A stretch of DNA of 64,000 bases. Origin: Tianweitania sediminis. GTDB taxonomy: Bacteria > Pseudomonadota > Alphaproteobacteria > Rhizobiales > Rhizobiaceae. Under the pieces are notes generated by a model. The model searched no databases. It saw only the letters and a program-made list of their open reading frames with translations, and was not told the origin of the DNA. The position numbers were made by a program, and so were the translations under genes. Below, piece by piece: positions 1 through 64,000 of the stretch (the stretch's first letter is position 1; each line of letters opens with the position of its first letter). The stretch spans positions 682,001 through 746,000 of the forward strand of contig NZ_JAGIYY010000001.1 of assembly GCF_017813335.1 (NCBI RefSeq), in the 5' to 3' direction.

Positions 1-767
1 GCCTCTGCATCGTGAAGGAAGTGAACCGTGTGCACCACCACGTTGTCCTGATCGATCAGGATCACGCCGTAGGCTGCGGGTTCGAGTGTGGTGCCGAAGC
101 GGTCTTCGTTGAAGATCGCGGCTGCCTGGTGGCTTGTTCCTGAAAGCGTGTTGAACCCGATGCCGCGCCAGGAGCCGGAGGTTTGGCGGTGCACGTGGCC
201 TGCAAAGATGTGGCGGACATTGCCGTGCCGCTTCAACCGCGCGTGGAACGCTTCGCTTAGGCCCAGCCCAATCCGGTCCAGCGCGGGCAGGTGGATGGCG
301 AAGGGCGGGTGGTGCATGAAGATGAAGACGGGGCGTTCGCCAGCTTCAACAAGTGCCCTGTCGAGCCATTCCCCACGCTCAGGGCACAGCTCACCTTCGG
401 TCCGACCATCCTGCAGCGTATCGAGCAGGATCACCCGCGTTGCGCCGACTTCAACAACCTCCTGCACGAAGCCCCGACGTACGGTGTAATTGGGGAACGC
501 TGCGAAAAAAGCGCTGCGATCGTCGTGGTTGCCCATCAAAACACGCCACGGCACCGATGTTTGCTCCAGCCGCCGAGCGAGCGCTTCATAAGCAGGCGGT
601 TCGCCATCATGGGTGAGATCACCTGAGATCACGAGAAGATCGGCGTCGCCGTGCTGCGCTCCGATATGAGACAGGCAGGCGTCGAGCCGCTCATGCGGAT
701 CAAGTCCGAACAGATCTGTTCCCGGCACGGTGAGATGTGGATCGGTAACGTGGATCAGCTTGATCAC
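1..767 (-). CDS. Metallophosphodiesterase, class III cyclic-nucleotide/glycerophosphodiesterase type (partial, 3' end outside window)
   Basis: Translating the minus strand from a GTG at 767 gives an open frame that runs off the window edge. It carries the calcineurin-like metallophosphoesterase motifs in order: D-P-H near residue 9, GDLTHDG, GNHDD, MHHPP and AGHVHR, which bind two metal ions. The layout is that of CpdA (cAMP phosphodiesterase) and GpdQ (glycerophosphodiesterase), which are hard to separate by eye. The start overlaps the stop of the upstream phosphatase gene as GTGA, so translation is probably coupled. It is the last visible gene of an operon with an ABC importer and an IMPase-family enzyme. 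That context favours hydrolysis of an imported phosphodiester over cAMP turnover, but this is inference. Confidence 0.85.
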   Translation of the reverse strand, partial: MIKLIHVTDPHLTVPGTDLFGLDPHERLDACLSHIGAQHGDADLLVISGDLTHDGEPPAYEALARRLEQTSVPWRVLMGNHDDRSAFFAAFPNYTVRRGFVQEVVEVGATRVILLDTLQDGRTEGELCPERGEWLDRALVEAGERPVFIFMHHPPFAIHLPALDRIGLGLSEAFHARLKRHGNVRHIFAGHVHRQTSGSWRGIGFNTLSGTSHQAAAIFNEDRFGTTLEPAAYGVILIDQDNVVVHTVHFLHDAE

Positions 768-1582
768 GAGAAGGACCCTTTCGCCTCGCCTGAAACCAAG
801 CCAAGAAGCTCCGAGCGCACCTGAGGTGCTCCGCCCATGGCCATGCCGCAGGCCTGCAGCCCGGCTTGCGAGGCGTCGAAAGCTTCGGTCCAACCGCCCG
901 CTTCGCGGATCAGGCAGAGGCCCGCAAGACAGTCCCAACTGTTCATGCCCGGCTCGTAGTAGGCGATGAGCCGACCGCAGGCGACATGAGCCAGCATCAG
1001 GGCTCCGGAGCCGTTGCGGTAAAACATGCCGCCGGCAGCCAGCAACCGGTCGATGAAGCCCGAAATGGCGGTTGACGGAATGCGCAGATTGGCGCCGATG
1101 CCCACCAGACGATTTTCCACCGCGCCATCCTTGTCGACGCGCATTGGCTTGCCGTTGAGAAAAGCACCGCGTCCGCGGGCTGCGACAAACAGATCGCCGT
1201 TTGCGGGGTGCAGAATGAGGCCGAGCTCAGTTTCGCCATGCTTGACCAGTGCGATCGAGACACACCAGTCCGTCAGGCCGTGCAGAAAGCAGCTGGTGCC
1301 ATCAATGGGATCGACCACCCAGGTGAAGCCGCCTGAGCCTGCTTTGAGGCCGTTTTCCTCGCCAAGGAACCCATCATCGGGAAAGGCAGCTGCAAGACCT
1401 TCGCGGATCAGGTCTTCCACGGCGCGGTCTGCGGCCGAAACCAGATCCTGCCCATGCGATTTCTGTTCAACAGGAAGGCGCGCGAGATCGGCGCGAAAGG
1501 TGCTTGCCAGCGCGGCGGCCTCGGCAATCAGGCTGCGGACCGCGATGAAGCGGGGGAGATCGGGGAATTCGCAGGGCATCAA
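764..1582 (-). CDS. Inositol monophosphatase family protein
   Basis: 272 aa, normal length for the Mg-dependent IMPase/HisN/CysQ family of sugar-phosphate phosphatases. Metal-binding motifs are visible: GEEN at about residues 74-77, DPIDGT at 91-96, and the C-terminal WDCLAGLCLIREAGG at about 217-231, equivalent to WDxAAG. The substrate cannot be read from sequence; inositol phosphate, histidinol phosphate and other small phosphates are all possible. ATGA overlap with the LacI gene upstream and GTGA overlap with the phosphodiesterase downstream show a tight operon. Beside a phosphodiesterase and an importer, its likely job is to release phosphate from the monoester made by the diesterase. Confidence 0.88.
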   Translation of the reverse strand: MMPCEFPDLPRFIAVRSLIAEAAALASTFRADLARLPVEQKSHGQDLVSAADRAVEDLIREGLAAAFPDDGFLGEENGLKAGSGGFTWVVDPIDGTSCFLHGLTDWCVSIALVKHGETELGLILHPANGDLFVAARGRGAFLNGKPMRVDKDGAVENRLVGIGANLRIPSTAISGFIDRLLAAGGMFYRNGSGALMLAHVACGRLIAYYEPGMNSWDCLAGLCLIREAGGWTEAFDASQAGLQACGMAMGGAPQVRSELLGLVSGEAKGSFS

Positions 1583-2619
1583 AGGCTTTCAAAACGATCA
1601 GGTGAGGGCCTGAAACTGTTGCGCAGGATCAAGGGTGCCGGAACCCGCGCACGAACAGGCGGCACGAAAGGATCAGCCTGACGGCGATCAAGCATCTTGA
1701 TGGCCGCACTGGCGATCGCATCAGGGTCCTGACGAAAAGTCGTGAGATCATAAGCCTGCCAGGCAGCTTCCGGCACATCGTCGAACCCGACAACGGCAAG
1801 ATCCAAGGGCGTGGATTGGCTGGCAAGACTGCGCAGATGGTCGATGACACCAAAAGCCATCAGATCGTTGACGCAGAAGATGGCCTGCGGCAACGGCGCC
1901 TGCGCGAGAAGCAGGCGTGCGGCTTCCCGGCCGCCGCGGTAGTCCGTGTCGACGCCTCGAACAATGGATGCCTTCGCCCCGTGCTCCTGCGCGGCAGCAC
2001 AGAAGGCCTGTTCACGCTCGAGGATGCTCGGGGTGGCAGATCGCGAGCCGACGAGCCCCAGGCGCGTGAACCCTTGTGCAACGAACATGCGGGCGGCCTG
2101 TTGCGCGGCGACGATGTTGTCCACGAGCACACTGTCCACCTCCGGTTCGGATCGGCCGATCACGATAACCGGCTGGCCGTTGCGCTTCGCGAGGTCCACG
2201 AAAGAGGCCGGCGGCGATCCGGACAGGATGATCGTGGCTTCGGCCCGATAACCGAACAGGGCCTGCTGCGCGGCATTGATCTCCTCTTCGGTGGTGCCGG
2301 TGTTGATGATCAGGGGTACGCTGCCGCGTTTGATCAGGGCTTTGGACAACGCGGCGGTGAGATGCGCACGAAACCCAAGTTCCGGCGCGGTCGCCACGAC
2401 GCCAACCAAACGGCTGCGGTTGGTGAGCAGGCTGCGAGCAAGATTGTTGACCTGGTAGCCGAGTTCGGTGGCGGCCCGCATCACCTTTTCGCGGGTTTCC
2501 GGCGCGATGCTCGCGCCCGGCGTGAAAGCGCGCGACACGGCCGATCGTGACACGCCGGCGCGTTTTGCCACCTGAAGGGCGTTTACGAACTGGGCGCTTG
2601 AACCGTCCTGATCCGACAT
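1579..2619 (-). CDS. LacI-family transcriptional regulator
   Basis: 346 aa. An N-terminal LacI helix-turn-helix (residues about 15-60, VAKRAGVSRSAVSRAF, then the hinge LARSLLTNRS) is followed by a periplasmic-binding-protein-like ligand domain ending with a typical GFDDVPEA segment. It lies inside the operon, 7 nt after the second permease and overlapping the IMPase start, so it is co-transcribed with what it probably controls. The effector is likely the imported substrate or a hydrolysis product. I did not find a convincing operator by eye. Confidence 0.92.
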   Translation of the reverse strand: MSDQDGSSAQFVNALQVAKRAGVSRSAVSRAFTPGASIAPETREKVMRAATELGYQVNNLARSLLTNRSRLVGVVATAPELGFRAHLTAALSKALIKRGSVPLIINTGTTEEEINAAQQALFGYRAEATIILSGSPPASFVDLAKRNGQPVIVIGRSEPEVDSVLVDNIVAAQQAARMFVAQGFTRLGLVGSRSATPSILEREQAFCAAAQEHGAKASIVRGVDTDYRGGREAARLLLAQAPLPQAIFCVNDLMAFGVIDHLRSLASQSTPLDLAVVGFDDVPEAAWQAYDLTTFRQDPDAIASAAIKMLDRRQADPFVPPVRARVPAPLILRNSFRPSPDRFESL

Positions 2620-2626
2620 GATGCTT

Positions 2627-3451
2627 CTAGTGCCCGACCCGGGAAAGCACGTCGGCTTTCAGAAAACGCTCCACAAACAACATGAAGCCGATGGAGGGGA
2701 TCAAAAGCAGCACGGCGGTGATGGAGGCGATCTGATAATTACCGCCGGAACCCGCTGTGTAAAGCAGCAGAGGCAGCATGTTCACATCCGGCGCGCCCAC
2801 GAAGTAGCTGCCGGTGAACTCATCGAGAGACTCCAAAAAAACGAAGATCGCGCTCGCCATCAAGCCGGGAAGGGCCAGAGGCAAGGTGACATCGAAGAAG
2901 GTCCGCAGCGGGCCCGCGCCGATGGAACGCGCGGCCTGTTCCAATTCGTGGTCCACGGCGGAAAAGGCAGCAGTGGCGATCCACACAGCGAAAACAAGCC
3001 CGTGGGTGGTATGGACGATCACGACGCCGAGTATCGTGCCATTGAGGCCGATTTGGTAGAACAGCCTCGCGATGTTCACGTACACGGTGAGGTTGGGAAA
3101 GGCCTGCGGGATAAGGAATGCGAGCAGGATTGCTCCGCGCCAGGGGAGCTTGAGCCGCGCCAGCGCGTAGCCTGCCGGAACCGCAAGTGCAAGCGAAAGC
3201 AGCACAGTCAGACATGCCACCAAGACGGAGTTGCTGAGCGACTCCAGGGCATTTCCCCTGGCCGAGAAGACCTTGCTCCAGAAGCTCAATCCGTATTCCA
3301 GTGGCAACGTGTGCGGGTAATACCACTTCTCCGTGAACGCCCAGAGCAGCAGGTTGCCGAGGGGGCCGAAGATCACGAAAGCCAGAAGGCCGAGGCTTGC
3401 GGCACGGGGCAGCCACCAAAGATCGAGTGACAAAGGGCTCATGCGCATCAT
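2627..3451 (-). CDS. ABC transporter permease (binding-protein-dependent, second permease)
   Basis: 274 aa from an ATG at 3451 that overlaps the upstream permease stop (ATGA). The frame stays open for about 600 nt further upstream, but that part is the other permease read in the wrong frame. About six membrane segments and the cytoplasmic EAA loop (EQAARSIGAGPLRTFFDVTLP) place it with the PotC/UgpE/FbpB-type inner-membrane permeases. It pairs with the permease at 3448-4269 to form the channel of the importer. Confidence 0.9.
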   Translation of the reverse strand: MMRMSPLSLDLWWLPRAASLGLLAFVIFGPLGNLLLWAFTEKWYYPHTLPLEYGLSFWSKVFSARGNALESLSNSVLVACLTVLLSLALAVPAGYALARLKLPWRGAILLAFLIPQAFPNLTVYVNIARLFYQIGLNGTILGVVIVHTTHGLVFAVWIATAAFSAVDHELEQAARSIGAGPLRTFFDVTLPLALPGLMASAIFVFLESLDEFTGSYFVGAPDVNMLPLLLYTAGSGGNYQIASITAVLLLIPSIGFMLFVERFLKADVLSRVGH

Positions 3452-4269
3452 GAGCGCTCCCGAAGGGTCATGCGCAGGTAAATCAGTGCAGCGGCGGCAC
3501 TCATCACGAGCGAGATCGTGCCCAGCGCGTTGGCCGTCCCGTAATCGCCATAGGCGTTGATGCGGAAAGCAATGTCGGCGGTCAGCATCGTCGGCGATTG
3601 CGCGTTGATCATCAGGGGCACCGACAGCACCGACATCATGGTCACGAAAGACAGGATGAGGCCGACCATTATTGTGCGCGCCACCTGCGGAACGACAATC
3701 TCCACGAGAATGCGCAGGCGTGATGCGCCGAGGTTTCGGGCAGCCTCGATCGTGCCGCGGTCGAGCGACGCCATCGATCCTGCGACCAGCAACGCGACAA
3801 AGGGCGTCTGCTTCCAGACAAAGGCGATCACGATGCCGCGCCAGTCCAGCAGGCTCACGGCCTGTGCCGGATCGATCAGCCCGGACGCGGCAAGGGTGCT
3901 GTTCATCAGCCCGTTCTTGGCCAGAAAGGTGCGCATCACCTGCCCAACCACGATAAAGGGGATGAACATCGGCCAACGATAAAGATTGCGGAGGATCGCA
4001 ACGGCGCGCGGGTTCTCGCCAAGCGTCAGGTAGCCGCCGATGGCGATTGCCAGCAGGCCGATCAGCACGGTCGACAAGCACACGATCACCAGCGTGAAAA
4101 GCATGTCCTGGCTGTAGAAGTCGAAGGCCTTAACGAAGTTCGCCAGTCCGAAGCCGGTTTCGACTTCAAAGGCTCCGATCACGGATGCGCTCAGCGGCAG
4201 GATGAAAAACAGGAGGACCATGGCCAGCGCGGGCAGAACAAGCAGTAGGCCGGTCAGTCGGGTGGTCAT
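3448..4269 (-). CDS. ABC transporter permease (first permease)
   Basis: 273 aa, starting MTTRLTGLLLVLPALAMVLLF, with about six predicted membrane helices and an EAA loop (EAARNLGASRLRILVEIVVP at about 178-197) that contacts the ATPase. It belongs to the MetI-like permease family and is the PotB-type partner. It follows the binding-protein gene after a 62-nt gap that contains a strong hairpin, and overlaps the next permease by 4 nt. Confidence 0.9.
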   Translation of the reverse strand: MTTRLTGLLLVLPALAMVLLFFILPLSASVIGAFEVETGFGLANFVKAFDFYSQDMLFTLVIVCLSTVLIGLLAIAIGGYLTLGENPRAVAILRNLYRWPMFIPFIVVGQVMRTFLAKNGLMNSTLAASGLIDPAQAVSLLDWRGIVIAFVWKQTPFVALLVAGSMASLDRGTIEAARNLGASRLRILVEIVVPQVARTIMVGLILSFVTMMSVLSVPLMINAQSPTMLTADIAFRINAYGDYGTANALGTISLVMSAAAALIYLRMTLRERS

Positions 4270-4288
4270 GAAGTCAGTCCGAACAAGA

Positions 4289-4316
4289 AACCGCGCGACA
4301 GGATCGCCGCGCGGTT
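4289..4316 (-). promoter_or_regulatory. Intercistronic hairpin between binding protein and permease genes
   Basis: A perfect 9-bp inverted repeat AACCGCGCG / CGCGCGGTT (4289-4297 and 4308-4316) with a 10-nt loop lies in the 62-nt gap after the binding-protein stop. No T-run follows in the minus-strand direction. Hairpins here are known in ABC operons, where they protect the 3' end of the binding-protein mRNA so that the protein is made in excess over the permeases. That role is inferred. Confidence 0.6.
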
Positions 4317-4331
4317 CGCCCTTGTGGCGGC

Positions 4332-5468
4332 TTAGTTGGAAACGGAGCGCTCGTAAGCTTCCAGAATGGCGCTGTTGTAGGGCGCGATCGGGAAAGGCTT
4401 GCCATTCTTGGCCAGGTCTTCAGGCGTCACATCCGTAAACAACTTGTTCCAGGACGCAGGCTCGAGCTCGGCCTGCACATGCTGCGCGTCGATCCCCGGA
4501 TACCAGCTGAAGCGTTCCACGATGCCTTCCGCCTGCACCTTCGGGCTCGTCGCCAGTTCAACGAACTTCTCGGCCAGCTTCACATCGGTGGCCTTGGATG
4601 GGATCACGTAATGCATCGGCTGGCCGGGCATGCCGGGCTCGGGCAGAACCAGCTTAAATTCGGGTGGAAGCTGGCCATTCGCCTGCCAGGAATAGAACAT
4701 GTCGACCCAAACCGGACCGATTGCGATTTCGCCGCGGCTCAGCATGTCGAGGGTCCCGGCATTGCCGGGGGTCAACTGTGCATTTGTGGTGAAGTCCTTC
4801 AGGCTCGCAAGCGCGCCGTCCCACTTCTTTGTTTCGGCTTCCTCGAACGGGCCATTCATCAGCTTGTTCGCGTCGCCCTCGCCGAAGGCATAGATCCAGC
4901 CCATCACGAAGCTGACGCCCGAAGCGCCGCCCTTGATGCCGTTGTAGCCGAACTTGCCTGGGTTTTCCTTGGCCCAGTTCACCAGCTCTTCGTAGCTCTT
5001 GGGCGGGTTGGACACGAGCGCCGGATTATAGGCAAGCGCCGTCTGGCTGTTGAACATGGGCATGACATAGCCCTTCACATCCGTGCCCAGCGCCATGTCG
5101 GCATTGGCGCGGGTGACCAGCTTGCCGGTTGAGATCCGGTCACGATACTGCTCGAGATAGCCGGCCTTCACCAAAGGACCGACGAACTTTTCATGCACCA
5201 CGGCGACATCGTAGTCCCAGGTCTCGGCATTCGCCTTGCCTTGTGCTTCGGAGCGCTCGACGATCTTCTGCGAACCCGCGTCGCCAGGGCCGGTGCCGAC
5301 GACGCGAACCGTGTTGCCGGGGTTCTGTTCTTCAAACAGCGGCGCCAAATATTCGTTGACGTAGTCGACCATGTTCTGGTCGCCTGCCGTCAAAACGGTC
5401 AGCTCGGCGGCAGTCGCCGGCGATGCCAAAAGTCCAGTGGCCAGAGCGGCCTTGAGAACGATCTTCAT
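4332..5468 (-). CDS. ABC transporter periplasmic solute-binding protein (family 1, PotD/FbpA-like)
   Basis: 378 aa from the ATG at 5468, preceded by a GGAAA ribosome site. A longer open frame exists upstream, but the signal peptide (MKIVLKAALATGLLASPATAAEL, cleavage after ATAA) fixes this start. The mature protein has the two-lobe family-1 pattern, with TVLTAGDQNMVDYVNEYLAP at the front. Related proteins bind polyamines, ferric iron, glycerol phosphates or sugar phosphates, and the ligand cannot be assigned from sequence. The two phosphoesterases in the same operon suggest an organophosphate. Confidence 0.88.
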   Translation of the reverse strand: MKIVLKAALATGLLASPATAAELTVLTAGDQNMVDYVNEYLAPLFEEQNPGNTVRVVGTGPGDAGSQKIVERSEAQGKANAETWDYDVAVVHEKFVGPLVKAGYLEQYRDRISTGKLVTRANADMALGTDVKGYVMPMFNSQTALAYNPALVSNPPKSYEELVNWAKENPGKFGYNGIKGGASGVSFVMGWIYAFGEGDANKLMNGPFEEAETKKWDGALASLKDFTTNAQLTPGNAGTLDMLSRGEIAIGPVWVDMFYSWQANGQLPPEFKLVLPEPGMPGQPMHYVIPSKATDVKLAEKFVELATSPKVQAEGIVERFSWYPGIDAQHVQAELEPASWNKLFTDVTPEDLAKNGKPFPIAPYNSAILEAYERSVSN

Positions 5469-5490
5469 ATCAGGATTTCCAATTGTGGGA

Positions 5491-6623
5491 TCATGGCTCG
5501 GAAACTTCCAGCAAAGCGCTGGAATGGGGAGGCGCCGCCTTTTGTGAGGCGACGCTGAACAGGAACAGCGACTGGTGCGACACGCGGATGCGCACGGCGT
5601 GGCCGGGCGGAAAGGCTTCCGGCGCGTCGACATTGACCAAGCTGTCGCCCAGGCGCACGGCATGCCGCCAAGTGCCGCCGGGATAGCTGACATGAGCAAT
5701 CTCGCCGAGGAACTCGACACTGCCTGCGGGCGCGTCGGACGCGGAAAGGGGCATGAGTTCTGCCGCTTCGGCCCGGAACCGCGCTTCCACCGCTCCGGAC
5801 CTCAGGCTGCGGTTGTGCAGGGCACGGCGGCAGCCTTGTTGATCTCGCTGGGGGCTATCTCGAAGCGGTCCCCTGTTGCCGTCCCAAATAGCTCCAGGCG
5901 ATTTTCCGCGCCCATGAATGCCGCTACGAAGGGCGACGCGGGCTGGTTGTAAACCGCTTCCGGTGTTCCCTGCTGGGCGATGCGGCCAGCATTCAAGATG
6001 ACGATCCGGTCGGCCATCACCATCGCTTCTTCGCGGTCATGGGTGACGTGGATGGCGGTAATCCCCAGCCGCAGCTGCAGGGCTCGGATTTCGTCGCGAA
6101 CGGTCAGGCGGATGCGGGCGTCAAGGTTCGACAGCGGCTCGTCGAGCAGCAGGATCTCGGGATTGATCGCCAAAGCGCGGCCGAGCGCGACGCGCTGGCG
6201 CTGCCCACCCGACAATTGCGCCGGCTTGCGGGAGCCGAGACCAGAAAGCCCGAGCAGCTTTTCCATATCGCCGACCCGCGCCTCAATTTGCGCCCGCGGC
6301 AAGCGCCGCAGCCGCAGCCCGTATCCGATGTTCTGGGCAACCGTCATGTGCGGCCACAGGGCATAGGACTGGAACACCAGAGCCATGCCCCGCTTGTCCG
6401 CCGCCATCGTCGTGATGTCGCGCTCAGCGATGCGGATGGCGCCTGAGCTCGGAGAAACGAAGCCGGCGATCGTGCGGAGCAGGGTGGTCTTGCCGCAGCC
6501 CGATGACCCAAGCAGCGCCACGAACTCGCCTTTGGCGATGTCCAGATCGACAGCATCGATCACCTGCGTCTTGCCGTAGCCGACGCTGACATCGCGAAGT
6601 TGGAGAAAAGCTGGCTTGGTCAT
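5491..6623 (-). pseudogene. ABC transporter ATP-binding protein, frameshifted between the nucleotide-binding and TOBE domains
   Basis: From the ATG at 6623 (ribosome site GGAAGGGAA) the frame encodes a full nucleotide-binding domain: Walker A GSSGCGKT, Q-loop VFQSYALWPH, signature LSGGQRQR, Walker B LLLDEPLSNLDA, H-loop THDREEA. It then stops at 5802. The missing C-terminal TOBE domain continues in the -1 frame to 5491 (residues EFLGEIAHVSYPGGTW through VRIRVSHQSLFLF). The -1 frame is open from about 5880, so a single-base loss between about 5790 and 5880 explains it; the five-C run near 5850 is one candidate. The ATPase domain may still work alone, or this may be a sequencing error. It is the first gene of the importer operon, 22 nt before the binding protein. 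Confidence 0.82.
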
Positions 6624-6807
6624 GTTCCCTTCCGTTGCACAGCTGTGCATCGACCAAGGGAACTCCTAGTCCGCGCATTTAACGGCTTGATGACAGCCGC
6701 GTTCTTGAAGCTATGTTTGTGTGCGACCGCGCCTCAAGGTGGCGCACACGTGTTGCAGCATCGCGGCTCGTGCGCGTCCGCTGGGTGCTAGACCCTAGCG
6801 CATCTGC

Positions 6808-7221
6808 TCAGCGTGCGAAAATCGCATCGAAGTCGCGGAAGCCCTTGATCTCGATTGGGTTGCCGCTCGGATCAAGGAAGAACATCGTCCGCTGCTCACC
6901 GGGCTCACCTTCGAAACGAACCACAGGAGGAATATCTAACGCCACGCCTTTGTCTTCGATGCGCCGGGCAAGCTCCAGCCAATCCTGCAGCGGCAGCACC
7001 GCGCCCAAATGAGGCATCAGAACCATGTGGTCTCCGACTTTTCCCGTGCGGGTCGTCGCGAACGGCTGCCCGAGGTGGAGAGAAAGCTGGTGCCCGAAGA
7101 AGTCAAAGTCGACCCAGGTGTCGGTGCTGCGACCCTCCTCGCACCCCAACACGCCGCCATAAAACGATCGTGCCTCGTCAAGGTCAGTGACATGGTAGGC
7201 GAGGTGGAACCGGGAATGCAT
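6808..7221 (-). CDS. VOC (glyoxalase/bleomycin-resistance/dioxygenase) family protein
   Basis: 137 aa from the ATG at 7221, which has a GAGGA ribosome site 8 nt upstream. A longer frame exists but adds sequence unlike the family. It starts with the beta-alpha-beta pattern FHLAYHVTDLDEARSFYGGVLG and ends with FLDPSGNPIEIKGF, the usual one-domain VOC fold. Candidate metal ligands are His at the first strand, the second-strand QLSLHL, and the C-terminal Glu. The substrate is unknown. It stands alone, separated from the transporter operon by about 185 nt. Confidence 0.85.
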   Translation of the reverse strand: MHSRFHLAYHVTDLDEARSFYGGVLGCEEGRSTDTWVDFDFFGHQLSLHLGQPFATTRTGKVGDHMVLMPHLGAVLPLQDWLELARRIEDKGVALDIPPVVRFEGEPGEQRTMFFLDPSGNPIEIKGFRDFDAIFAR

Positions 7222-7704
7222 CTGATGGGTCCTCGAAGAAGGGAACAGCGTCAACACTGATAGCGGAGGTGAACAAGGTTTGCACGCCGTCCGTCCGGAC
7301 CCATTCTGTAACGAGCCGAGGACAAGAACGGGTGAACAAGAAGCCATCGCCCGGCTTTCCGTTCGCGCTAGTTGCCCGGTTGAATGAGCGGTTTGTCGTC
7401 ACAAGGTCGGTAGTCGCCGGCGACCTGGACGACCTGGACGAGCGACCGGATCTGTCGCCTTGGGTCGCTGCCTTATGGGATCAGGAGCATTGTTAAAGGG
7501 ATGGCCCTGCCCTCGTGGACACAGCTGTGAAGCGGGCTTCCCCCATCGCGAAAGATCCGGTTTAACTTTGCGTGAGGGATCGCTGGCATTGCTGAGGCGC
7601 TGCCAGATGAAGTCTGTGACGCTGTTCTGATCGAACGAGAAGCTTTTTCCGAACGGCTCAAGCTGGCGCCTGTTCCTGGTCTTCAGGGAACGGCCTCTCA
7701 GGCA
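7222..7704. other. Intergenic region, no gene recognised
   Basis: This 483-nt stretch lies between the VOC gene start and the P450 stop. No reading frame in it resembles a known protein. A weak inverted repeat (GTTCC/GGAAC around 7671-7692) just past the P450 stop could help terminate that transcript, but has no T-run. The promoter of the VOC gene must lie near 7222-7300. Confidence 0.5.
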
Positions 7705-8949
7705 TCAAAGCACCTTTTCAATCCTGATCATCACGCCGCTTTTTGGCAGCGCCGGCATGCGGGAGAGATCGACGGTCAGATTTTGCTTGGGAACGGTGAA
7801 GCGGATCTCGCGGGTCATCGTGCGCAGCATGGTTTCCATGAGCGCGATCGTCATCCACTCCCCGGCGCAACGATGGTTCTGATCGTGATCTCCGCCGCCT
7901 TGTGGGATCAAGGTGAAGGCGTTGCCACCCCAGCCCAGAAAGCGTTCAGGTTGAAAGTCTTCCGGTGCACTCCAGAGCCGCGCATCATGGTTGGTGCCGT
8001 AGAGATCGAGCATGAAGCGCTCTCCCTCGACGAAACTGCGTCCCCGCCATGTAAATGGCTGTCGCACGATACCTGCCACCACTGGAAAGAATGGCGTCGT
8101 CCGCCGCACTTCCTGAACAAACGCCTGCAGGTAGTCATCATCCGATGCGACGCGCTGGCGCGCCCGCGGATGCTGGTGGAGTGCGAGCATCGCAAATGTG
8201 GCAAACCGAGCCACAGCGACTGTGGGCCGGAGGATGTTGAGAAGCTCGATCGCCGCCGTGCCTGCGGGAAGCAGGTTTCCATCCTGGTCCCGGTGCAGCG
8301 CAATGTCGTGCAAAGCGCTTCCCTCCGGCGGCACCAACGAACCCTCCCTTACCGCTTCCACAAAGCGGCGTGCCTTGCGTTCCGCGCCCCAGCGCCGCAC
8401 GCGCGCCAGCCAGTTCGGCGGCCCAACCCGACCCGCATTGTCGATCATCGCCCCGAGCTGGCCAATGAGCCGATCTCTTTCTGCTCCTTCCAGCGGAAGG
8501 CCAGCCCACCGGCAAACCGAGCGACCGAGCGCAAGGCGGAAGATCGTGTGCGACGACACCTCCTGGCCCACCACGCGGTTCGCCTCGTTGCGCAGTTCCT
8601 CGGATGTGAGGCGGGCCACGAGCTCCAGGCGTTCTGATCTCATCAGCGCCATGAACATCGCTTTTCGGTGGTGATGCTCCTTTCCGTCCAGCGTTGCCAC
8701 GCTGTTTTTGTCCTGGAGCAAGTGGAGAACGGAGGTGGGCAGGGCGCCTTTGCGGGTGAAGCGCTCCGGCGCATAAAACGTCCTCGCCGCATCTTCACCT
8801 TGAGCCACAAAGAAGCTCTTGCCGAGCAAGCGCGCCTGAAAGACGTCGGAGTGCAAATTTGCACATCTGTTCGAAACGAAGCGGTAGCCCTCACGCAAAA
8901 AAGCGAGCGAGGAGTCCAGCGCTTTCACCTTCGGGATTTTCTCAGTCAT
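7705..8949 (-). CDS. Cytochrome P450 of the CYP152 type (fatty-acid peroxygenase family)
   Basis: 414 aa, the compact length of CYP152 enzymes, which use H2O2 to hydroxylate or decarboxylate fatty acids without a reductase. Diagnostic features: I-helix LLNILRPTVAVARF with Arg241-Pro242 (the Arg-Pro pair that holds the fatty-acid carboxylate in P450-BSbeta and OleT), ExxR at 280-283, and the haem loop IPQGGGDHDQNHRCAGEW with Cys361, where the family has its characteristic insertion before the Cys. Position 85, Gln in the hydroxylases and His in OleT, is Ala here (NSVATLDG). No redox partner is adjacent, as expected for a peroxygenase. It is divergent from the Na/Pi transporter gene. Confidence 0.88.
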   Translation of the reverse strand: MTEKIPKVKALDSSLAFLREGYRFVSNRCANLHSDVFQARLLGKSFFVAQGEDAARTFYAPERFTRKGALPTSVLHLLQDKNSVATLDGKEHHHRKAMFMALMRSERLELVARLTSEELRNEANRVVGQEVSSHTIFRLALGRSVCRWAGLPLEGAERDRLIGQLGAMIDNAGRVGPPNWLARVRRWGAERKARRFVEAVREGSLVPPEGSALHDIALHRDQDGNLLPAGTAAIELLNILRPTVAVARFATFAMLALHQHPRARQRVASDDDYLQAFVQEVRRTTPFFPVVAGIVRQPFTWRGRSFVEGERFMLDLYGTNHDARLWSAPEDFQPERFLGWGGNAFTLIPQGGGDHDQNHRCAGEWMTIALMETMLRTMTREIRFTVPKQNLTVDLSRMPALPKSGVMIRIEKVL

Positions 8950-9227
8950 TCACTCACCGCTCAATCCACCACCAATGGGAGATTTGGGCCGATGATCCCC
9001 AACGGCAACCGTAGCAGGAAGATCGGGAGAACTCTGACCTGACCGGCTTGAGTTCAAGGCCCTGCAGCTGCCCTCCTTGAGGGAGCAGGCCAGATAAGAA
9101 AGATCACCGCCAAGATCACCTTGGTTTCGATCAAGAGACCAAAGCGTTCCTTTAACCGGCTAACTTTTGAAATGGACTTTCTGCATGGGAGTGCATAGCC
9201 TTCCAGAGTTATGGAAGGAGCAGAGCT

Positions 9228-10895
9228 ATGTCCGGATCGGTGTTTTTCCTGCATCTCGCGGGCGCGATCGCACTGCTCCTGTGGGCCACGCGGATGGTCA
9301 AGACCGGGGTTGAGCGTGCTTACGGGGACGTGCTGCGGGTCAAGCTTCGCAAGAGCATGCAAAGGCCGCTCCTGGCTGTCGCAACGGGCGCGGGACTAGC
9401 CGTAGCCTTTCAAAGCTCGACAGCCGTCACGCTCCTGGTCGGGTCCTTTGCAGGTTCGGGCATCGTGTCGACGCTTGGCGGCCAACTGGCGGTACGCGGT
9501 GCTGAAGTCGGTTCTGCCTTGGTTGTACGTTTGCTTAGCTTCGACCTTTCTTTTCTCGTGCCTCTCTGCGTGACCGCGGGCACGACCATCTTCATGACGA
9601 CTGTCAGGCGGGAATGGCGACAACTCGGTCGCATACTGGTCGGTGTCGGCCTGCTCCTGCTGTCGCTTGAGATGATCGGCCAGACCTCGGAGCCTCTGCG
9701 CGAGAGTTCGGTTGTTCCGGTCATCATCGGCTTCTTGTCGGAGGACACGGTCACCGCCTTCCTGCTCGCGGCTCTGGCGACTTGGCTGTTTCACTCCAGC
9801 ATTGCCGCCGTCCTGCTTCTGGCGACGCTTGCGGAAAAGGGCATCGTCCCGCCCGAGCTCGGGCTCGTGATGGTGCTCGGCATCAACCTCGGCAGCTCGA
9901 TTATCGCGCCGGTGCTCACCCGCAGGTCGCCGCCTGCCGTTCGTGTGGTGCCGATCGGAAATCTTCTCATGCGGGGCGCGGGTTCGGTGACGGCGCTGGC
10001 GTTCCTGACGGCCTTGGACCCGCAGCTTTCTTGGCTTGGCACCGCGCCCGCCGACCGTATCGTGAACGCCCATATCGCCTTCAACGTCCTGATGCTGATC
10101 GCCGGCGTGCCGTCCGCACCGCTGGTTGCCAAAGCATCAAGGTGGCTCGTCCAGCAGACCGTTGGAGACGCTTCCTTGTCCACCGCCGAGATCGAGGTTC
10201 CCAGCGCATTGAAGGATGGGGCGTTGAGTTCTCCACGGCTCGCGCTCGGCAATGCAACGCGTGAGGTCGTCCGCGTCTGTGAAGACATCGAGATCATGCT
10301 GGAACGCATTTTCATGCTCTATGAAGCCGCAGACCAGAAGGCTATCGAAGATCTCGCCGCGCTGGATGACCGGGTCGATCGGCGCCATGCGGCGCTCAAG
10401 CTTTACCTTGCCCGCATCGATCCGCATCGGATGGAAGACGACGACGCTGAGCGCTGCCAGGAGCTGCTCGGCGCATGCGTGAAGCTTGAACAGGTGGGCG
10501 ACGTAATTGTTCGCAACATGCTCGTCCATGTCCGCAAGAAAGTGCAGCACAAGCTCGAATTCACCGAAGACGGCTGGTTGGAGCTTGCGAGCTTCCACTC
10601 CACCGTTCTCGCCAACGCCCGCCTCGCGTTCAACGTGCTCGTATCCCGAGATGCACGGACTGCGCGCGAACTTGTTCTGCAGAAGGACCAGCTCCGGGAG
10701 GCAGAGAAGGAAACGGCACGCCGGCACTTCGAGCGTCTGCGCGAGGGCACGGTGAGGAGCCTGGACACCAGCACGATCCACCTGGACACGATCCGCGACC
10801 TGAAGCAGATCAATTCGCTCCTGACAGCCATTGCTTACCCTGTTCTTGAAGAACGAGGTCTCCTGAGCGGCTCCCGGCTTCGCGCGGCTGAGTGA
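9228..10895 (+). CDS. Na+/Pi cotransporter family protein with C-terminal PhoU-like domain
   Basis: 555 aa. The N-terminal half (about 1-310) has two inverted NptA/PNaS repeats with the QSS motif (FQSSTAVTLL, residues 61-70) and its degenerate partner FHSSIAAVLL. The C-terminal 200 residues form a PhoU-like helical bundle. This is the YjbB/NptA architecture, probably an inner-membrane phosphate transporter (export or low-affinity uptake). The ATG is preceded by a clear GGAAGGAGC ribosome site. It is monocistronic. No Pho box was located. Confidence 0.9.
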   Translation: MSGSVFFLHLAGAIALLLWATRMVKTGVERAYGDVLRVKLRKSMQRPLLAVATGAGLAVAFQSSTAVTLLVGSFAGSGIVSTLGGQLAVRGAEVGSALVVRLLSFDLSFLVPLCVTAGTTIFMTTVRREWRQLGRILVGVGLLLLSLEMIGQTSEPLRESSVVPVIIGFLSEDTVTAFLLAALATWLFHSSIAAVLLLATLAEKGIVPPELGLVMVLGINLGSSIIAPVLTRRSPPAVRVVPIGNLLMRGAGSVTALAFLTALDPQLSWLGTAPADRIVNAHIAFNVLMLIAGVPSAPLVAKASRWLVQQTVGDASLSTAEIEVPSALKDGALSSPRLALGNATREVVRVCEDIEIMLERIFMLYEAADQKAIEDLAALDDRVDRRHAALKLYLARIDPHRMEDDDAERCQELLGACVKLEQVGDVIVRNMLVHVRKKVQHKLEFTEDGWLELASFHSTVLANARLAFNVLVSRDARTARELVLQKDQLREAEKETARRHFERLREGTVRSLDTSTIHLDTIRDLKQINSLLTAIAYPVLEERGLLSGSRLRAAE

Positions 10896-11252
10896 AGCTC
10901 GCCTGATATGGACGGGGCCGACAACACGGTTATCTTGGAACGGATGATCGCTCGAGGGCCCGTGCCATAGCCATCTTCCAGTCCCGAACGCTTCGATGGC
11001 TTCGTCGAAAGGCCGGCCTCGGCCTGTGAAGGCGGACTTAGCGGATGACCTTGCCTTCTGGGCCGCGTTGATTCGTGCGGGAAAAGGGTTGCTCGGGTAG
11101 GCCGTTTGCGGTCACCGGAAGCAATCCGGTAGTTCCTTTCAGCTGCGACTGATCCAGGAAGGGCCGACACGCACGACGATCCACCTTCCACCTCCCTTGC
11201 TCGGGAGCTGCGGCACCAAGGAGCATCTTATCCGCGGCCATTTCCAGAGGGT
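10896..11252. other. Intergenic region between convergent genes, no gene recognised
   Basis: This 357-nt stretch lies between the Na/Pi transporter stop and the stop of the CoA-transferase gene, which converge. Short open frames on the minus strand here resemble nothing known and have no ribosome site. No clear bidirectional terminator is visible. Confidence 0.5.
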
Positions 11253-12440
11253 TCAACGTACCTTCAGTCGGCCAACGTCTTCACTCGAATATCCCACCGA
11301 AGCCAGAACTTCTTCGCTATGCTGGCCAAGCTCCGGCGCCGGGTGGCGTACCGTGCAGGGGGTGCCGTCGAGCTTCACCGGAAAGCCCAGCATCCGAACG
11401 GCGCCATGCCCCGGGTGATCCACATCGATTGCCATTTCTTGGGCGATCACCTGCGGGTCGGCGAAGGCTTGCGCGATGTCCTGGACGCGGCCGCAAGGCA
11501 CGCCTGCGGCATTGATGCGCGCGATCCAAGCCTCGGACGTGTCACGGGCCAGGGCGCCATCAATCAGGTCGTGCAGTTCGGCACGCCGCTGGAAGCGCTT
11601 GGCGTTGGTGTCGAAGCGTGAATCGTCAAGCAGGTGTTCCAGATCAAGTGAAGCGAGGAACTTGCGCAGGATCACGTCGTTCGATGGCGCAACAGCGATC
11701 TCGCCGTCGGCCGTCTTGTAGAGGCCGTAGGGCGCCACTAGGGGATGATCGTTGCCTGTGCGCTGGGGCAGCCGCCCGGTGACGAAATACTCGGATGCGA
11801 GGTAGGCCATCATGGAAATGGCTCCATTCACCATGGCGGCTTCGACGTGTTGACCCTTGCCGTTGAGATCACGCGCCCGCAACGCGTTGACGATGCCGAA
11901 GGCAAGGTAAAGGCCGGCAACAAGGTCGGTGATCGGCTGTGCCGAGCGCACCGGCTCGCCGCCCGCAAAGCCGTTCACGCTCATCAGCCCGCTCATGGCC
12001 TGTGCGATGAAGTCGAAGGCGGGACGATCCACATAAGGGCCGGTCGATCCGAAGCCGTTGACCTGGGCCGTAACAAGCCGGGGGTTGAGTTCGTTTAGCC
12101 GATCCTTGCCGAAACCCATCTTGGCGAGGACGCCTGGGCGGAAATTGTCGACAAGAACATCGGCCGAGGCGATCAGACGGCCAAGGGCTGCGCGGCCGTC
12201 GTCCGAGCGCAGATCGAGCAGAACCGACTTCTTGTTGCGGTTGAAGGCTGCATAATACCAGGAGAAGCCGTCTCGCAACGTGCCCTGGCTTCGGATCGGA
12301 TCGCCTTCTCCCGTTTCCACCTTGATGACCTCGGCGCCCATGTCGCCCAGCATCATGGTGCAGAACGGTCCGGACAGGACCCGCGTCAGGTCGATAACGC
12401 GGATGCCGTCAAGCGGAAGGCGAGGGGGATTTTCGTCCAT
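11253..12440 (-). CDS. CaiB/BaiF (class III) CoA-transferase
   Basis: 395 aa, usual length. It begins with PLDGIRVIDLTRVLSGPFC and MGAEVIKVE, the CoA-binding Rossmann signature. Asp172 in QPITDLVAGLYLA aligns with the catalytic Asp of formyl-CoA transferase that forms the acyl anhydride. It starts 2 nt after the HMG-CoA-lyase gene, so the two are co-transcribed. The pairing suggests transfer of CoA from an acyl-CoA donor to a branched dicarboxylate such as 3-hydroxy-3-methylglutarate, as in the SUGCT branch of the family. This is inferred from context. Confidence 0.9.
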   Translation of the reverse strand: MDENPPRLPLDGIRVIDLTRVLSGPFCTMMLGDMGAEVIKVETGEGDPIRSQGTLRDGFSWYYAAFNRNKKSVLLDLRSDDGRAALGRLIASADVLVDNFRPGVLAKMGFGKDRLNELNPRLVTAQVNGFGSTGPYVDRPAFDFIAQAMSGLMSVNGFAGGEPVRSAQPITDLVAGLYLAFGIVNALRARDLNGKGQHVEAAMVNGAISMMAYLASEYFVTGRLPQRTGNDHPLVAPYGLYKTADGEIAVAPSNDVILRKFLASLDLEHLLDDSRFDTNAKRFQRRAELHDLIDGALARDTSEAWIARINAAGVPCGRVQDIAQAFADPQVIAQEMAIDVDHPGHGAVRMLGFPVKLDGTPCTVRHPAPELGQHSEEVLASVGYSSEDVGRLKVR

Positions 12441-12442
12441 GC

Positions 12443-13405
12443 TTACCCGTTCGCCGTCGCCACCGCGTCCATCGGATGAAGTTCGAGCCGCGGCCCCGCC
12501 TTCATCAGTTGGCCGGGAAGCGGGTGGCCGACAGCCGTTTCAATGCGCCGCGCGGTGGGGATGAGGCGGGACAGATCCACGCCGGTTTCGACGCCGCATT
12601 CATCCAGCATGTAAACAAGATCTTCCGTGCAGATATTGCCGGTGGCCTTCGGCGCGAACGGGCAGCCGCCAAGCCCGCCGATGCTCGACTCGTAGCGCGT
12701 CACGCCTTCCATCAGCCCCGCATAAACGCAAACGAGCCCCACGCCCCGCGTGTTGTGGAAATGGAGGGTAATGTCGATGTCGGGAACAGCAGCGCGTAGG
12801 CCGCGACAGCGCTCCTGAACCAGCGGCGGCGTTGCCATGCCGGTGGTGTCGCCCAAAGAAATGGTGGTGATCCCCATGTCGCGGTAGCGTCGGGCGATGT
12901 CCACTACGGCTGAAACTGGTACGTCACCTTCGAAAGGGCAGCCGAACGACGTGGCGATCGCGCCGTAGACGGGCTTGCCGGCTGCTTCGCCCATGCGGCA
13001 GATTTCGGCGAAGCCCGCTAGCGAATCTTCGCGCGAGCGGTTGACGTTTTTGCGGTTGTGGCTTTCCGACGCGGACATGAACACGACCATCGCGTCAATG
13101 CCGGCTTCAATCGCGCGTTCAGCACCTTTGGCGTTGGGTACGAGTGCGGTGAGTTCGACACCGTTTTGACGATCGATGCCCGAAAGAACGTCGGCCGCGT
13201 CGCGCATCTGCGGCACGGCACGCGGCGATACGAAGGAGGTCGCCTCGAAGTGGCGCAGCCCAGCGCCGATCAGGCCATTCACAAGTGCAACCTTCTCCTC
13301 GGTCGGCACCCAGCGGGGCTCCGATTGCAGCCCATCGCGAGGGCCGACCTCGATGATCGTCGCTTTGGCAGGAAAACCTTGGAGCGGTGCTGCGCTGGGG
13401 CTCAT
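12443..13405 (-). CDS. Hydroxymethylglutaryl-CoA lyase
   Basis: 320 aa from the ATG at 13405 (ribosome site GGGAGG); the frame upstream overlaps the divergent regulator and is not coding. It is a DRE-TIM metallolyase: IIEVGPRDGLQSE at the N-terminus (the Asp and Arg of the active site), HFHNTRG for metal binding, and the loop SSIGGLGGCPFAPKATGN with the cysteine signature of HMG-CoA lyases. It cleaves HMG-CoA to acetoacetate and acetyl-CoA, cytoplasmic. With the adjacent CoA-transferase it would form a two-step route from a free hydroxy-dicarboxylate. Confidence 0.92.
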   Translation of the reverse strand: MSPSAAPLQGFPAKATIIEVGPRDGLQSEPRWVPTEEKVALVNGLIGAGLRHFEATSFVSPRAVPQMRDAADVLSGIDRQNGVELTALVPNAKGAERAIEAGIDAMVVFMSASESHNRKNVNRSREDSLAGFAEICRMGEAAGKPVYGAIATSFGCPFEGDVPVSAVVDIARRYRDMGITTISLGDTTGMATPPLVQERCRGLRAAVPDIDITLHFHNTRGVGLVCVYAGLMEGVTRYESSIGGLGGCPFAPKATGNICTEDLVYMLDECGVETGVDLSRLIPTARRIETAVGHPLPGQLMKAGPRLELHPMDAVATANG

Positions 13406-13446
13406 TTCGCCTCCCGCCGAAAAGAGTTGTCGTGGTCCACCAGATT

Positions 13447-13454
13447 GGTATACC
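13447..13454. promoter_or_regulatory. Candidate GntR operator GGTATACC in the divergent promoter region
   Basis: A perfect 8-bp palindrome, context TTGGTATACCGT, lies in the 68-nt space between the HMG-CoA lyase start (13405) and the GntR start (13474). FCD-type GntR regulators often bind short palindromes centred on TATAC, such as TGGTATACCA. With only 68 nt between divergent genes, one bound regulator could control both directions. Confidence 0.5.
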
Positions 13455-13473
13455 GTTCCGGCAAGAGGGGTCA

Positions 13474-14232
13474 ATGGTGGATAACATTGCGCTGACATTG
13501 CAAAGAACCGACAACGTTGGGGAAGACCCGACGGCGACAACCGGTTCGCGCGCAGAGGCGTCGGTGAGCGAGCGCGTCCTGTCGCGCATGCGGGCAGACA
13601 TTTTCCTGCTCAAGCTTGCACCCGGGGAGGCGATTGCCGAGCGCTCGCTGGAACGCAGCTATGGTGCGTCCCGCACCCCCATCCGCGAAGCGCTGGGTCA
13701 ACTGATCCGCGAAGGGCTGATCGTCCGCACCTCCCGCGGCTATGCAGTGGCGCCGTTCGACATGGACGAGCTGGAAGAAAGCTTCGAATATCGTGAACTG
13801 CTCGAGGATGCGGCGGTGCGGCTTGCTTGCCGCCGCGCCGAGCCGCAAGCGCTGGACGCGTTGCAGGAAACGGTCGATCGCGGTTTAACGGAGTTCACAC
13901 CGCAAAGCTGGTTTGAAATCGGCCTCGACGTACACGTCCGGCTGGCCGAACTTTCAGGAAATCGTTTTCTGCGCGAGGCGGTGCAGGACGTGATTTCACG
14001 CACCATGCGGATTCGCTGGCTGGTGGCCAACACGCCCGAAGGGCGCAGCGCGGCCCATCGCGAGCACAGTGAAATCCTGCGTCTCGTGCGTGCACGTGAT
14101 GCCGAGGCGGCCGCAACGGCGCTTCGCCAACACGGGCGCGATGTTCGGCGGCAGGCCTATGCCGCTCTGGAAGAAAGCCGCCGTTATCTTGGCGCGCGAA
14201 GCTTCGTCGGCACGAGCCTGGGAGGCGACTAG
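13474..14232 (+). CDS. GntR-family regulator, FCD (FadR C-terminal-like) type
   Basis: 252 aa from the ATG at 13474 (ribosome site GAGGGG). An upstream in-frame extension overlaps the lyase gene and was rejected. Winged HTH at about residues 35-100 (ERSLERSYGASRTPIREALGQLIREGL), then an all-helical FCD ligand domain with the metal-binding residues typical of the group (D-x3-H in EIGLDVHVRLAELSGN, later H in AAHREHSEIL). It probably controls both the divergent CoA-transferase/lyase pair and the TctCBA genes that follow, with an organic acid as effector. Confidence 0.9.
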   Translation: MVDNIALTLQRTDNVGEDPTATTGSRAEASVSERVLSRMRADIFLLKLAPGEAIAERSLERSYGASRTPIREALGQLIREGLIVRTSRGYAVAPFDMDELEESFEYRELLEDAAVRLACRRAEPQALDALQETVDRGLTEFTPQSWFEIGLDVHVRLAELSGNRFLREAVQDVISRTMRIRWLVANTPEGRSAAHREHSEILRLVRARDAEAAATALRQHGRDVRRQAYAALEESRRYLGARSFVGTSLGGD

Positions 14233-14303
14233 CCGAACGGCACAACTTCACCTTGCTGGCAGGAGGGCCATGCAAGGCGGATCATCACATAAGGGAGGAA
14301 CCA

Positions 14304-15278
14304 ATGATGACCAAACTGACGAGACTTCTCACGGGCGTCGCGACCGCGGCCATGATTTTGGCGGGTGCAGGAGGAGCTTCGGCCGCCGAGTGCATCGCTC
14401 CGGCAGACCCGGGTGGCGGCTGGGACTTTACCTGCCGCACCGTCGGCCGGCTTTTGTATGACCTGAAGATCGCCGAAGAACCCGTGCAGGTCACCAACAT
14501 GCCGGGCGGGGTCGGCGCCGTGGCCTATGCGAATGTGATGTCGAAGCGTCCATCGGATGCCGACCTGATCGTCGCTACCTCAACGGTTGGCGTCACGCAG
14601 ATTGCCCAAGGCAAGTATCCGGCCGATACCGATGTCATGCGCTGGATTGGCATGCTTGGGACAGATGTCGGCGTCATCGTTGTGCCGAAGGACTCGCCTT
14701 ACAAGTCGCTGTCGGACCTAATGGACGCCTACAAGAAGGATCCAGCCTCCGTCGTGGCTGCTGGATCTTCGGGCGCTGGTGGCTGGGACCACATCCGGCT
14801 CCTGATGGTTGCAAAGGCAGCCGGCATGGAGGCCGATGCCTTCAAGCAGATCCGGTGGGTGCAGTTTGACGGCGGCAGCCCAGCCGTGACCCAGATGATT
14901 GGCGGCCAGGTGCAGGTGGTTACCACCGATCTCGGCGAAGTCGCGGGCTTCGTGGAATCCGGGGATATCCGCATCCTCGGCACCTTGTCGGACGAGCCGG
15001 TTCCAGCCTTTCCGGATGCGCCGACTGCCAAGTCCCAGGGCTTCGATGTCACGGGCTACAACTGGCGGGGCTTCTATACAGGCGGTGAAGTATCCGATGC
15101 CGACTATCAGAAGTGGGTAGACACCATGAAGAAGCTTTACGACAGCCCGGAATGGAAGAAGGCTGCCGAAGGCAGCGGCCTCGTTCCGATCTGGCGAGGC
15201 GGCGCGGAGTTCGAGACCTATGTCGGTGAGCAGGCCGAGCAGATGCGTCAGATCTCCAAGGACATCGGAGTGATGTGA
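14304..15278 (+). CDS. tctC: TTT-family substrate-binding protein (TctC/Bug)
   Basis: 324 aa from the ATG at 14304, with a strong GGGAGGAA ribosome site. Signal peptide to about residue 27 (ILAGAGGASAAE). The mature part has the Bug pattern: PADPGGGWDFTCRTVGRLL near the start and VTNMPGGVGAVAYANV, the loops that hold a carboxylate. It captures a carboxylated substrate in the periplasm for the TctAB membrane proteins that follow at once. Catabolic neighbours suggest a branched hydroxy-dicarboxylate. Confidence 0.9.
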   Translation: MMTKLTRLLTGVATAAMILAGAGGASAAECIAPADPGGGWDFTCRTVGRLLYDLKIAEEPVQVTNMPGGVGAVAYANVMSKRPSDADLIVATSTVGVTQIAQGKYPADTDVMRWIGMLGTDVGVIVVPKDSPYKSLSDLMDAYKKDPASVVAAGSSGAGGWDHIRLLMVAKAAGMEADAFKQIRWVQFDGGSPAVTQMIGGQVQVVTTDLGEVAGFVESGDIRILGTLSDEPVPAFPDAPTAKSQGFDVTGYNWRGFYTGGEVSDADYQKWVDTMKKLYDSPEWKKAAEGSGLVPIWRGGAEFETYVGEQAEQMRQISKDIGVM

Positions 15279-15709
15279 TGGGAGATCGGATCCTCGGCCT
15301 GATCATTTTTGGCCTTGCGATCTGGTATGGTTGGACTGCGGGTTCCTATGAGGCGAGCTTCGGTGATCCTCTTGGGCCCGCGGCCTTCCCGCAGATGTTG
15401 TCGGTTCCGGCGGCGCTCCTCAGCCTGTTCCTGATTGTTCGGCCCGATCCCGACCCCAGTTGGCCCGAGCACCGGCGGCTCCTGTCGCAGGCTGCCACGA
15501 TTGCCGTTCTCGTCGCCTACGCCTTCTTTCTAGAAGATCTCGGCTTTGTTCTGGCGACGACCGTCGCGGTGATCGCCCTCAGCCGCCTTTTGGGTGCGGG
15601 TTGGCTGAAGTCGGCGACTTCCGGCGTGCTGATGGCCGTTGGCTTGTTCGTGCTTTTCGACACTCTGCTGGGCCTTCCGCTGCCGCTCCAACCCTCTTTC
15701 ATGGGCTGA
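15278..15709 (+). CDS. tctB: TTT-family small membrane subunit (TctB)
   Basis: 143 aa with four membrane segments and the typical N-terminal GPAAFPQML stretch followed by a short loop RPDPDPSWPEH. The start is the ATG at 15278, overlapping the TctC stop as TGATG; a GTG just before it at 15275 is also possible. It is the small, poorly conserved inner-membrane subunit of the tripartite tricarboxylate transporter. Confidence 0.85.
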   Translation: MGDRILGLIIFGLAIWYGWTAGSYEASFGDPLGPAAFPQMLSVPAALLSLFLIVRPDPDPSWPEHRRLLSQAATIAVLVAYAFFLEDLGFVLATTVAVIALSRLLGAGWLKSATSGVLMAVGLFVLFDTLLGLPLPLQPSFMG

Positions 15710-15715
15710 CAGGTC

Positions 15716-17236
15716 TTGGAAATCCTTTCTTCGCTTGCGGACGGGTTCGCGATTGCCGCGACGCCGACGAACCTCTTGTTTGCCGTTTTCGGCTGCTTTC
15801 TGGGAACGATCATCGGCGCTCTCCCGGGCATCGGCCCCGTGAACGGCGTTGCGATCCTGATCCCGATCGCCTTTGCGCTGAAACTCGATCCCACCACGAT
15901 CCTGATCCTGCTGTCGTGCATCTACTACGGGTGCACCTATGGCGGGCGGATCGCCAGCATCATGCTCAACATCCCCGGCGACGCCTCGAGCATCATGGCG
16001 ACGCTCGACGGCCACCCGATGGCAAAGGCCGGCAAGGCGTCGGAAGCTCTGGCCATTTCTGCGGTTGCGTCGTTCATAGGCTCAAGCGTCGCAACGCTCG
16101 GGCTGACACTGTTTGCGCCCTTTCTCGCGAAGGCGGCGATCTATTTCGGGCCGAGCGACTATTTTGCCCTTTATGTTCTGGCCTTCGCCATGATCAGCGG
16201 CCTCGGCGGTGCAAATCCATGGAAGATGTTGCTGGCAGGCTTCATTGGCCTGATGCTCTCGTCGGTGGGCCTCGATCCGGGAACGGGTATGGCGCGCTAC
16301 ACCGGCGGCTCGTTCAACCTTTATGACGGCTTCGATCCCATAGTGGCGATCGTGGGGCTCTTTGCGATCAGCGAGGTGCTTCTCTACCTTGAGACCGCCA
16401 CCCATGCGAGTGGATCCCTGGTTCCCATGGGCAAGGCGATCCCTCGCTTCCGCGAGATGCTTCCCGGGCTCGGCGCGTCCTTCCGCGGCTCGCTGGTGGG
16501 CTTTGTATCCGGCATCCTGCCGGGCGCGGGCGCCTCACAGGGCGCTTATATGGCGTACGTGATTGAGCGGCGCTTCAGCAACAAAAACAACACGTTCGGC
16601 AAAGGAGATCCACGCGGCCTTGCGGCCCCGGAAGCGGGTGACAACGCAGCGGCGGGCGGCGCGCTGATCCCCATGCTGACGCTTGGAATCCCAGGCAGCG
16701 GCACCACCGCTGTAATGCTCGCGATGCTTGTTTCGCTCAACATTCAACCCGGGCCTCTGCTGTTTGAGCGCCAGCCTCAGATGGTTTGGGGGCTGATTGC
16801 CTCTCTCTACATCGCCAACATTGTTCTGTTGGTCATGAACATACCGCTCGTCGGTCTGTTCACGCGTATGCTCACCATGCCGCAATGGATCCTGATGCCC
16901 TTCATCATCATCGTCAGCTTCCTGGGCGTTTATTCAATCAGCCACTCGACTTTCGATCTCATGGTGATGATCGGCTTCGGCGTGCTGGGCTATATCTTCC
17001 GCAAGCTCGACATCTCGCTGATCCCATTGGTGCTCGGCATGCTTCTGGGGGCCGACATGGAAAACAACCTGCGGCGCGCCCTGTCGATCTCCAACGGCGA
17101 TTTCGCAATTCTCGTGCAAAGTCCGATTGCGGCAACGCTCTACTCGCTGACGGCGCTGATCCTGCTTGGCGCTTTCGCCTTGGCACTGCTTAAGTCCCGT
17201 CGGGAGCGACTGGATACCACGGAGGTGGAGGACTGA
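15716..17236 (+). CDS. tctA: TTT-family large permease subunit (TctA)
   Basis: 506 aa, usual length, with about 12 membrane helices and the two family signatures: FGCFLGTIIGALPGIGPVNG near residue 30, and GILPGAGASQGAYMAY with the later MLTLGIPGSGTTAVML. It starts at a TTG codon (15716), 6 nt after the TctB stop. No ATG fits the conserved N-terminus. It is the ion-coupled permease that completes the three-gene transporter. Confidence 0.92.
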   Translation: MEILSSLADGFAIAATPTNLLFAVFGCFLGTIIGALPGIGPVNGVAILIPIAFALKLDPTTILILLSCIYYGCTYGGRIASIMLNIPGDASSIMATLDGHPMAKAGKASEALAISAVASFIGSSVATLGLTLFAPFLAKAAIYFGPSDYFALYVLAFAMISGLGGANPWKMLLAGFIGLMLSSVGLDPGTGMARYTGGSFNLYDGFDPIVAIVGLFAISEVLLYLETATHASGSLVPMGKAIPRFREMLPGLGASFRGSLVGFVSGILPGAGASQGAYMAYVIERRFSNKNNTFGKGDPRGLAAPEAGDNAAAGGALIPMLTLGIPGSGTTAVMLAMLVSLNIQPGPLLFERQPQMVWGLIASLYIANIVLLVMNIPLVGLFTRMLTMPQWILMPFIIIVSFLGVYSISHSTFDLMVMIGFGVLGYIFRKLDISLIPLVLGMLLGADMENNLRRALSISNGDFAILVQSPIAATLYSLTALILLGAFALALLKSRRERLDTTEVED

Positions 17237-17525
17237 GGTAGGGGCGCCGAACCTTGGCCATGCTTATGAAGCTTCCGGGAGTGGTGCTCCCTCGAAATGC
17301 CGGCTGTTCAAGGGGTCTGTCCGTTTGCCGAAACGCGCCGACGGGCGTTCCGGAGATGCTCATGACGGCTGGACGGGAAACGACAGGCGCTCACATCAGG
17401 AAGAAAAACAGAAATCAAGAGATGAGCCTGTTCAGGCAAGCTCGATTTGCAGCATGATACAGCTTTGCTCCGAAAGGATCCTGCCCTCGCTCTCGAAACA
17501 AAGCTGAAGTCCCTCGACCGGAGCT

Positions 17526-18296
17526 TCAGGAAGCCAGCGAGTCGATCTCGGCCGCAACCTTTTCGTCCAGCCCCAGCTGTTCGCGAAGCCGGCTGAGATA
17601 CAAGCGGTTGGCGTCGCTTCCGCCATCCACCGCCGCGCTCGACGCCAGATAGAACTCTTCCGCCGTTTCCCTGTCCTTCACCTGCGCCAGGAGCTCCGGC
17701 AGGGCTCGCGGGCTTGCAAGCTCCCGTTCCAGTACACGACGGTCATCCGCATCCTCCGCGTGGCCCATGATGCGGTAGCGTTCTTCGGCCGAAATCGTGC
17801 CATCCGCATGCGCCGCCGCGATCATGGCGCGCAGCAGGAGCAACGCGGTTTCTTCGCTGAAGGCGTCCGCCGCCTGTTCGTCCTCGGCAGAGAACGTTTC
17901 TGCAGCCGTAGTGCTGGCCGCGGGGGCGTTGGCCGCGCTCGCTCCTTGCGCCTGCTGTCCGCCACCGAGGGCGTCCCCGACCGATTTGAACAGGCCTCCC
18001 AGCGCTCCTCCGATCCCGCTGCCTGATGCTCCTCCAGCAGTTGGATTGGCGGCTCCGGTGGCCGCACCTGATGCCGCGGATCGGGACTGGTGATCCTGAT
18101 AGGCCCGATAAGCCATGTAGCCAAGAGCAGCAAGGCCGGCTTTGCGGCCGAAACCGCCCCGCCCGCCAAGGAGGCTTCCTGCCGCGAGACCGCCAAGGCC
18201 ACCCATCCCGCCGCCGAAGCCGCCATAGCCGCGGCGCGTTCCACGTCCTGCCATTCGGCTGGCCAGCATCATGCCAAGAAGGTGCTTCATGCTCAT
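17526..18296 (-). CDS. DUF533/YebE-like protein with TerB-like C-terminal domain
   Basis: 256 aa from the ATG at 18296 (AAGGAAA ribosome site). An open extension upstream collides with the divergent phosphatase promoter and is unlikely. The N-terminus is a glycine-rich low-complexity segment (residues about 17-65, GGFGGGMGGLGGLAAG type) that probably inserts into or lies on the membrane. The middle is Ala/Gly-rich linker. Residues about 140-255 are a helical TerB-like domain (LLLRAMIAAAHADGTISAEE, a DUF533 hallmark). Function is unknown in the family; E. coli YebE is envelope-stress induced. It stands alone. Confidence 0.8.
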   Translation of the reverse strand: MSMKHLLGMMLASRMAGRGTRRGYGGFGGGMGGLGGLAAGSLLGGRGGFGRKAGLAALGYMAYRAYQDHQSRSAASGAATGAANPTAGGASGSGIGGALGGLFKSVGDALGGGQQAQGASAANAPAASTTAAETFSAEDEQAADAFSEETALLLLRAMIAAAHADGTISAEERYRIMGHAEDADDRRVLERELASPRALPELLAQVKDRETAEEFYLASSAAVDGGSDANRLYLSRLREQLGLDEKVAAEIDSLAS

Positions 18297-18537
18297 GGGA
18301 TTTCCTTGTTGTTTGTTCGTTTGCAGCCAAACGCGATCGTCGGAAGCGCGTTCCGTCGGGTCGTGCCAGGAAGGATCAGAGATCACGTACGCCACCGTGC
18401 TGCCGGCCACTCGCGCAACGTTGAGTGCCCCGCGAAACGGCGCGGGTTCAGCGAACGTCCTTTGCGGTTCCACGCGGAAAACACCTCGAACTTTGTCCGC
18501 GTTGGCCAGTTTAGGAGCAAAACTCAAGGGCACACCG

Positions 18538-19296
18538 ATGCAATACAGATGGCCGCGACGCTTATGGATCGTTCGACATGGGGAAAGCACAGGAAACGTA
18601 GCAAGGCAGGCTGCGATCGACGCCGGATCGCCGGAGATCAATATCGATCACCGAGATATCGACGTTCCGCTGAGCCCCCGTGGTGAAACTCAAGCGGTTG
18701 CGCTCGGACGCTGGTTTGCCAGGAACAGCGCCGACGGTCTGCCCGAGGTGGTGCTGACATCACCTTATGCACGAGCGCACGCAACCGCCCGCTTGATCAC
18801 CCAGCACGGCGGCTTTTCCGACGCCGAATTCAGCGCGGATGAGCGCCTTAGAGAAAAAGAGTTCGGCGTTCTGGATCGCCTCACCACGGCCGGCATCCAG
18901 GAAAGGTTTCCCGAACAAGCCCGTTTCCGTAGCCTGCTGGGGAAGTTCTATCATCGTCCTCCCGCTGGCGAGAGCTGGTGCGACGTGATCCTTCGCCTGC
19001 GCAGTTTCATGGATACCGTGGGTCTCCACCACGGCGGCCAGGACGTGCTGGTCGTCAGCCATCAGGTCGTGGTGCTTTGCTTGCGCTATCTGCTGGAGCG
19101 TTTGAGCGAAGAGGAGATCCTGGAAATCGACCGGGAAGGCGATGTGGCGAATTGCTCCGTCACCCAGTACGAGTTCTCGGAGATGCGAAGAAAAGGCGGC
19201 GAACTTCTTCTGAAGAAATACAACTTTCTGGCTCCGTTGCACGAAGAGCGTGCGCCTGTCACCGCAGAGCCGCCTGTCGCGGATGCTCTGCGATGA
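18538..19296 (+). CDS. Histidine phosphatase (phosphoglycerate-mutase-like) family protein
   Basis: 252 aa from the ATG at 18538 (AAGGG 7-8 nt upstream). It has the branch-1 RHG motif RLWIVRHGESTGN with His14 as phospho-acceptor, the distal LTSPYARAHATARL arginine, and the second catalytic His in VLVVSHQVVV. Possible activities include phosphoglycerate mutase-like or small-phosphoester hydrolysis. Its last codons overlap the NAD(P)H-hydrate dehydratase start (ATGA), so the two are translated together. Confidence 0.88.
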   Translation: MQYRWPRRLWIVRHGESTGNVARQAAIDAGSPEINIDHRDIDVPLSPRGETQAVALGRWFARNSADGLPEVVLTSPYARAHATARLITQHGGFSDAEFSADERLREKEFGVLDRLTTAGIQERFPEQARFRSLLGKFYHRPPAGESWCDVILRLRSFMDTVGLHHGGQDVLVVSHQVVVLCLRYLLERLSEEEILEIDREGDVANCSVTQYEFSEMRRKGGELLLKKYNFLAPLHEERAPVTAEPPVADALR

Positions 19297-20198
19297 CCGG
19301 GCAAACCGTCGATCGCGCGTTTCTCCTCAGACATCCGTTGCCCTTGCCAGAGGGGGAGGTCGACAAAGACGCGCGAGGCCGCGTGATCGTGATCGGCGGG
19401 AGCCGTGAAGTTCCAGGAGCGGCCCTTCTTGCAGGACTGTCTGCGTTGCGGGCCGGTGCCGGAAAAGTGCAGATCGCGACAGTGGAGAGCAGAGCGGCCG
19501 CGCTCGGAATCGCGATGCCGGAAGCTCGCGTGCTTGGTTTGCCTGAAAGCGAGGGCGGCGACATCGAGGCGAGCGCCGCTCAGGTTCTTCTGACCAGAAT
19601 CAAGCAAGAAGATGCGGTGCTGCTGGGGCCAGGCATGCTGGATGACGACGTCGCGGGAGACTTGGCAGCCGAACTCTTGTCTTCGCTGGACGGGCCGCAT
19701 TTGGTGGTGGATGCAGCGGCTCTCACAGGCCTCCGCGAAAAAGTCGGAACGCTGAAAAAGCATTCGGGGCGATCAGTGATCACGCCGCACGCGGGAGAGA
19801 TGGCGACCTTCCTGGGAGACCAGAAACAGGCCGTGGAGGCGGATGCGCCCGGCGCCGCCCGTCGGGCCGCCGCGGCAACTGGAGCGGTCGTCGTTATGAA
19901 GGGGACGTGCACTCACATCGCGAGCCCTCAGGGCCAGGTTTGGGAATGCAAACACGGCAACGTGGGCCTTGCGACCTCCGGATCTGGAGACACGTTGGCC
20001 GGAATTATCGCCGGACTGCTTGCGCGCGGAGCGCATCCGTTGCTTGCTGCGCAATGGGGTGTCTACATGCACGGCGAAGCCGGACAACGCCTCTGCCAAT
20101 CGCACGGTCTACTCGGTTACCTCGCCCGCGAGATACCCTTCCAAATACCCAAGATCATGATGGACCTCAACGGCCGTCCCAATGAGCTTCAAGCGTAG
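19293..20198 (+). CDS. ADP/ATP-dependent NAD(P)H-hydrate dehydratase
   Basis: 301 aa from the ATG at 19293, overlapping the phosphatase stop. It is the YjeF C-terminal/CARKD ribokinase-like domain without the epimerase half: GSREVPGAALLAGLSALRAGAG near residue 35, VITPHAGEMATFLG, and the nucleotide/catalytic loop LATSGSGDTLAGIIAGLLA. It repairs damaged (hydrated) NADH and NADPH. A separate epimerase gene must be elsewhere. A 6-bp hairpin (AGGACC/GGTCCT, 20197-20215) right at the stop may act as a weak terminator. Confidence 0.88.
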   Translation: MTGQTVDRAFLLRHPLPLPEGEVDKDARGRVIVIGGSREVPGAALLAGLSALRAGAGKVQIATVESRAAALGIAMPEARVLGLPESEGGDIEASAAQVLLTRIKQEDAVLLGPGMLDDDVAGDLAAELLSSLDGPHLVVDAAALTGLREKVGTLKKHSGRSVITPHAGEMATFLGDQKQAVEADAPGAARRAAAATGAVVVMKGTCTHIASPQGQVWECKHGNVGLATSGSGDTLAGIIAGLLARGAHPLLAAQWGVYMHGEAGQRLCQSHGLLGYLAREIPFQIPKIMMDLNGRPNELQA

Positions 20199-20307
20199 GA
20201 CCAGAAATCGGTCCTGCCACGGTAGCCCGATCCCGACGCATTCGGATCTCTACGGCTATAAGGTGCCACCGAGCAGCGGTCGTCCCCTGAGACGACAGCC
20301 CCTTGTC

Positions 20308-20850
20308 CTACGTCAGCCTCTGTTTTAGCGCTTCGGCGCGAGCGCAGGCAATCTGCCAACGCCGCAGTTCGAGCCTAGCGTCGTCAAGGGCACGATGCGC
20401 AGGCTTCTCTGGTTCGGTTTCCCTGATGACATCCTCGACCAAACGCACGATCTGCTGCTCCTCTGTTCCTGGAGGAAGGATCCGGCCGACGGCATCGCGG
20501 AAGGCGTCGTCCGAAAGTTGGAGGCGCAGCGCATGCCTTGGCAGTCCGGCCGCTCTCAAGCGCGTGCTGAGCCACTTGCCGTCCCAGGAGGGCGCGCTGG
20601 CGAACAGGTCATGACCGGAAAGGCACCTGATCATCCTGTGTGCCATCTCGTTCACGGGTTGACCTTCGTGGCGCAGGCGGTCCCTCGAAATGCCGTGTAT
20701 CAGTTCCGCCTCCGCCGACCAGTCTGTCCAGTCGCGGATAGGTCTCAGAAGTGCAGACGACTCGTCGCCGTTCTCCGCCACCCAAGCGACCTCTATCGGG
20801 TAGCTCTTCTTCGACAGGGAGGACGCCTCGAAATCCAGAAACACGATCAT
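20308..20850 (-). CDS. DEDD-family 3'-5' exonuclease (DnaQ/RNase T-like)
   Basis: 180 aa from the ATG at 20850, where the conserved domain begins (MIVFLDFEASSLSKK, the D-x-E of motif Exo I). Exo III is HRALDDARLE (His and Asp of a DEDDh enzyme). Two upstream in-frame starts exist and the one near 20884 has a slightly better ribosome site, so the N-terminus is uncertain by about 12 residues. Similar short proteins are annotated as exonucleases that trim RNA or DNA ends. It stands alone. Confidence 0.78.
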   Translation of the reverse strand: MIVFLDFEASSLSKKSYPIEVAWVAENGDESSALLRPIRDWTDWSAEAELIHGISRDRLRHEGQPVNEMAHRMIRCLSGHDLFASAPSWDGKWLSTRLRAAGLPRHALRLQLSDDAFRDAVGRILPPGTEEQQIVRLVEDVIRETEPEKPAHRALDDARLELRRWQIACARAEALKQRLT

Positions 20851-21018
20851 GCGTGAGAATGTAGTTCGCAAGACCTGAACAGCCATTGCCTCGTGCGCGT
20901 CAGCGAGGCGAGCGGCTCTATTCTTCTGCCGGACCACACCAGCAGCCGAACCTGCCTTATCTTGGCGCATTCGCGCCGGAAAATCGGCGGCGGGTTTTAC
21001 CGAATGGGATAATTACGG

Positions 21019-21645
21019 CTAATATAGCTTCATAACGGGTTCGATTATCCCGCTCGCGTGCAAATACTGTAGAACATTGTAAAGCGGTATCGGGAGTAGG
21101 AATAGGAGAGCCTGCCTGAAAGTCGTGTGCAGGGCCTGAGGCTTGTACAAGACCTGTTCGGTGGTTGTCGGTTCTAGATTTTCCGACAGTGACGGGAAAA
21201 ACCTCGGTACGAGCATGACATACGCGCGGTATTCTCCACGAAAGAACTGCTCCAGCGCCCATTCTTCGCGCCTTATCACATAGCTGAAGGCAAGATAGCC
21301 GAAGCAGAAAAACACCGCGCCCAGCGTCATGGATCCGACGGCCAGACCGACCCCCGCTAACCCTACCGACGAGAAGAAATAAAGGGGGTTCCGCGTTCGG
21401 GAATAAGGGCCTGATGTGATCAGCTGCTGGTTCTTTTGTCCGCCTATGTGAAGCGAGGCCCAGCAACGACCGATAATGCAGGTGAAAAGTGCGAGCGCAC
21501 CCAGCTGACGGATCATTTCGTTCCGAACGTCACCATGCATCCACTTGGGTTCGGTAAAGAGCAACAGCGCAACAAGAAGGGGCGACAGCGTCCATAAGAA
21601 GCGAATGCGTTTGCGTTGGCGAAAGACCCGAACATTCTGCTTCAT
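21019..21645 (-). CDS. Isoprenylcysteine carboxyl methyltransferase (ICMT)/PEMT-like membrane methyltransferase
   Basis: 208 aa with about five membrane helices. The family core is clear: GPYSRTRNPLYFFS, then REEWALEQFFRGEYRAYVMLVPRFFP, the SAM-binding and catalytic C-terminal signature of ICMT-like proteins (compare RNPMY and EE..Y..Y). Bacterial members methylate lipids or small lipophilic acceptors; the acceptor here is unknown. It stands alone, with nothing in the neighbourhood to suggest a substrate. Confidence 0.8.
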   Translation of the reverse strand: MKQNVRVFRQRKRIRFLWTLSPLLVALLLFTEPKWMHGDVRNEMIRQLGALALFTCIIGRCWASLHIGGQKNQQLITSGPYSRTRNPLYFFSSVGLAGVGLAVGSMTLGAVFFCFGYLAFSYVIRREEWALEQFFRGEYRAYVMLVPRFFPSLSENLEPTTTEQVLYKPQALHTTFRQALLFLLPIPLYNVLQYLHASGIIEPVMKLY

Positions 21646-22043
21646 CCCGAGCGAGTACCTCGACACCGTTGAGCGCGGTCCAGACGATTTTGCGGCCGAC
21701 GGATCGCAGGGCACGTGGTTCCGCCGTCTGCTTGCGGCAGCGCTGTTCGCGGTGTGTATGGCGATTTGTTATTGCTGTGTGTTTCGTCTTGTTAAGAGAT
21801 GTTGTGAATGGCGGCTGGGGATGGAGCACGGCTACGGAAGCGAAGCTTCCTCTCGGCTGCGCCCGAAACTCCGCACCGCATTTACTCGCACCACCGGCAC
21901 GCCGTGGTCACCGCGAATTGGACATGCGCCGAGAAGATCGCAACGTGATCGCGTTTTCGCGCGCCTCGCACAAAGCGATCATCCGGGGGAACCTAGGTTT
22001 CCCGCCCGACCTCAGCTCGGCCGACGATCACCACTTTTCTGGA
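21646..22043. other. Intergenic region, no gene recognised
   Basis: This 398-nt gap lies between the methyltransferase start and the histidine-kinase stop. Frames crossing it are antisense continuations with no family resemblance. The methyltransferase promoter should be near 21650-21750. Confidence 0.45.
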
Positions 22044-23435
22044 TCACCCTGCGCGAACAACTTTGCGGGTTGATGCATCGGACCCGGCATCGTTTGCCAC
22101 ATCACCCGCGGCGGGTAGTTCGATCTGCGCCACAAGCCCGTGCGGAACTCTGTTCAGGAGTTCGATTGTCCCGCCATGCGCGCGCACGATGTCATCAACG
22201 ATCGAAAGCCCCAGTCCGAACCCGGTACGACTGGCCGGTGTTCGCGCGGGATCGGCTTTGAAAAAGGGTTCGAGCACAAGGGTCCGCACGGTGTCGCGAA
22301 GGCCCGGGCCGTCATCGATGACGCTTATGCGGACGGCGCCATTGGCGAGAACCGTCAATTCCACCAGGGAATTGCCAGCAAACTTGGTGCTGTTTTCGAC
22401 GAGATTGGCCACCGCACGGGCCAGCGATCGCGGTTTGCAGCGATAGGTGAAACGGTCCGCGCCAGCATAAGTGACGTTGAAGCCAAGATCGGAAAAGTCA
22501 GAACACACGGTCGCCAGCAGACTGGGAAGATCCGCATCCACCAGCGTCTCGGACGCCATCTCCTTGCTGAGGTAGGTCAGCGTATCATCGATCATGTCGC
22601 TCAGGGAGGAGATGTCCTTGAGCATCGCCGCTTTGAGCTCCGGCTGCGTTGACCTTTCCACGCGCAGACGCAGACGGGTCAGCGGTGTGCGAAGATCATG
22701 GCTGATCGCGCGCAACATGCGCGTCCGATCATCGATCATGTGGCGGAGCCGGCTACGCATGTCATTGAGGGACTTCGCCAACGTCCTGATTTCAGCCGCG
22801 CCACTTTCCTTGAAAGGCCTGTCGGGCTCTTCGTCAATCTTCAAAGCTTCCGCGGCCCTCGCGAATTCAAGAAGGGGAGATGCAATCACCCGCGCCGCGT
22901 AGAGCGACAAGAGCGCCACCGGCAGGACCAGTATCATCAGTTTCAGCACGATGATGACTTCCTGGTCGCTGATCCATGCATCGGGAGGAGGTGGCGCGGG
23001 CAAAAACGCCAAGGCTTGGTCCTCGCCGATCCCGACGACCAAAACATCGCGAAGGCTGCCGGTTGCCGTTTCCGAACGCAAGGACGTGGGGAAGCCAGCC
23101 GGTAAATTCTCCTGCACCACGTGGCGGAGATCCGCGGAGGGAATGTTCGGTGTGCTTTGCTGAAGCTCAGCCACCCCAACCTCCTCGACCCGCAACCCCG
23201 TCCTTGACGATGCATCGAGGATCGCTGCCTTCTGCCCCGGGGCAGTGGACGCGCGTACCAGATCAACGACAGACTCGATCTTTGACGCGGTCGCACGCGC
23301 ATAGGAGACGCTTTCCAGGTCTTCCCTCAGCAACCAATCGGAAATCTCGCTGAGGACAACCAGGCAAATGATCGGGCCCAGGGCCACAGCCGCGATCTGG
23401 CGGCGAATCGATCCGCCCCTGAAGCGCTTGCTCAT
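22044..23435 (-). CDS. Sensor histidine kinase (EnvZ-like)
   Basis: 463 aa. TM1 at about 13-30, a small periplasmic domain of about 130 residues, TM2 at about 160-182, a HAMP linker, a HisKA dimerisation domain with His246 in AISHDLRTPLTRLRLR, and a HATPase domain (N box VANLVENSTKFAG, G1 DDGPGL, G2 GFGLGLSIV). The DLRTPLTR H-box is the EnvZ/RstB subtype. It overlaps the response regulator stop (TGATG), so the pair is co-translated. The signal is unknown. Confidence 0.92.
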   Translation of the reverse strand: MSKRFRGGSIRRQIAAVALGPIICLVVLSEISDWLLREDLESVSYARATASKIESVVDLVRASTAPGQKAAILDASSRTGLRVEEVGVAELQQSTPNIPSADLRHVVQENLPAGFPTSLRSETATGSLRDVLVVGIGEDQALAFLPAPPPPDAWISDQEVIIVLKLMILVLPVALLSLYAARVIASPLLEFARAAEALKIDEEPDRPFKESGAAEIRTLAKSLNDMRSRLRHMIDDRTRMLRAISHDLRTPLTRLRLRVERSTQPELKAAMLKDISSLSDMIDDTLTYLSKEMASETLVDADLPSLLATVCSDFSDLGFNVTYAGADRFTYRCKPRSLARAVANLVENSTKFAGNSLVELTVLANGAVRISVIDDGPGLRDTVRTLVLEPFFKADPARTPASRTGFGLGLSIVDDIVRAHGGTIELLNRVPHGLVAQIELPAAGDVANDAGSDASTRKVVRAG

Positions 23436-24172
23436 CAGCAGCCCTCGACCATGGGCGTGAACATATAGCCGCCCAAACGGACCGTCTTAATGAACGAAGG
23501 CTCGCGGACATTCTGCTCGATCTTCTGCCTGACGCGGCTGATGTGGACATCGATGCTGCGCTCGACCGGACTGGCAAGGCCGGCGTGGGTCAGCCGAAGA
23601 AGCTGCTCACGGGTCATCACCCGCCGCGGATTTTGGCAGAATGCGAGAAGAACATCGAATTCGGCCGTGGTCATCGAAACGTGCACACCATCCGGATTTT
23701 TGAGTTGCCGCAGGATCGGATCGATTTGCCATCCCGCAAACCGCATCGGGGCCTGTTGCGACCGCTGATCCGCTGCATAGGACGCGCGCCGCAACAGGCC
23801 CTTGATGCGCGCCAAGAGTTCACGGGGATGAAAGGGCTTGCTGACGTAGTCGTCTGCGCCGAGCTCGATTCCGACAATGCGGTTTATTTCATCGCCGAGC
23901 GCCGTGAGCATGACGATCGGGATCGTCGATGATGCCCGCAGCCGGCGGCAGATGCTGAAACCGTCCTCGCCAGGCAGCATGGCGTCAAGCACAACCAGAT
24001 CGAAGGATTGCTTTTTCATGGCGGCGTCCATGGCGAGGGCTGAGCCAACAGAAACAGCGTCCAGGCCGTTCTCCCGCAACATCTCTATCACCATGGCGGA
24101 AATCTCCTCGTCGTCCTCAACAAGAAGAATGCGGCACAGGGCTTCCGGCGCTCCACGATTAGAGATCGTCAT
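23435..24172 (-). CDS. OmpR-family response regulator
   Basis: 245 aa from the ATG at 24172; upstream in-frame sequence is not family-like. Receiver domain with the acidic pair ED at 19-20, phospho-acceptor Asp63 (LVVLDAMLPGEDG), Thr and Lys switch residues (MLTALG, VSKPFHP). C-terminal winged helix of OmpR type (REQLLRLTHAG, VERSIDVHISRVRQKIE, IKTVRLGGYMF). It partners the kinase directly downstream. Target genes are not evident; the promoter of this pair lies in 24173-24470. Confidence 0.93.
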   Translation of the reverse strand: MTISNRGAPEALCRILLVEDDEEISAMVIEMLRENGLDAVSVGSALAMDAAMKKQSFDLVVLDAMLPGEDGFSICRRLRASSTIPIVMLTALGDEINRIVGIELGADDYVSKPFHPRELLARIKGLLRRASYAADQRSQQAPMRFAGWQIDPILRQLKNPDGVHVSMTTAEFDVLLAFCQNPRRVMTREQLLRLTHAGLASPVERSIDVHISRVRQKIEQNVREPSFIKTVRLGGYMFTPMVEGC

Positions 24173-24470
24173 CTGTTTTCTCTGTAAAGCATGATCGGCG
24201 ACGGCGCTTGGCTCTCGTGTTTCATTGTCGCAGAAACACACCCGGAACGACAGGATCAAGTCGTGCCCGTCGATGTGATCGGCTCCCCGGCAGTGTCGGT
24301 GATGGGGGAGCCTGGCTTCGCTCGACGTTCCGCTTTCCCCAAGCAGCCCCCTGGGTGACCCAACGAGGTTCACGAATGGGAATAGTTCCCGAAGGGCCGA
24401 CTTCAGGCCCTGAGCTGACTGTCGCTTTCGGCAGGCCACCAACGATAGCCGACGTCCACCACTCCCAAAA
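24173..24470. other. Intergenic region containing the two-component promoter
   Basis: About 298 nt between the response-regulator start and the stop of the sorbosone-dehydrogenase-like gene, both on the minus strand. No coding sequence is recognised. The promoter for the regulator/kinase pair must be here. Confidence 0.45.
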
Positions 24471-25772
24471 TCAAGCGCCGGTGACCCGCCAAATGACATC
24501 ACCTACGTCATCCGCCATCAGAACCGCACCGTCCGCAGCAAGGGCTACGCCGACAGGACGGCCGAAGGAGAACTTCTCATCTGCCGACAGAAAGCCGGTG
24601 AGGATGTCGCGTGGCATCCCGACCGGCTGTCCCTTCTCGAAGGCGACGAAAGCCAGCTTGTAACCCGACAGCTTGGAGCGGTTCCACGAGCCGTGCTGAC
24701 CAATGGCCATGCCCGCCGGGAAGCCGGGCAACGTTCCTTCGGGCAACCAGCAGAGCCCCAGCGATGCCGTGTGCCCGCCCAGTGCATAGTCCGGCTGCAA
24801 GGCCGAGGCGACCTTTCCGGCATCCTGCGGCACCCGATCGTCAACCACCCGGTTCCAGTAGCAATAAGGCCAACCGTAAAAACCACCGTCGCGTACCGAC
24901 GTCAGGTAGTCGGGCGGGGTCTCGTCGCCAAGTCCGTCTCGTTCGTTGACGACAGTCCAGAGCAGACCACCCTCTGGCTCCCAAGCCATCCCCACAGGAT
25001 TGCGCAAGCCGGCTGCGAAGATGCGAGAGCGCCCGGTACGAAGGTCATACTCGTGGATGCAGGCGCGGTTCTCTTCCGCCTCCATGCCGGCATCGCCGAT
25101 GTTGCTCAGAGATCCCACAGCCACATAAAGTTTGGTGCCATCTTTGCTCGCGATAAGATTGCGCGTCCAATGCCCGCCTGGGACCAGATCCATCAGCTTC
25201 TTGCCCGGCGCGGTGATCTTCGTGGCGCCAGAGACGTAGGGGTAAGCCACCAGCGCGTCGCTGGCACCGATGTAAAGCGTCTCGCCGACAAGCGCGATGC
25301 CGAAGGGCTGCCGAACATTTTCCAAATAGACGTGGCTCTCCTCGGCCGCTCCGTCTCCATCCGGATCACGCAACAGCGTCACCCGATTGGGGCTGTCGCC
25401 AGAAGCGCGCGCTCGTTGCATGGTGGCCGACATGGCGTGGTCGAACAACGAGCGCGGATTTCCCCGTTCAGCCATTGATTCAGCCACAAGCACGTCGCCA
25501 TTCGGCAAGACGTACATGTTTCGTGGGTGCACCAACCCTCTTGCAAAGGCGTTCACCTTGAGCCCGGCAGCTGGCCGAGGCGTGTGATCGCCCTGCCATC
25601 CTCTCGCCGTAGGCATTTTCAGGGTCGGGATCTTGCCCTGCGGCTTGGGGGCGGGAATGGGGGGCGTACCTCCGTAGGCTGGCGCAAGGTGACCATCACC
25701 GGAGTGGCGAAGGGCAACAGCACCTGAGCCGACGAGAGCGACTAACCGGGCAAACGGGGAAGGTTTCGTCAC
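24471..25772 (-). CDS. PQQ-dependent sugar dehydrogenase-like beta-propeller protein (sorbosone dehydrogenase family)
   Basis: 433 aa from a GTG at 25772 (AAAGGAAC ribosome site). An upstream GTG at 25805 gives a poorer N-terminus. The N-terminus is a signal-like hydrophobic segment (PFARLVALVGSGAVAL), so a periplasmic location is likely. The propeller shows family repeats: ARGLVHPRNMYVLPNGDVLVAES, RQPFGIALVGETLYIG, HWTRNLIASKDGTKLYVAVGS, and the ending VLMADDVGDVIWRVTG. The fold binds PQQ in glucose/sorbosone dehydrogenases, but I cannot confirm cofactor residues. Substrate unknown. Confidence 0.8.
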   Translation of the reverse strand: MTKPSPFARLVALVGSGAVALRHSGDGHLAPAYGGTPPIPAPKPQGKIPTLKMPTARGWQGDHTPRPAAGLKVNAFARGLVHPRNMYVLPNGDVLVAESMAERGNPRSLFDHAMSATMQRARASGDSPNRVTLLRDPDGDGAAEESHVYLENVRQPFGIALVGETLYIGASDALVAYPYVSGATKITAPGKKLMDLVPGGHWTRNLIASKDGTKLYVAVGSLSNIGDAGMEAEENRACIHEYDLRTGRSRIFAAGLRNPVGMAWEPEGGLLWTVVNERDGLGDETPPDYLTSVRDGGFYGWPYCYWNRVVDDRVPQDAGKVASALQPDYALGGHTASLGLCWLPEGTLPGFPAGMAIGQHGSWNRSKLSGYKLAFVAFEKGQPVGMPRDILTGFLSADEKFSFGRPVGVALAADGAVLMADDVGDVIWRVTGA

Positions 25773-26001
25773 GGTAAGTGTTCCTTTTTCGCACCATGGA
25801 GGCACTTGAGCAGTCTGTGCAACATTAGAGCTCCGCCGGTTGAAGACGAGCTGTTTCCCGCTCTAACATCTTGGGGCCTGATCGGGCGACGTTGTCTGGT
25901 CAGCCTCGAATTCATCTTTGTCGTTCCAACATCACGAACGGCACTCCGAAGCCGTCGCGAAGGCGCGCGTCGAGGTCGGCTTCTGCGTCGCTTCGGGCGG
26001 G

Positions 26002-26964
26002 TCAGTCGCGCACATGAAGGGCTGCAAGAGGCGGGGATGCGGCTCCCAGTCGCGTTGCTTCAAACACTCTGCCCGGCTCCACATGATGGACCATGTGCCC
26101 GACCCCAGGGAGCCATGTCAGTTGGCTACCAGGAACCTCCTCGTGGAGGCGGCGCGATTGGCTGCGGCTGTCAACGATCCGGTCAGCGTCGCCGGCGACG
26201 ATCGCGACCGGCAACTCAAGCTCGCGGTATCTGCTCTGCAGGCGTTCGGCGGCTTCCAGCATCATCATCGACTCTTCAGCTGAAGATCTGATGGCCCCAG
26301 GTAGCAGGGCGAGTTCTTTCGGGAAGCGGCTGAACCTCGGTGGCGGATGTGCAGGCCTGAAAAGCTGCCTCACCATCAACGGCCATGCCGCGCGCACCAC
26401 GTGAGGCAGTATCGAATGGCGTAGCAACGTTCCCAAGCCCGGCAGTGCTGCAAGGGAAACGAGGAGCGCATCAACGCGAGCGGTAGGGTAGTAATAGCCC
26501 GATGCCAAGACGAGGCTTCGCACGCTGGCTGGATGTCTCAGCGCCCATTCCACCGCCACGAGGGAGCCCCAGGAGTGACCCAATACGTGAGCGGTGCCAA
26601 TTCGGAGTTGCCGAAGTGCGGCATCGAAGAGATCGGCTTGAGCTGCCGGTGTCCACCTTATTGAGCGCGGGCGTGTGCTCCAGCCATATCCCGGCCTGTC
26701 AAAGACGATGACGCGGAACTGCTGCGCCGCCTGTTCAACCAACCCGCTGATCACGAAGTCCTGGATTAAGCTCCCATTGCCATGCAGCAGAACAAGAACC
26801 TCCCCTGAACCAACATCCAAGTAGTGAAGTTCTACGCCATTGATCGACAGGACGCGTCCGATCGCTGGATTGAGGGTCCGCGCCCGCTTCGTCGCAGAAC
26901 GAGTCGCGATAGCAGCCAGCACCCCGGCAACTGTCAGCCAAACTAGACGCTTACGCATCATCAT
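26002..26964 (-). CDS. Alpha/beta hydrolase
   Basis: 320 aa with an N-terminal membrane anchor (residues about 7-22), so probably membrane-tethered. Core motifs: oxyanion-hole HGNGS (61-65), nucleophile elbow GHSWGS with Ser131, acid AGDADRIVD, and base GVGHMVHH. It is closest in style to the epoxide hydrolase/haloperoxidase branch, but the nucleophile is Ser, so an esterase- or lactonase-type reaction is expected. Three consecutive Met codons leave the exact start open by two residues. Confidence 0.85.
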   Translation of the reverse strand: MMMRKRLVWLTVAGVLAAIATRSATKRARTLNPAIGRVLSINGVELHYLDVGSGEVLVLLHGNGSLIQDFVISGLVEQAAQQFRVIVFDRPGYGWSTRPRSIRWTPAAQADLFDAALRQLRIGTAHVLGHSWGSLVAVEWALRHPASVRSLVLASGYYYPTARVDALLVSLAALPGLGTLLRHSILPHVVRAAWPLMVRQLFRPAHPPPRFSRFPKELALLPGAIRSSAEESMMMLEAAERLQSRYRELELPVAIVAGDADRIVDSRSQSRRLHEEVPGSQLTWLPGVGHMVHHVEPGRVFEATRLGAASPPLAALHVRD

Positions 26965-27093
26965 GCCTTCGCCTTATTCTACCTGCGCAGTCATCAAGAT
27001 CCACCAACCGGCGTTGGACGACGATCACCGACAACACGCCGTTGGGCAAGAACAGCTCCCACCGCAAAGAGCCTTCCAAAATCCCGTTCCCCA

Positions 27094-27330
27094 TCAGTCC
27101 TGTGCCCGGCCTCCCGAAGGCTTCAGCTGCGGCAGAACATGCGCGCCAAAAGCTTCAATGAAAGCCTGCGGCTCGGTGCCGACGTGGTGGAGGTAGATAC
27201 CGTCGAAACCAAGCTCAACGAACTTATGGAGCCAGGCAGCGTGCTGTTGTAGGTCCGCAGATATGAGCACGCTTCCGTGCATGTCTTCCGTACGCATGCA
27301 TACCGCGGCCGCATCAAAGTGCGCGGGCGC
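27094..27330 (-). pseudogene. C-terminal remnant of an LLM-class (luciferase-like) flavin-dependent oxidoreductase
   Basis: Only about the last 75 residues of the family remain: VLISADLQQHAAWLHKF, then VELGFDGIYLHHVG, EAFIEAFGAHVLPQLK. This pattern (D-x-H, LGFDxIYLHxVG, FGxxVLPxL) is the C-terminal end of F420/FMN-dependent LLM oxidoreductases that are normally about 320 residues long. Upstream the frame continues to 27462 without family resemblance, so the N-terminal three quarters are lost. It lies between intact genes in a patchy accessory region. Confidence 0.7.
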
Positions 27331-27500
27331 CTGACGGATGTTTTCGCAGTCACGCCGGTGGCTGCGGGGGCCAGTGTCCTCGGCTATTTCGGTACCGCTA
27401 GCTGGGAAAAGAAGGGTTCTGAGATGGCCTGTCCTCTTGTGGAAGGACAAGCACCCGTCCAACGCAATCCTTCAGTTGAAGAAACAACTCTCGGACTGTC

Positions 27501-28307
27501 TCAGCGCCTCAAATAGAGCCACAGCGTCATCGGCGCCAGCACCGCTGTCAGCGCCACAGGGGCGATAAGGGCGAGCAGCACGTCGGCTGCGCTGGCGCCG
27601 CCACCCATCAGGCCCCGTAAAGCCGTTGTCATGAGAGAGACCGGGTTGATCTCGACAATAGCCTGCAACCAGCCCGGCATGGTGCTGGGATCGACCATGA
27701 TGTTGGACGCGAAAACCAGCGGAAACAGGAAGGTGAAGCCGGCCGTCATCACCGTGGTTGGTGTGCGGATCAGCAGGCCGAGCACGATGAAGACCCACCC
27801 CATGCCGAAGCCGATCGCGGTTAGCATCGCGAAGGCCGCCACGACCCCGAGCACGCCCGCCTCCGGGCGGTAGCCGAGGATCAGCCCGATCGTCGGGATG
27901 ATCGTGGCCGCAATCAGGTGGCGTAGGATGTCGCCCACCATCAGCCCGGCGAACGGCGCAAGCGACCAGATTGGCAGCGATCGGAAGCGGTCGAACAGGC
28001 CCTTGCCGAAGTCGGTCGAAAGGCCCATTCCCGAATAAACCGAGTTGAATACGACGGTCTGCACGAGGATGCCCGGTAGGAAGAACTGCAAGTATTCGCT
28101 TGGTGAGCCCGCCAGTGCGCCGCCGAACACAAAGGTGAATAGCAGCGTGAACATGATCGGGGTCATCACCAGGTCGAACAGCTGTTCGGGCACGTGCTTG
28201 AACTTCAGGACCGCGCGCCACCCGAAGACGAGCGCATTCGAAAGGGCGGACGGCGCCGGGGGACGCGCCACGCGCCGCAACCGCATGAGCGAAGTGGCCT
28301 CGGTCAT
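27501..28307 (-). CDS. ABC-2 type transporter permease (DrrB-like)
   Basis: 268 aa with six membrane helices and the ABC-2 signature region around FLPGILVQTVVFNSVYSGMG and RSLPIWSLAPFAGLMVGDI. Members of the DrrB/daunorubicin-resistance branch export lipophilic drugs or lipids. It starts 4 nt inside the end of the ATPase gene (overlap 28304-28307), so the two form one exporter. Confidence 0.9.
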   Translation of the reverse strand: MTEATSLMRLRRVARPPAPSALSNALVFGWRAVLKFKHVPEQLFDLVMTPIMFTLLFTFVFGGALAGSPSEYLQFFLPGILVQTVVFNSVYSGMGLSTDFGKGLFDRFRSLPIWSLAPFAGLMVGDILRHLIAATIIPTIGLILGYRPEAGVLGVVAAFAMLTAIGFGMGWVFIVLGLLIRTPTTVMTAGFTFLFPLVFASNIMVDPSTMPGWLQAIVEINPVSLMTTALRGLMGGGASAADVLLALIAPVALTAVLAPMTLWLYLRR

Positions 28308-29329
28308 GTCCTCGTTCCCTTTTTCTCCTGCAACTCCGCACTCGGCCGCGGCCTATCCGTCAGCGCGAAGAAGACCTGCTCCAGACTCGGCTGGCCCATC
28401 GAGAAGTCGGCGAGCTCGATACCGGCGGCGATGAGGGCGGCCAGCGCCTCGTTCGCGGCCTGTGCGGTGCCCGCCATCACATGCAGCTCCGCACCCTCCG
28501 CACTGCGGCTGACGCTTTGGCCGAGCAACGTCTCGAGCAGGTGCGCCGCCTCATCTCTGCGGTCCGGATCGGCGAGGGCGACATGCAGGAAGCCGGAGCC
28601 GGTCGCTGCCTTCAAGTCGCGGCTCGTCCCCTCGGCGATCTTGCGGCCATGGTCGATCACCGCAATTCGGGCGGCAAGCTGATCGGCTTCCTCCAGATAC
28701 TGGGTCGTCAGCAGGATGGTCACGCCGGACGCGGCAAGGCCGCGGATCATGTTCCACACATCTTTTCGCGCGTTCGGGTCGAGACCGGTGGTCGGCTCGT
28801 CGAGGAACAGCACGCCCGGCGTTACGATCAGCGACGCCGCAATATCGAGCCGACGGCGCATGCCACCGGAATAATCCTTGACTTGTTTTCCGGCGGCACC
28901 CGAGAGTCCGAAAGCCGCCAGCAGTTCATCGGAACGCTTTTTCGCCTCTCGACCGCGAAAGCCCCAAAGCCGCGACAAGAGCACGAGGTTTTCGCGGCCG
29001 GTGAGGTCCTCGTCCAGGGAGGCGAACTGTCCCGTCATGGCGATCGCGCCTCGCACCGCATGAGGCGCCGCAACGAGATCGTGCCCCATGATGGTCGCGG
29101 AACCCTCGTCCGGCTGCGATAGCGTTGCCAGCATCCGCATGAGCGTCGTTTTCCCAGCTCCGTTCGGACCCAGGATCGCGAAGATCATGCCCCGCGGCAC
29201 GTCGAGATCGATGCCGTCGACAGCCCTGACGGTTCCGAATGACTTGGCGAGACCGCGCGCGGAAATCGCCAGGCCTTCCGGGGCGGAACTCGCAGCGGCG
29301 GGTTGTGGGGATGGCAACATCTCGTTCAT
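28304..29329 (-). CDS. ABC-2 type transporter ATP-binding protein (DrrA-like)
   Basis: About 341 aa from the ATG at 29329 (MNEMLPSPQ). The frame stays open to 29614 and no start has a good ribosome site, so the N-terminus is uncertain. Walker A GPNGAGKT, signature YSGGMRRRLD, Walker B VLFLDEPTTGLDP, H-loop TTQYLEEADQLA, then the DrrA-type C-terminal regulatory domain (about 230-340). It powers the permease encoded downstream. A drug or secondary-metabolite efflux role is the family default, not shown here. Confidence 0.9.
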   Translation of the reverse strand: MNEMLPSPQPAAASSAPEGLAISARGLAKSFGTVRAVDGIDLDVPRGMIFAILGPNGAGKTTLMRMLATLSQPDEGSATIMGHDLVAAPHAVRGAIAMTGQFASLDEDLTGRENLVLLSRLWGFRGREAKKRSDELLAAFGLSGAAGKQVKDYSGGMRRRLDIAASLIVTPGVLFLDEPTTGLDPNARKDVWNMIRGLAASGVTILLTTQYLEEADQLAARIAVIDHGRKIAEGTSRDLKAATGSGFLHVALADPDRRDEAAHLLETLLGQSVSRSAEGAELHVMAGTAQAANEALAALIAAGIELADFSMGQPSLEQVFFALTDRPRPSAELQEKKGTRT

Positions 29330-29610
29330 GGCCGCATTCGAACTTCGACGGACAGGCAGGGACGCGCCTATAGCAGTTTTTAGTGCGCTTCCGACAGTCC
29401 TCCCTGTGGCGAGCACCATAGCCTCAACTCCGACCGCGTGCTTACCGGCGACGATCTCGGGCTGCTGCGTGGCTGGCTCGCGGCTATAAACTCGCGGTAG
29501 GCTTAGCGTTACAGCTTTACGAGACGCTGCGAGCGGTAGTTTGCGAGATCGAAAGATCGCTGTGTGAGCCGGAGGCTGGACCCGCCAGGAACCATGCCCC
29601 GAACACGGGA

Positions 29611-30135
29611 TCAAATCCGTCGGAACATATAGGTTGTCGCATGGCGTGCCCGTCCGTCGGGATCCCAGGCGAAGTCTGGGATAACGCCTGCGACCTCGAA
29701 GCCGATGGAGGCGTAGAGCGGCTCGGCTGCGTCTCCGGTCCGTGTATCGAGCGTGACCAGCGTCCTGCCGAGTTCCTTGGCCTGCTCGATCGCTCGGACC
29801 ATAAGGCGTCGTCCAATGCCGAGACGCCGAGCGCTCGGATGGACGATCATCTTGGCAACCTCGCAGCGATGCGGCTGGTTCGGCGGCATGGCGGTCAAGA
29901 GCTGGACAGTGCCGACAATCTCGCCGCCGCGCTCCGCGCCGAACAGCACACGTCGCGCTGCGGCGACCTCGGGCAGGACATCGTGCAACCAGAATCGAGC
30001 GGCATCCTCGTAGGATAGGGGGGCCATGAAACTGATGGCGGCTCCTTCCTCCACACTGTCGGCGAGGATCCGTGACAGGGCTCCGACGCGCCCTTCGACG
30101 GCAGCGGCATCGAGTTCGATCACTTGCGTTTCCAT
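29611..30135 (-). CDS. GNAT-family N-acetyltransferase
   Basis: 174 aa. The acetyl-CoA binding core is visible: EVAKMIVHPSARRLGIGRRLM (motif A, with R/G-x-x-G-x-G/A as RRLGIG) and TLDTRTGDAAEPLYASIGFEVAG (motif B). The acceptor is unknown. It lies 10 nt after the XRE-cupin regulator stop on the same strand, a common pairing in proteobacteria, so the regulator probably controls it. Confidence 0.88.
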   Translation of the reverse strand: METQVIELDAAAVEGRVGALSRILADSVEEGAAISFMAPLSYEDAARFWLHDVLPEVAAARRVLFGAERGGEIVGTVQLLTAMPPNQPHRCEVAKMIVHPSARRLGIGRRLMVRAIEQAKELGRTLVTLDTRTGDAAEPLYASIGFEVAGVIPDFAWDPDGRARHATTYMFRRI

Positions 30136-30145
30136 GCGGGACCCC

Positions 30146-30703
30146 TCAGGCCATGGCGATGATGTAGCGGGCCGACCGGTCTCCAGTCTCGAAGGAAGAC
30201 GGGCCCTGGAGCTGGTAGCGCAGGCAGTCGCCCGGACGCAGTTCGTGACGAACGCCGTCTACGGTGAGCACCAACATCCCGGCGAGCAGAACCAAGTGAT
30301 GCTCGTGTCCTGGAATGGAAGGACGGTCATAGGCGAAGCGCTGGTGCGGCTCGATCTCGCCCTCGATCATTTCGAGCTTGAGTTGCCCGCTAGGCGGCGA
30401 CACGGCACGGCGCGCGAAGCCGTGCGAAGGGTCCGTCCAGAGGCTCTGGTCCTCATGGCGAACCAGCGCCGGGAAGTTGGGTTCAAGCGGCGCGAAGAGT
30501 TGAGAAAGCGGCAGGGCGAACGCTGAGGCGAGGCGTCCGAGTGTCTCTACGGTCGGGCTAACCTCGGCCTTCTCGATCCGTGACAGCGTGGCGCGGCTGA
30601 TACCGCTCTTCGCCGACACCTCCGCGAGGCTGAGCCCTCTGCTACTGCGAACACCTCTGAGGTGCTCCGCCAAGACGCGCTGCGTCTGCGAGGTAGTTTT
30701 CAT
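30146..30703 (-). CDS. XRE-family regulator with C-terminal cupin domain
   Basis: 185 aa from the ATG at 30703. HTH at about 10-65 (GLSLAEVSAKSGISRATLSRIEKAEVSPTVETL), then a single cupin domain (HEHHLVLLAGMLVLTV, HELRPGDCLRY) that likely senses a small ligand. This two-domain type (PuuR/SutR-like) usually represses a nearby metabolic or detoxification gene, here the downstream GNAT. The leader just upstream is AT-rich with flanking CATAT/ATATG, a possible autoregulatory site. Confidence 0.88.
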   Translation of the reverse strand: MKTTSQTQRVLAEHLRGVRSSRGLSLAEVSAKSGISRATLSRIEKAEVSPTVETLGRLASAFALPLSQLFAPLEPNFPALVRHEDQSLWTDPSHGFARRAVSPPSGQLKLEMIEGEIEPHQRFAYDRPSIPGHEHHLVLLAGMLVLTVDGVRHELRPGDCLRYQLQGPSSFETGDRSARYIIAMA

Positions 30704-31130
30704 ATATGAGAGATAATCCCAAATATGGGCTATGCGCAAGATCGCTTCGTGGAGTGACCGTTTTCGGCGGACGGTAGATCAGCCTACCGTGGTACTTGGG
30801 GTCGAAAGAAGAACGTCTGCTTCCGCCCTAATAGCTCACAGCAAACGGTCCGCTGACGGCCCCGTTTCCGCTGTAGGAAATGCTTTCCCACGGGCGACGG
30901 TAAGCGGGCGCCAATGACTGAGATTGGGGTGGATTCCTGTCCGTCCGCTTCTGGGCGGCTGAACGGAGAAAGCAGCCATTAGGTGGCCGCGGCGCTTCGA
31001 CCGCAACACGCCCAGCCACCGTCCCGAAAGGCACCGATAGACGGCTCAAATGGGATGGGAGGGACTGTCCAGGGAGGTTGGTTGTTAGGAGGAGGGTTGC
31101 GCCCCTCCGCTCTCGACTTGATGATGATAA
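30704..31130. other. Intergenic region, no gene recognised
   Basis: This 427-nt stretch separates the XRE gene start from the LysE stop. Short frames here lack any family resemblance. The composition and the fragment AGCAAACGGTCCGCTGACGG near 30840 look like decayed intergenic debris of the kind seen beside the repeats at 31934 and 33603. Confidence 0.4.
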
Positions 31131-31769
31131 TCAGGTCGCCGCTCGCCGCCATCCGACAGCGAGGGCGCCGGCACCGATCATGAGCGATCCACCCACACGG
31201 TTGACCACACGCTGGATACTCGGCTTGCGTATGGACCTTCGAGCCGTTGAGGCAAGGAAGCCATAGAGTGCAGCGTTCACGGTGGCCAGAAAGAGGAACG
31301 TCAGCTCGAAGATGACCATCTGCTGGTAGACGGGCCGCGAGGTCTCCAGGAACTGGGGCAGGAACGCCACGAAGAAGATAATGCTCTTTGGGTTCAGGGC
31401 CGCTACGACGTAGGTGTGCAGAAAGATGCGGAAGGGTCGCTCTTTTGGGGCGCCTGCCACCGCCTCGTCGGTCGCGCCCGTAGACACCGGAGCTCGCCAG
31501 AGCTTGATGCCGAGGTAGACGAGATAGGCGGCACCGACCCACTTCAAGGCGGTGAAGAGCGTGGCCGAAGTCGCAAGAAGCGCGCCCAGCCCGAGCATGG
31601 AGGCCGTCATGGCGGTGAAATCGCCGAGCGCAACACCGGCGACGGTCGAAGTGGCCGCCTTCCGGCCGTGGCCGAGCGCGTAGGATATAACGAGGAGTAT
31701 AGTTGGTCCCGGGATCGCGAGCAGCACCGCGGACGCGGCGACGAAGGCTAACCAATGCTCAAGTGACAT
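31131..31769 (-). CDS. LysE/RhtB-family amino-acid exporter
   Basis: 212 aa from the ATG at 31769 (GGAGAGCC ribosome site). An in-frame extension to 31868 is not needed. Six membrane helices with the family motif AIPGPTILLVISYALGHGRK near residue 18 and AALNPKSIIFFVAFLPQF in the middle. It exports amino acids or their derivatives (threonine/homoserine in RhtB). No regulator is adjacent. Confidence 0.9.
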   Translation of the reverse strand: MSLEHWLAFVAASAVLLAIPGPTILLVISYALGHGRKAATSTVAGVALGDFTAMTASMLGLGALLATSATLFTALKWVGAAYLVYLGIKLWRAPVSTGATDEAVAGAPKERPFRIFLHTYVVAALNPKSIIFFVAFLPQFLETSRPVYQQMVIFELTFLFLATVNAALYGFLASTARRSIRKPSIQRVVNRVGGSLMIGAGALAVGWRRAAT

Positions 31770-32259
31770 GAAGGCTCTCCGGCTAGGGAACTGAACCAAT
31801 CCACTGAAATCGGGCGAGTACAAGCCCTTTGATGCATCTTTAGATGCCACCTTTCGGGTGGTCCGCAAGGCCTCCTCCCCGGCTGAAATGGGGTCGTGAG
31901 CTGACGAAGCAACTGCGCCTGCTGGGTGAGCTAGAACGGCAGCTTACCGCCAAGCGCTTGCAAAAGCGGACCGTCCGGATGCGACCCCCTACTCGCTGCT
32001 GGAAATAGATCCCCGGATTGCGATGAGGTGGATTGCCTCAACGGCCACTCGTGGGTGGTTTGCTGCCAGTCGGTTTCTGGACGAATGATGATGAAGGGGA
32101 CATTCGAGCGGCCATCGGCTTATCGTCGGCCGCACATGAGTGGGCGGAAGATCCCTCAGATCCATACGTCGTTAGTGGCCGTTCGGCCGCTCGACTGCTC
32201 GTCGCCGGTGTTCGCCACGCCTCTGGGCTCAATCAGAAGCAGCTTCACCTGCGCGCTCC
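31770..32259. other. Intergenic region holding one copy of a short repeat
   Basis: This 490-nt stretch lies upstream of the LysE gene and downstream of the broken serine hydrolase. It contains the first copy of a 46-bp repeat (31934-31979). Short open frames around it look non-coding. Confidence 0.45.
31934..31979. repeat. 46-bp dispersed repeat, copy 1
   Basis: The left 18 bp (GAACGGCAGCTTACCGCC) and right 12 bp (GGACCGTCCGGA) are identical to those of the copy at 33603-33648. The 16-bp middle differs (AAGCGCTTGCAAAAGC here). Both copies are exactly 46 bp, in the same orientation and in non-coding DNA. Confidence 0.7.
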
Positions 32260-33263
32260 TCAAGGCGAAGCGCGTGCGATCTCTTTCAGCAGGTCGATGA
32301 ATGCGCTGGTACGGATGCCCTTCGGATTCTGGCTGAGATCGACGGTCTGTACCACCACTAGCCGCCTCGACGGCACGACGGCTATGTTCTGCCCCCCGTA
32401 GCCAGAAGCGTAGAAGGCATGCGGGCCCCACATGTCCTCGGGCAGCGTCCACCACATGTACCCGTAGCCCTGCCGTATCCGCTTTGCCCACGAATAGGTC
32501 GTGGTCGACTCCCTGATCCACGATGCCGGGATGACCTGTCTCGTGCCCCACTTTCCATCGTTCAGGAAAAGCTGGCCGAAACGAGCGGCGTCGCGGGCGC
32601 TGAGCCGAAACGGATAGGCGGGATGCTCCGACAGCTTCTCAACGGCGTAGCGGCCATCCTTGACCGAGAAGTCCTCCATGCCAGTCGGCGTGGCGATCCG
32701 GCTCTCGAAGCTACCGAAGATGTCCTCTCCGGTTTGCTGTCGGTAGATCGTTCCCAAGGCATTGAAGTCCCAGTTGTTGTAGAACCAGAAGGATCCGGGC
32801 GCGTGACTTCCGCGTGCTTGCCGCTTGCGCTTGATGTCGGCGGTCTCGTGGGCGGCGGGGTGATAGATGCCCGACCGGGATGTCAGCAGGTCGCGAACCG
32901 TCGCGGTCTTTTCATCGTTCGTGAGGCTGGGCTCATTGTCGTCAATGCCGAGGTCGGCGAGGCTGGCAGAAAGGTTGGTTCGACCCTCGTTAACGCGATG
33001 CCGTAGAGCGCGCTGAGCAGGCTCTTGCGGACGGAAGCCATTTCCACCTTGCGGGACGTGTCGCCCCACTGGGCGATCACTCGCCCATCCTGAACGATCA
33101 TCAGCGCGGTGGGCTTGAGCGTTCTGGATCGCCGCCGGGCAGTCTCCAGTCTCTCGGCGGACCAGCCCGCCGCCACTAGATCGATGTCCTGCCACGATTG
33201 GGCATAGGCCGTCCCGGTGACGAGAATGCCGAGAACCAGAAGCAATGCGAAACGGAGGATCAT
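32260..33263 (-). pseudogene. Serine hydrolase (beta-lactamase/class C PBP-like family), frameshifted
   Basis: From the ATG at 33263 there is a signal peptide (FALLLVLGILVTGTAYAQS) and the catalytic SxxK as SVRK (Ser77-Lys80, EMASVRKSLLSALYGIA). The frame then goes off near 33000. The rest continues in the -1 frame to 32260: ADLGIDDNEPSLTN, the YxN motif FYNNWDFNALG, and YGYMWWTLPEDMWGPHAFYASGYGGQ. Joining the frames at IALTR/VNEGR restores a protein of about 333 aa, so a single-base loss around 32985-33005 is enough. It may be a periplasmic esterase or peptidase relic, or a sequencing error. Confidence 0.8.
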
Positions 33264-33710
33264 CCGTCCGTCCCCCCTCTCATTTAGGCGTGGAACATCC
33301 AATGGTGGCGGCTTCAAGCCGGTCTCCTGTCCTCTCGTATGATCGCAACGGCGCGCCCCACTCAGCCTCGTCGCGCCGATGCGGGAGATGTCGATGATGG
33401 TCGGCGCACTCAAGGGCATGCTGATCCTGCGGGAGGCCGTTGGTCCGTGGCGGCTCGCAGGATACGCCGCCTCTCATCGGAGGCGTCGTCCTTCCTTCCG
33501 CCAGATGAATGTCGGCTTCCGGGTAAGGGGTATCCCGGCCGGATCGTCTGGAAGGGGGTCGTAAAGCTGACCAGGCAAACTTTGCCCGATCACGAAGGTC
33601 CCGAACGGCAGCTTACCGCCTTGCGCTTTCTAGAAGGGACCGTCCGGAGACGGCCCACAGACAAGCTTGACCACTCTGTGCTCCTTTGGGTCGAGCGAGG
33701 AGCGGCCCGA
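33264..33710. other. Intergenic region holding the second repeat copy
   Basis: This 447-nt gap separates the broken serine hydrolase start from the LysR stop. It contains the repeat at 33603-33648. Open frames in it are unlike known proteins. Confidence 0.45.
33603..33648. repeat. 46-bp dispersed repeat, copy 2
   Basis: Matches copy 1 (31934-31979) in its left 18 bp and right 12 bp. The 16-bp core reads TTGCGCTTTCTAGAAG instead of AAGCGCTTGCAAAAGC. The two copies bracket the broken serine hydrolase gene. Confidence 0.7.
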
Positions 33711-34607
33711 TTACGCCAAGCGTGTCGCGAGGTCTTCCAAAAGCCATCGTCCAGCCTGGCCCAATGCTCGGTCACGTATGTGCGCGGCGTAGATCATGAT
33801 GGAGCCCGATGCGCCCGAAAGGTCCTCTGTCAGTTCGAGCGGGACAAGACGCCCAGACGCCACATGCTCCTTGATGAGGTGTTCGGGCATCCTGCACCAA
33901 CCGAATCCCGCAAGCAGGAAGTCCATGCGTCTCGCGAGGTCGACGAACTTCCAAGATCCCGTGCCAACGACGCCGTAGCTGGGGCCGTCGGGATCAGTAG
34001 GATCGGAAAGGATGAGCTGAACGTGCTGTTGGAGGTCCGCCCGGCTCGCAGGGCGTCCAAGACTTGCCAGGGGATGCCCGGCAGCGACCACTGGGACCGG
34101 GCGAATGCCCAGCAACGGGATCGCGGTAATGTCGTCTGGAACGGCGGGTATGAGAAGGCAAAGTGCGACCGCCGCCTTGCCGCTGCGAAGGCGTCTTTCT
34201 GCACCCCCGAGCCCCTCGGTCGAGAAGCTGACGGGAAGGTTCGGAAAGGAGGCGCGAAGGGCCCGCAGGCTGTCGATGAGCGGCGCGGTCGGCACGAGCG
34301 GATCGATTGCCACGGCGAGCTCGGGTTCGAGGCCGTCGCGGGTGCCGGCGGCTACCGCTTCGAAACGAGAAGCGCTCGCCAGAACCGCTCGGGCCTGATC
34401 GATGAGTACGCGCCCGACGTCAGTGACCGTCGGGCGATGTCCGCTCCGGTCGAACAAGCTCACACCCTGTGCCTCTTCAAGGCTGGCGATGGACTGGCTA
34501 ATCGCAGATTGCACGCGGCCAAGGCGCCGTCCCGCTGCCGAGAAGCTACCGCTTTCCGCGATCGCCACGAGAACCCTGAGTTGATCAAGGGTCAAACTCC
34601 CGATCAT
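33711..34607 (-). CDS. LysR-family transcriptional regulator
   Basis: 298 aa. N-terminal winged HTH (LDQLRVLVAIAESGSFSAAGRRLGRVQSAISQSIASLEE) and a periplasmic-binding-like effector domain. I place the start at the ATG at 34607, not 34613, because the ribosome site AAGGGAG sits 6 nt upstream of the former and directly abuts the latter. It is divergent from the azoreductase gene 150 nt away, the usual LysR arrangement, so it probably controls azoR/doxX and itself. A large inverted repeat overlaps its start. Confidence 0.92.
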   Translation of the reverse strand: MIGSLTLDQLRVLVAIAESGSFSAAGRRLGRVQSAISQSIASLEEAQGVSLFDRSGHRPTVTDVGRVLIDQARAVLASASRFEAVAAGTRDGLEPELAVAIDPLVPTAPLIDSLRALRASFPNLPVSFSTEGLGGAERRLRSGKAAVALCLLIPAVPDDITAIPLLGIRPVPVVAAGHPLASLGRPASRADLQQHVQLILSDPTDPDGPSYGVVGTGSWKFVDLARRMDFLLAGFGWCRMPEHLIKEHVASGRLVPLELTEDLSGASGSIMIYAAHIRDRALGQAGRWLLEDLATRLA

Positions 34608-34637
34608 GATCATCTCCCTTCCTGATGGAGATGATCA
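34607..34637. promoter_or_regulatory. Perfect 11-bp inverted repeat over the LysR ribosome-binding site
   Basis: TGATCATCTCC (34607-34617) and GGAGATGATCA (34627-34637) are exact reverse complements with a 9-nt spacer. As DNA it is a candidate LysR operator (it contains T-N11-A patterns). As minus-strand RNA it would form an 11-bp hairpin in which the GGAG ribosome site and the first base of the start codon are paired. Confidence 0.65.
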
Positions 34638-34756
34638 CAATAACATCTCTCCTTCAAGGGAGTGGTGTTCAGTACGTTGGAGCAGCTTGAGCCGGGCAGC
34701 CCGGCGGATCAACACCTAACAACGTTCCGAACCATCCAGATACAGGACGATCACCC

Positions 34757-35371
34757 ATGTCTAAGCTTCTCGTTGTCGAGACCAGTCCCCGTGGCGATCA
34801 TTCGATCTCTCGCAACCTCACCGAGCGGTTTGTCAACACGTGGCTGTCTGCTCATTCAGACGGTGTAGTGATCAACCGCGATCTCATGACGACAGACCTC
34901 CCGTTCGTGACTGCTCAGTGGTTGCAGGCCTATTTTACCCCTGCCGAACTTCATTCCACCGAGATGAAGGACGCCCTTCGGCTTTCGGATGAGCTCGTTG
35001 CCGAGCTGTTGGCGGCAGACCACGTCGTGATCGCGACGCCCGTCTACAACTACAACATTCCCGCCGCCTTGAAAGCGTGGGTCGACCATGTCGTACGCAA
35101 GGGCCTTACCCTCGGAAACGACGGAGCAGGCTTGCTGAAGGGAAAGAGGGCGACCGTGTTGATGGCTTCGGGCGGCATCTACACCGAGGGCTCTCCGATC
35201 CGCGACCGGGATATCGCGACCCAATACCTGCGCCTGATCCTCGGCGTCATCGGGGTGACGGACGTCACCTTCATCGCGGCGGGGGGAGCGAAGGTCGTCG
35301 ATCTCGGCGAGGTACCCCGCGACGAGTTCCTAAACAGGTTCCACGGCGAGATAGAAGCAGAGGCAGCGTGA
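34757..35371 (+). CDS. azoR: FMN-dependent NADH:quinone/azo reductase (AzoR family)
   Basis: 204 aa, normal for the flavodoxin-like AzoR family. N-terminal FMN-binding [12 protein letters not shown] (residues about 10-21), central [19 protein letters not shown], and [11 protein letters not shown] that contacts the isoalloxazine. It reduces azo compounds and quinones by two-electron transfer, probably for quinone or electrophile defence. It is divergent from a LysR gene and followed after 11 nt by a DoxX-like gene. Confidence 0.9.
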
Positions 35372-35382
35372 AGGATAGGCAC

Positions 35383-35838
35383 ATGGAACGAGACTTTGTG
35401 ATGAACCCTGCAGCCACTGCCAATGTGCAACGGGGAAGCCACCTTCGTTGGCTCGGACTCTGGACCCTCAGGATTGTATTGGGCCTGGCATTTGTGGTGT
35501 TCGCCCTCATGAAGTTTAGCGGCAGAGAGGCAATGGTGCTCGAATTCGATGCAGTCGGACTGGGGCAGTGGTTTCGATACTTCACGGCCACTCTCGAGAT
35601 GATTGCAGGGATTGCGATAATCATACCTCGGACTTCCGTTTTCGGTGCACTCCTGGCGCTTGCGGTCGATCTGGGCGCATTCATCGCGCAGTTGACGCTC
35701 CTGCATATCGACTGGATTCACACGGTCGTCATCGCAGCACTGCTGATGCTCACGGTCTATCTCCAACGTGCGCAGCTCGGTTGGATGCGCAGTCGCATTG
35801 GACGGGCAAACACATCACAGGCTGAGGGGAACCGATGA
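35383..35838 (+). CDS. DoxX-like membrane protein
   Basis: 151 aa from the ATG at 35383 (AAGGATAGG ribosome site). Four membrane helices with the DoxX-like pattern LRIVLGLAFVVFALMKFSG at the first helix and ATLEMIAGIAIIIPRTSVFGALLAL after it. DoxX proteins often sit beside quinone reductases and thiol-stress genes. It is probably co-transcribed with azoR, and its stop overlaps the next gene's start (ATGA). Confidence 0.82.
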   Translation: MERDFVMNPAATANVQRGSHLRWLGLWTLRIVLGLAFVVFALMKFSGREAMVLEFDAVGLGQWFRYFTATLEMIAGIAIIIPRTSVFGALLALAVDLGAFIAQLTLLHIDWIHTVVIAALLMLTVYLQRAQLGWMRSRIGRANTSQAEGNR

Positions 35839-36115
35839 TCGAGCAGGATCACATTTCCTTCGGCCCGGTTCATCTGGAGGTAACCGACCTCAGCCGGACA
35901 TCGATGTTCTGGGAAAGGCTGTTCGGGTTCGTGAGCCGCACGGGCGAGAACGATAGCGTTGAGATCGGAGCGGCGAGCGAGACCCTCATCGTGCTCCACG
36001 CGGGTGCCAGACACCCGCCCAGCAGGGAAACAGTGGTCTTTATCACCTGGCGATCCACACGCCGAACGAACGAGATTTCGCGCGTCTGCTCAAGCGGTTC
36101 TCCGGTCTGCGCGTC
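35835..36115 (+). pseudogene. VOC-family (catechol-dioxygenase-like) gene, frameshifted and truncated
   Basis: The ATG at 35835 overlaps the DoxX stop. The first 65 residues are a VOC domain (HISFGPVHLEVTDLSRTSMFWERLFGF). Near 36030 the frame slips, and family residues resume as GLYHLAIHTPNERDFARLLKRF in another frame up to SGLRV. After about 36115 all resemblance ends. The second VOC module expected in CatE-type proteins is absent. The break coincides with sequence resembling a group II intron, which probably interrupted the gene. Confidence 0.75.
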
Positions 36116-36132
36116 ATAAGGCTGGGTTGTCC

Positions 36133-36432
36133 GTGTCCAGGAGTGTTGGCGAGGCGCAGCCTTTGCAAGTGAACCGCTGTCGGAATAGGCCCGAACGCAA
36201 GTCCCCACCGATTCCGGCCGCCCAGGTACAGGTGTCAGGTGAGCCAACGGCGAACCCAGCACCAGACCAGGCGCCGCATGAAGTGAGATTAGGTTCCGGG
36301 GAGGGGAGAGCCTCACGGACGAGCGGTGCCAAGCTAAGAACCGGGTGAAGTTGGAAGGGCAAGGAAGAGCTAAGGCACGCGACCTTGCGGGAGGTGCACG
36401 AAGCTGATCATCCGGACACAACCTGACAAGTA
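36133..36432 (+). mobile_element. Probable 5' remnant of a group II intron with the start of its reverse transcriptase/maturase gene
   Basis: Right after the VOC gene breaks there is about 300 nt rich in structured-RNA-like sequence (GTGTCCAGGAGTG..., GGTTCCGGGGAGGGGAGAGCC, ACGGACGAGCGGTGCC). It is followed by peptides AKARDL and, in the next frame, LREVHEADHPDTT. I recognise this run as the N-terminal leader of group II intron reverse transcriptases common in Rhizobiales. The frame is broken inside it and the similarity stops near 36432, so only the 5' end of the intron survives. The 5' boundary (GTGTC at 36133) is a guess from the GUGYG rule. The call rests on recall without a search. Confidence 0.5.
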
Positions 36433-37304
36433 ACTTCGAAATCTCTGACTTTTGATCTCAAGTAAGCACTGGATCCTGCCTTGCGCGCGATATCGGCCGG
36501 TCCACTTAAGCGATGGTGGCTGTTTGGCGGCATCAACCCGTCGGGTGATATGCTCCATGGTGCTCTCCTCGATCAAGGCATCTCCATGTCAGCGGCGCCT
36601 AATCCCTCCCGCAAGGCCGCAGAAGACGCCCATCGTGAGTTCGACTCGTCAACCTGGGCCGGAAAGTCGTCGCCCTTCAAGCGCGGCAAGCCAGATCGCG
36701 TCCGGCGATCGCGTCCAAAATGCCGACTCGTAAGCCATGCCTCCAGCAAGTGACGACGGTTCGGTCCGATGCCTGCTTCAAAGTAGCCAAACGTCACGGA
36801 AAAACCGGTGATGATTTCCGAAACCGGCCGACACAAGGGTCGTCACCGACGGTGGAAAGGCATCAACGACAAGGGGAGTGGCTTGCGCACGTTCTGGATG
36901 CGCTAGCACGATCGAGGACGCATGTGGTGGGTGTTGCCTTTACACATCGTCAACGCACCAGCCTGGAATGCTCCCCATCGTGGTCGATGGGATCATGGCT
37001 TCATCCTAGAGAATCTCAGCGTGGACCCAGCCTGTCTGCCGCCCTCAAGCGCACGACTGGGGCGGATCGGTCATTGCTGCCTGAAAGCAGGCACTACAGC
37101 CAGAAGTCGCTGATCATTTCGGTGTGTACCGGTACTTTCCTATTCGCCCCCCAGGCACAGCAATGATTGTCCGCTCATTTGTACGTAAGGAAGTCACAGT
37201 CTGAGAAAGTCGTTGATCCGCATGCAGTAGAGCAGCTTCTCTGGCGGAGACGGAGGGTTCTCCGCTCGGAGGGGCCGAACTGCGCTCTTCCGCCGACTCG
37301 AACG
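36433..37304. other. Non-coding or decayed region
   Basis: About 870 nt with short overlapping open frames on both strands and no recognisable protein. Two tandem minus-strand frames overlap by 4 nt (36836-36573 and 36576-36370), and an internal ATG at about 36558 has a GAGGAGAG ribosome site. The second frame runs into the intron remnant, so at best it is the truncated start of a lost gene. Lower coding quality than the flanks suggests accumulated fragments. Confidence 0.45.
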
Positions 37305-37439
37305 TCAGCGGTGACTGGATAGATTCTGAAGGAGCTGGTGCGCAGAGGCCGCGCTTGTGCCGTCAGTTATCAGCCAACACGCAACAAGCGCGAGACAGAA
37401 GCTGAGCACAAGCGCGACTGAGATCGAGAGCTTATGCAT
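37305..37439 (-). CDS. Possible 44-aa small membrane protein
   Basis: The ATG at 37439 opens a 44-residue frame with one hydrophobic segment (SISVALVLSFCLALVACWLI) behind a short positive N-terminus, followed by a polar tail. It could be a small membrane protein or a lipoprotein-like leader (Cys15 or Cys21). No ribosome site is visible and no homologue comes to mind, so it may be chance. Confidence 0.22.
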   Translation of the reverse strand: MHKLSISVALVLSFCLALVACWLITDGTSAASAHQLLQNLSSHR

Positions 37440-37686
37440 GGTGGCGTAGATACGCGCCAGTGAGCAGCAAGTTCCATGAGGATGCTGGATGGGCGAAGCT
37501 GTCGCAGCGATCGCTCGTCGCGCTTCTTGCCTGATCCGACGGCCCCGTTCGCTGGCTGACGCGGCGGCCGGATTTCAACCATTCCGGCACGTGCTTGACC
37601 ACTGCAAACAGGGCCGTTTAGGGTGTCAGCGTAGCGCACCGCTCCTCCACGTGCTTGGCGAGCCTGCTAGCCGAAGGAGTCGAGGG

Positions 37687-38100
37687 ATGGCGCTTTTTAT
37701 TGGCTTCGTGCTCGTCTCGCTTTTGGGACTAATCCACCATTACGGACTGCTTGCTGTTCGTGCGATTAAGCCCAGCTCGGATCATCGGCCACGGGCCGCA
37801 ATTATCGTCACATTCATCGCGCTGCTGGCGCTCCACACGATCGAGATCCTGGGTTTCGCAGTAGCTTACAAGGTCTTGCTGATCTGGGGCGCTGTTGGAG
37901 ATCTCGCCAGCTACGACAGGAGCTGGAGCGGGTTGATCTACTTCTCCGGCGTGAATTTTGCCACACTTGGGTACACACAGATAGAAACCAGCGGCGCGAT
38001 ACGCTTGATCAACATGATGCAGTCGCTCGGCGGCTTCATGGTGCTAACCTGGTCGGCGACATTTCTCTACTCGGTCTCGGAACGAGCCTGGAAGGAGTAG
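37687..38100 (+). CDS. Two-helix ion-channel family protein (Ion_trans_2-like)
   Basis: 137 aa from the ATG at 37687 (AAGGAG 8 nt upstream). Helix 1 at about 2-24, helix 2 at about 36-58, a pore-loop-like segment YFSGVNFATLGYTQIE resembling the T-x-G-Y filter of K+ channels, and a last helix LINMMQSLGGFMVLTWSATFLYSV. The order TM-pore-TM matches bacterial two-pass channel proteins, though the filter is degenerate. It is monocistronic, 110 nt before the host-attachment-like gene. Confidence 0.75.
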   Translation: MALFIGFVLVSLLGLIHHYGLLAVRAIKPSSDHRPRAAIIVTFIALLALHTIEILGFAVAYKVLLIWGAVGDLASYDRSWSGLIYFSGVNFATLGYTQIETSGAIRLINMMQSLGGFMVLTWSATFLYSVSERAWKE

Positions 38101-38210
38101 CCCCTTTCGCAAGAAGATGGTTTTCGAGCGGTGCGGCTGAGGGGAACATTCTGTTGACCCTCCCGTTGGCCTCCAAATGTCCTCTGCGGGCATGCCAAAG
38201 GAGCTCTACA

Positions 38211-38627
38211 ATGTCCGAGACCGTATCTATTCCTGAGAAGACCCTCGTTGTTGTGGCTGATGGTCACCAAGCCATTCTGCTCCGGAGCCACGGCGTCAAA
38301 GACGCGCTGACCTTGACGGAGGAGCGTCGCGTGACTCCAAAAAACCTAGACGACGAAGGTCCGTCCGGCTCTCGTCCCGTCGATCAAACGCCTCGCCAGA
38401 CGGATGAAGCCACCTTTGCCAAACAATTGGCGAACGCACTTTACTCGATGAAGCAGGAGCACAAATTCCAGCATATGGTGCTCGCGGCTGATCCACAGAC
38501 TCTCGGCCAGCTTCGGGACACTATGCACAAGACCGTTTCAGAAAGCGTCATTCTGACGTTGAACAAAGAACTGACAAACCACAGCGCCAATGAGTTGGCT
38601 GCGGCAGTGCGCGACGCTGCCGGCTAG
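38211..38627 (+). CDS. Host-attachment-protein family (AtsE-like) protein
   Basis: 138 aa from the ATG at 38211 (AAAGGAG). It has the family features: an N-terminal strand TLVVVADGHQAILLRSHG, the region DATF-type ATFAKQLANALYSMKQ, and the end LTNHSANELAAAV, where family members have L-T-x-x-x-x-E-L. The name comes from an Agrobacterium attachment locus; the biochemical role is not established. The acidic, Pro-containing centre (EGPSGSRPVDQTPRQ) is typical. Confidence 0.82.
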   Translation: MSETVSIPEKTLVVVADGHQAILLRSHGVKDALTLTEERRVTPKNLDDEGPSGSRPVDQTPRQTDEATFAKQLANALYSMKQEHKFQHMVLAADPQTLGQLRDTMHKTVSESVILTLNKELTNHSANELAAAVRDAAG

Positions 38628-39572
38628 CTCGACGGCTACGTCACCGGCTGCGCCTTCTCGCGTTTGGGCGGCGGCATGAACGGCCGCAAGTCGCCTATGC
38701 CGCACGACGCGGCTGGCCCACACTTAGAGTGCTGTTTGGCACCGGGTGGGCGGAGAATGCAGTCCTGAGCAATGGCCACCTTGAGCTCGGCACGCAGATC
38801 CTGACAGGATCATCTTCATTGCACGCAGTTGACCTCAGGTATCACGCAAAATGATGAGGCTGAACGTTAGTTCAGGGTGCTACAATGCAAGGAGAAAGGG
38901 CGTCGCGGCGCATGGGGGCGCCGACTGTCTCCGTCGCCAAAAAAGTCCCGAACGTTCGATTCAGCTGCAAACGGCGTTTGGCGGAGTAATGGGGGAATAC
39001 ATCTAGTGGGATGTAAACGCAGTTTGCTGAACACCTTCTTCTGAAGGAGGGAGCCACCTGCCGAGACCGCTGCCGTTCTGATCTGTGTGATGGGGCAAAG
39101 TTTACCTGCTCAGCTTGCGACCCATTCAGCCATTTAAAGTCGCAGACGGCTTTCTCACAAACCCGCCGTTGCAAGCAGCTCGAGGATTGAACCCGCCCCG
39201 CGGGAGAGCGCCACGTCAGCTGAGGACGTGTGTACCTCGATGGGGGTCGCGACATGTTCCTTGCGGCTCGACCCGGCATCCCTGCCTTTGATTGTCACCT
39301 GAGCCTGCCAAGATCACGCGATCTCACAGGGGGGGAGCATTGCCGCCATCTGCGCTCCACAGCACCTCTGGCTGCGACAGCGGTGCCATGCCGCCAAGTT
39401 CTGTTGCAAATCCGTACTGCCGGAATTCCCAGGGCGCGGACATGGCTGGCGAAATGAGCCGACCTCCTGCCGTCAGCTAGAACCCACACGGTGCCGACGA
39501 GTGCAACAACAGCGCCCACAGGACACTTACCTGACAACGTGATTCCCGGTGCCATTGGCGGCTTCACTACCT
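38628..39572. other. Long intergenic region, no gene recognised
   Basis: 945 nt between the host-attachment-like gene and the stop of the reductase gene on the minus strand. Several frames of 70-135 codons cross it, but none has a ribosome site with family-like sequence. One minus-strand frame (39567-39295) starts MKPPMAPGITLSGK with a hydrophobic stretch and then degenerates. No tRNA or terminator is evident. Confidence 0.45.
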
Positions 39573-40649
39573 CTAGGGAAGAACCCTTGCTTCCTTCAAC
39601 TGCCGGAACAGTCCGTCAAACATCTCTTCGGTGTCTTCGCAGTCATGGAAGCCGTGCTTTCGCGCTTTGATCGTCGACATGATCGAATGCTGCGGGATGG
39701 TTGTGCCATGGCGGAAAGTGAAGTCCATGAATTGCCAGTTCGCCACGATTTCCTCATAGCGGTAAGGCTTCAGCCCGTACTTGGCGACAATGCGATCCCA
39801 AACGGGACCCTTGTCGGCCATAACCGTTGCCAGCGAAAACGAATGTGCCACGCCGGGCTCTACGCCGAAGTGGCGTGCCGTCAGCGGCCAGATATTCGCC
39901 CAGGAGAAGCAGTCGCCGTTCGTGATGTTGTAGGTTTCGCCGGCCGCGCGGGCTTCCCGTCCCGCCCAGTCGATTGCCCGTGCGAGCAGGTCCGCATCGG
40001 TCGCTTCCTGGAAGCAGGCTGGGCCGCCCGGAAACCGGAGCGGCTGGTTCATCTCTCGACAAATCGCGGCATAAACACCCAGCGCCGTCACCGCATTCAT
40101 GGGGTTTCCAAGCGCGAAGCCACAAACGATCTGTGGCCTCAGGATCGTGAAAGCATATCCCATGGAGTGACTGCGTTCACGCAAAAGATCTTCTTGATCG
40201 TAATAGAAGTTCGACGCGATGAAGCGCGGGTCGCTCTCCTTGGCAGGGATCTTATAGGTCCCGTGATGAATGCCGTAGGCCTTTGTGCCCTGGAGCAGCG
40301 TGATGTGGCTGACTTCCTGGCCGCTCGCCTCGAGTGCGTCGAGTAGGTTGTTCAGCATCACGACATTTGCGTTGATCTGGGTCGTTGCGTTCCATCCTTT
40401 AACGAGCCCGGCCTCTTCATGGAGTGCAGCGTAGACCACGTGGGTGATCTTGCCTGCGTCTGCGAAGCTCTGGCGAAGGGCCTCAGGAACTTGCAGGTCG
40501 GCGGCCATCCAATCAGCGCTTGTCTCGAAGTCCGGCTTGCGTCGAGAAAGTCCGATTGTTCGCACGTCGCGGTCACCCGAAAACCGTTCAAGTGCAGCGC
40601 GCCCCACCACACCCAGCGCACCGACGATCAGAACAGTCTTCGGAGCCAT
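39573..40649 (-). CDS. PRISE-type SDR (progesterone 5-beta-reductase/iridoid-synthase-like NAD(P)-dependent reductase)
   Basis: 358 aa, longer than classical SDRs. NAD(P)-binding GALGVVGRAAL at 10-20, the atypical catalytic lysine motif LLQGTKAYGIHHG (Lys123), and NFYYDQEDLLRER (Tyr149/150), the residues that define PRISE enzymes. These reduce enones (1,4-reduction) or related carbonyls. It is the last gene of the four-gene minus-strand operon, 6 nt after the SMP-30 gene. The substrate is unknown. Confidence 0.82.
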   Translation of the reverse strand: MAPKTVLIVGALGVVGRAALERFSGDRDVRTIGLSRRKPDFETSADWMAADLQVPEALRQSFADAGKITHVVYAALHEEAGLVKGWNATTQINANVVMLNNLLDALEASGQEVSHITLLQGTKAYGIHHGTYKIPAKESDPRFIASNFYYDQEDLLRERSHSMGYAFTILRPQIVCGFALGNPMNAVTALGVYAAICREMNQPLRFPGGPACFQEATDADLLARAIDWAGREARAAGETYNITNGDCFSWANIWPLTARHFGVEPGVAHSFSLATVMADKGPVWDRIVAKYGLKPYRYEEIVANWQFMDFTFRHGTTIPQHSIMSTIKARKHGFHDCEDTEEMFDGLFRQLKEARVLP

Positions 40650-40655
40650 GGTGCC

Positions 40656-41588
40656 TCAAGCCTCGTGTTCGAGCCGCAAACCGGCGGTAGGCCAGTCCGC
40701 CGTCATCAGCTTGCCCGTGGATGACATCGTCACATAAGCGGTGCGCATGTCTGATCCGCCGAAACAGATGTTTGTTGCGAAAGGATCGGGCGTCTTGATC
40801 GCCTCGATTTTGCTGCCATCTGGCGAAACAACGGTTATCGCGCCGCTGTAGATCGTGGCCACGCAGATGTTTCCGGCTGCATCGACGGCGAGCGAGTCGA
40901 ATCCCTGGTAGCCACCCAGTCCAGCGACAAACCGCCCGCCGTTAGGCGACTGCGGCCACGGAAGTAGTTCCAACTGGCCAGGGCTGGCGATCGTAAACGC
41001 CCAAAGCCGGCAGGTGAATGTCTCCGCCACATAAAGTGTGGCGCCATCGGGCGATAGACCCACCCCGTTGGGGCTCATGATGGGATAAACAACCTCGCGG
41101 ATGAAGGAGCCATCGGCCTTTGCGTAGCAGACGGTCCCGCGGTCCATATCCCGCGGCCGAATCTTTCCATGATCGGTGAAATAGAAGCCGCCATGGGCAT
41201 CAAACACGAGGTCGTTCGGGCCCTTCAACGGGGCTTTGTCGGACGCTGTATAAAGGACCTTCAATTCGCCTGTTTTGAGGTCGAGGCGCTCGATGCGCCC
41301 TCCCGAATAATCGGTCGCCTGACCATGCGGGCGCAGACCAGTCTCGTCCGTTTCATGCCAGTTAAAGCCGCCGTTGTTGCAGATGTAGAGAGCGCCGTCC
41401 GGTCCGACCGCGGCGCCATTCGGTCCGCCGTCAAGTTGAGCGACTACCTCAGTACGGCCGTCTGGATGGCACCGCGTGACAGCGCGGCGGGCAACCTCCA
41501 CCAGGATCACCGAGCCGTCCTTCATCACGACAGGTCCCTCGGGAAAACGCAGCCCCTCAGCCATCGTCTTGAAAAGAACCTCTCCCAT
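40656..41588 (-). CDS. SMP-30/gluconolactonase/LRE-family protein
   Basis: 310 aa six-bladed propeller. Family features: EGPVVMKDGSVILVEV near the N-terminus (metal-binding Glu in F-x-EGP), GPNDLVFDAHGGFYFTD, and ISPDG-type NGVGLSPDGATLYVAE with the catalytic Asp/Asn positions. It probably hydrolyses a lactone in the pathway served by this operon. It lies between the ThDP enzyme gene (29 nt upstream) and the PRISE reductase gene. Confidence 0.87.
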   Translation of the reverse strand: MGEVLFKTMAEGLRFPEGPVVMKDGSVILVEVARRAVTRCHPDGRTEVVAQLDGGPNGAAVGPDGALYICNNGGFNWHETDETGLRPHGQATDYSGGRIERLDLKTGELKVLYTASDKAPLKGPNDLVFDAHGGFYFTDHGKIRPRDMDRGTVCYAKADGSFIREVVYPIMSPNGVGLSPDGATLYVAETFTCRLWAFTIASPGQLELLPWPQSPNGGRFVAGLGGYQGFDSLAVDAAGNICVATIYSGAITVVSPDGSKIEAIKTPDPFATNICFGGSDMRTAYVTMSSTGKLMTADWPTAGLRLEHEA

Positions 41589-41617
41589 GTCTTCCTCCCT
41601 TGCCTGCTGAGTTGCGG

Positions 41618-43327
41618 CTATTCCAGATGGCGTGTGTTCGCGAAGGACAGGCTCGCGAACGAGAAATCCATCGACGTTTCAACATCGATGACGAAGGGGC
41701 GCCCCGTTGCCGCCACCGCTTCTTGGGCTTCGGCCAAGGCTTCAACAAGTCCCACTGCCCCTGTCACCTTGCGGCCGCCGCATCCCATCCCGCGCGCAAT
41801 CGCTGCGTAGTCGAATTCTTCGAAGCTCGTGGCGAAGGGACCGCGGGAATGTTGAGACCACCCGAGTGCATGATTGTTCATCACCACCGCGATGATCGGC
41901 GCCTGCGCTTCAATAGCCGTCATCAAGCCGTTCATGGTCATCGAGAAGCCGCCGTCGCCGGCAAACGCAACAACGGTGGTTTGCGGGTTGAGGAGCTTCT
42001 GCGCCACGGCGGAAGGGATGGCATATCCCATCGGCCCCGCACCCGCTGGCTGGGAGAAACGACCTGTTCCGCGGGCTTGGAAGTAGTGCATCATGAAGAT
42101 GCGGTTTTCCCCCGCGTCGCAGGTGAAGATCGTATCGGGCGGCAGATGCGCTTGAAGCGCCGAAATGATCTCCGGCGCGTGCATGGCACCCGGTTGCGTT
42201 GACTTCGGGTATGCCACGGCGCGAGGAGCCGTCGTGGAAAACCAGTTGCCGCTTTCTCGCTCGTCGGGGACGGCCAGTGCGAGTTGCTGCAAGATTGTGC
42301 CTGCATCTCCGGCGAGAGTGTGATCGACGGGCAGCGTCCAAGACAGGTTGCGGGGTTCGATGTCGATCTGCACGATAACCTGCCTTGACGGGTCCACGAG
42401 TGCAGGATCAGCGCCAACCGTGTCTGAAGCCGACAGCTTTGTTCCCACCGCTAGAACAAGATCGGCTTGCCCAAGGGCGCGGTGTGCTGTTGGATTCCCG
42501 TAGGCGCCGATTGTGCCTGCGGACAAGGGTGACGCCTCGTTGAAGACACCCTTTCCGGCCGGCGATGTGACAACAACAGCGCCCCACGCATTGGCGAAGG
42601 CCTCCAGCGCCTGTTCGGCACCTCCAAGTCGCACCCCGTTACCGGCAATGACCAACGGCCGCTTTGCCTTTGTTAAGGCCTGGAGCGCCTTGTCCATGGG
42701 AGGCACTGCTGGCTCCGCGCGCGCGACAAAGGGCGGGGCTGGGTAGATACGCGGCAAAGCGTCGCCGCCGGCCATTCCTGAAAGCGCGCGCGCTCCGTAG
42801 ATAACCGCAACCGGCCCGGGCTGACCGGTTAATGCATGCTTCAGCGCCAGTTGAGTTGCGATAACGGCAGGGTTGGGCTCATCGGCAGAAAAGACTTCCT
42901 TTGCGACGCCACGGAACGCGGCCCGAGCGTCCCAGCCGCCATATTCGCCGGTGCCCGATTGATAAGGAGCATGCAGCGAGAAGGGCGGTGTATCGGTGAA
43001 ATCCGTCATCAGAAGGAGTGGTGAAGAAGAAAGGCGCGCCTCGATGGTTCCGACCATCCCGTTTCCGAGGATCCAGGGTCCTTGGCCAAGCAGGACACCG
43101 GGCACTCCAGTCATGCGGCCGACGGTCTCTGCCATGATCGCGCCGAGGCTCTCCTCCCGCACGAGCACCGTTTGAATGGCGTCCTGCCGCTTTTCCAAAG
43201 CACCGAAGATCTTTCCCGTGTGGCCGCCGGACAATCCGAAAACGTAGCGAACGCCCGCCGCCACAAGCACATCTACGATGGCATCGGGAGAAGGCACGGG
43301 ATCCGGGTACTGCGGCGAATACGACAT
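41618..43327 (-). CDS. Thiamine-diphosphate-dependent enzyme (acetolactate-synthase-like), copy 1
   Basis: 569 aa from the ATG at 43327, 16 nt after the GntR stop. Three ThDP-enzyme domains: N-terminal Pyr domain with the activating Glu59 (VREESLGAIMAE), a central domain (about 190-325), and the PP domain with GDGGFSMTMNGLMTAIEA...NN, the Mg/ThDP motif. It differs clearly from the second copy. It could be a lyase, a decarboxylase or a C-C hydrolase. The RHEQ-like motif is changed to REES, which argues against a standard acetolactate synthase. Confidence 0.85.
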   Translation of the reverse strand: MSYSPQYPDPVPSPDAIVDVLVAAGVRYVFGLSGGHTGKIFGALEKRQDAIQTVLVREESLGAIMAETVGRMTGVPGVLLGQGPWILGNGMVGTIEARLSSSPLLLMTDFTDTPPFSLHAPYQSGTGEYGGWDARAAFRGVAKEVFSADEPNPAVIATQLALKHALTGQPGPVAVIYGARALSGMAGGDALPRIYPAPPFVARAEPAVPPMDKALQALTKAKRPLVIAGNGVRLGGAEQALEAFANAWGAVVVTSPAGKGVFNEASPLSAGTIGAYGNPTAHRALGQADLVLAVGTKLSASDTVGADPALVDPSRQVIVQIDIEPRNLSWTLPVDHTLAGDAGTILQQLALAVPDERESGNWFSTTAPRAVAYPKSTQPGAMHAPEIISALQAHLPPDTIFTCDAGENRIFMMHYFQARGTGRFSQPAGAGPMGYAIPSAVAQKLLNPQTTVVAFAGDGGFSMTMNGLMTAIEAQAPIIAVVMNNHALGWSQHSRGPFATSFEEFDYAAIARGMGCGGRKVTGAVGLVEALAEAQEAVAATGRPFVIDVETSMDFSFASLSFANTRHLE

Positions 43328-43343
43328 GGGCGTGGCTGTCCGT

Positions 43344-44087
43344 TCAGAGCTTGCGGAGGTTGGCGATGATCTCGTCAGAGCTGCCCGCAATGTCGGCTTG
43401 CATGGCTGCTCGGGCTGCTTCGGGGTCGCGTGCCCGAAATGCTTTCAGCATGAGCACATGGCTGTGCTTTGCTTCGTCTGCCCCGCTTTTCGGCATCTCG
43501 CGGCGTGCGTACAGGGCGTTCAGAAGAGGCCCCATTTGCAGCCATAGCCCTTCGACGATCCTCAGCAGTCTCGGCAAACGCGCTTCCGCACAGACACGCA
43601 GATGAAACTCCTGGTTCCAGATCAGTGCCGACTTAAAATCCAATTCCGCCTTGGATCGGACGAGTTGTTCATGCACCTGTTCCAGATGGAGGATCGCGTC
43701 CCTGTCGATCTTTTTGGCGGCCTCTGCAGCGCTGACCCCCTCAAGGTTGAGGCGGAGGTCACGCAACTCGACGTAGTCTTCGGCTGTGAGCTCGGCCACT
43801 CTGAACGAGCGCCCGGCGATCTGCGTCAGAGCTCCTTCGGCCGCCAGTTGCACAAGCGCCTCGCGCGCGGGCGTCGGACTGATGTTCAACGCCGCAGCGA
43901 GATCCCGGATGTTAAGTTTGGCGCCGGGTGGAAAGCGGCCTGTCATCAAACCGCGACGTAGTTCCTTATAGGCCTCGCTGACAAGGTTCACTCGCGCGAG
44001 ATTGCGCAGACCGTCACCAAATTCTTCTGCGCCTGGATCAAAGTCCGTCTTTGACGCGCTCCAGGCGGCACCTCTTGCACTCGCCAT
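43344..44087 (-). CDS. GntR-family regulator, FCD type
   Basis: 247 aa. Winged HTH at about 35-100 (KLNIRDLAAALNISPTPAREALVQLAAEGAL) and an FCD domain with DLRLNLEGVSAAEAA and WNQEFHLRVCAEA. It is the first gene of the minus-strand operon and divergent from the large plus-strand set, so one regulator sits between both halves of the cluster. A direct repeat in the intergenic region is a candidate binding site. The effector is probably the imported acid. Confidence 0.9.
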   Translation of the reverse strand: MASARGAAWSASKTDFDPGAEEFGDGLRNLARVNLVSEAYKELRRGLMTGRFPPGAKLNIRDLAAALNISPTPAREALVQLAAEGALTQIAGRSFRVAELTAEDYVELRDLRLNLEGVSAAEAAKKIDRDAILHLEQVHEQLVRSKAELDFKSALIWNQEFHLRVCAEARLPRLLRIVEGLWLQMGPLLNALYARREMPKSGADEAKHSHVLMLKAFRARDPEAARAAMQADIAGSSDEIIANLRKL

Positions 44088-44155
44088 CCAAGGCTCCGCT
44101 CTCAGCTTCGACGCGACAGGAATCGCGCAAAGTTCTGCTCGTGTCCAGTTCGTAT

Positions 44156-44185
44156 TTGAAATATCAAATTTCGTATTGAAATATC
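44156..44185. promoter_or_regulatory. Direct repeat TTGAAATATC x2, 20 bp apart, in the divergent GntR promoter region
   Basis: TTGAAATATC occurs at 44156-44165 and 44176-44185, on the same face of the helix. The longer versions CGTATTTGAAATATC and CGTATTGAAATATC extend it. The first copy also forms an inverted repeat TTTGA-AATA-TCAAA. The site lies 41-70 nt before the right-hand ThDP gene and about 70-100 nt before the GntR gene, in an AT-rich island, as expected for an operator. Confidence 0.55.
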
Positions 44186-44225
44186 TCCTTGGCTGTGATT
44201 TTCAGAAGACAGGGAGGAATTCAAG

Positions 44226-45938
44226 ATGGACCAGACGCCTCAGATCGCCGGCCAGGAACCAGTCGCCGTGACCCTCGCCGTCTCGCTGAAGCGGCACGGC
44301 GTTGAAGTTCTTTTTGGCCAAAGTCTGCCAAGCGCGCTTCATCTTGCTGCGCCGGACTTCGGAATGCTGCAGGTCAACTACCGCACCGAGAACTCGGGCG
44401 GTGTGATGGCCGACGGATACGCGCGGATTTCCCGAAAGATCGGAGTCGTGACCGCGCAGAATGGTCCCGCGGCCACGCTCCTCGTTGCGCCCATGGCCGA
44501 GGCCCTGAAAGCTTCAGTGCCCCTCCTGGCAATTGTTCAGGAGGTCAATCGCGATCATACGGACAAGAACGCCTTCCAGGAGTTCGACCACTTTGCCCTG
44601 TTCTCCTCCTGCGCAAAGTGGGTGCGGCGGATCGATGTCCCGTCGCGGGTCGAGGACTATGTCGATATGGCCGTCACTGCAGCGACCACAGGCCGTCCTG
44701 GCCCAGCGGTGCTGCTCTGCCCAGCCGATCTCCTCAACGATCTGCAGCGTCTTGCAGAACCGCGCAGCAGCGAGATGGGTTACTTCCCCTTGGATCGCGT
44801 TTGCCCCGATGCTGAGCGTATTCAGGAGGCGGCTCGGCTTCTGGCTGCTGCCGAGCGGCCCGTCGTCATTGCCGGCGGTGGTGTTCATCTGTCCGGTGCA
44901 ACCGATGAAATCGGCAGACTTCAGGAATTGGCCTGCTTGCCTGTTGGCACAACGAACATGGGCAAAGGCTCCATCGACGAGACGCACGAACTTTCGCTCG
45001 GTGTGCTCGCCAATGCTCTGGGATCAAACTCACCCGCGCGGCACTTGAAAGGCTTTCTGGAAGAAGCCGATGTCGTGCTGCTGATCGGCACGCGAACGAA
45101 CCAGAACGGCACGGACAGCTGGAAGCTCTACCCAAGGGGCGCGACCTTCATCCATCTCGACATCGACGGAATGGAGGTCGGGCGCAATTATGAAGCCGAA
45201 CGGCTCGTCGGCGATGCCAAGCTTGGTTTGCAGGCGCTGATCCGGGCATTGGAAGAAACAGGTTTAGAGTCTCGACGCAGCCGCCGGGCCTCAGTCGTGC
45301 GGGACATTGCCGCCCGCCGTGAGAAGGGTCGCCAAGAGGCGAGCAGCGTCACGGCTTCCTCGTCGCAGCCGCTACGGCCCGAGGCGCTGATGGCCGAGTT
45401 GGATCTTGTTCTGCAGCCTGATGACATCGTCGCCGCGGATGCCAGCTACTCCTCGCTTTGGGTTCTGAACTTCCTGACGGCAAAGAGGGCGGGGCAGCGG
45501 TTCTTGACTCCACGCGGGATCGCCGGGCTGGGCTGGGGGCTACCGCTCGCGCTGGGCGCCAAAGTTGCTGCCATGAACCGCCGGGTTGTCGCAGTAGTGG
45601 GCGACGGTGGCTTCGCGCATACATGGCAGGAGTTGGAAACCGCTCGACGCATGGGGCTGCCTGTCACGGTGATCGTGCTGAACAACGGTATTCTCGGTTT
45701 CCAGAAGCACGCGGAACTCGTGAAGTTTGGTGCGCACACCGTAGCGATCGATTTCGCGCCGGTGGACCATGCGGCCATCGCGCAGGCTACCGGCTGCAAG
45801 GGAGTTCGGATCGAGACCCGCGAAGAATTCGCTCAGGCGCTTCGCGAAGCGCTTTCTTCCGAAACCGCAACCGTGCTGGATGTTATCACTTCGGCGGATG
45901 CATACCCGCCTATCTCGGTCTTCGAAAACAAACTCTGA
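44226..45938 (+). CDS. Thiamine-diphosphate-dependent enzyme (acetolactate-synthase-like), copy 2
   Basis: 570 aa (ribosome site GGGAGGAA). Pyr domain with Glu55 in NYRTENSGGVMADGYAR, a central domain with VIAGGGVHLSGA, and a PP domain with the ThDP motif GDGGFAHTWQELETARRMGLP...NN. It lacks a regulatory-subunit gene beside it and lies in a catabolic context, so biosynthetic acetolactate synthase is unlikely. It heads the long plus-strand operon with a Liv-type importer. Confidence 0.88.
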   Translation: MDQTPQIAGQEPVAVTLAVSLKRHGVEVLFGQSLPSALHLAAPDFGMLQVNYRTENSGGVMADGYARISRKIGVVTAQNGPAATLLVAPMAEALKASVPLLAIVQEVNRDHTDKNAFQEFDHFALFSSCAKWVRRIDVPSRVEDYVDMAVTAATTGRPGPAVLLCPADLLNDLQRLAEPRSSEMGYFPLDRVCPDAERIQEAARLLAAAERPVVIAGGGVHLSGATDEIGRLQELACLPVGTTNMGKGSIDETHELSLGVLANALGSNSPARHLKGFLEEADVVLLIGTRTNQNGTDSWKLYPRGATFIHLDIDGMEVGRNYEAERLVGDAKLGLQALIRALEETGLESRRSRRASVVRDIAARREKGRQEASSVTASSSQPLRPEALMAELDLVLQPDDIVAADASYSSLWVLNFLTAKRAGQRFLTPRGIAGLGWGLPLALGAKVAAMNRRVVAVVGDGGFAHTWQELETARRMGLPVTVIVLNNGILGFQKHAELVKFGAHTVAIDFAPVDHAAIAQATGCKGVRIETREEFAQALREALSSETATVLDVITSADAYPPISVFENKL

Positions 45939-45955
45939 AGGCCGGGAGCGCTCGC

Positions 45956-46840
45956 GTGGAGATCTTGATCCAGCTCGTTCTATCCGGAATTCTGCTCGGC
46001 GGCGTTTATGCCCTTGCAGCTCTGGGTTTGAACCTCATCTTCGGCGTGGCGAAGATCATCAATTTCGCCCATGGCGAGTTTCTGATGCTCGGCATGTACG
46101 CCGGCTTCTGGCTGATGACGCTGACCGGCATCAACCCCTACTATGGCGCGCCGTTGATCGCCGTCGCCTTCTTCATCCTCGGAGCTCTCTTCTACACGGG
46201 GGTAATGCGGTTCACCATCTACAAGCCTGAACTGACTCAGGTGTTCGTCACGCTGGGCTTGTCGATCGCGCTGCAGAACCTCGCCCTGATGTTCTGGCAG
46301 GCCGATTACCGCACCATTCAAACCATGCCTCCGGGGTATGCTTCGCTCATGGTCGGCAACATCAACCTGCCAACCGACCGTGTCATCGCCTTCGGCTTCG
46401 CCGTGGCCATTTTGACCGCGATCATCGTATTCCTGAAAACCACCTTCACAGGACGCGCCATCGAAGCGGTTTCGCAGGACCTCATGTCAGCGCGTCTGAT
46501 GGGGATCTCGCCTCAGAAGATCTTTCTCCTGACCTTCGGGCTTGGCATCGCCATCACAGGTGTAGCAGGCGGCGTTCTCATTCCCTCCTTCTATGCGTTT
46601 CCATCCGTTGGCTCCTTCTTCGTGTTGGTTGCTTTCGTGGTTGTCGTGCTTGGCGGACTTGGGAGCGTAACCGGCACAATCGTCGGAGGCCTCACCCTCG
46701 GCATAATCGAGACGCTCGTTGGCTACTTCACGCCGGACCTGAAGGAAGCAACTCACTTCGTCCTGTTGATCTTGCTTCTTGCCGTCCGGCCGCACGGGCT
46801 GCTGGGCATCAAGGGCGCTGAGAAGGAGACGCTTAAATGA
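45956..46840 (+). CDS. livH: Branched-chain-amino-acid-type ABC permease (LivH)
   Basis: 294 aa from a GTG at 45956 with GGGAG upstream. Sequence before it in the same frame is antisense-like and overlaps the ThDP gene. LivH features: SGILLGGVYALAALGLNLIFGVAKIINFAHGEFLML and the GRAIEAVSQDLMSARLMGI EAA-like loop. About eight membrane helices. LivHM permeases also serve transporters for aromatic acids, amides and other carboxylates. Confidence 0.9.
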   Translation: MEILIQLVLSGILLGGVYALAALGLNLIFGVAKIINFAHGEFLMLGMYAGFWLMTLTGINPYYGAPLIAVAFFILGALFYTGVMRFTIYKPELTQVFVTLGLSIALQNLALMFWQADYRTIQTMPPGYASLMVGNINLPTDRVIAFGFAVAILTAIIVFLKTTFTGRAIEAVSQDLMSARLMGISPQKIFLLTFGLGIAITGVAGGVLIPSFYAFPSVGSFFVLVAFVVVVLGGLGSVTGTIVGGLTLGIIETLVGYFTPDLKEATHFVLLILLLAVRPHGLLGIKGAEKETLK

Positions 46841-47856
46841 GCCGCCTCTCGGGCTATTTCACCTGGAAGCGTGCCGACCTGGCTTGGGCGCTGCTGCTTC
46901 TTGTTTGCACCCTTGGGTTGCCGTTCGCGATTTCAAACGACTACTACGTGAACGTCCTTGTGCTCATGTTTCTCTACGCGGGCATGGCATCGGCTTGGAA
47001 CATCATTGGCGGAATGGCGGGGCAGTTCTCGCTGGGCCACACCGCCTTTGTCGGCGTCGGCGCTTATACGTCGACGCTTCTTTACAACTACGCCGGCGTC
47101 TCACCGTGGATTGGTATGATAGCGGGCGGTTTGATCTCGATGGTCCTCGCCGTGATCATCGCTTTCCCGGCATTTCGGATGCGCGGCGTCTTCTTTGCCA
47201 TGGCAACATTGGCGTTTGGCGAGACGGTGCGCATCCTGCTCATGGCGTCCCGCAAGTACATCGACGTCCCCTACGGTCTTTCGATCAACTATGAGCCCGG
47301 CCTCTCCCGCATGATCTTCGAGGAACGCACCAGCTATGCCTTGCTGACTGGCGGCTTCCTGATTCTGGTGACAATTGCCGCCTTCGTGATCTCACGAAGC
47401 TATATCGGCGCATATCTGCGGGCGATCCGCGATAGCGAGGAAGCGGCGGTCGCCTCGGGCATTGCCATGCGGCGCTACAAGATGATTGCTCTGCTGATCT
47501 CCGCCTTTTTTACGTCGATTGGCGGAACGCTGCTGGCTCAGTACGTCCTTTACATTGAGCCCACATCCGTCTTCAACATGGCCATTTCTGTGGACCTGCC
47601 GCTGATGGCGCTGCTTGGCGGAATCGGAACCATTGCCGGGCCGATCATCGGAACGGCCATCGCGCTCCCGCTCCGGGACATCCTGCTCGAAACCTTCGGG
47701 CAATCCGCACCTGGCTTGCATCTTGTCATTTACGGCATCGCGCTCATCGTGATCGTCATCCTGCTCCCGAACGGGCTGATCGGCGGGGTTCGCTCGCTGC
47801 GTAACCGGTTCACTTCCAAGCCGAAGCCTCAGCCAGTTCCAGAGACAGCGCCATGA
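46837..47856 (+). CDS. livM: Branched-chain-amino-acid-type ABC permease (LivM)
   Basis: 339 aa, ATGA overlap with livH. LivM pattern: MASAWNIIGGMAGQFSLGHTAFVGVGAYTS and the coupling loop LRAIRDSEEAAVASGIAMRRYK. About nine membrane helices. It forms the permease pair with LivH. Confidence 0.9.
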   Translation: MSRLSGYFTWKRADLAWALLLLVCTLGLPFAISNDYYVNVLVLMFLYAGMASAWNIIGGMAGQFSLGHTAFVGVGAYTSTLLYNYAGVSPWIGMIAGGLISMVLAVIIAFPAFRMRGVFFAMATLAFGETVRILLMASRKYIDVPYGLSINYEPGLSRMIFEERTSYALLTGGFLILVTIAAFVISRSYIGAYLRAIRDSEEAAVASGIAMRRYKMIALLISAFFTSIGGTLLAQYVLYIEPTSVFNMAISVDLPLMALLGGIGTIAGPIIGTAIALPLRDILLETFGQSAPGLHLVIYGIALIVIVILLPNGLIGGVRSLRNRFTSKPKPQPVPETAP

Positions 47857-48593
47857 TGCTTCAGGTGTCTTCGCTCACGATGCGCTTCGGCGGCTTGATT
47901 GCCGTAAACGACGTCGACATGACCGTCAGTCAAGGTGAGATCCTCGGGCTGATTGGACCCAATGGAGCCGGGAAAACCACGCTGTTCAACGTTGTCGCCG
48001 GGGTGTTTGCACCCTCCAGCGGCACGGTGACATTTGACGGCACCCGGATCGAAGGCCGTAGTCCCGATGCCACCTGCCACCTGGGCCTGGCGCGCACCTT
48101 CCAAATCCCGCAGGTCTTCCATTCCATGACCGTCGAGGAGTCCATTGCGGTAGGAGCCTTTCTCCGGCACCGCGACATGGCTTCCGCATACAAATATGCG
48201 CGCGCGGTTGGGGCACGGGTGGGCCTTGGGGGGCGTTTGAGCGCACCCACTGACACCTTGACCACTGCCGAACGCAAGCGGCTCGAAGTCGCCCGCGCCC
48301 TCGCGACCGAGCCCAAGATGATCCTGCTCGATGAGGTAATGGCGGGGCTGAACTTCACCGAAGTCAACAGGATGCTGGAACTGGTCTCCCAGCTCCGCTC
48401 GGATGGCATGACTGTTCTTTTTGTGGAGCATAACCTGCATGCGGTCATGAAGATCTGCGACCGCATCGTCGTTCTCGACCATGGCGTCAAAATAGCCGAT
48501 GGCTTGCCGAAGGACGTGATGAACAACCCGGACGTGGTGCGGGCCTACCTTGGCACGGCCGCCAACGGCCAAGAGGAAACTGCCGATGCTTGA
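47853..48593 (+). CDS. livG: Branched-chain-amino-acid-type ABC ATPase (LivG)
   Basis: 246 aa, overlapping livM (ATGATG start). Walker A GPNGAGKT, Walker B MILLDEVMAGLN, H-loop VEHNLHAVMKICDR, C-terminal NPDVVRAYLG as in LivG. The signature segment reads LTTAERKRLEVARAL rather than LSGGQ, a variation common in LivG proteins. Confidence 0.9.
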   Translation: MMLQVSSLTMRFGGLIAVNDVDMTVSQGEILGLIGPNGAGKTTLFNVVAGVFAPSSGTVTFDGTRIEGRSPDATCHLGLARTFQIPQVFHSMTVEESIAVGAFLRHRDMASAYKYARAVGARVGLGGRLSAPTDTLTTAERKRLEVARALATEPKMILLDEVMAGLNFTEVNRMLELVSQLRSDGMTVLFVEHNLHAVMKICDRIVVLDHGVKIADGLPKDVMNNPDVVRAYLGTAANGQEETADA

Positions 48594-49305
48594 GGTCAGC
48601 AACCTTCATGCCGGCTACGGAGACGCAGAAGTCCTATTCGGTGTCGATCTGAAAGTGCAGCCGGGGGAGATCGTTGCCATCGTTGGCTCCAACGGTGCCG
48701 GTAAAACAACGCTGCTCCGCGCAGTGTCAGGAATCCTGAAGCCGACCTCGGGAAGCATCCGCTTCAAGGGCAAGGAAATGGTTGGCAAGCCGACCCATGA
48801 GATGGTGGAACAGGGCCTGATCATGGTGCCTGAAGGGCGCCGTCTTTTTCCACGGATGTCGGTGCGCCGGAACCTGGAGATTGGCGCCTATTCCAAGCGC
48901 GCCAGACCCCATCTGACGGAGCGCCTGGAATATGTCTATGAACTCTTTCCGATTTTGAAGGAAAGAGCTGAGCAGCTTGGCGGTACCCTTTCAGGGGGCC
49001 AACAACAGATGTGCGCAATTGCGCGCGGGTTGGTAGCAACGCCTGAAGTCCTGATGCTCGACGAGGTCTCCCTCGGTTTGGCTCCGGTGATGATCTCGAG
49101 GGTGTACGACGCAATCCGTACCATCCGTGACCTTGGCGTCACGCTGCTGCTGGTCGAACAAAATGTCAATCAGGCCCTGTCGATCGCCGATCGAGCCTAC
49201 GTCATCCAGCAGGGCCAGATCGCGTTGTCCGGGACGGGCGCGGAGTTGCAGGGTAATGAGGAGGTGCGTCGCATCTACCTTGGACTGAGTTCAACGGAGG
49301 AGTAA
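48586..49305 (+). CDS. livF: Branched-chain-amino-acid-type ABC ATPase (LivF)
   Basis: 239 aa from the ATG at 48586, overlapping the livG stop by 8 nt. LivF hallmarks: VSNLHAGYGDAEVLFGVDL, Walker A GSNGAGKT, VPEGRRLFPRMSVRRNLEIGA, signature LSGGQQQM, and VLMLDEVSLGLAP. With LivG it powers the LivHM permease. Confidence 0.92.
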   Translation: MLEVSNLHAGYGDAEVLFGVDLKVQPGEIVAIVGSNGAGKTTLLRAVSGILKPTSGSIRFKGKEMVGKPTHEMVEQGLIMVPEGRRLFPRMSVRRNLEIGAYSKRARPHLTERLEYVYELFPILKERAEQLGGTLSGGQQQMCAIARGLVATPEVLMLDEVSLGLAPVMISRVYDAIRTIRDLGVTLLLVEQNVNQALSIADRAYVIQQGQIALSGTGAELQGNEEVRRIYLGLSSTEE

Positions 49306-49309
49306 TGCA

Positions 49310-50587
49310 ATGACCATCGACAGACGAACTTTCGGAAAACTGGTCGCCGCCACAGCAGGCGCATCCGCAATCTCCATGCCCTTTGTTCGCACGGCAAGTG
49401 CGGATGAAGTCGCCAAGCTTGGCGTTCTTTTGCCGCTGTCCGGCCCCCTCGCGTCGCTCGGCAACGATGTGATGCGCGGGTTCGAACTTGCGAAGAACCT
49501 GGTGAACGAAGAAGGCGGCGTATTTGGAAAGCCGGCGGAACTGGTTGTGGTCGACGTCCCGTCCTCTACCGAGGCGACGTCTCAGGCGACGCGCTTGATC
49601 ACTTCGGAACGCGTGAAGGTGATCATGGGCTCTTACGCCTCCTCGATCTCTTTTGCCGCTAGTCAGGTCGCCGAGCGGAATAAGGTCATCTACTTCGAAC
49701 AGGGTGCCGTTGCCAACGACATCACCTCACGCGGCTTCAAACATCTGTTTCGGTTCATCTATCCAGCCTCGGAGCTGGGCGGCGGCGCGGCCAAGTTCAT
49801 GCTGGAGACCGTTGCACCGCAACTCGGCATCGAGAACAGCGCGCTGAAGGTTGCACTTCTCTACGAAGACAGCTCCTACGGCACGGCAGTGGGCGAAAGC
49901 GCTCGTGCGGTGCTAGCTGAAGCAGGCGTGAACGTGGTGGATGCCACGTCCTACAGCTACAAGACCACCGATCTCTCTTCGATGGTGCAGCGGTACAAGC
50001 AGTTGCAGCCCGATGTGCTGATCGTTTGCCAGTACACGCCTGATGGCATCCTGTTTTGGCGCCAAGCTCGCGAAGCAGGGCTTGCCGTCAAGGCGATGAT
50101 AGGCAACGGCGGCGCGCACAACGTCAACGAGTTCGCCGAAGCTCTTGGGGATGACGTCAACGGCATCTTCAACGCAGGCACCTCGGTGTACATCGACAAG
50201 GACGGCCTTGTTCCTGAAACCGCTGCTTTGTTTGAACGCTTTCACACGGAGCACGAGAAACGCTACGATGGCCGTAAGCCGTCCGCGCACACCGGCATGG
50301 GCTTCAACGCCATGTGGACGGTGCTCAAGGACATCCTTCCGGCAGCTGGTTCCATGGACACACAGGCGATCCGCGACGCTGCGCTCGCCCTGGACAAGCC
50401 TGTTGGCTCCACCATTGTCGGCTGGGGCGTGAAGTTCGACCCTGAGACCCAGAACAACACGCGCGCTTTCCCGACCTACGATCAGTGGCAAGGCAAGACC
50501 ATCAAAACTGTGGCACCTGAACGGTTCGCGATTGCAGAAGTGAAGGCCATTCCTTTGCCGACGTGGGGCAAGCGCGGCGACATTTGA
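49310..50587 (+). CDS. Liv-type ABC periplasmic substrate-binding protein
   Basis: 425 aa, type I periplasmic-binding fold. The N-terminus TIDRRTFGKLVAATAGASAIS carries a twin-arginine-like signal (RR-T-F) with cleavage after about residue 31. The mature part has LGVLLPLSGPLASLGNDVMRGFELA and later KVALLYEDSSYGTAVGE. At over 390 mature residues it is longer than LivK and similar to binding proteins for aromatic or amide substrates. It starts 4 nt after livF and is followed by a strong hairpin. Confidence 0.9.
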   Translation: MTIDRRTFGKLVAATAGASAISMPFVRTASADEVAKLGVLLPLSGPLASLGNDVMRGFELAKNLVNEEGGVFGKPAELVVVDVPSSTEATSQATRLITSERVKVIMGSYASSISFAASQVAERNKVIYFEQGAVANDITSRGFKHLFRFIYPASELGGGAAKFMLETVAPQLGIENSALKVALLYEDSSYGTAVGESARAVLAEAGVNVVDATSYSYKTTDLSSMVQRYKQLQPDVLIVCQYTPDGILFWRQAREAGLAVKAMIGNGGAHNVNEFAEALGDDVNGIFNAGTSVYIDKDGLVPETAALFERFHTEHEKRYDGRKPSAHTGMGFNAMWTVLKDILPAAGSMDTQAIRDAALALDKPVGSTIVGWGVKFDPETQNNTRAFPTYDQWQGKTIKTVAPERFAIAEVKAIPLPTWGKRGDI

Positions 50588-50600
50588 CGGCTTGAACATC

Positions 50601-50624
50601 TGACCGGGGGTGATCCCCCGGTCA
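50601..50624 (+). promoter_or_regulatory. Strong intercistronic hairpin after the binding-protein gene
   Basis: A perfect 10-bp stem TGACCGGGGG / CCCCCGGTCA with loop TGAT, 13 nt after the binding-protein stop. No T-run follows, so it more likely stabilises the upstream mRNA or attenuates the downstream dehydrogenase genes than terminates fully. Confidence 0.65.
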
Positions 50625-50651
50625 TCACCTCGCAACTTGCCAGGAACAGGT

Positions 50652-51701
50652 ATGCTCGCGCTGAGGAAAACAGCACCCGCGCCCGGTCTCGAACTGCTTA
50701 ACACTTCGCAGCCGGACAAATTGGCGGAGAACGAAGTCATGATCGCCGTGGCTGCCGCCGGTGTTTGCGGATCGGATCTTCACGTCGACGACTGGTCTGC
50801 GGGCTATGAGTTCATGGTCCCGCTGTTGCCGGTCACCCTCGGACACGAGTTTTCTGGACGTGTTGTGGCGGTGGGCTCCGCCGTACGCTCCGTCTCGGTT
50901 GGACAGCGTGTAACGGCTTGGCCATCGGCGCCATGTGGTGTCTGCCGTGCCTGCAAAACTGGACGCCCCCAGAACTGCTCGGACAAGCGAACTGTTGGTC
51001 TTTATCGAGACGGCGCCTTTGCCACCCATACAGTAGCGCGGGAAAGCGGCGTTTTCCCGCTTCCGGAGTCAGTGGACTTCGAACTTGCAGCGCTTGTCGA
51101 GCCGCTGTGCGTCGGCGCCCGCGCCGTTAACGTAGGCGAGATCCGGCAGGGCCAGAAAGTTGTCGTTCTCGGCCCTGGTACGATCGGACAGGCCATTGCG
51201 CTGTTTGCCCGGTTGTCGGGCGCAATCAGCGTGGCAGTTGCGGGCTTCGACGATGGGTCCAGACTGTCGGTGCTCAACAAGCTTGGCTTCGAAGACACGT
51301 TCGATCTCGCGGAAGCAGGATCGGCCGACGAACTGTTTCAGCGCTTCGGAAACGCAGACGCCGTATTCGAAGCAACAGGACACGCATCGAGCATCGCGGA
51401 CGGACTGCGTCTCCTGCGAAACGAGGGTACCCTTGTTCTGACTGGTATCCACGCCGAACCAACCACGATCAACCTTCTTGAGATCGTCAGACGCAAGCTG
51501 CAGATCCGAGGAAGCCATGGCTCGCGGCGCGAAGACTGGGCTCGCGTGATCGACACGCTCGAGCATCGCGGCGAGGAGTTCAGGGGCATGATCACCCACC
51601 GCTTGCCGTTGTCGCGCGCGCTCGAGGGCTTCGCCCTGGCCAGGGAGCGCAGCGCATCCAAGGTCCTCATTCTTCCTGATGAAAGGGAAGCGCAATCATG
51701 A
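50652..51701 (+). CDS. Zinc-dependent alcohol dehydrogenase (MDR superfamily, threonine/sorbitol dehydrogenase-like)
   Basis: 349 aa from the ATG at 50652. Catalytic-zinc ligands Cys39 (GVCGSDLH) and His65-Glu66 (LGHEFSG), and the structural-zinc lobe with four Cys (Cys95, 98, 101, 109). Rossmann domain VVVLGPGTIGQAIALFA. It oxidises a secondary or polyol-type alcohol with NAD(P). It precedes the SDR gene, overlapping it by 4 nt. Confidence 0.9.
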   Translation: MLALRKTAPAPGLELLNTSQPDKLAENEVMIAVAAAGVCGSDLHVDDWSAGYEFMVPLLPVTLGHEFSGRVVAVGSAVRSVSVGQRVTAWPSAPCGVCRACKTGRPQNCSDKRTVGLYRDGAFATHTVARESGVFPLPESVDFELAALVEPLCVGARAVNVGEIRQGQKVVVLGPGTIGQAIALFARLSGAISVAVAGFDDGSRLSVLNKLGFEDTFDLAEAGSADELFQRFGNADAVFEATGHASSIADGLRLLRNEGTLVLTGIHAEPTTINLLEIVRRKLQIRGSHGSRREDWARVIDTLEHRGEEFRGMITHRLPLSRALEGFALARERSASKVLILPDEREAQS

Positions 51702-52465
51702 GCAAGGTCGAAAAGCCGGGCCGCGTTGCCTTTGTCACCGGTGCCGCGCGCGGCATCGGGGCGGCGCTGGCGGAACGCCTTGCGCGGGATGGTCTGCGGG
51801 TGATTGCTGCCGACGTTCTCGGAAGCGTGGACGAGACAGCCGCAACACTGCGGTCCAGCGGGCTGGCTGTGGAAGCAGCCCGGATCGATCTTGGCGATCT
51901 GCCTGCCCTCGAACCCTTCATGCGTGACCTGATCGACCGCGTGGGCCGGATTGATGTCTTGGTCAACAACGCCGGTATCTCGCCCAAGCATGAAGGGATC
52001 CGGGCGGCCGTTGATGAAACCGAACTCGGTGAGTGGCAGCGCGTAATCGATATCAATCTCACCGCCTGCTTTCTGCTCGTTAAGGCCAGCCTCCCTTCCA
52101 TGAAGGCCAACAAATGGGGCCGGATCGTCAACATGGCCTCGCAGGCCGGCAGGACGAAGTCCATGGTTGCAGGCTCCCATTACGCCGCTTCCAAGGCCGG
52201 CCTCATTGGCTTCACGCGCACCTTGGCGGGAGAAGTCGGACCCTTCGGGATCACCGCCAACTGCATCGCTCCGGGGCGGATCGATACGCCCATGGCGTCC
52301 GAAGCGGGAAGCGAGGTCAATGCCCGCTACGTGAGCACGATACCGGTGGGACGCATCGGCACGCCGGATGATGTTGGCGCCGCCGTTTCTTACCTTGCGT
52401 CTGACGCTGCGGGTTTCGTGACTGGGGTCTGCCTGGACCTCAACGGCGGCCACTTCATGGCTTAA
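51698..52465 (+). CDS. Short-chain dehydrogenase/reductase (classical SDR)
   Basis: 255 aa. Coenzyme motif VTGAARGIGAALAERL (TGxxxGxG), LVNNAGIS, catalytic Ser in NMASQAGR and the YAASK tetrad residues, then PGRIDTPMAS. It probably uses NAD(H) because an acidic residue (Asp39) follows beta-2 (RVIAADVLG). It likely acts in sequence with the zinc dehydrogenase on a diol, keto-acid or sugar acid. Confidence 0.9.
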   Translation: MSKVEKPGRVAFVTGAARGIGAALAERLARDGLRVIAADVLGSVDETAATLRSSGLAVEAARIDLGDLPALEPFMRDLIDRVGRIDVLVNNAGISPKHEGIRAAVDETELGEWQRVIDINLTACFLLVKASLPSMKANKWGRIVNMASQAGRTKSMVAGSHYAASKAGLIGFTRTLAGEVGPFGITANCIAPGRIDTPMASEAGSEVNARYVSTIPVGRIGTPDDVGAAVSYLASDAAGFVTGVCLDLNGGHFMA

Positions 52466-52475
52466 GGACCAGAGT

Positions 52476-53465
52476 ATGACAGCAACAATGAAGCACGTAG
52501 TGCTAAAGGCGCCTGGCCCGGCAACCAACATGTATGTGGCGGAAGGTCCTCGACCACAGCCTGGCCCAGGCGAGGTGCTCATCAAGGTTCGTGCCGCTGG
52601 GGTCAACCGTCCTGACATCAGCCAGAGGCTGGGAAACTACCCACCGCCAGCAGGTGTGACGGAGATCATGGGCTTGGAGGTCGCCGGTGAGGTCGAGCAG
52701 GTCGGCGACGGCGTGGACGCATGGCAGCCTGGCGATAAAGTCTGCGCCCTGGTGGCAGGTGGTGGCTACGCCGAGTATGTCGCGGCCCCGGCCCCCCAGG
52801 TCCTGCGCGTTCCAAATGGCATGGACTTCACTACAGCGGCAGCGATTCCAGAAACCTACTTCACCGTTTGGACCAACGTCTTCCAGTCCGGCGCACTGAA
52901 GCCGGGTGAAAGCATCCTGGTTCATGGCGGAGCATCAGGAATCGGCACGACCGCGATCCGCTTGGCACATGCGCTTGGATCGAGGGTTTATGCCACCGTC
53001 AGTTCTGGGGAAAAGGCGGCAGTCTGTCGTTCTCTCGGCGCCACGGAAGCCATCGACTACCATCAGGAAAAATTCGCGGACCGTATCCTGGAGCTGACCG
53101 GAGGGGGCGGCGTCGATGTTATCCTGGACATGCGCGGGGGCCCCTTCTTTGCGGAGAACATGCGTGCAATCGCGACCCGCGGGCGCATCGTCCATATCGC
53201 GTCTCTCGCGGGGCGCGAGGTCACGCTCGACATACCAACTCTCATGCGCAAGCGAGTAACGGTGACCGGGTCGACCCTTCGCGCTCGTTCTGTCGAAGAG
53301 AAGGGGGAAATCGCATGCGAATTGCGCGACCGCGTATGGCCGCTGTTCGACGCAGGCACGATTGCTCCCGAAATTTTCCGTGTCATGCCCATGAGCGAGG
53401 TGATCGCGGCTCACGAATTGGTTGAGTCAAACACGCATATCGGAAAGGTCGTACTGGCGATGTGA
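52476..53465 (+). CDS. Zinc-independent MDR, NAD(P)H:quinone oxidoreductase (PIG3-like)
   Basis: 329 aa, starts 10 nt after the SDR stop. The N-terminal GroES-like domain lacks zinc ligands (AAGVNRPDISQRLGNYPPP). NADPH-binding SILVHGGASGIGTTAIRLAHALG, and SLAGREVTLDIPTLMRKRVTVTGSTLRAR matches the PIG3/quinone oxidoreductase branch. It may reduce an enone or quinone-like intermediate. Confidence 0.88.
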   Translation: MTATMKHVVLKAPGPATNMYVAEGPRPQPGPGEVLIKVRAAGVNRPDISQRLGNYPPPAGVTEIMGLEVAGEVEQVGDGVDAWQPGDKVCALVAGGGYAEYVAAPAPQVLRVPNGMDFTTAAAIPETYFTVWTNVFQSGALKPGESILVHGGASGIGTTAIRLAHALGSRVYATVSSGEKAAVCRSLGATEAIDYHQEKFADRILELTGGGGVDVILDMRGGPFFAENMRAIATRGRIVHIASLAGREVTLDIPTLMRKRVTVTGSTLRARSVEEKGEIACELRDRVWPLFDAGTIAPEIFRVMPMSEVIAAHELVESNTHIGKVVLAM

Positions 53466-53563
53466 GAGGCGCCAGCGTTTTGGGTGATCGTCTCCCTCGG
53501 GGATCCGTTCACCCCGCATAAGAGGCCGGCAGCAACCGCGGGCCAAACAAAGGGAGTGAGATC

Positions 53564-54523
53564 ATGTTTAGACGTACATTCGTCGGCGCGGCGTTCGCGA
53601 TAGTTGCCGCTGCTGCTTTCGCGGTTCCTGCCGGAGCACAAGAATGGCCGGATCGGGAGATTACCCTGATTGTCAACTATGGCGCGGGCGGCGTCACTGA
53701 TGTGACGGTACGCGCGCTTGCAAGCGAAGCTTCGAAGATCCTGAACGTCCCGATCCAAGTGGTGAATCGACCCGGCGGACAAGGAACAGCAGGTCCGACC
53801 TACTTAGCGGCTCAGAAGCCGGACGGCTACACGATCGGCGTCACGAGCTTCGCACCGCTCGCAATCAACCCGCACATGATGGACGTTTCCTACAAGATCG
53901 ACGACTTCGACTACCTCGGCGGTTTCGGTCGTTTCCGCTACGGGATCGCTGTCGCTGCGAACTCGGACATCACGTCGATGGAGGAGCTTATCGCCGCAGC
54001 AAAGGCCCGCCGGGTAACCTTCTCCGCGTCTGGTCCGCCAAACAACCTGGCGCTGTCGAAGCTTGGCAAGAGCCTTGGGGCCCAGTTTCAGTTCGTACCT
54101 TTCCCATCCGGTGCGGAATCTGTGACGGCCGCTTTGGGCGGTCATGTCGATGCCGTGGTTCAAACGCCAACGGAAATGTTGGCACTGATCGAAGCCGGAA
54201 AGCTTCGTGTGCTTGCGTCTGCAAGTCCAGTTCGCTGGACGGAGAAGCCGGACGTGCCGACCTTGATCGACCTCGGCTATGACGTGTCCATCGATTCTTG
54301 GGTTGGTCTCGCCGGCCCGTCCGGGATCGATCCTGCGAGACTCGAGGTCCTACGCAAGGCTTTCGCCGATGCCGCCAAGAGCCCTGAAGTCGCCGCAGCA
54401 TTCCAGAAGCTCGGCATGTCTGCGGATTACATGAGCGGGGCTGACTACAAAGCGTTCCTGGAGAAGGGAACGGAGGCCATAAAGCTGGACTTGATCGAAG
54501 CTGGCCTCATCAAAAAGAACTAG
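53564..54523 (+). CDS. tctC: TTT-family substrate-binding protein (TctC/Bug), second set
   Basis: 319 aa (AAAGGGAGTGAG ribosome site). Signal peptide to about residue 25 (VAAAAFAVPAGAQ). Bug pattern EWPDREITLIVNYGAGGVTDVTVRALA and VNRPGGQGTAGPTYLA. It differs from the first set at 14304 in both ligand loops, so it should take a different carboxylate. It lies 98 nt after the quinone-reductase-like gene and may have its own promoter there. Confidence 0.9.
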   Translation: MFRRTFVGAAFAIVAAAAFAVPAGAQEWPDREITLIVNYGAGGVTDVTVRALASEASKILNVPIQVVNRPGGQGTAGPTYLAAQKPDGYTIGVTSFAPLAINPHMMDVSYKIDDFDYLGGFGRFRYGIAVAANSDITSMEELIAAAKARRVTFSASGPPNNLALSKLGKSLGAQFQFVPFPSGAESVTAALGGHVDAVVQTPTEMLALIEAGKLRVLASASPVRWTEKPDVPTLIDLGYDVSIDSWVGLAGPSGIDPARLEVLRKAFADAAKSPEVAAAFQKLGMSADYMSGADYKAFLEKGTEAIKLDLIEAGLIKKN

Positions 54524-54527
54524 GCGA

Positions 54528-55001
54528 ATGATTGCCTTGCGCAAACGCCTGGTCCCGCTCGCCACGCTTCTTGCCGTGGCGGGCGCATGGGCAGTGGCCG
54601 GATCACTGGACCTGTGGACCATCGATGGTCCTGGTCCCGGCCTCTTGCCGAAAATCGCGTTGATGGTCACGGCAATCGTCGCGTTGATCCTCTTGATCCG
54701 TCCCGACCCAGTTCCGGAAAGCGAAACAGAGGAAGTCGAGCGGTATCCTCGAAGCTTTGTTGTCTACAGCCTCGCCTGTGCGTTCATAGCTGTTTCCGTG
54801 CCTTGGCTGGGTTTTGTGCTGCCAGGTCTTGTCTGTGTTTGCGCCATTCTGCGCTTTGCAGAAGACAGATCCTGGTTCGTTTCTCTCGGCTATGCTGTCG
54901 CGCTGCTGGCAGTAATCGTGCTGCTCTTTGGAACACTGCTGAACGTTCAGTTCCCCGATGGACCGCTCGAGGACGTTCTCCAGTCGAACGGGCTGCTTTG
55001 A
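54528..55001 (+). CDS. tctB: TTT-family small membrane subunit (TctB), second set
   Basis: 157 aa, four membrane helices. Typical start RLVPLATLLAVAGAWAVAGSLDLWTIDGPGPGLLPKI and the central loop RPDPVPESETEEVERYPR. Starts 4 nt after tctC and ends 2 nt before tctA. Confidence 0.85.
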   Translation: MIALRKRLVPLATLLAVAGAWAVAGSLDLWTIDGPGPGLLPKIALMVTAIVALILLIRPDPVPESETEEVERYPRSFVVYSLACAFIAVSVPWLGFVLPGLVCVCAILRFAEDRSWFVSLGYAVALLAVIVLLFGTLLNVQFPDGPLEDVLQSNGLL

Positions 55002-55003
55002 AC

Positions 55004-56500
55004 ATGTTGGATGGTCTGCTTCAAGGCTTCGCGGTCCTCTTGACCTTCGAGAATCTGGCTTTCTGTCTCCTTGGTGCTTTCCTCGGCACCATCGTAGGAG
55101 TGCTTCCAGGTCTCGGTCCCACGGCCACGATCGCCCTGCTCTTGCCGATCTCTCTTAAGATGGACGTGACGGGGGCGATCATCCTGCTTTCGGGCATCTA
55201 CTACGGCGTAGCCTATGGTGGCACGATCACGTCCGTGCTGATGCGGATCCCAGGTGAAGCCTCGTCTGTGGTGACTTGCCTGGACGGTTACGAGATGGCG
55301 CGCAAGGGACGAGCCGGCGCGGCCCTGGGCATCGCAGCGATCGGCTCCTTCGTGGCAGGCACCTTTGGCATCCTCGGCATCACCTTGATCGCACCGCTTT
55401 TAGCGGAGGTCGTGCTGTCCTTTGGACCGGCCGAATACGCGGCCATGATGTTCGCCGGCCTTTGCCTCATCATGTTCTTCGCACAGTCTGGCGTCTTGAA
55501 GGCCCTCCTGATGGCCGCGATCGGCCTGACCCTCGGCACAATCGGGCTGGATCCGATTTCAAGTACCCCGCGGCTGACATTTGGACTGACGGACCTGATC
55601 GATGGCATCGATATCGCCACACTGGCGATCGGTCTTTTCGGTATTTCCGAATTGCTCATGCTCGCGCGCAACAGGCCTGACAGCGGCGCGGTTCTCACCC
55701 CGCCGAACCGCCTTTTCGCCTTTCTTCCGAACCGGGAAGAAAGCCGGCGTAGCGTCATGCCCATTGCCCGTGGCTCGGTGCTCGGTTTTCTTGTCGGCCT
55801 TTTGCCTGGTGGTGGAGCGGTTCTCGCGTCCTTTCTTTCTTACGCAATCGAGCGCAAGCTTTCCAAGCACCCGGAGGAGTTTGGCCGTGGTGCCGTGGAG
55901 GGACTCGCAGGCCCTGAAGCCGCAAACAATTCCGGCACCGCCGGCGCCTTTGTGCCGATGCTGACCTTGGGGATCCCGTCCAATGCCGTGACGGCTCTTC
56001 TCCTTGGCGCCTTTCTGATCCACGGCGTCGTTCCCGGGCCGCTCATCATGGAACAGCATCCTGAGGTCTTCTGGGGCGTGATTGCTTCCATGTATGTCGG
56101 GAACGTCATCCTTGTTCTGTTGAACGTGCCGCTGATTGGCTTGTTTGTGAGAGCGCTGGATGTGCCGCGCGCTTATCTTGCGACCATGATTCTGATGGTC
56201 TGCGTCATCGGCGTCTATTCGTCGAACCTGGCGCCCTTCGACATTGCGCTAACCATCGCCTTCGGTTTCGTCGGTTACGCCTTTCGACGCGCCAACTATG
56301 ACCTTGCCCCGCTGATCCTCGCCTTTGTTCTGGGGCCTACCTTTGAACGATCCCTTCGCCAACTCCTGCTCATCGAGGACGGTGATCTGATCGGCGGCCT
56401 TTGGAACAGCCCAATCGCGCTAACTCTCGTCACACTCGGTGTTGTTCTCTTGGTGAGCGGTCTTGCCGGCCTGGGCCGGAGCTATTCGCATGAGGACTGA
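55004..56500 (+). CDS. tctA: TTT-family large permease subunit (TctA), second set
   Basis: 498 aa from the ATG at 55004, about 12 helices. Signatures GAFLGTIVGVLPGLGPTATIALLLP and GLLPGGGAVLASFLSYAIE, with MLTLGIPSNAVTALLL replacing the more common GIPGS. In-frame sequence before 55004 is the tctB gene in another frame. It is the last gene of the plus-strand block and converges on nirK. Confidence 0.92.
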   Translation: MLDGLLQGFAVLLTFENLAFCLLGAFLGTIVGVLPGLGPTATIALLLPISLKMDVTGAIILLSGIYYGVAYGGTITSVLMRIPGEASSVVTCLDGYEMARKGRAGAALGIAAIGSFVAGTFGILGITLIAPLLAEVVLSFGPAEYAAMMFAGLCLIMFFAQSGVLKALLMAAIGLTLGTIGLDPISSTPRLTFGLTDLIDGIDIATLAIGLFGISELLMLARNRPDSGAVLTPPNRLFAFLPNREESRRSVMPIARGSVLGFLVGLLPGGGAVLASFLSYAIERKLSKHPEEFGRGAVEGLAGPEAANNSGTAGAFVPMLTLGIPSNAVTALLLGAFLIHGVVPGPLIMEQHPEVFWGVIASMYVGNVILVLLNVPLIGLFVRALDVPRAYLATMILMVCVIGVYSSNLAPFDIALTIAFGFVGYAFRRANYDLAPLILAFVLGPTFERSLRQLLLIEDGDLIGGLWNSPIALTLVTLGVVLLVSGLAGLGRSYSHED

Positions 56501-56727
56501 CGGTTGAATGGCGAGTGCAGCCAGCCGGCTGAAGCTTTCACTGGTGCAGATAGCGCGTATCAATCGCTTGTAGCGACGTGCTGCCGCAGAAGCTGATCAG
56601 CAAAAGCAAGGCAGCTTGCTCATTCCCATCACCATTAACTGCCTTCCGCTTTGGGGCCGAGAGCTGGTGATGGCTTGCGCGTTCAGCCCGCAGGAGCGCT
56701 CGTCTCTCGCAAGGCGGCGCAGAAGAA

Positions 56728-56750
56728 TGGCCGGGAATCTTCTCCGGCCA
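56728..56750 (-). terminator. Probable terminator of the pseudoazurin-nirK operon
   Basis: A 7-bp perfect stem (TGGCCGG / CCGGCCA, loop of 9) lies 25 nt after the nirK stop. Read on the minus strand it is followed by the pyrimidine-rich TTCTTCT. The placement suits a Rho-independent terminator of modest strength. On the plus strand the same hairpin could stop the TctA transcript. Confidence 0.5.
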
Positions 56751-56774
56751 TCGCTCAAGGTCCGTTCGAGTTCG

Positions 56775-57911
56775 CTATTCCGTGTGTTCGGACGCGTGGA
56801 AGATCTCGTGGTTCGCTTCGCCTTCCACAATCAGGAAGCCTGCAAGCCCGCGTTCCACCCGCGACAAGGCATGATCCACCAGAACATAGCGGCCGGGTAC
56901 CTCGGTCTTAAACTCCACGATCGTGGCGCCACCAGCAGGTACCGTCGCCGTTTGCACATCAGTGAGGGGCGGCGAGGTCACAGAACCAAGCTGATAAACC
57001 TTGTCGAAGATCTCGCCGATGACGTGGAAGGACGATGTGAAGTTTGGACCGCCGACGCCGAAGTAGATTCGAACAGTTTCACCCACCTGCGCCTTGAGCG
57101 GGAAGTGCTCCGTGAGCGCGCCGACATGGCCGTTGAGCACGAAATATTCCGGCCGCTCGTTCAGCAGCTTCTCGTAGCTTTCGGTTAGCAGGCCCGATGA
57201 ACCGAAGGTTTCTTCCGTGTAGATCTCGCCCTGCATGACGTAGAACTCGCGGTCTACAGGCGGCAGGCCTCCTTCGGGCTCCACCAAGATCATGCCGTAC
57301 ATGCCGTTGGCGATGTGCATTGCGACAGGCGGCACAGCGCAATGGTAGACATAGAGGCCCGGATTCAGAGCTTTGAAAGTGAAGCCTTTGGTTTCGCCAG
57401 GTGCTGCTGTGGTGGCTTCCGCACCGCCTCCGGGTCCGGTCACGGCGTGGAAGTCGACGTTGTGCATCATGGAGCTGTCTTCGGCGTTCTTCAGTGTCAC
57501 CTCGACGATGTCACCGACCCGCACGCGAACGAAGGGTCCCGGCACGGTGCCGTTGAAGGTCCAGTAGCGGAAGGTGGTGCGACCATCGAGCCGTGCTTCC
57601 AGTTCAACCGTCTCGAGCTCGACCTTTACAGTTTCTGGCTGCTTGCGCGTGATGGGGCCCGGAATGTCGGTCGGGTTCTTGCCGATATCCGTCAGGCCGT
57701 CCACAACCTGGTAGATGCGGTTGCTGAGGCTGCCGCCGGGCGAGGGCATTGCGTTGGCGCCGTGTGCGCCATGGCTGTGCTGTGCCGCAGCCGAGGACGT
57801 GCCGGCGGCCAGAACGGCACCCGCGACGGCGAGGCCGGCTGTTCCCCGCAGGAGATTGCGCCGAGAAATGTCGACGTGTTCGCCGTCCACGGCATGTTGG
57901 ATGCTGTCCAT
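56775..57911 (-). CDS. nirK: Copper-containing nitrite reductase, class II (AniA-like)
   Basis: 378 aa with a Tat-type signal (DISRRNLLRGTAGLAVAGAVL), so it is exported folded to the periplasm. It reduces nitrite to NO. Type 1 Cu ligands His150, Cys191, His199, Met204. Type 2 Cu ligands His155, His190, His347. Catalytic Asp153 (HNVDFHAV) and His296 (SFHVIGEIFD). The type 1 loop HCAVPPVAMHIANGM is the short class II form seen in AniA, not the HCAPPGMVPWH loop of class I enzymes such as Alcaligenes NirK. It follows the pseudoazurin gene after 49 nt and is probably co-transcribed. No nirV is adjacent. Confidence 0.96.
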   Translation of the reverse strand: MDSIQHAVDGEHVDISRRNLLRGTAGLAVAGAVLAAGTSSAAAQHSHGAHGANAMPSPGGSLSNRIYQVVDGLTDIGKNPTDIPGPITRKQPETVKVELETVELEARLDGRTTFRYWTFNGTVPGPFVRVRVGDIVEVTLKNAEDSSMMHNVDFHAVTGPGGGAEATTAAPGETKGFTFKALNPGLYVYHCAVPPVAMHIANGMYGMILVEPEGGLPPVDREFYVMQGEIYTEETFGSSGLLTESYEKLLNERPEYFVLNGHVGALTEHFPLKAQVGETVRIYFGVGGPNFTSSFHVIGEIFDKVYQLGSVTSPPLTDVQTATVPAGGATIVEFKTEVPGRYVLVDHALSRVERGLAGFLIVEGEANHEIFHASEHTE

Positions 57912-57943
57912 GGTCTCATTTACTTTCTGGATTGGAAGGACGC

Positions 57944-57957
57944 GGGGCCGAAGCCCC
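57944..57957 (-). promoter_or_regulatory. UUCG-tetraloop hairpin between pseudoazurin and nirK
   Basis: In the minus-strand RNA, GGGGC-UUCG-GCCCC forms a 5-bp stem with a very stable UUCG loop just after the pseudoazurin stop. No U-run follows. It may let pseudoazurin mRNA accumulate above nirK or act as a partial terminator. Confidence 0.55.
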
Positions 57958-57960
57958 TTA

Positions 57961-58395
57961 TTACTGGGCTGCCTGCGCCAGTAGCTCGGCCATCTTGGTC
58001 TTGGCCTTGCCAGGATGCTTCACAGCCTGAGCTTCTTCGGATGCGGTTGCTTCGCCGGCCTTGATCAGGGCCACCATACCCATTCCATAGTGCGGCGTGC
58101 ACTTCACGCCCCAGATGCCTTCCTTGTCGAGCGTGACCTTCAGCTCTTCGTTGATCTTGCCCTTGAACGGCTCGGCGCCTTCTGGCGTCATGCCCTTGAT
58201 GCTTTCGGCATTGTGTCCCTTGTCGACAACAACGAAGGTCACCGTGTCGCCTGGGGCAGCCTGGACGAAGTCCGGCTCGAACACCATCGCACCCTTCTCG
58301 CCCTTGTTAAGCATCTTGACCTGGTGGTCAGCCGCAAAGGCTGGGCCAGTGAAAGCGAGCGCTGCAGCAGCGGCCATGAGGATCACGGGTTTCAT
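57961..58395 (-). CDS. Pseudoazurin
   Basis: 144 aa from the ATG at 58395 (AGGAAGAG ribosome site). Signal peptide to about residue 22 (LAFTGPAFAAD). The mature cupredoxin has the type 1 Cu ligands His61, Cys99, His102, Met107 (VKCTPHYGMGMVAL) and the usual MLNKGEKGAMVFEP start. It carries electrons from the bc1 complex to NirK in the periplasm. A TTG-N8-CAA site 95-108 nt upstream suggests NnrR control of this gene and nirK. Confidence 0.95.
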   Translation of the reverse strand: MKPVILMAAAAALAFTGPAFAADHQVKMLNKGEKGAMVFEPDFVQAAPGDTVTFVVVDKGHNAESIKGMTPEGAEPFKGKINEELKVTLDKEGIWGVKCTPHYGMGMVALIKAGEATASEEAQAVKHPGKAKTKMAELLAQAAQ

Positions 58396-58489
58396 GGTTT
58401 CTCTTCCTTTTTCGTCCTGCGAACCGCCCAAAGCATCGCGTTCGCGATCGGGCTTGGGGAGTGCATAAGCCCAGCGAGCCGGATGCGGT

Positions 58490-58503
58490 TTGCGCTGGAA
58501 CAA
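58490..58503 (-). promoter_or_regulatory. Candidate NnrR box upstream of pseudoazurin-nirK
   Basis: TTGCGCTGGAACAA fits TTG-N8-CAA and is one base from TTGCG-N4-CACAA, the NnrR site described upstream of nirK and nnrS in Rhodobacter. Its centre is about 100 nt before the pseudoazurin start, compatible with activation from about -41.5 and a 60-nt leader. Confidence 0.65.
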
Positions 58504-58558
58504 GGTTTGCACGCTTTCAGGTATTGCCGTGGCTCATGCCGGGTTCGCAGCAATTCGT

Positions 58559-58572
58559 TTGCTCCGGCGCAA
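58559..58572 (+). promoter_or_regulatory. Candidate NnrR box upstream of the DUF1858 gene
   Basis: TTGCTCCGGCGCAA is a perfect inverted repeat (TTGC-N6-GCAA) of the same 14-bp span as the other two boxes here. Its centre is about 68 nt before the ATG at 58634. Confidence 0.6.
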
Positions 58573-58633
58573 CGAAAGACAGTGGCAAAAGGGCTAATCC
58601 CTCTCCACCAAGACAGGGAGCCGCGTGAGGCCA

Positions 58634-58900
58634 ATGGATGCGGAACTCAGCGAACTAAGGCTGGTGGACGACGTGATGCGCCAATGGCCGGCGGTCATCG
58701 GCGTCTTCCTGAAGCACCGGCTGCACTGTGTGGGCTGCCCTATTGGACGCCTGCATACGATCCGGGATGCCTGCGTCGAGCATCAGGTCGACCTGGATCG
58801 ATTTATGGCAGACCTCCAGACGACAATTGCAGCGCTTTTCCAGCCAAGGAGCCGTCAATCCCCGGATGCATTACCCTCGGCGATCATCAGCAGCTTGTGA
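58634..58900 (+). CDS. DUF1858 (hybrid-cluster-protein-associated redox disulfide) domain protein
   Basis: About 88 aa from the ATG at 58634 (GAGG ribosome site); a GTG at 58625 is an alternative. Core LVDDVMRQWPAVIGVFLKHRLHCVGCPIGRLHTIRDAC, with the Cys-x2-Cys that defines the domain. Such small proteins recur beside NO and nitrite genes, but their activity is not established. Its 3' end overlaps the convergent Crp/Fnr gene by 46 nt. Confidence 0.85.
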   Translation: MDAELSELRLVDDVMRQWPAVIGVFLKHRLHCVGCPIGRLHTIRDACVEHQVDLDRFMADLQTTIAALFQPRSRQSPDALPSAIISSL

Positions 58901-59559
58901 GGATCGCGCATAAGCAAGTGCTGGCGATCGCCCTCAAGCAGGCGTCGCGCTTCCCAGCCGCTCATGATGCGGCTCACCGTGTGCAGCGTCGTGCCAATCA
59001 TTTCTGCCAGCTCCTGGCGCGTGATGGCGAAGTCGATGAGGATGCCCTGGTCGACCTTACGGCCGGCCTGACCCGCGAGACGGGTGAGCGCATGCGCCAG
59101 GCGGCGCTGAACTTCTTCGGTCGACAGCTCGGTGATGCGGGTATGAGCCTCTTCCAGCCTTTGGCCAAGGGCCCGCATGGCGCCAGCACTCAGCGCGGGC
59201 ACTTTTTCCACCAGGCCCGGCCACAGCGCGGACGGCCAGCTCAGGATCAGGCACTCGGATGCTGCCAGAGCGGTTGCCGGATAGGTGGTGCGACCGATGG
59301 CTGCTGCCATGCCACAAATCTCGCCTGCCACGACGAAGCGGATCAGCACCTGATCGCCGTCCGATGTGATCTTGACCACTTTCAGGCGCCCGTCGAGCAC
59401 CAGAAAGAAATCGACGGCTTCCCCGCCTTCCTCGAACAAGGTGGTGCCTTTGACGAGGCGGCGAGTCGATGCCCCTGCAATCACGAAGCGCAGATCTTCC
59501 TCGGACAGGCCGCGGAATTGGGCGAGGGGGCGGAGAAGAGAAGCATCGAGGCGCGACAT
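58855..59559 (-). CDS. Crp/Fnr-family regulator (NnrR/DNR-like)
   Basis: 234 aa from the ATG at 59559 (a GTG at 59568 is possible). Cyclic-nucleotide-like sensor domain (about 15-125), long dimer helix, and HTH DFAITRQELAEMIGTTLHTVSRIMSGWE. It lacks the N-terminal Cys cluster of FNR, so it is not an Fe-S oxygen sensor. Its place among nirK, nnrS and DUF1858 points to an NO-responsive role. It is the likely binder of the three TTG-N8-CAA sites in this region. Confidence 0.88.
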   Translation of the reverse strand: MSRLDASLLRPLAQFRGLSEEDLRFVIAGASTRRLVKGTTLFEEGGEAVDFFLVLDGRLKVVKITSDGDQVLIRFVVAGEICGMAAAIGRTTYPATALAASECLILSWPSALWPGLVEKVPALSAGAMRALGQRLEEAHTRITELSTEEVQRRLAHALTRLAGQAGRKVDQGILIDFAITRQELAEMIGTTLHTVSRIMSGWEARRLLEGDRQHLLMRDPHKLLMIAEGNASGD

Positions 59560-59607
59560 GGCTCGCACCTAGCGCTTTGGCGCGTGTACATCCAGCATCC
59601 CGAAACC

Positions 59608-59621
59608 TTGCGGCAGCACAA
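59608..59621 (+). promoter_or_regulatory. Candidate NnrR box in the crp/fnr-nnrS divergent region
   Basis: TTGCGGCAGCACAA matches TTGCG-N4-CACAA exactly, the motif reported for NnrR-controlled nirK and nnrS genes. Its centre is 56 nt from the regulator start and 90 nt from the nnrS start, so it could serve both. Confidence 0.75.
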
Positions 59622-59704
59622 AGTTCGGCTCGCCCCCCTCCGTTAAACAGTGTTGCCCCTGCGTTCTTCCCCCCGCAGGCGGGCAGCACGACGGAACAGC
59701 ATCC

Positions 59705-60973
59705 ATGAACAGGCCCTCTTCTTCCCCGCACAGCTTCGCATCGCCCGCGACGGACCGATCCGTGCCGAGGGCGCGACGCAAGGCTGGTGACACCGGGATA
59801 GACGGCCGCGGCCGGGTTTTAGGCGGCCCGGCGATCCTCAGCTATGGCTTCAGACCCTTCTTTTTGCTTGGCGGGCTTTATGCCGCCGTTGCCGTGCCGT
59901 TCTGGATCTGGGCTCACGCAAGTGGCTATCCCCTGCATGGCCCTTTTCCCGGCACCCTTTGGCATGCCCACGAGATGCTGTTCGGCTTTCTGTCCGCAGT
60001 GATCGCCGGCTTTGTGCTCACGGCCGTGCCAAATTGGACGGGACGTCTTCCCTTGAGTGGAACGCGTTTGGCCGTTCTGGTGCTGTTGTGGCTGGTTGGA
60101 CGCATCGCCTGCGCCACCGTCGCTGCGCCTTGGGCGGCACTGGCGCTGGACATGCTGTTTCCGGTCACCCTCGCGCTGGCGATCTGGCGCGAAGTGCTTG
60201 TTGGCCGCAATCGCCGCAACATTCCGGTAGCAGCGCTGCTGACGCTCCTTGCCGTGGCAGGCGGCCTCCATCACATGGAAGCTGGCGGCCTTATTGAACC
60301 GGGCCTTGCGGTGCGGCTCGCGATCGGCGTGACCACGATTCTGATGACTTTGATCGGCGGGCGGATCATTCCGAGCTTCACCCGCAACGGGCTAGTAAAA
60401 AAGGGAAGCAACGCCTTGCCAGCTGCCTTCGGGCTACCGGACAAACTGGCGCTTTTCACAACGGTCCTCGGGCTGCTTGCCTGGATCATCGTTCCGGAGG
60501 CCGCCTGGGCTGCCGCGCTGCTGGTCGCCGCCGGAATTCTGCTGATCGCACGTTTACTGCGTTGGAAGGGTTGGCTTGCCCGGCGCGAACCGATCCTCGC
60601 AGTGCTTCACGTCGGCTATCTCTGGCTTTCGGTTGGAGTGGCGATGCTCGGCCTGGCAATCCTTTTGCCCTCCGCGGTTCCGGCCGACGCGGCAATCCAC
60701 ACGCTGACCGCCGGTGCGGTGGGAACGATGACGTTATCGGTGATGTCACGTGCCAGCCTTGGCCATACAGGACGCTTGATCGCCAGCGACCGGATCACGA
60801 CCGCGATCTATGCTGCCGTGTCGCTGGGAGCCTTGCTGCGGATCCTGGCCCCGATCATTCCCGAGGCGTATCAGGCCCTGATCATCGCAGGTGGCAGCCT
60901 CTGGGCCCTTGCCTTCCTGCTATTCGTCATGCGCTACGCCCGGATCCTTTGGCGTCCTCGACAGGGACCGTGA
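59705..60973 (+). CDS. nnrS: NnrS family haem-copper membrane protein
   Basis: 422 aa, about 12 membrane helices. Family motifs: SYGFRPFFLLGGLYAA, the His pair LWHAHEMLFGFLSAVIAGFVLTAVPNWTG, GGRIIPSFTRN and MSRASLGHTGR. NnrS is linked to NO metabolism and protects against NO-caused iron stress in Vibrio. An exact NnrR box lies upstream. The truncated haemoglobin gene follows after 64 nt. Confidence 0.93.
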   Translation: MNRPSSSPHSFASPATDRSVPRARRKAGDTGIDGRGRVLGGPAILSYGFRPFFLLGGLYAAVAVPFWIWAHASGYPLHGPFPGTLWHAHEMLFGFLSAVIAGFVLTAVPNWTGRLPLSGTRLAVLVLLWLVGRIACATVAAPWAALALDMLFPVTLALAIWREVLVGRNRRNIPVAALLTLLAVAGGLHHMEAGGLIEPGLAVRLAIGVTTILMTLIGGRIIPSFTRNGLVKKGSNALPAAFGLPDKLALFTTVLGLLAWIIVPEAAWAAALLVAAGILLIARLLRWKGWLARREPILAVLHVGYLWLSVGVAMLGLAILLPSAVPADAAIHTLTAGAVGTMTLSVMSRASLGHTGRLIASDRITTAIYAAVSLGALLRILAPIIPEAYQALIIAGGSLWALAFLLFVMRYARILWRPRQGP

Positions 60974-61037
60974 TCATCGGTCACTCGACCCGCAACGGCC
61001 ATTCTCTTACTTGCACTCAGAACCCTTGGGAACCGAC

Positions 61038-61466
61038 ATGAACGCGCCTCGAACAAGACCCGTCCCTCCCGAGCCGGAGCTGCCGGTCGATCACCCGCTG
61101 ATCGACCGGTCCTTCATCGCGAGGCTGGTGCGCGCGTTCTACGGCCGCGTACGGTCAGACCCCCGCCTTGGCCCGATTTTCGCAGCAGAGATCGCGGACA
61201 GTTGGGAGCCTCACCTGGAAAAGATGACGGATTTCTGGTGCGCCGTGATCCTCAAGAACGGTGCCTACAGCGGGCGCCCTGTTCCAGCTCACGTCCGGCT
61301 GAAAGGCATCGTCGAGGAAGATTTCGGCATCTGGCTTCACCACTTCCACATGACCATTTCGGGCCTCTGCCCGCCTGAAGTCGCAACGATTTTTGTCGAT
61401 CGTGCCGAGCGCATCGCCCGAAGCCTGAAGCTCGCGATGTTCTTCAAGCTGGAACGCAGTTCCTAG
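61038..61466 (+). CDS. Group III truncated haemoglobin
   Basis: 142 aa from the ATG at 61038. Features of the group: RSFIARLVRAFYGRVRSDPRLGPIF with Tyr35 at B10, KMTDFWCAVIL with Trp67, and the proximal His85 in SGRPVPAHVRL. A short Pro-rich N-terminal extension precedes the fold. Truncated globins bind NO and O2, so a role in NO detoxification beside NnrS and NirK is likely. Confidence 0.88.
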   Translation: MNAPRTRPVPPEPELPVDHPLIDRSFIARLVRAFYGRVRSDPRLGPIFAAEIADSWEPHLEKMTDFWCAVILKNGAYSGRPVPAHVRLKGIVEEDFGIWLHHFHMTISGLCPPEVATIFVDRAERIARSLKLAMFFKLERSS

Positions 61467-61696
61467 TCTACGCAACCGCAGGCACAGGAGCAGTCGTAGC
61501 TTCGGCCGTCTGCCAATCGATAGAGCGCGCAGTAGCTTCACTCTCCCGCCAAGTTCTCAGCGGTCGCAATCTCGCGGAACGCTTTTCCCATCCGTCAAGT
61601 TTGCAATTTGGCAGGATCAGAAAGACCGCCTCATCTCAGCTCATAGAGCGCCAACAAGCGTCCTTCGTGGGCTGGTTCGAAGAAGGAAAGTAGACC

Positions 61697-63190
61697 GTGC
61701 CGATTTTGGATCTCCAAAGCTTTTCCCGACACGCGAAACTGATCGCCGCCGCCACGGCCGCGACTGTCGCGACCCCCGCCCATGCCCATGTGAAGTGGTT
61801 TGCGCCTTACATCGTCGGCGCTCAGCCGGCCCCCATCACCAACACGCTGTCGGACGTGTGGTTCTGGACCGCGATCGTACTGGTGCTCGTGTTTTTCGTG
61901 GGGACACGGGCCGTTGAGCGAACCGGCTTCGGCGAGCGGGTTCTTTCAGGCATGGACCGCGTGACGGATCCGCTCTGGAACCGTCTCGACGATTTCGTGC
62001 GGGTGGTGATCGGTGCCTTTTTCGTGGCGATCTTTGCGGTCGGCGGCGTTTACCTGACGCCGGATCTCAAAACCCCGGCCGAGTGGGTTTCCTGGCTCCA
62101 GCTCCTGATTGCCTTCGGTGTTTTCTCACGCAAGACCATGCCTTTCTCTGCGGCCGGCATCATCCTGCTCTGGGTGCTGGCGTTGCGCGATTATGAGCTC
62201 TTTCACCTGTTCGACTACCTTGCGCTCGGCGTTGCAGTTGGGGGCTATCTCGTGCTTGCGGCGTCAAACAACCCCGAATGGCGCAAACACCGCTTCGAGG
62301 TGCTGCGCTGGGGCGTCGCCATCGCCTTGATGTGGTCGAGCCTGGAGAAGTTTGCTTATCCAGACTGGTTCTATCCTCTCGTGGAAGAAAAGCCGTTTCT
62401 GACCTTCGGCATGCCGCGCGATGTGTTCATTCCAATGGCTGGCGTGGCTGAGTTTACCATGGGCTTTGGCCTCCTGTGGACGCCGTTGGTGCGCCGGCTT
62501 TCAGCGATCAGCCTGTTCATAATCTTCAACGCGGCCGTTTATCCTTTTGGCCGCATCGATCTTGTCGGTCATGCACTGATCATGGCGATCATCGTTGCCA
62601 TTTTTGCCGACCATACGCGCGAACTGCACTTCCTGCCCAAGCTCAAACAGTCGCTCGCGAGTGTTCCAGCCGGCCTGGCGATCGCTTTTGTCATCTTCGT
62701 TGCGGGATACTGGGGCTTGCACCGGACCTTCTTCGGCGCGGAAGGCCAGCAACAGCAGGCGGGATTGGCGACCCATTCCTACAATCCCGAACATCCGCAT
62801 GGACCGCAGGCGGCTGGAGGCATTGGTGCGCCCCCGACCTCAGGTCCTGCCGAGCACGGTGGACATGGTGGTCCTGGAGGGGCCGCGGACACAACTGTGC
62901 TGACGCCGCCGGAGCAAACTCCAGCCAATGCCGCCTACGAGGCAACCATGTCCACGATGCACCGGCCGATGATGGAAGGCATGCGCCATCCTGATCCGGA
63001 CGTCGCGTTCATGCTGGGCATGATCCCGCACCACCAGGGCGCCATCGACATGGCGCGGGTTCAGCTGCAGTACGGAGCGGATCCTCAGGCGCGCGCTTTT
63101 GCGGAGCACCTCATCGGCGAACAGGAAGCAGAAATCGATCAAATGCGCCAATGGCTGCAACAGCGGGGTGTCGAGAGCGGCAGCCGATGA
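61697..63190 (+). CDS. Multi-pass membrane protein fused to a C-terminal DUF305 (ferritin-like, copper-related) domain
   Basis: 497 aa from a GTG at 61697 (AGGAAAGTAG ribosome site). Residues 1-350 hold about eight membrane helices, beginning with a signal-like AHVKWFAPYIVG segment. Residues about 358-410 are a His/Gly-rich linker (HSYNPEHPHGP, EHGGHGGPGG). The C-terminus (about 415-497) is a DUF305 domain with MLGMIPHHQGAIDMARVQLQYG, the His pair thought to bind copper in CopM-like proteins. The fusion would place a metal-binding helical bundle in the periplasm. It is the last gene of the NO/nitrite block. Confidence 0.82.
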   Translation: MPILDLQSFSRHAKLIAAATAATVATPAHAHVKWFAPYIVGAQPAPITNTLSDVWFWTAIVLVLVFFVGTRAVERTGFGERVLSGMDRVTDPLWNRLDDFVRVVIGAFFVAIFAVGGVYLTPDLKTPAEWVSWLQLLIAFGVFSRKTMPFSAAGIILLWVLALRDYELFHLFDYLALGVAVGGYLVLAASNNPEWRKHRFEVLRWGVAIALMWSSLEKFAYPDWFYPLVEEKPFLTFGMPRDVFIPMAGVAEFTMGFGLLWTPLVRRLSAISLFIIFNAAVYPFGRIDLVGHALIMAIIVAIFADHTRELHFLPKLKQSLASVPAGLAIAFVIFVAGYWGLHRTFFGAEGQQQQAGLATHSYNPEHPHGPQAAGGIGAPPTSGPAEHGGHGGPGGAADTTVLTPPEQTPANAAYEATMSTMHRPMMEGMRHPDPDVAFMLGMIPHHQGAIDMARVQLQYGADPQARAFAEHLIGEQEAEIDQMRQWLQQRGVESGSR

Positions 63191-63314
63191 TGCGTTCAAG
63201 CGGAGAGCCCGACCACGGGCTGGGCTCTTCAGTTCCCAGTTGGCCCCTCTTCGCGTGCTTCAGGAAAATGAAGGAAGAAAGCTGCCGACCGCCCAGCTCC
63301 TACGCCGCAGGCGA

Positions 63315-64000
63315 TCAGCCACTTTTCCAGCGAAGCGCGTCTGAAAGCGCCCTCAACGCCGGCGTTACCTGCCGGCTCGGATAATAGAGGTGCAAGCCGG
63401 GAAACGTGGGGCACCACTCGTCCAGAACCTGCACCAACCGGCCGTCAGCAATCTCCTCGGCAACATCGGGCTCCAGCATGTATCCCAATGCCGCGCCGGC
63501 ACGAACAGCGGCGGCGGCGACCGTTTCGTCGTTCCCGGTCAGCTGCCCGCGGGGGTGGTAGCGTATCTCGCGACCGTCGCGCGCAAACTCCCAAGGCAAG
63601 AGGCCACCGCCAGCCAGCCTGTAGTTGATGCAAAGGTGCCTTTCCAGGTCGTCCGGTGTGGAGGGAAGTGCGTGTCGGGAAAAATAGCTTGGCGTGCCAA
63701 CCACGACCGTGCGCAGGTCTGGCCCCACGCGCACCGCGACCATGTCGCGCTCCAAGGTTTCTCCGAAGCGGATGCCAGCATCATAACCCTCTGCCACCAG
63801 ATCGCTAAGCCTGCTGTCTACGTTCACCTCAACCGAAACCTTCGGGTGCTCGCTGAGGAAGCGCGGCAGGACCGGCGCAAGCACCATCCGCGCGGCAGAA
63901 GAAAATGTTGTCAGGCGAATGTGGCCCGCGGGTTCGCCGCGCCAGTTCGCCAACGCGGATAATCCGCTCGCCACTTCGGCCAGTGCCGGATCAAGCGAAC
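63315..64000 (-). CDS. LysR-family transcriptional regulator (partial, N-terminal HTH outside window)
   Basis: The open frame runs off the right edge. The visible 228 residues are a LysR effector domain: GHIRLTTFSSAARMVLAPVLPRFLSEHPKVSVEV, DLVAEGYDAGIRFGE, and GAALGYMLEPDVAEEI. The style is that of the CrgA/DmlR branch. The DNA-binding domain should lie to the right of the window. Its stop is 124 nt from the DUF305-fusion stop, and the two genes converge. Confidence 0.88.
   Translation of the reverse strand, partial: SLDPALAEVASGLSALANWRGEPAGHIRLTTFSSAARMVLAPVLPRFLSEHPKVSVEVNVDSRLSDLVAEGYDAGIRFGETLERDMVAVRVGPDLRTVVVGTPSYFSRHALPSTPDDLERHLCINYRLAGGGLLPWEFARDGREIRYHPRGQLTGNDETVAAAAVRAGAALGYMLEPDVAEEIADGRLVQVLDEWCPTFPGLHLYYPSRQVTPALRALSDALRWKSG

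Follow-up and report, generated by a model that had tools for sequence, protein, structure and literature searches.

In the cyclohexane-1,2-dione hydrolase pathway of Azoarcus 22Lin, alcohol dehydrogenations precede C-C cleavage. The ThDP enzyme of that pathway belongs to the same superfamily as two ThDP enzymes (ThDP1 and ThDP2) encoded in a gene cluster of Tianweitania sediminis that we describe here. Unlike the Azoarcus pathway, the cluster has two ThDP enzymes, neither of them nearest to the hydrolase, together with a lactonase and a Liv importer. The large subunit of acetolactate synthase, IlvB, has the three-domain ThDP fold, the catalytic Glu and the cofactor motif in common with the enzymes of the cluster. 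In contrast to IlvB, these scored below the cut-off (538 bits) of the biosynthetic acetolactate synthase model TIGR00118 (320 bits for ThDP2 and 224 bits for ThDP1), and no IlvN-type regulatory subunit was found among the scanned cluster genes. Plant progesterone 5-beta-reductase and iridoid synthase match PF22917, as does a PRISE protein of the cluster, but the cluster protein is bacterial and accessory. The beta-propeller lactonases PDB 7ris and 8djf are close by sequence to the SMP-30 protein of the cluster; 7ris we take to be the broad-specificity lactonase of Rhodopseudomonas palustris from Hall et al. 2023.

Organization of the cluster

The cluster lies at positions 39573-56500 of the window, the 64,000-nucleotide stretch of DNA that we analyzed. 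The original prediction of a divergent cluster here was correct: all 16 genes correspond to open reading frames at the positions and strands given, and the named identities hold, including the five oxidoreductases or lactonases (ZnDH, SDR, QOR, PRISE and SMP-30).

The left operon, on the minus strand, starts with the gene for the GntR/FCD regulator (43344-44087). This is followed by the genes for ThDP1 (41618-43327), the SMP-30/gluconolactonase-type beta-propeller lactonase (40656-41588) and a candidate PRISE-like NAD(P)H-dependent 1,4-enone reductase (39573-40649), with gaps of 16, 29 and 6 bp, respectively. That is, the genes predicted to the left of gntR are present as named, but gntR itself opens their operon.

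The right half, on the plus strand, starts with the gene for ThDP2 (44226-45938). Next are genes for the LivH-type (45956-46840, with a GTG start) and LivM-type (46837-47856) ABC permeases, the LivG-type (47853-48593) and LivF-type (48586-49305) ABC ATPases and the LivK-type periplasmic binding protein (49310-50587). These precede the genes for a Zn-dependent alcohol dehydrogenase resembling polyol and threonine dehydrogenases (ZnDH, 50610-51701), a FabG-like SDR oxidoreductase (51698-52465) and a PIG3-family quinone/enone oxidoreductase (QOR, 52476-53465). A gap of 98 bp, the largest in the right half, sets apart the genes for TctC (53564-54523), TctB (54528-55001) and TctA (55004-56500).

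Conservation and spread

We found that a block of twelve genes, SMP30-ThDP1-GntR and, divergently, ThDP2-LivHMGFK-ZnDH-SDR-QOR, is kept in order and arrangement in four further genomes. We refer to these five clusters as type i: the window, Hoeflea MAG-81, Hoeflea BRH_c9, Pseudohalocynthiibacter pRR4-35_1 and a plasmid of Sulfitobacter dubius. Both Hoeflea copies are from MAGs and are split over contigs, and the two Rhodobacterales copies are on plasmids, one typed conjugative and the other non-mobilizable. In all four other clusters there were counterparts of SMP-30 (60-80% identity), GntR (53-71%), ThDP1 (62-75%, one copy partial), ThDP2 (70-80%), LivM (73-79%), LivF (73-84%), LivG (65-78%, one copy partial), ZnDH (55-71%), SDR (58-72%) and QOR (60-77%), the last marking the right end of the conserved core. 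The five ThDP2 copies form one clade with support of 100/99.

Two of the predicted parts, PRISE and TctCBA, are present in the window but lie outside this core. PRISE is accessory and kept in Hoeflea alone; it is 72-73% identical in the two Hoeflea and absent from the two Rhodobacterales clusters. The tripartite tricarboxylate transporter is complete (TctA, PF01970; TctB, PF07331; TctC, PF03401), so that both ABC and TTT uptake are encoded as predicted, but it too is accessory. Among the other type-i clusters TctCBA occurs in that of Sulfitobacter alone, where its gene order differs. TctC was not found in the two Hoeflea genomes, nor beside QOR there, nor on a 41.7-kb Pseudohalocynthiibacter stretch. 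The best plasmid match of TctC is in the Sulfitobacter cluster (333 bits; the next is 174 bits), and the best plasmid matches of TctA lie outside that cluster.

The distribution is patchy: of 18 genomes in the Hoeflea genus group, two carry the cluster. A search of relatives at E 1e-60 matched 3 of 101 genomes, including the source genome itself, and the other two matches were just 34-35% identical; neither of the two listed genomes of the same genus gave a match.

The regulator and an operator-like site

Between the two operons is an operator-like site (44153-44187) made up of a palindrome, TTTGAAATATCAAA (44155-44168), that recurs 20 bp further on as a less perfect second copy. The site is present in the divergent promoter region of all five type-i clusters; the second copy is imperfect in the window and in Hoeflea. 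Nowhere else in the window was there a match with two or fewer mismatches (0.15 matches expected). The palindrome core occurs at 7 further places in the genome with at most one mismatch; three of these, at two loci, were inspected, and one adjoins a GntR paralogue.

The regulator has the wHTH (PF00392) and FCD (PF07729) domains of its family, and the palindrome in the promoter region is its candidate operator. Because the palindromic tandem site is in the divergent region in 5/5 clusters, a single GntR regulator for both halves is well supported, and with the gene order conserved in five genomes, the prediction of one coherent cluster under one regulator is supported. Repression by GntR would be consistent with the position of the motif; the imperfect second copy and the further sites in the genome count against it. 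Homology of GntR to other proteins begins only at residue 26-34, so the true start is probably 20-30 codons downstream of the called start.

The ThDP enzymes

Both ThDP1 and ThDP2 have the three domains of ThDP enzymes. ThDP2 belongs to the PRK06112 'acetolactate synthase catalytic subunit' subfamily (NF004772; 903 bits, cut-off 673), as do the copies from Sulfitobacter, Neorhizobium, Shinella and A. fabrum (886-1000 bits). ThDP1 falls outside it (183 bits) and, among the best 25 of 56 NCBIfam matches, is below every cut-off (top match 258 bits, cut-off 539). The model for IolD (the inositol-type trihydroxycyclohexane-1,2-dione hydrolase) was absent from the best 25 of 56 matches of ThDP1 and the best 25 of 53 of ThDP2.

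Active ThDP enzymes of the decarboxylase/AHAS superfamily are marked by two motifs, the catalytic Glu of the Pyr domain and the GDG-X-NN of the PP domain. Both window proteins have both, and by these motifs each would qualify as an active member. In ThDP1 the Glu (E59), D458-G459-G460 and N484-N485 are invariant in our alignment (A2). The motif REES, first read as a changed Pyr-domain motif, is not a lost catalytic residue, since both enzymes keep the Glu and the cofactor motif: its third residue is the catalytic Glu, present in 13/13 aligned rows including the window, and the only variable residue is the one before it (E, H, D or S). The Pseudohalocynthiibacter orthologue of ThDP2 has SN at the position of NN. 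The absence of a regulatory subunit noted above is as predicted. Distant relatives of ThDP1 are in varied gene contexts and gave no hint of a substrate. Predicted structures of the two enzymes had mean pLDDT of 46 and 48 and were set aside.

Transport and the other enzymes

LivH was identified by its NCBIfam UrtB/LivH matches, which were below cut-off, and LivM, LivG and LivF by annotated orthologues (a permease on plasmids in the case of LivM). In Liv/HAAT binding proteins an acidic residue holds the amino group of the amino acid ligand. LivK (PF13458) has a GNGG stretch that aligns to GPEG of the leucine-binding protein and to GDG of 3ip5 and 3td9, and it lacks the acidic residue, with Gly opposite the Glu of the former and Asn opposite the Asp of the latter two. 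The ligand is therefore probably not an alpha-amino acid. LivK (76-84% identity) and LivH (77-86%) are among the best-conserved proteins across the four other clusters, pointing to the same ligand in all type-i clusters.

The SMP-30 protein matched PF08450 (SGL) with 164 bits, and 7ris ('Beta-propeller lactonase') and 8djf ('Gluconolactonase') with 345 bits over 300 residues. Its relatives also occur in acyl-CoA-type and muconolactone-isomerase contexts that lack ThDP1, so its lactone need not lie on the main path. PRISE is a member of PF22917 (65 bits, cut-off 27) and matched structures of progesterone 5-beta-reductase and iridoid synthase (146-131 bits). It has GTKAYG and NFYY, which carry the catalytic Lys and Tyr of PRISE enzymes. 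ZnDH (PF08240, PF00107) matched sorbitol and threonine dehydrogenases (149-147 bits), and its two best plasmid matches are the type-i copies. The SDR matched PF13561 (197 bits) and the QOR matched TIGR02824 (450 bits, cut-off 297).

Other contexts of PRK06112

At E 1e-150, 14 of 385 genomes of the class, counting the source genome, have a ThDP2 relative, and at E 1e-90 so do 157 plasmid records; all copies checked belong to PRK06112. There are at least three contexts besides type i. Type-ii clusters (Sinorhizobium, Neorhizobium, Pacificitalea, Salipiger and Paracoccus) also encode a PRK06112 enzyme, GntR, a PIG3-type QOR, a Liv ABC transporter, a FabG-like SDR and, except in Paracoccus (by annotation), ZnDH. 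In contrast to the window cluster, they lack SMP-30, PRISE, Tct and an orthologue of ThDP1, and they carry shikimate-dehydrogenase-like and GMC oxidoreductase genes. ThDP2 is 58-62% identical in three of them, and their LivK is just 36-37% identical to that of the window. Type-ii copies occur on rhizobial plasmids. In type iii (Azospirillum and Shinella), PRK06112 is directly followed by DhaK and DhaL, and there are three CoA-transferase genes that type-i clusters lack. Type iv has PRK06112 with an SDR gene and an aminotransferase resembling glutamate-1-semialdehyde aminomutase; such an aminotransferase is near PRK06112 in 4 of 13 class genomes at 41-53% and in a fifth at 26-31%.

The right half of the type-i core is related to these other PRK06112 clusters; this weakens the original prediction in part, as do the accessory status of PRISE and TctCBA and the unchanged catalytic residue of REES. 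We found no characterization of the type-ii clusters. Among the matches listed in our literature search nothing described the type-i cluster or PRK06112, which agrees with the claim that no known route matches.

A possible pathway and its alternatives

From the gene content, its conservation and coherence, the operator-like site and the intact catalytic motifs, we infer the following scheme. GntR would bind the palindromic site and repress both operons, GntR-ThDP1-SMP30 (with PRISE here) and ThDP2-LivHMGFK-ZnDH-SDR-QOR (with TctCBA here); the substrate, or else an intermediate, would relieve the repression. The Liv transporter, helped here by TctCBA, would import a small hydroxylated compound (an acid, lactone or polyol) rather than an alpha-amino acid. 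ZnDH and SDR would convert hydroxyl groups into carbonyls by oxidation, a conjugated enone would be reduced by QOR and, in clusters that have it, by PRISE, and SMP-30 would hydrolyze a lactone. Central metabolites would then be formed by the two ThDP enzymes, which would act on a C-C bond adjoining a carbonyl, either making or breaking it; the likeliest reaction is cleavage, of an alpha-ketol, a 1,2-diketone or a 2-keto acid. The predicted enzyme set is compatible with the order first proposed: oxidation, lactone opening and then ThDP-dependent cleavage of a diketo or keto acid. With moderate confidence, and as one joint judgment, our best reading is that a hydroxylated acid or lactone other than an amino acid is taken up and oxidized, with lactone opening and then ThDP C-C chemistry, by a self-contained catabolic unit that has spread horizontally.

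ThDP2 could instead be a carboligase, joining a pyruvate-derived acetyl unit to an aldehyde from the upstream dehydrogenases, with SDR reducing the acyloin. The nearest PDB relatives of ThDP2 are plant acetolactate synthases (207 bits), the AFQE motif is kept, and the type-iv aminotransferase and SDR fit an aldehyde acceptor. We regard this as unlikely: use of pyruvate would bring a catabolic cluster little gain, and PRK06112 differs from acetolactate synthases in the stretch after the NN motif, which is LG(F/Y)QKHAE in 11 of 16 aligned rows, with near-variants in the other five. The enzyme set also fits a route for cyclic 1,2-diols or cyclitols: ZnDH and SDR would oxidize a cyclic vicinal diol to a 1,2-dione, whose ring would be opened by hydrolysis through one of the ThDP enzymes, and SMP-30 would open a lactone. 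Cyclohexane-1,2-dione hydrolase is homologous to both ThDP2 (141 bits) and ThDP1 (79 bits), but each has a nearer PDB relative (for ThDP1, BbmA at 172 bits); we judge this route distinctly unlikely.

A branched-polyol or triose route, with a ThDP enzyme releasing a dihydroxyacetone-like triose, would fit the DhaK and DhaL of type iii, and the Salipiger and Paracoccus type-ii clusters are near genes annotated as dihydroxyacetone kinase, transketolase or glycerol dehydrogenase. Type-i clusters have no such kinase, however, and the window cluster lacks the CoA-transferases of type iii; we consider the triose route highly unlikely. The type-iii context also raised a 2-hydroxyacyl-CoA lyase role for ThDP2, considered alongside part of PMC7176365 and dropped because the type-i core has no CoA enzyme and the motifs of ThDP2 are acetolactate-synthase-like. 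We give almost no credence to two unrelated pathways adjoining by chance, the outcome that was to refute the original prediction. PRISE and TctCBA are variable add-ons, but for the twelve-gene core the order, kept in five genomes, contradicts chance, and core order and divergent site are both kept across Hyphomicrobiales and Rhodobacterales.

Returning to uptake, oxidation and ThDP cleavage, a more specific form is tentative and perhaps somewhat doubtful as a whole. It is possible that the PRK06112 enzyme and a new ThDP1 subfamily share a single undescribed degradation pathway and its carbon skeleton: once dehydrogenation has taken place and the lactone is open, one would cleave an alpha-ketol or diketone and the other would break a second C-C bond. 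The unit could then be one that moves, in part by plasmid, between Alphaproteobacteria of marine and soil habitats. PRK06112 is known just as 'acetolactate synthase'. The substrate of the cluster would give this subfamily a testable catabolic role and would also define a second, unnamed ThDP subfamily (ThDP1). Conservation of the operon pair, the operator-like site and LivK offers a direct way to look for the substrate through the Liv binding proteins.

Two other leads were rejected. An Acidovorax strain isolated from TRIS-acetate-phosphate medium has a plasmid-borne LivK 39.8% identical to that of the window, which suggested degradation of TRIS; the published TRIS cluster, as presented in part of PMC10848231, has a different gene set. 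A nitrite reductase gene adjoining the window cluster suggested a link to denitrification; the neighbour in Hoeflea is the arsenite oxidase large subunit, not napA.

Gene content and conservation of the cluster

We found that positions 39573-56500 of the window (682001-746000 of its contig, in a genome of 4.7 Mb) are occupied by 16 reading frames of the families originally predicted. On the minus strand, genes for GntR, ThDP1 (the first of two thiamine-diphosphate C-C bond enzymes), an SMP-30-type lactonase and PRISE (a candidate enone reductase) form an operon with gaps of 16, 29 and 6 bp. On the plus strand are ThDP2 (the second such enzyme), livH, livM, livG, livF and livK (an ABC importer and its binding protein), the oxidoreductase genes ZnDH, SDR and QOR, and tctC, tctB and tctA (a tripartite transporter), in that order, with gaps of at most 22 bp or small overlaps except for 98 bp ahead of tctC. 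A 138-bp region separates the divergent GntR and ThDP2 genes. Judged from the sequence, livH starts with GTG at 45956; the frame list puts it at 45953. LivM, LivG and LivF were identified from annotated orthologues, and the other genes were assigned by family searches.

We searched for orthologous clusters using ThDP1. Six ThDP1 peptides, which pick up close relatives only, matched three loci among 84,980 species genomes, in two Hoeflea MAGs. Among plasmids, 25 of 72,556 records matched at E 1e-50, and two, Pseudohalocynthiibacter aestuariivivens pRR4-35_1 and a plasmid of Sulfitobacter dubius, had greater than 60% identity. All four of these clusters preserve the order and the divergence of twelve genes: SMP-30, ThDP1, GntR, ThDP2, livH, livM, livG, livF, livK, ZnDH, SDR and QOR (in both Hoeflea MAGs the cluster is divided between two contigs, and its parts were compared separately). 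Across these genes, the Hoeflea proteins are 69-86% identical to those of the window and the Rhodobacterales proteins 53-78%; LivK (76-84%) and LivH (77-86%) were among the best conserved. For these twelve genes, a chance pairing of two pathways, the alternative to a single set, is contradicted.

The core is smaller than the gene list first proposed as one set: the twelve genes belong together, and PRISE and TctCBA are accessory. PRISE was present in both Hoeflea clusters and in neither of the Rhodobacterales cluster stretches. In Hoeflea MAG-81 the left end is sharp, since a tRNA synthetase gene comes next after PRISE. In the Sulfitobacter cluster, two SDR-like pieces (22858-23386 in that record) follow SMP-30 at the position of PRISE in the window.

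QOR is the right end of the core. Past it, one Hoeflea has an SDR and frames read by eye as an acyl-CoA dehydrogenase and a ligase, the other has different genes, one of which encodes an arsenite oxidase large subunit, and Pseudohalocynthiibacter has IS elements. We found no Tct match in the Hoeflea stretches beside QOR, and TctC had no match at E 1e-40 in the two Hoeflea genomes (a search run with no positive control, in genomes that did yield QOR). Sulfitobacter has tctA-tctB-tctC downstream of QOR, in reversed order relative to the window. Of 66 plasmid records matching TctC at E 1e-30, the best was the Sulfitobacter cluster copy (52.9%, 333 bits), followed by one at 38.2% (174 bits). In contrast, TctA of the window and of Sulfitobacter are only 36% identical, and the best plasmid matches of the window TctA were in other organisms, at 53-55% (best 8 of 541 records). 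These comparisons indicate that the binding component travels with the cluster in the window and Sulfitobacter, and that their Tct permeases do not share recent common ancestry.

The cluster is patchily distributed. It was present in 2 of 18 genomes of the Hoeflea genus group and in neither of the two same-genus relatives listed. ThDP1 relatives at E 1e-80 were found in four of 385 class genomes, including that of T. sediminis; the other three were 40-46% identical. One of the two plasmids carrying the cluster was typed as conjugative and the other as non-mobilizable. With its two plasmid copies, the cluster seems to behave as a mobile accessory trait. More distant ThDP1 relatives (34-38%) occur on haloarchaeal plasmids; those of Natrialba, Haloferax and Halorussus have a gene for an M24 peptidase no more than about 10 kb away.

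A conserved palindrome in the divergent region

We aligned the divergent regions of all five clusters and found a palindrome near TTTGATATATCAAA in each, matching at 13 of 14 positions. A second copy lies 20 bp away (38 bp in Sulfitobacter) and matches at 13 of 14 positions in both Rhodobacterales and at 10-11 in Hoeflea; the right arm of the window's second copy is degenerate (TTGAAATATCTC). The rest of the region is poorly conserved, except for a GGGAGGA stretch upstream of ThDP2. At two or fewer mismatches the palindrome is unique in the 64-kb window (0.15 matches expected on both strands), and there is none upstream of tctC.

Elsewhere in the genome, the palindrome core occurs at seven places with at most one mismatch. 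We looked at three of these (two loci), one of which adjoins a GntR paralogue that is 44% identical to the cluster GntR; the site therefore fits this regulator family. The conserved order and palindrome in five clusters support one coherent cluster under one regulator, and we infer that GntR represses both operons.

The two ThDP enzymes and their relatives

ThDP1 and ThDP2 are 28.5% identical, and both have the GDG...NN cofactor motif (SN instead of NN in Pseudohalocynthiibacter ThDP2). ThDP2 belongs to PRK06112, an NCBIfam family named "acetolactate synthase catalytic subunit" (903 bits vs a cut-off of 673). ThDP1 falls outside it (183 bits) and reached no NCBIfam cut-off among the best 25 models. 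The changed Pyr-domain motif of ThDP1, REES, does not reflect a lost catalytic residue: in 13 aligned ThDP1 sequences, including that of the window, the Arg and the Glu at the catalytic position are the same throughout, with variation at the residue that separates them.

Relatives of ThDP2 occur in at least four gene settings, the window cluster being type i, and the copies tested from all four (that of the window and four others) passed the PRK06112 cut-off. Type ii, GntR | ZnDH-QOR-ThDP2-livKHMGF-SDR-aroE-GMC, is found in Sinorhizobium, Neorhizobium, Pacificitalea, Salipiger and Paracoccus (in the last, judged by annotation, without ZnDH). Type iii, CoA-transferases-ThDP2-dhaK-dhaL, is found in Azospirillum and Shinella, and type iv, aminotransferase-ThDP2 accompanied by genes for GntR and an SDR, in Agrobacterium fabrum and Mesorhizobium. 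In the pSymA record of Sinorhizobium meliloti R28 (9000-21624 there), the type-ii GntR, QOR, LivMG and GlcD each match as two abutting pieces, resembling frameshifts.

ThDP2 matches at E 1e-150 were present in 14 of 385 class genomes, T. sediminis counted. In the other 13, where several stretches are cut by contig ends, none was type i, one was type ii-like without ZnDH and QOR, and the type-iv aminotransferase was present in four at 41-53% and in a fifth at 26-31%. ZnDH matched 42 plasmid records at E 1e-60, 31 of them from Sinorhizobium. Among the 20 matches listed, for part of which the genomic context was read, the best two were the type-i copies and the third, Cupriavidus pBB1, lay outside any such cluster.

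A tree built from 16 ThDP2-family proteins unites the five type-i copies in one clade (support 100/99) and places types ii and iii in a second (100/99). Both clades meet a long, uncertain Rhodococcus row at a single unresolved fork, and type iv clusters with a copy from Agrobacterium vitis (100/100). Types i and ii may be two variants of one ancestral set. The original prediction of an undescribed pathway is partly supported: we found no published description of the cluster in the literature searched, but its right half has relatives elsewhere.

Possible ligand and neighboring genes

In amino-acid-binding relatives of LivK, an acidic residue holds the amino group of the ligand. The aligned stretch in LivK is GNGG, with Gly opposite the Glu of leucine-binding protein and Asn opposite the Asp of 3ip5 and 3td9. 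The SMP-30 protein is close to solved lactonases, and its relatives are found with a Liv transporter and a muconolactone-isomerase gene, with an AtuA-family gene and Tct, or with PRISE, a CaiB gene and Liv. Together, these features favor a carboxylic acid, a lactone or a hydroxylated alicyclic compound as the ligand. Hypothetically, the chemistry would be that proposed originally: oxidation of an alcohol or cyclic diol, lactone opening and ThDP-dependent C-C cleavage.

At 56775-60973, to the right of the cluster, TIGR02376 (356 bits) identifies a copper nitrite reductase, and PF05940 an NnrS protein. The window also has another small catabolic set, at 11253-17236: besides a family III CoA-transferase, it encodes an HMG-CoA-lyase-type enzyme (PRK05692, 351 bits) and a further transporter with a TctA component.
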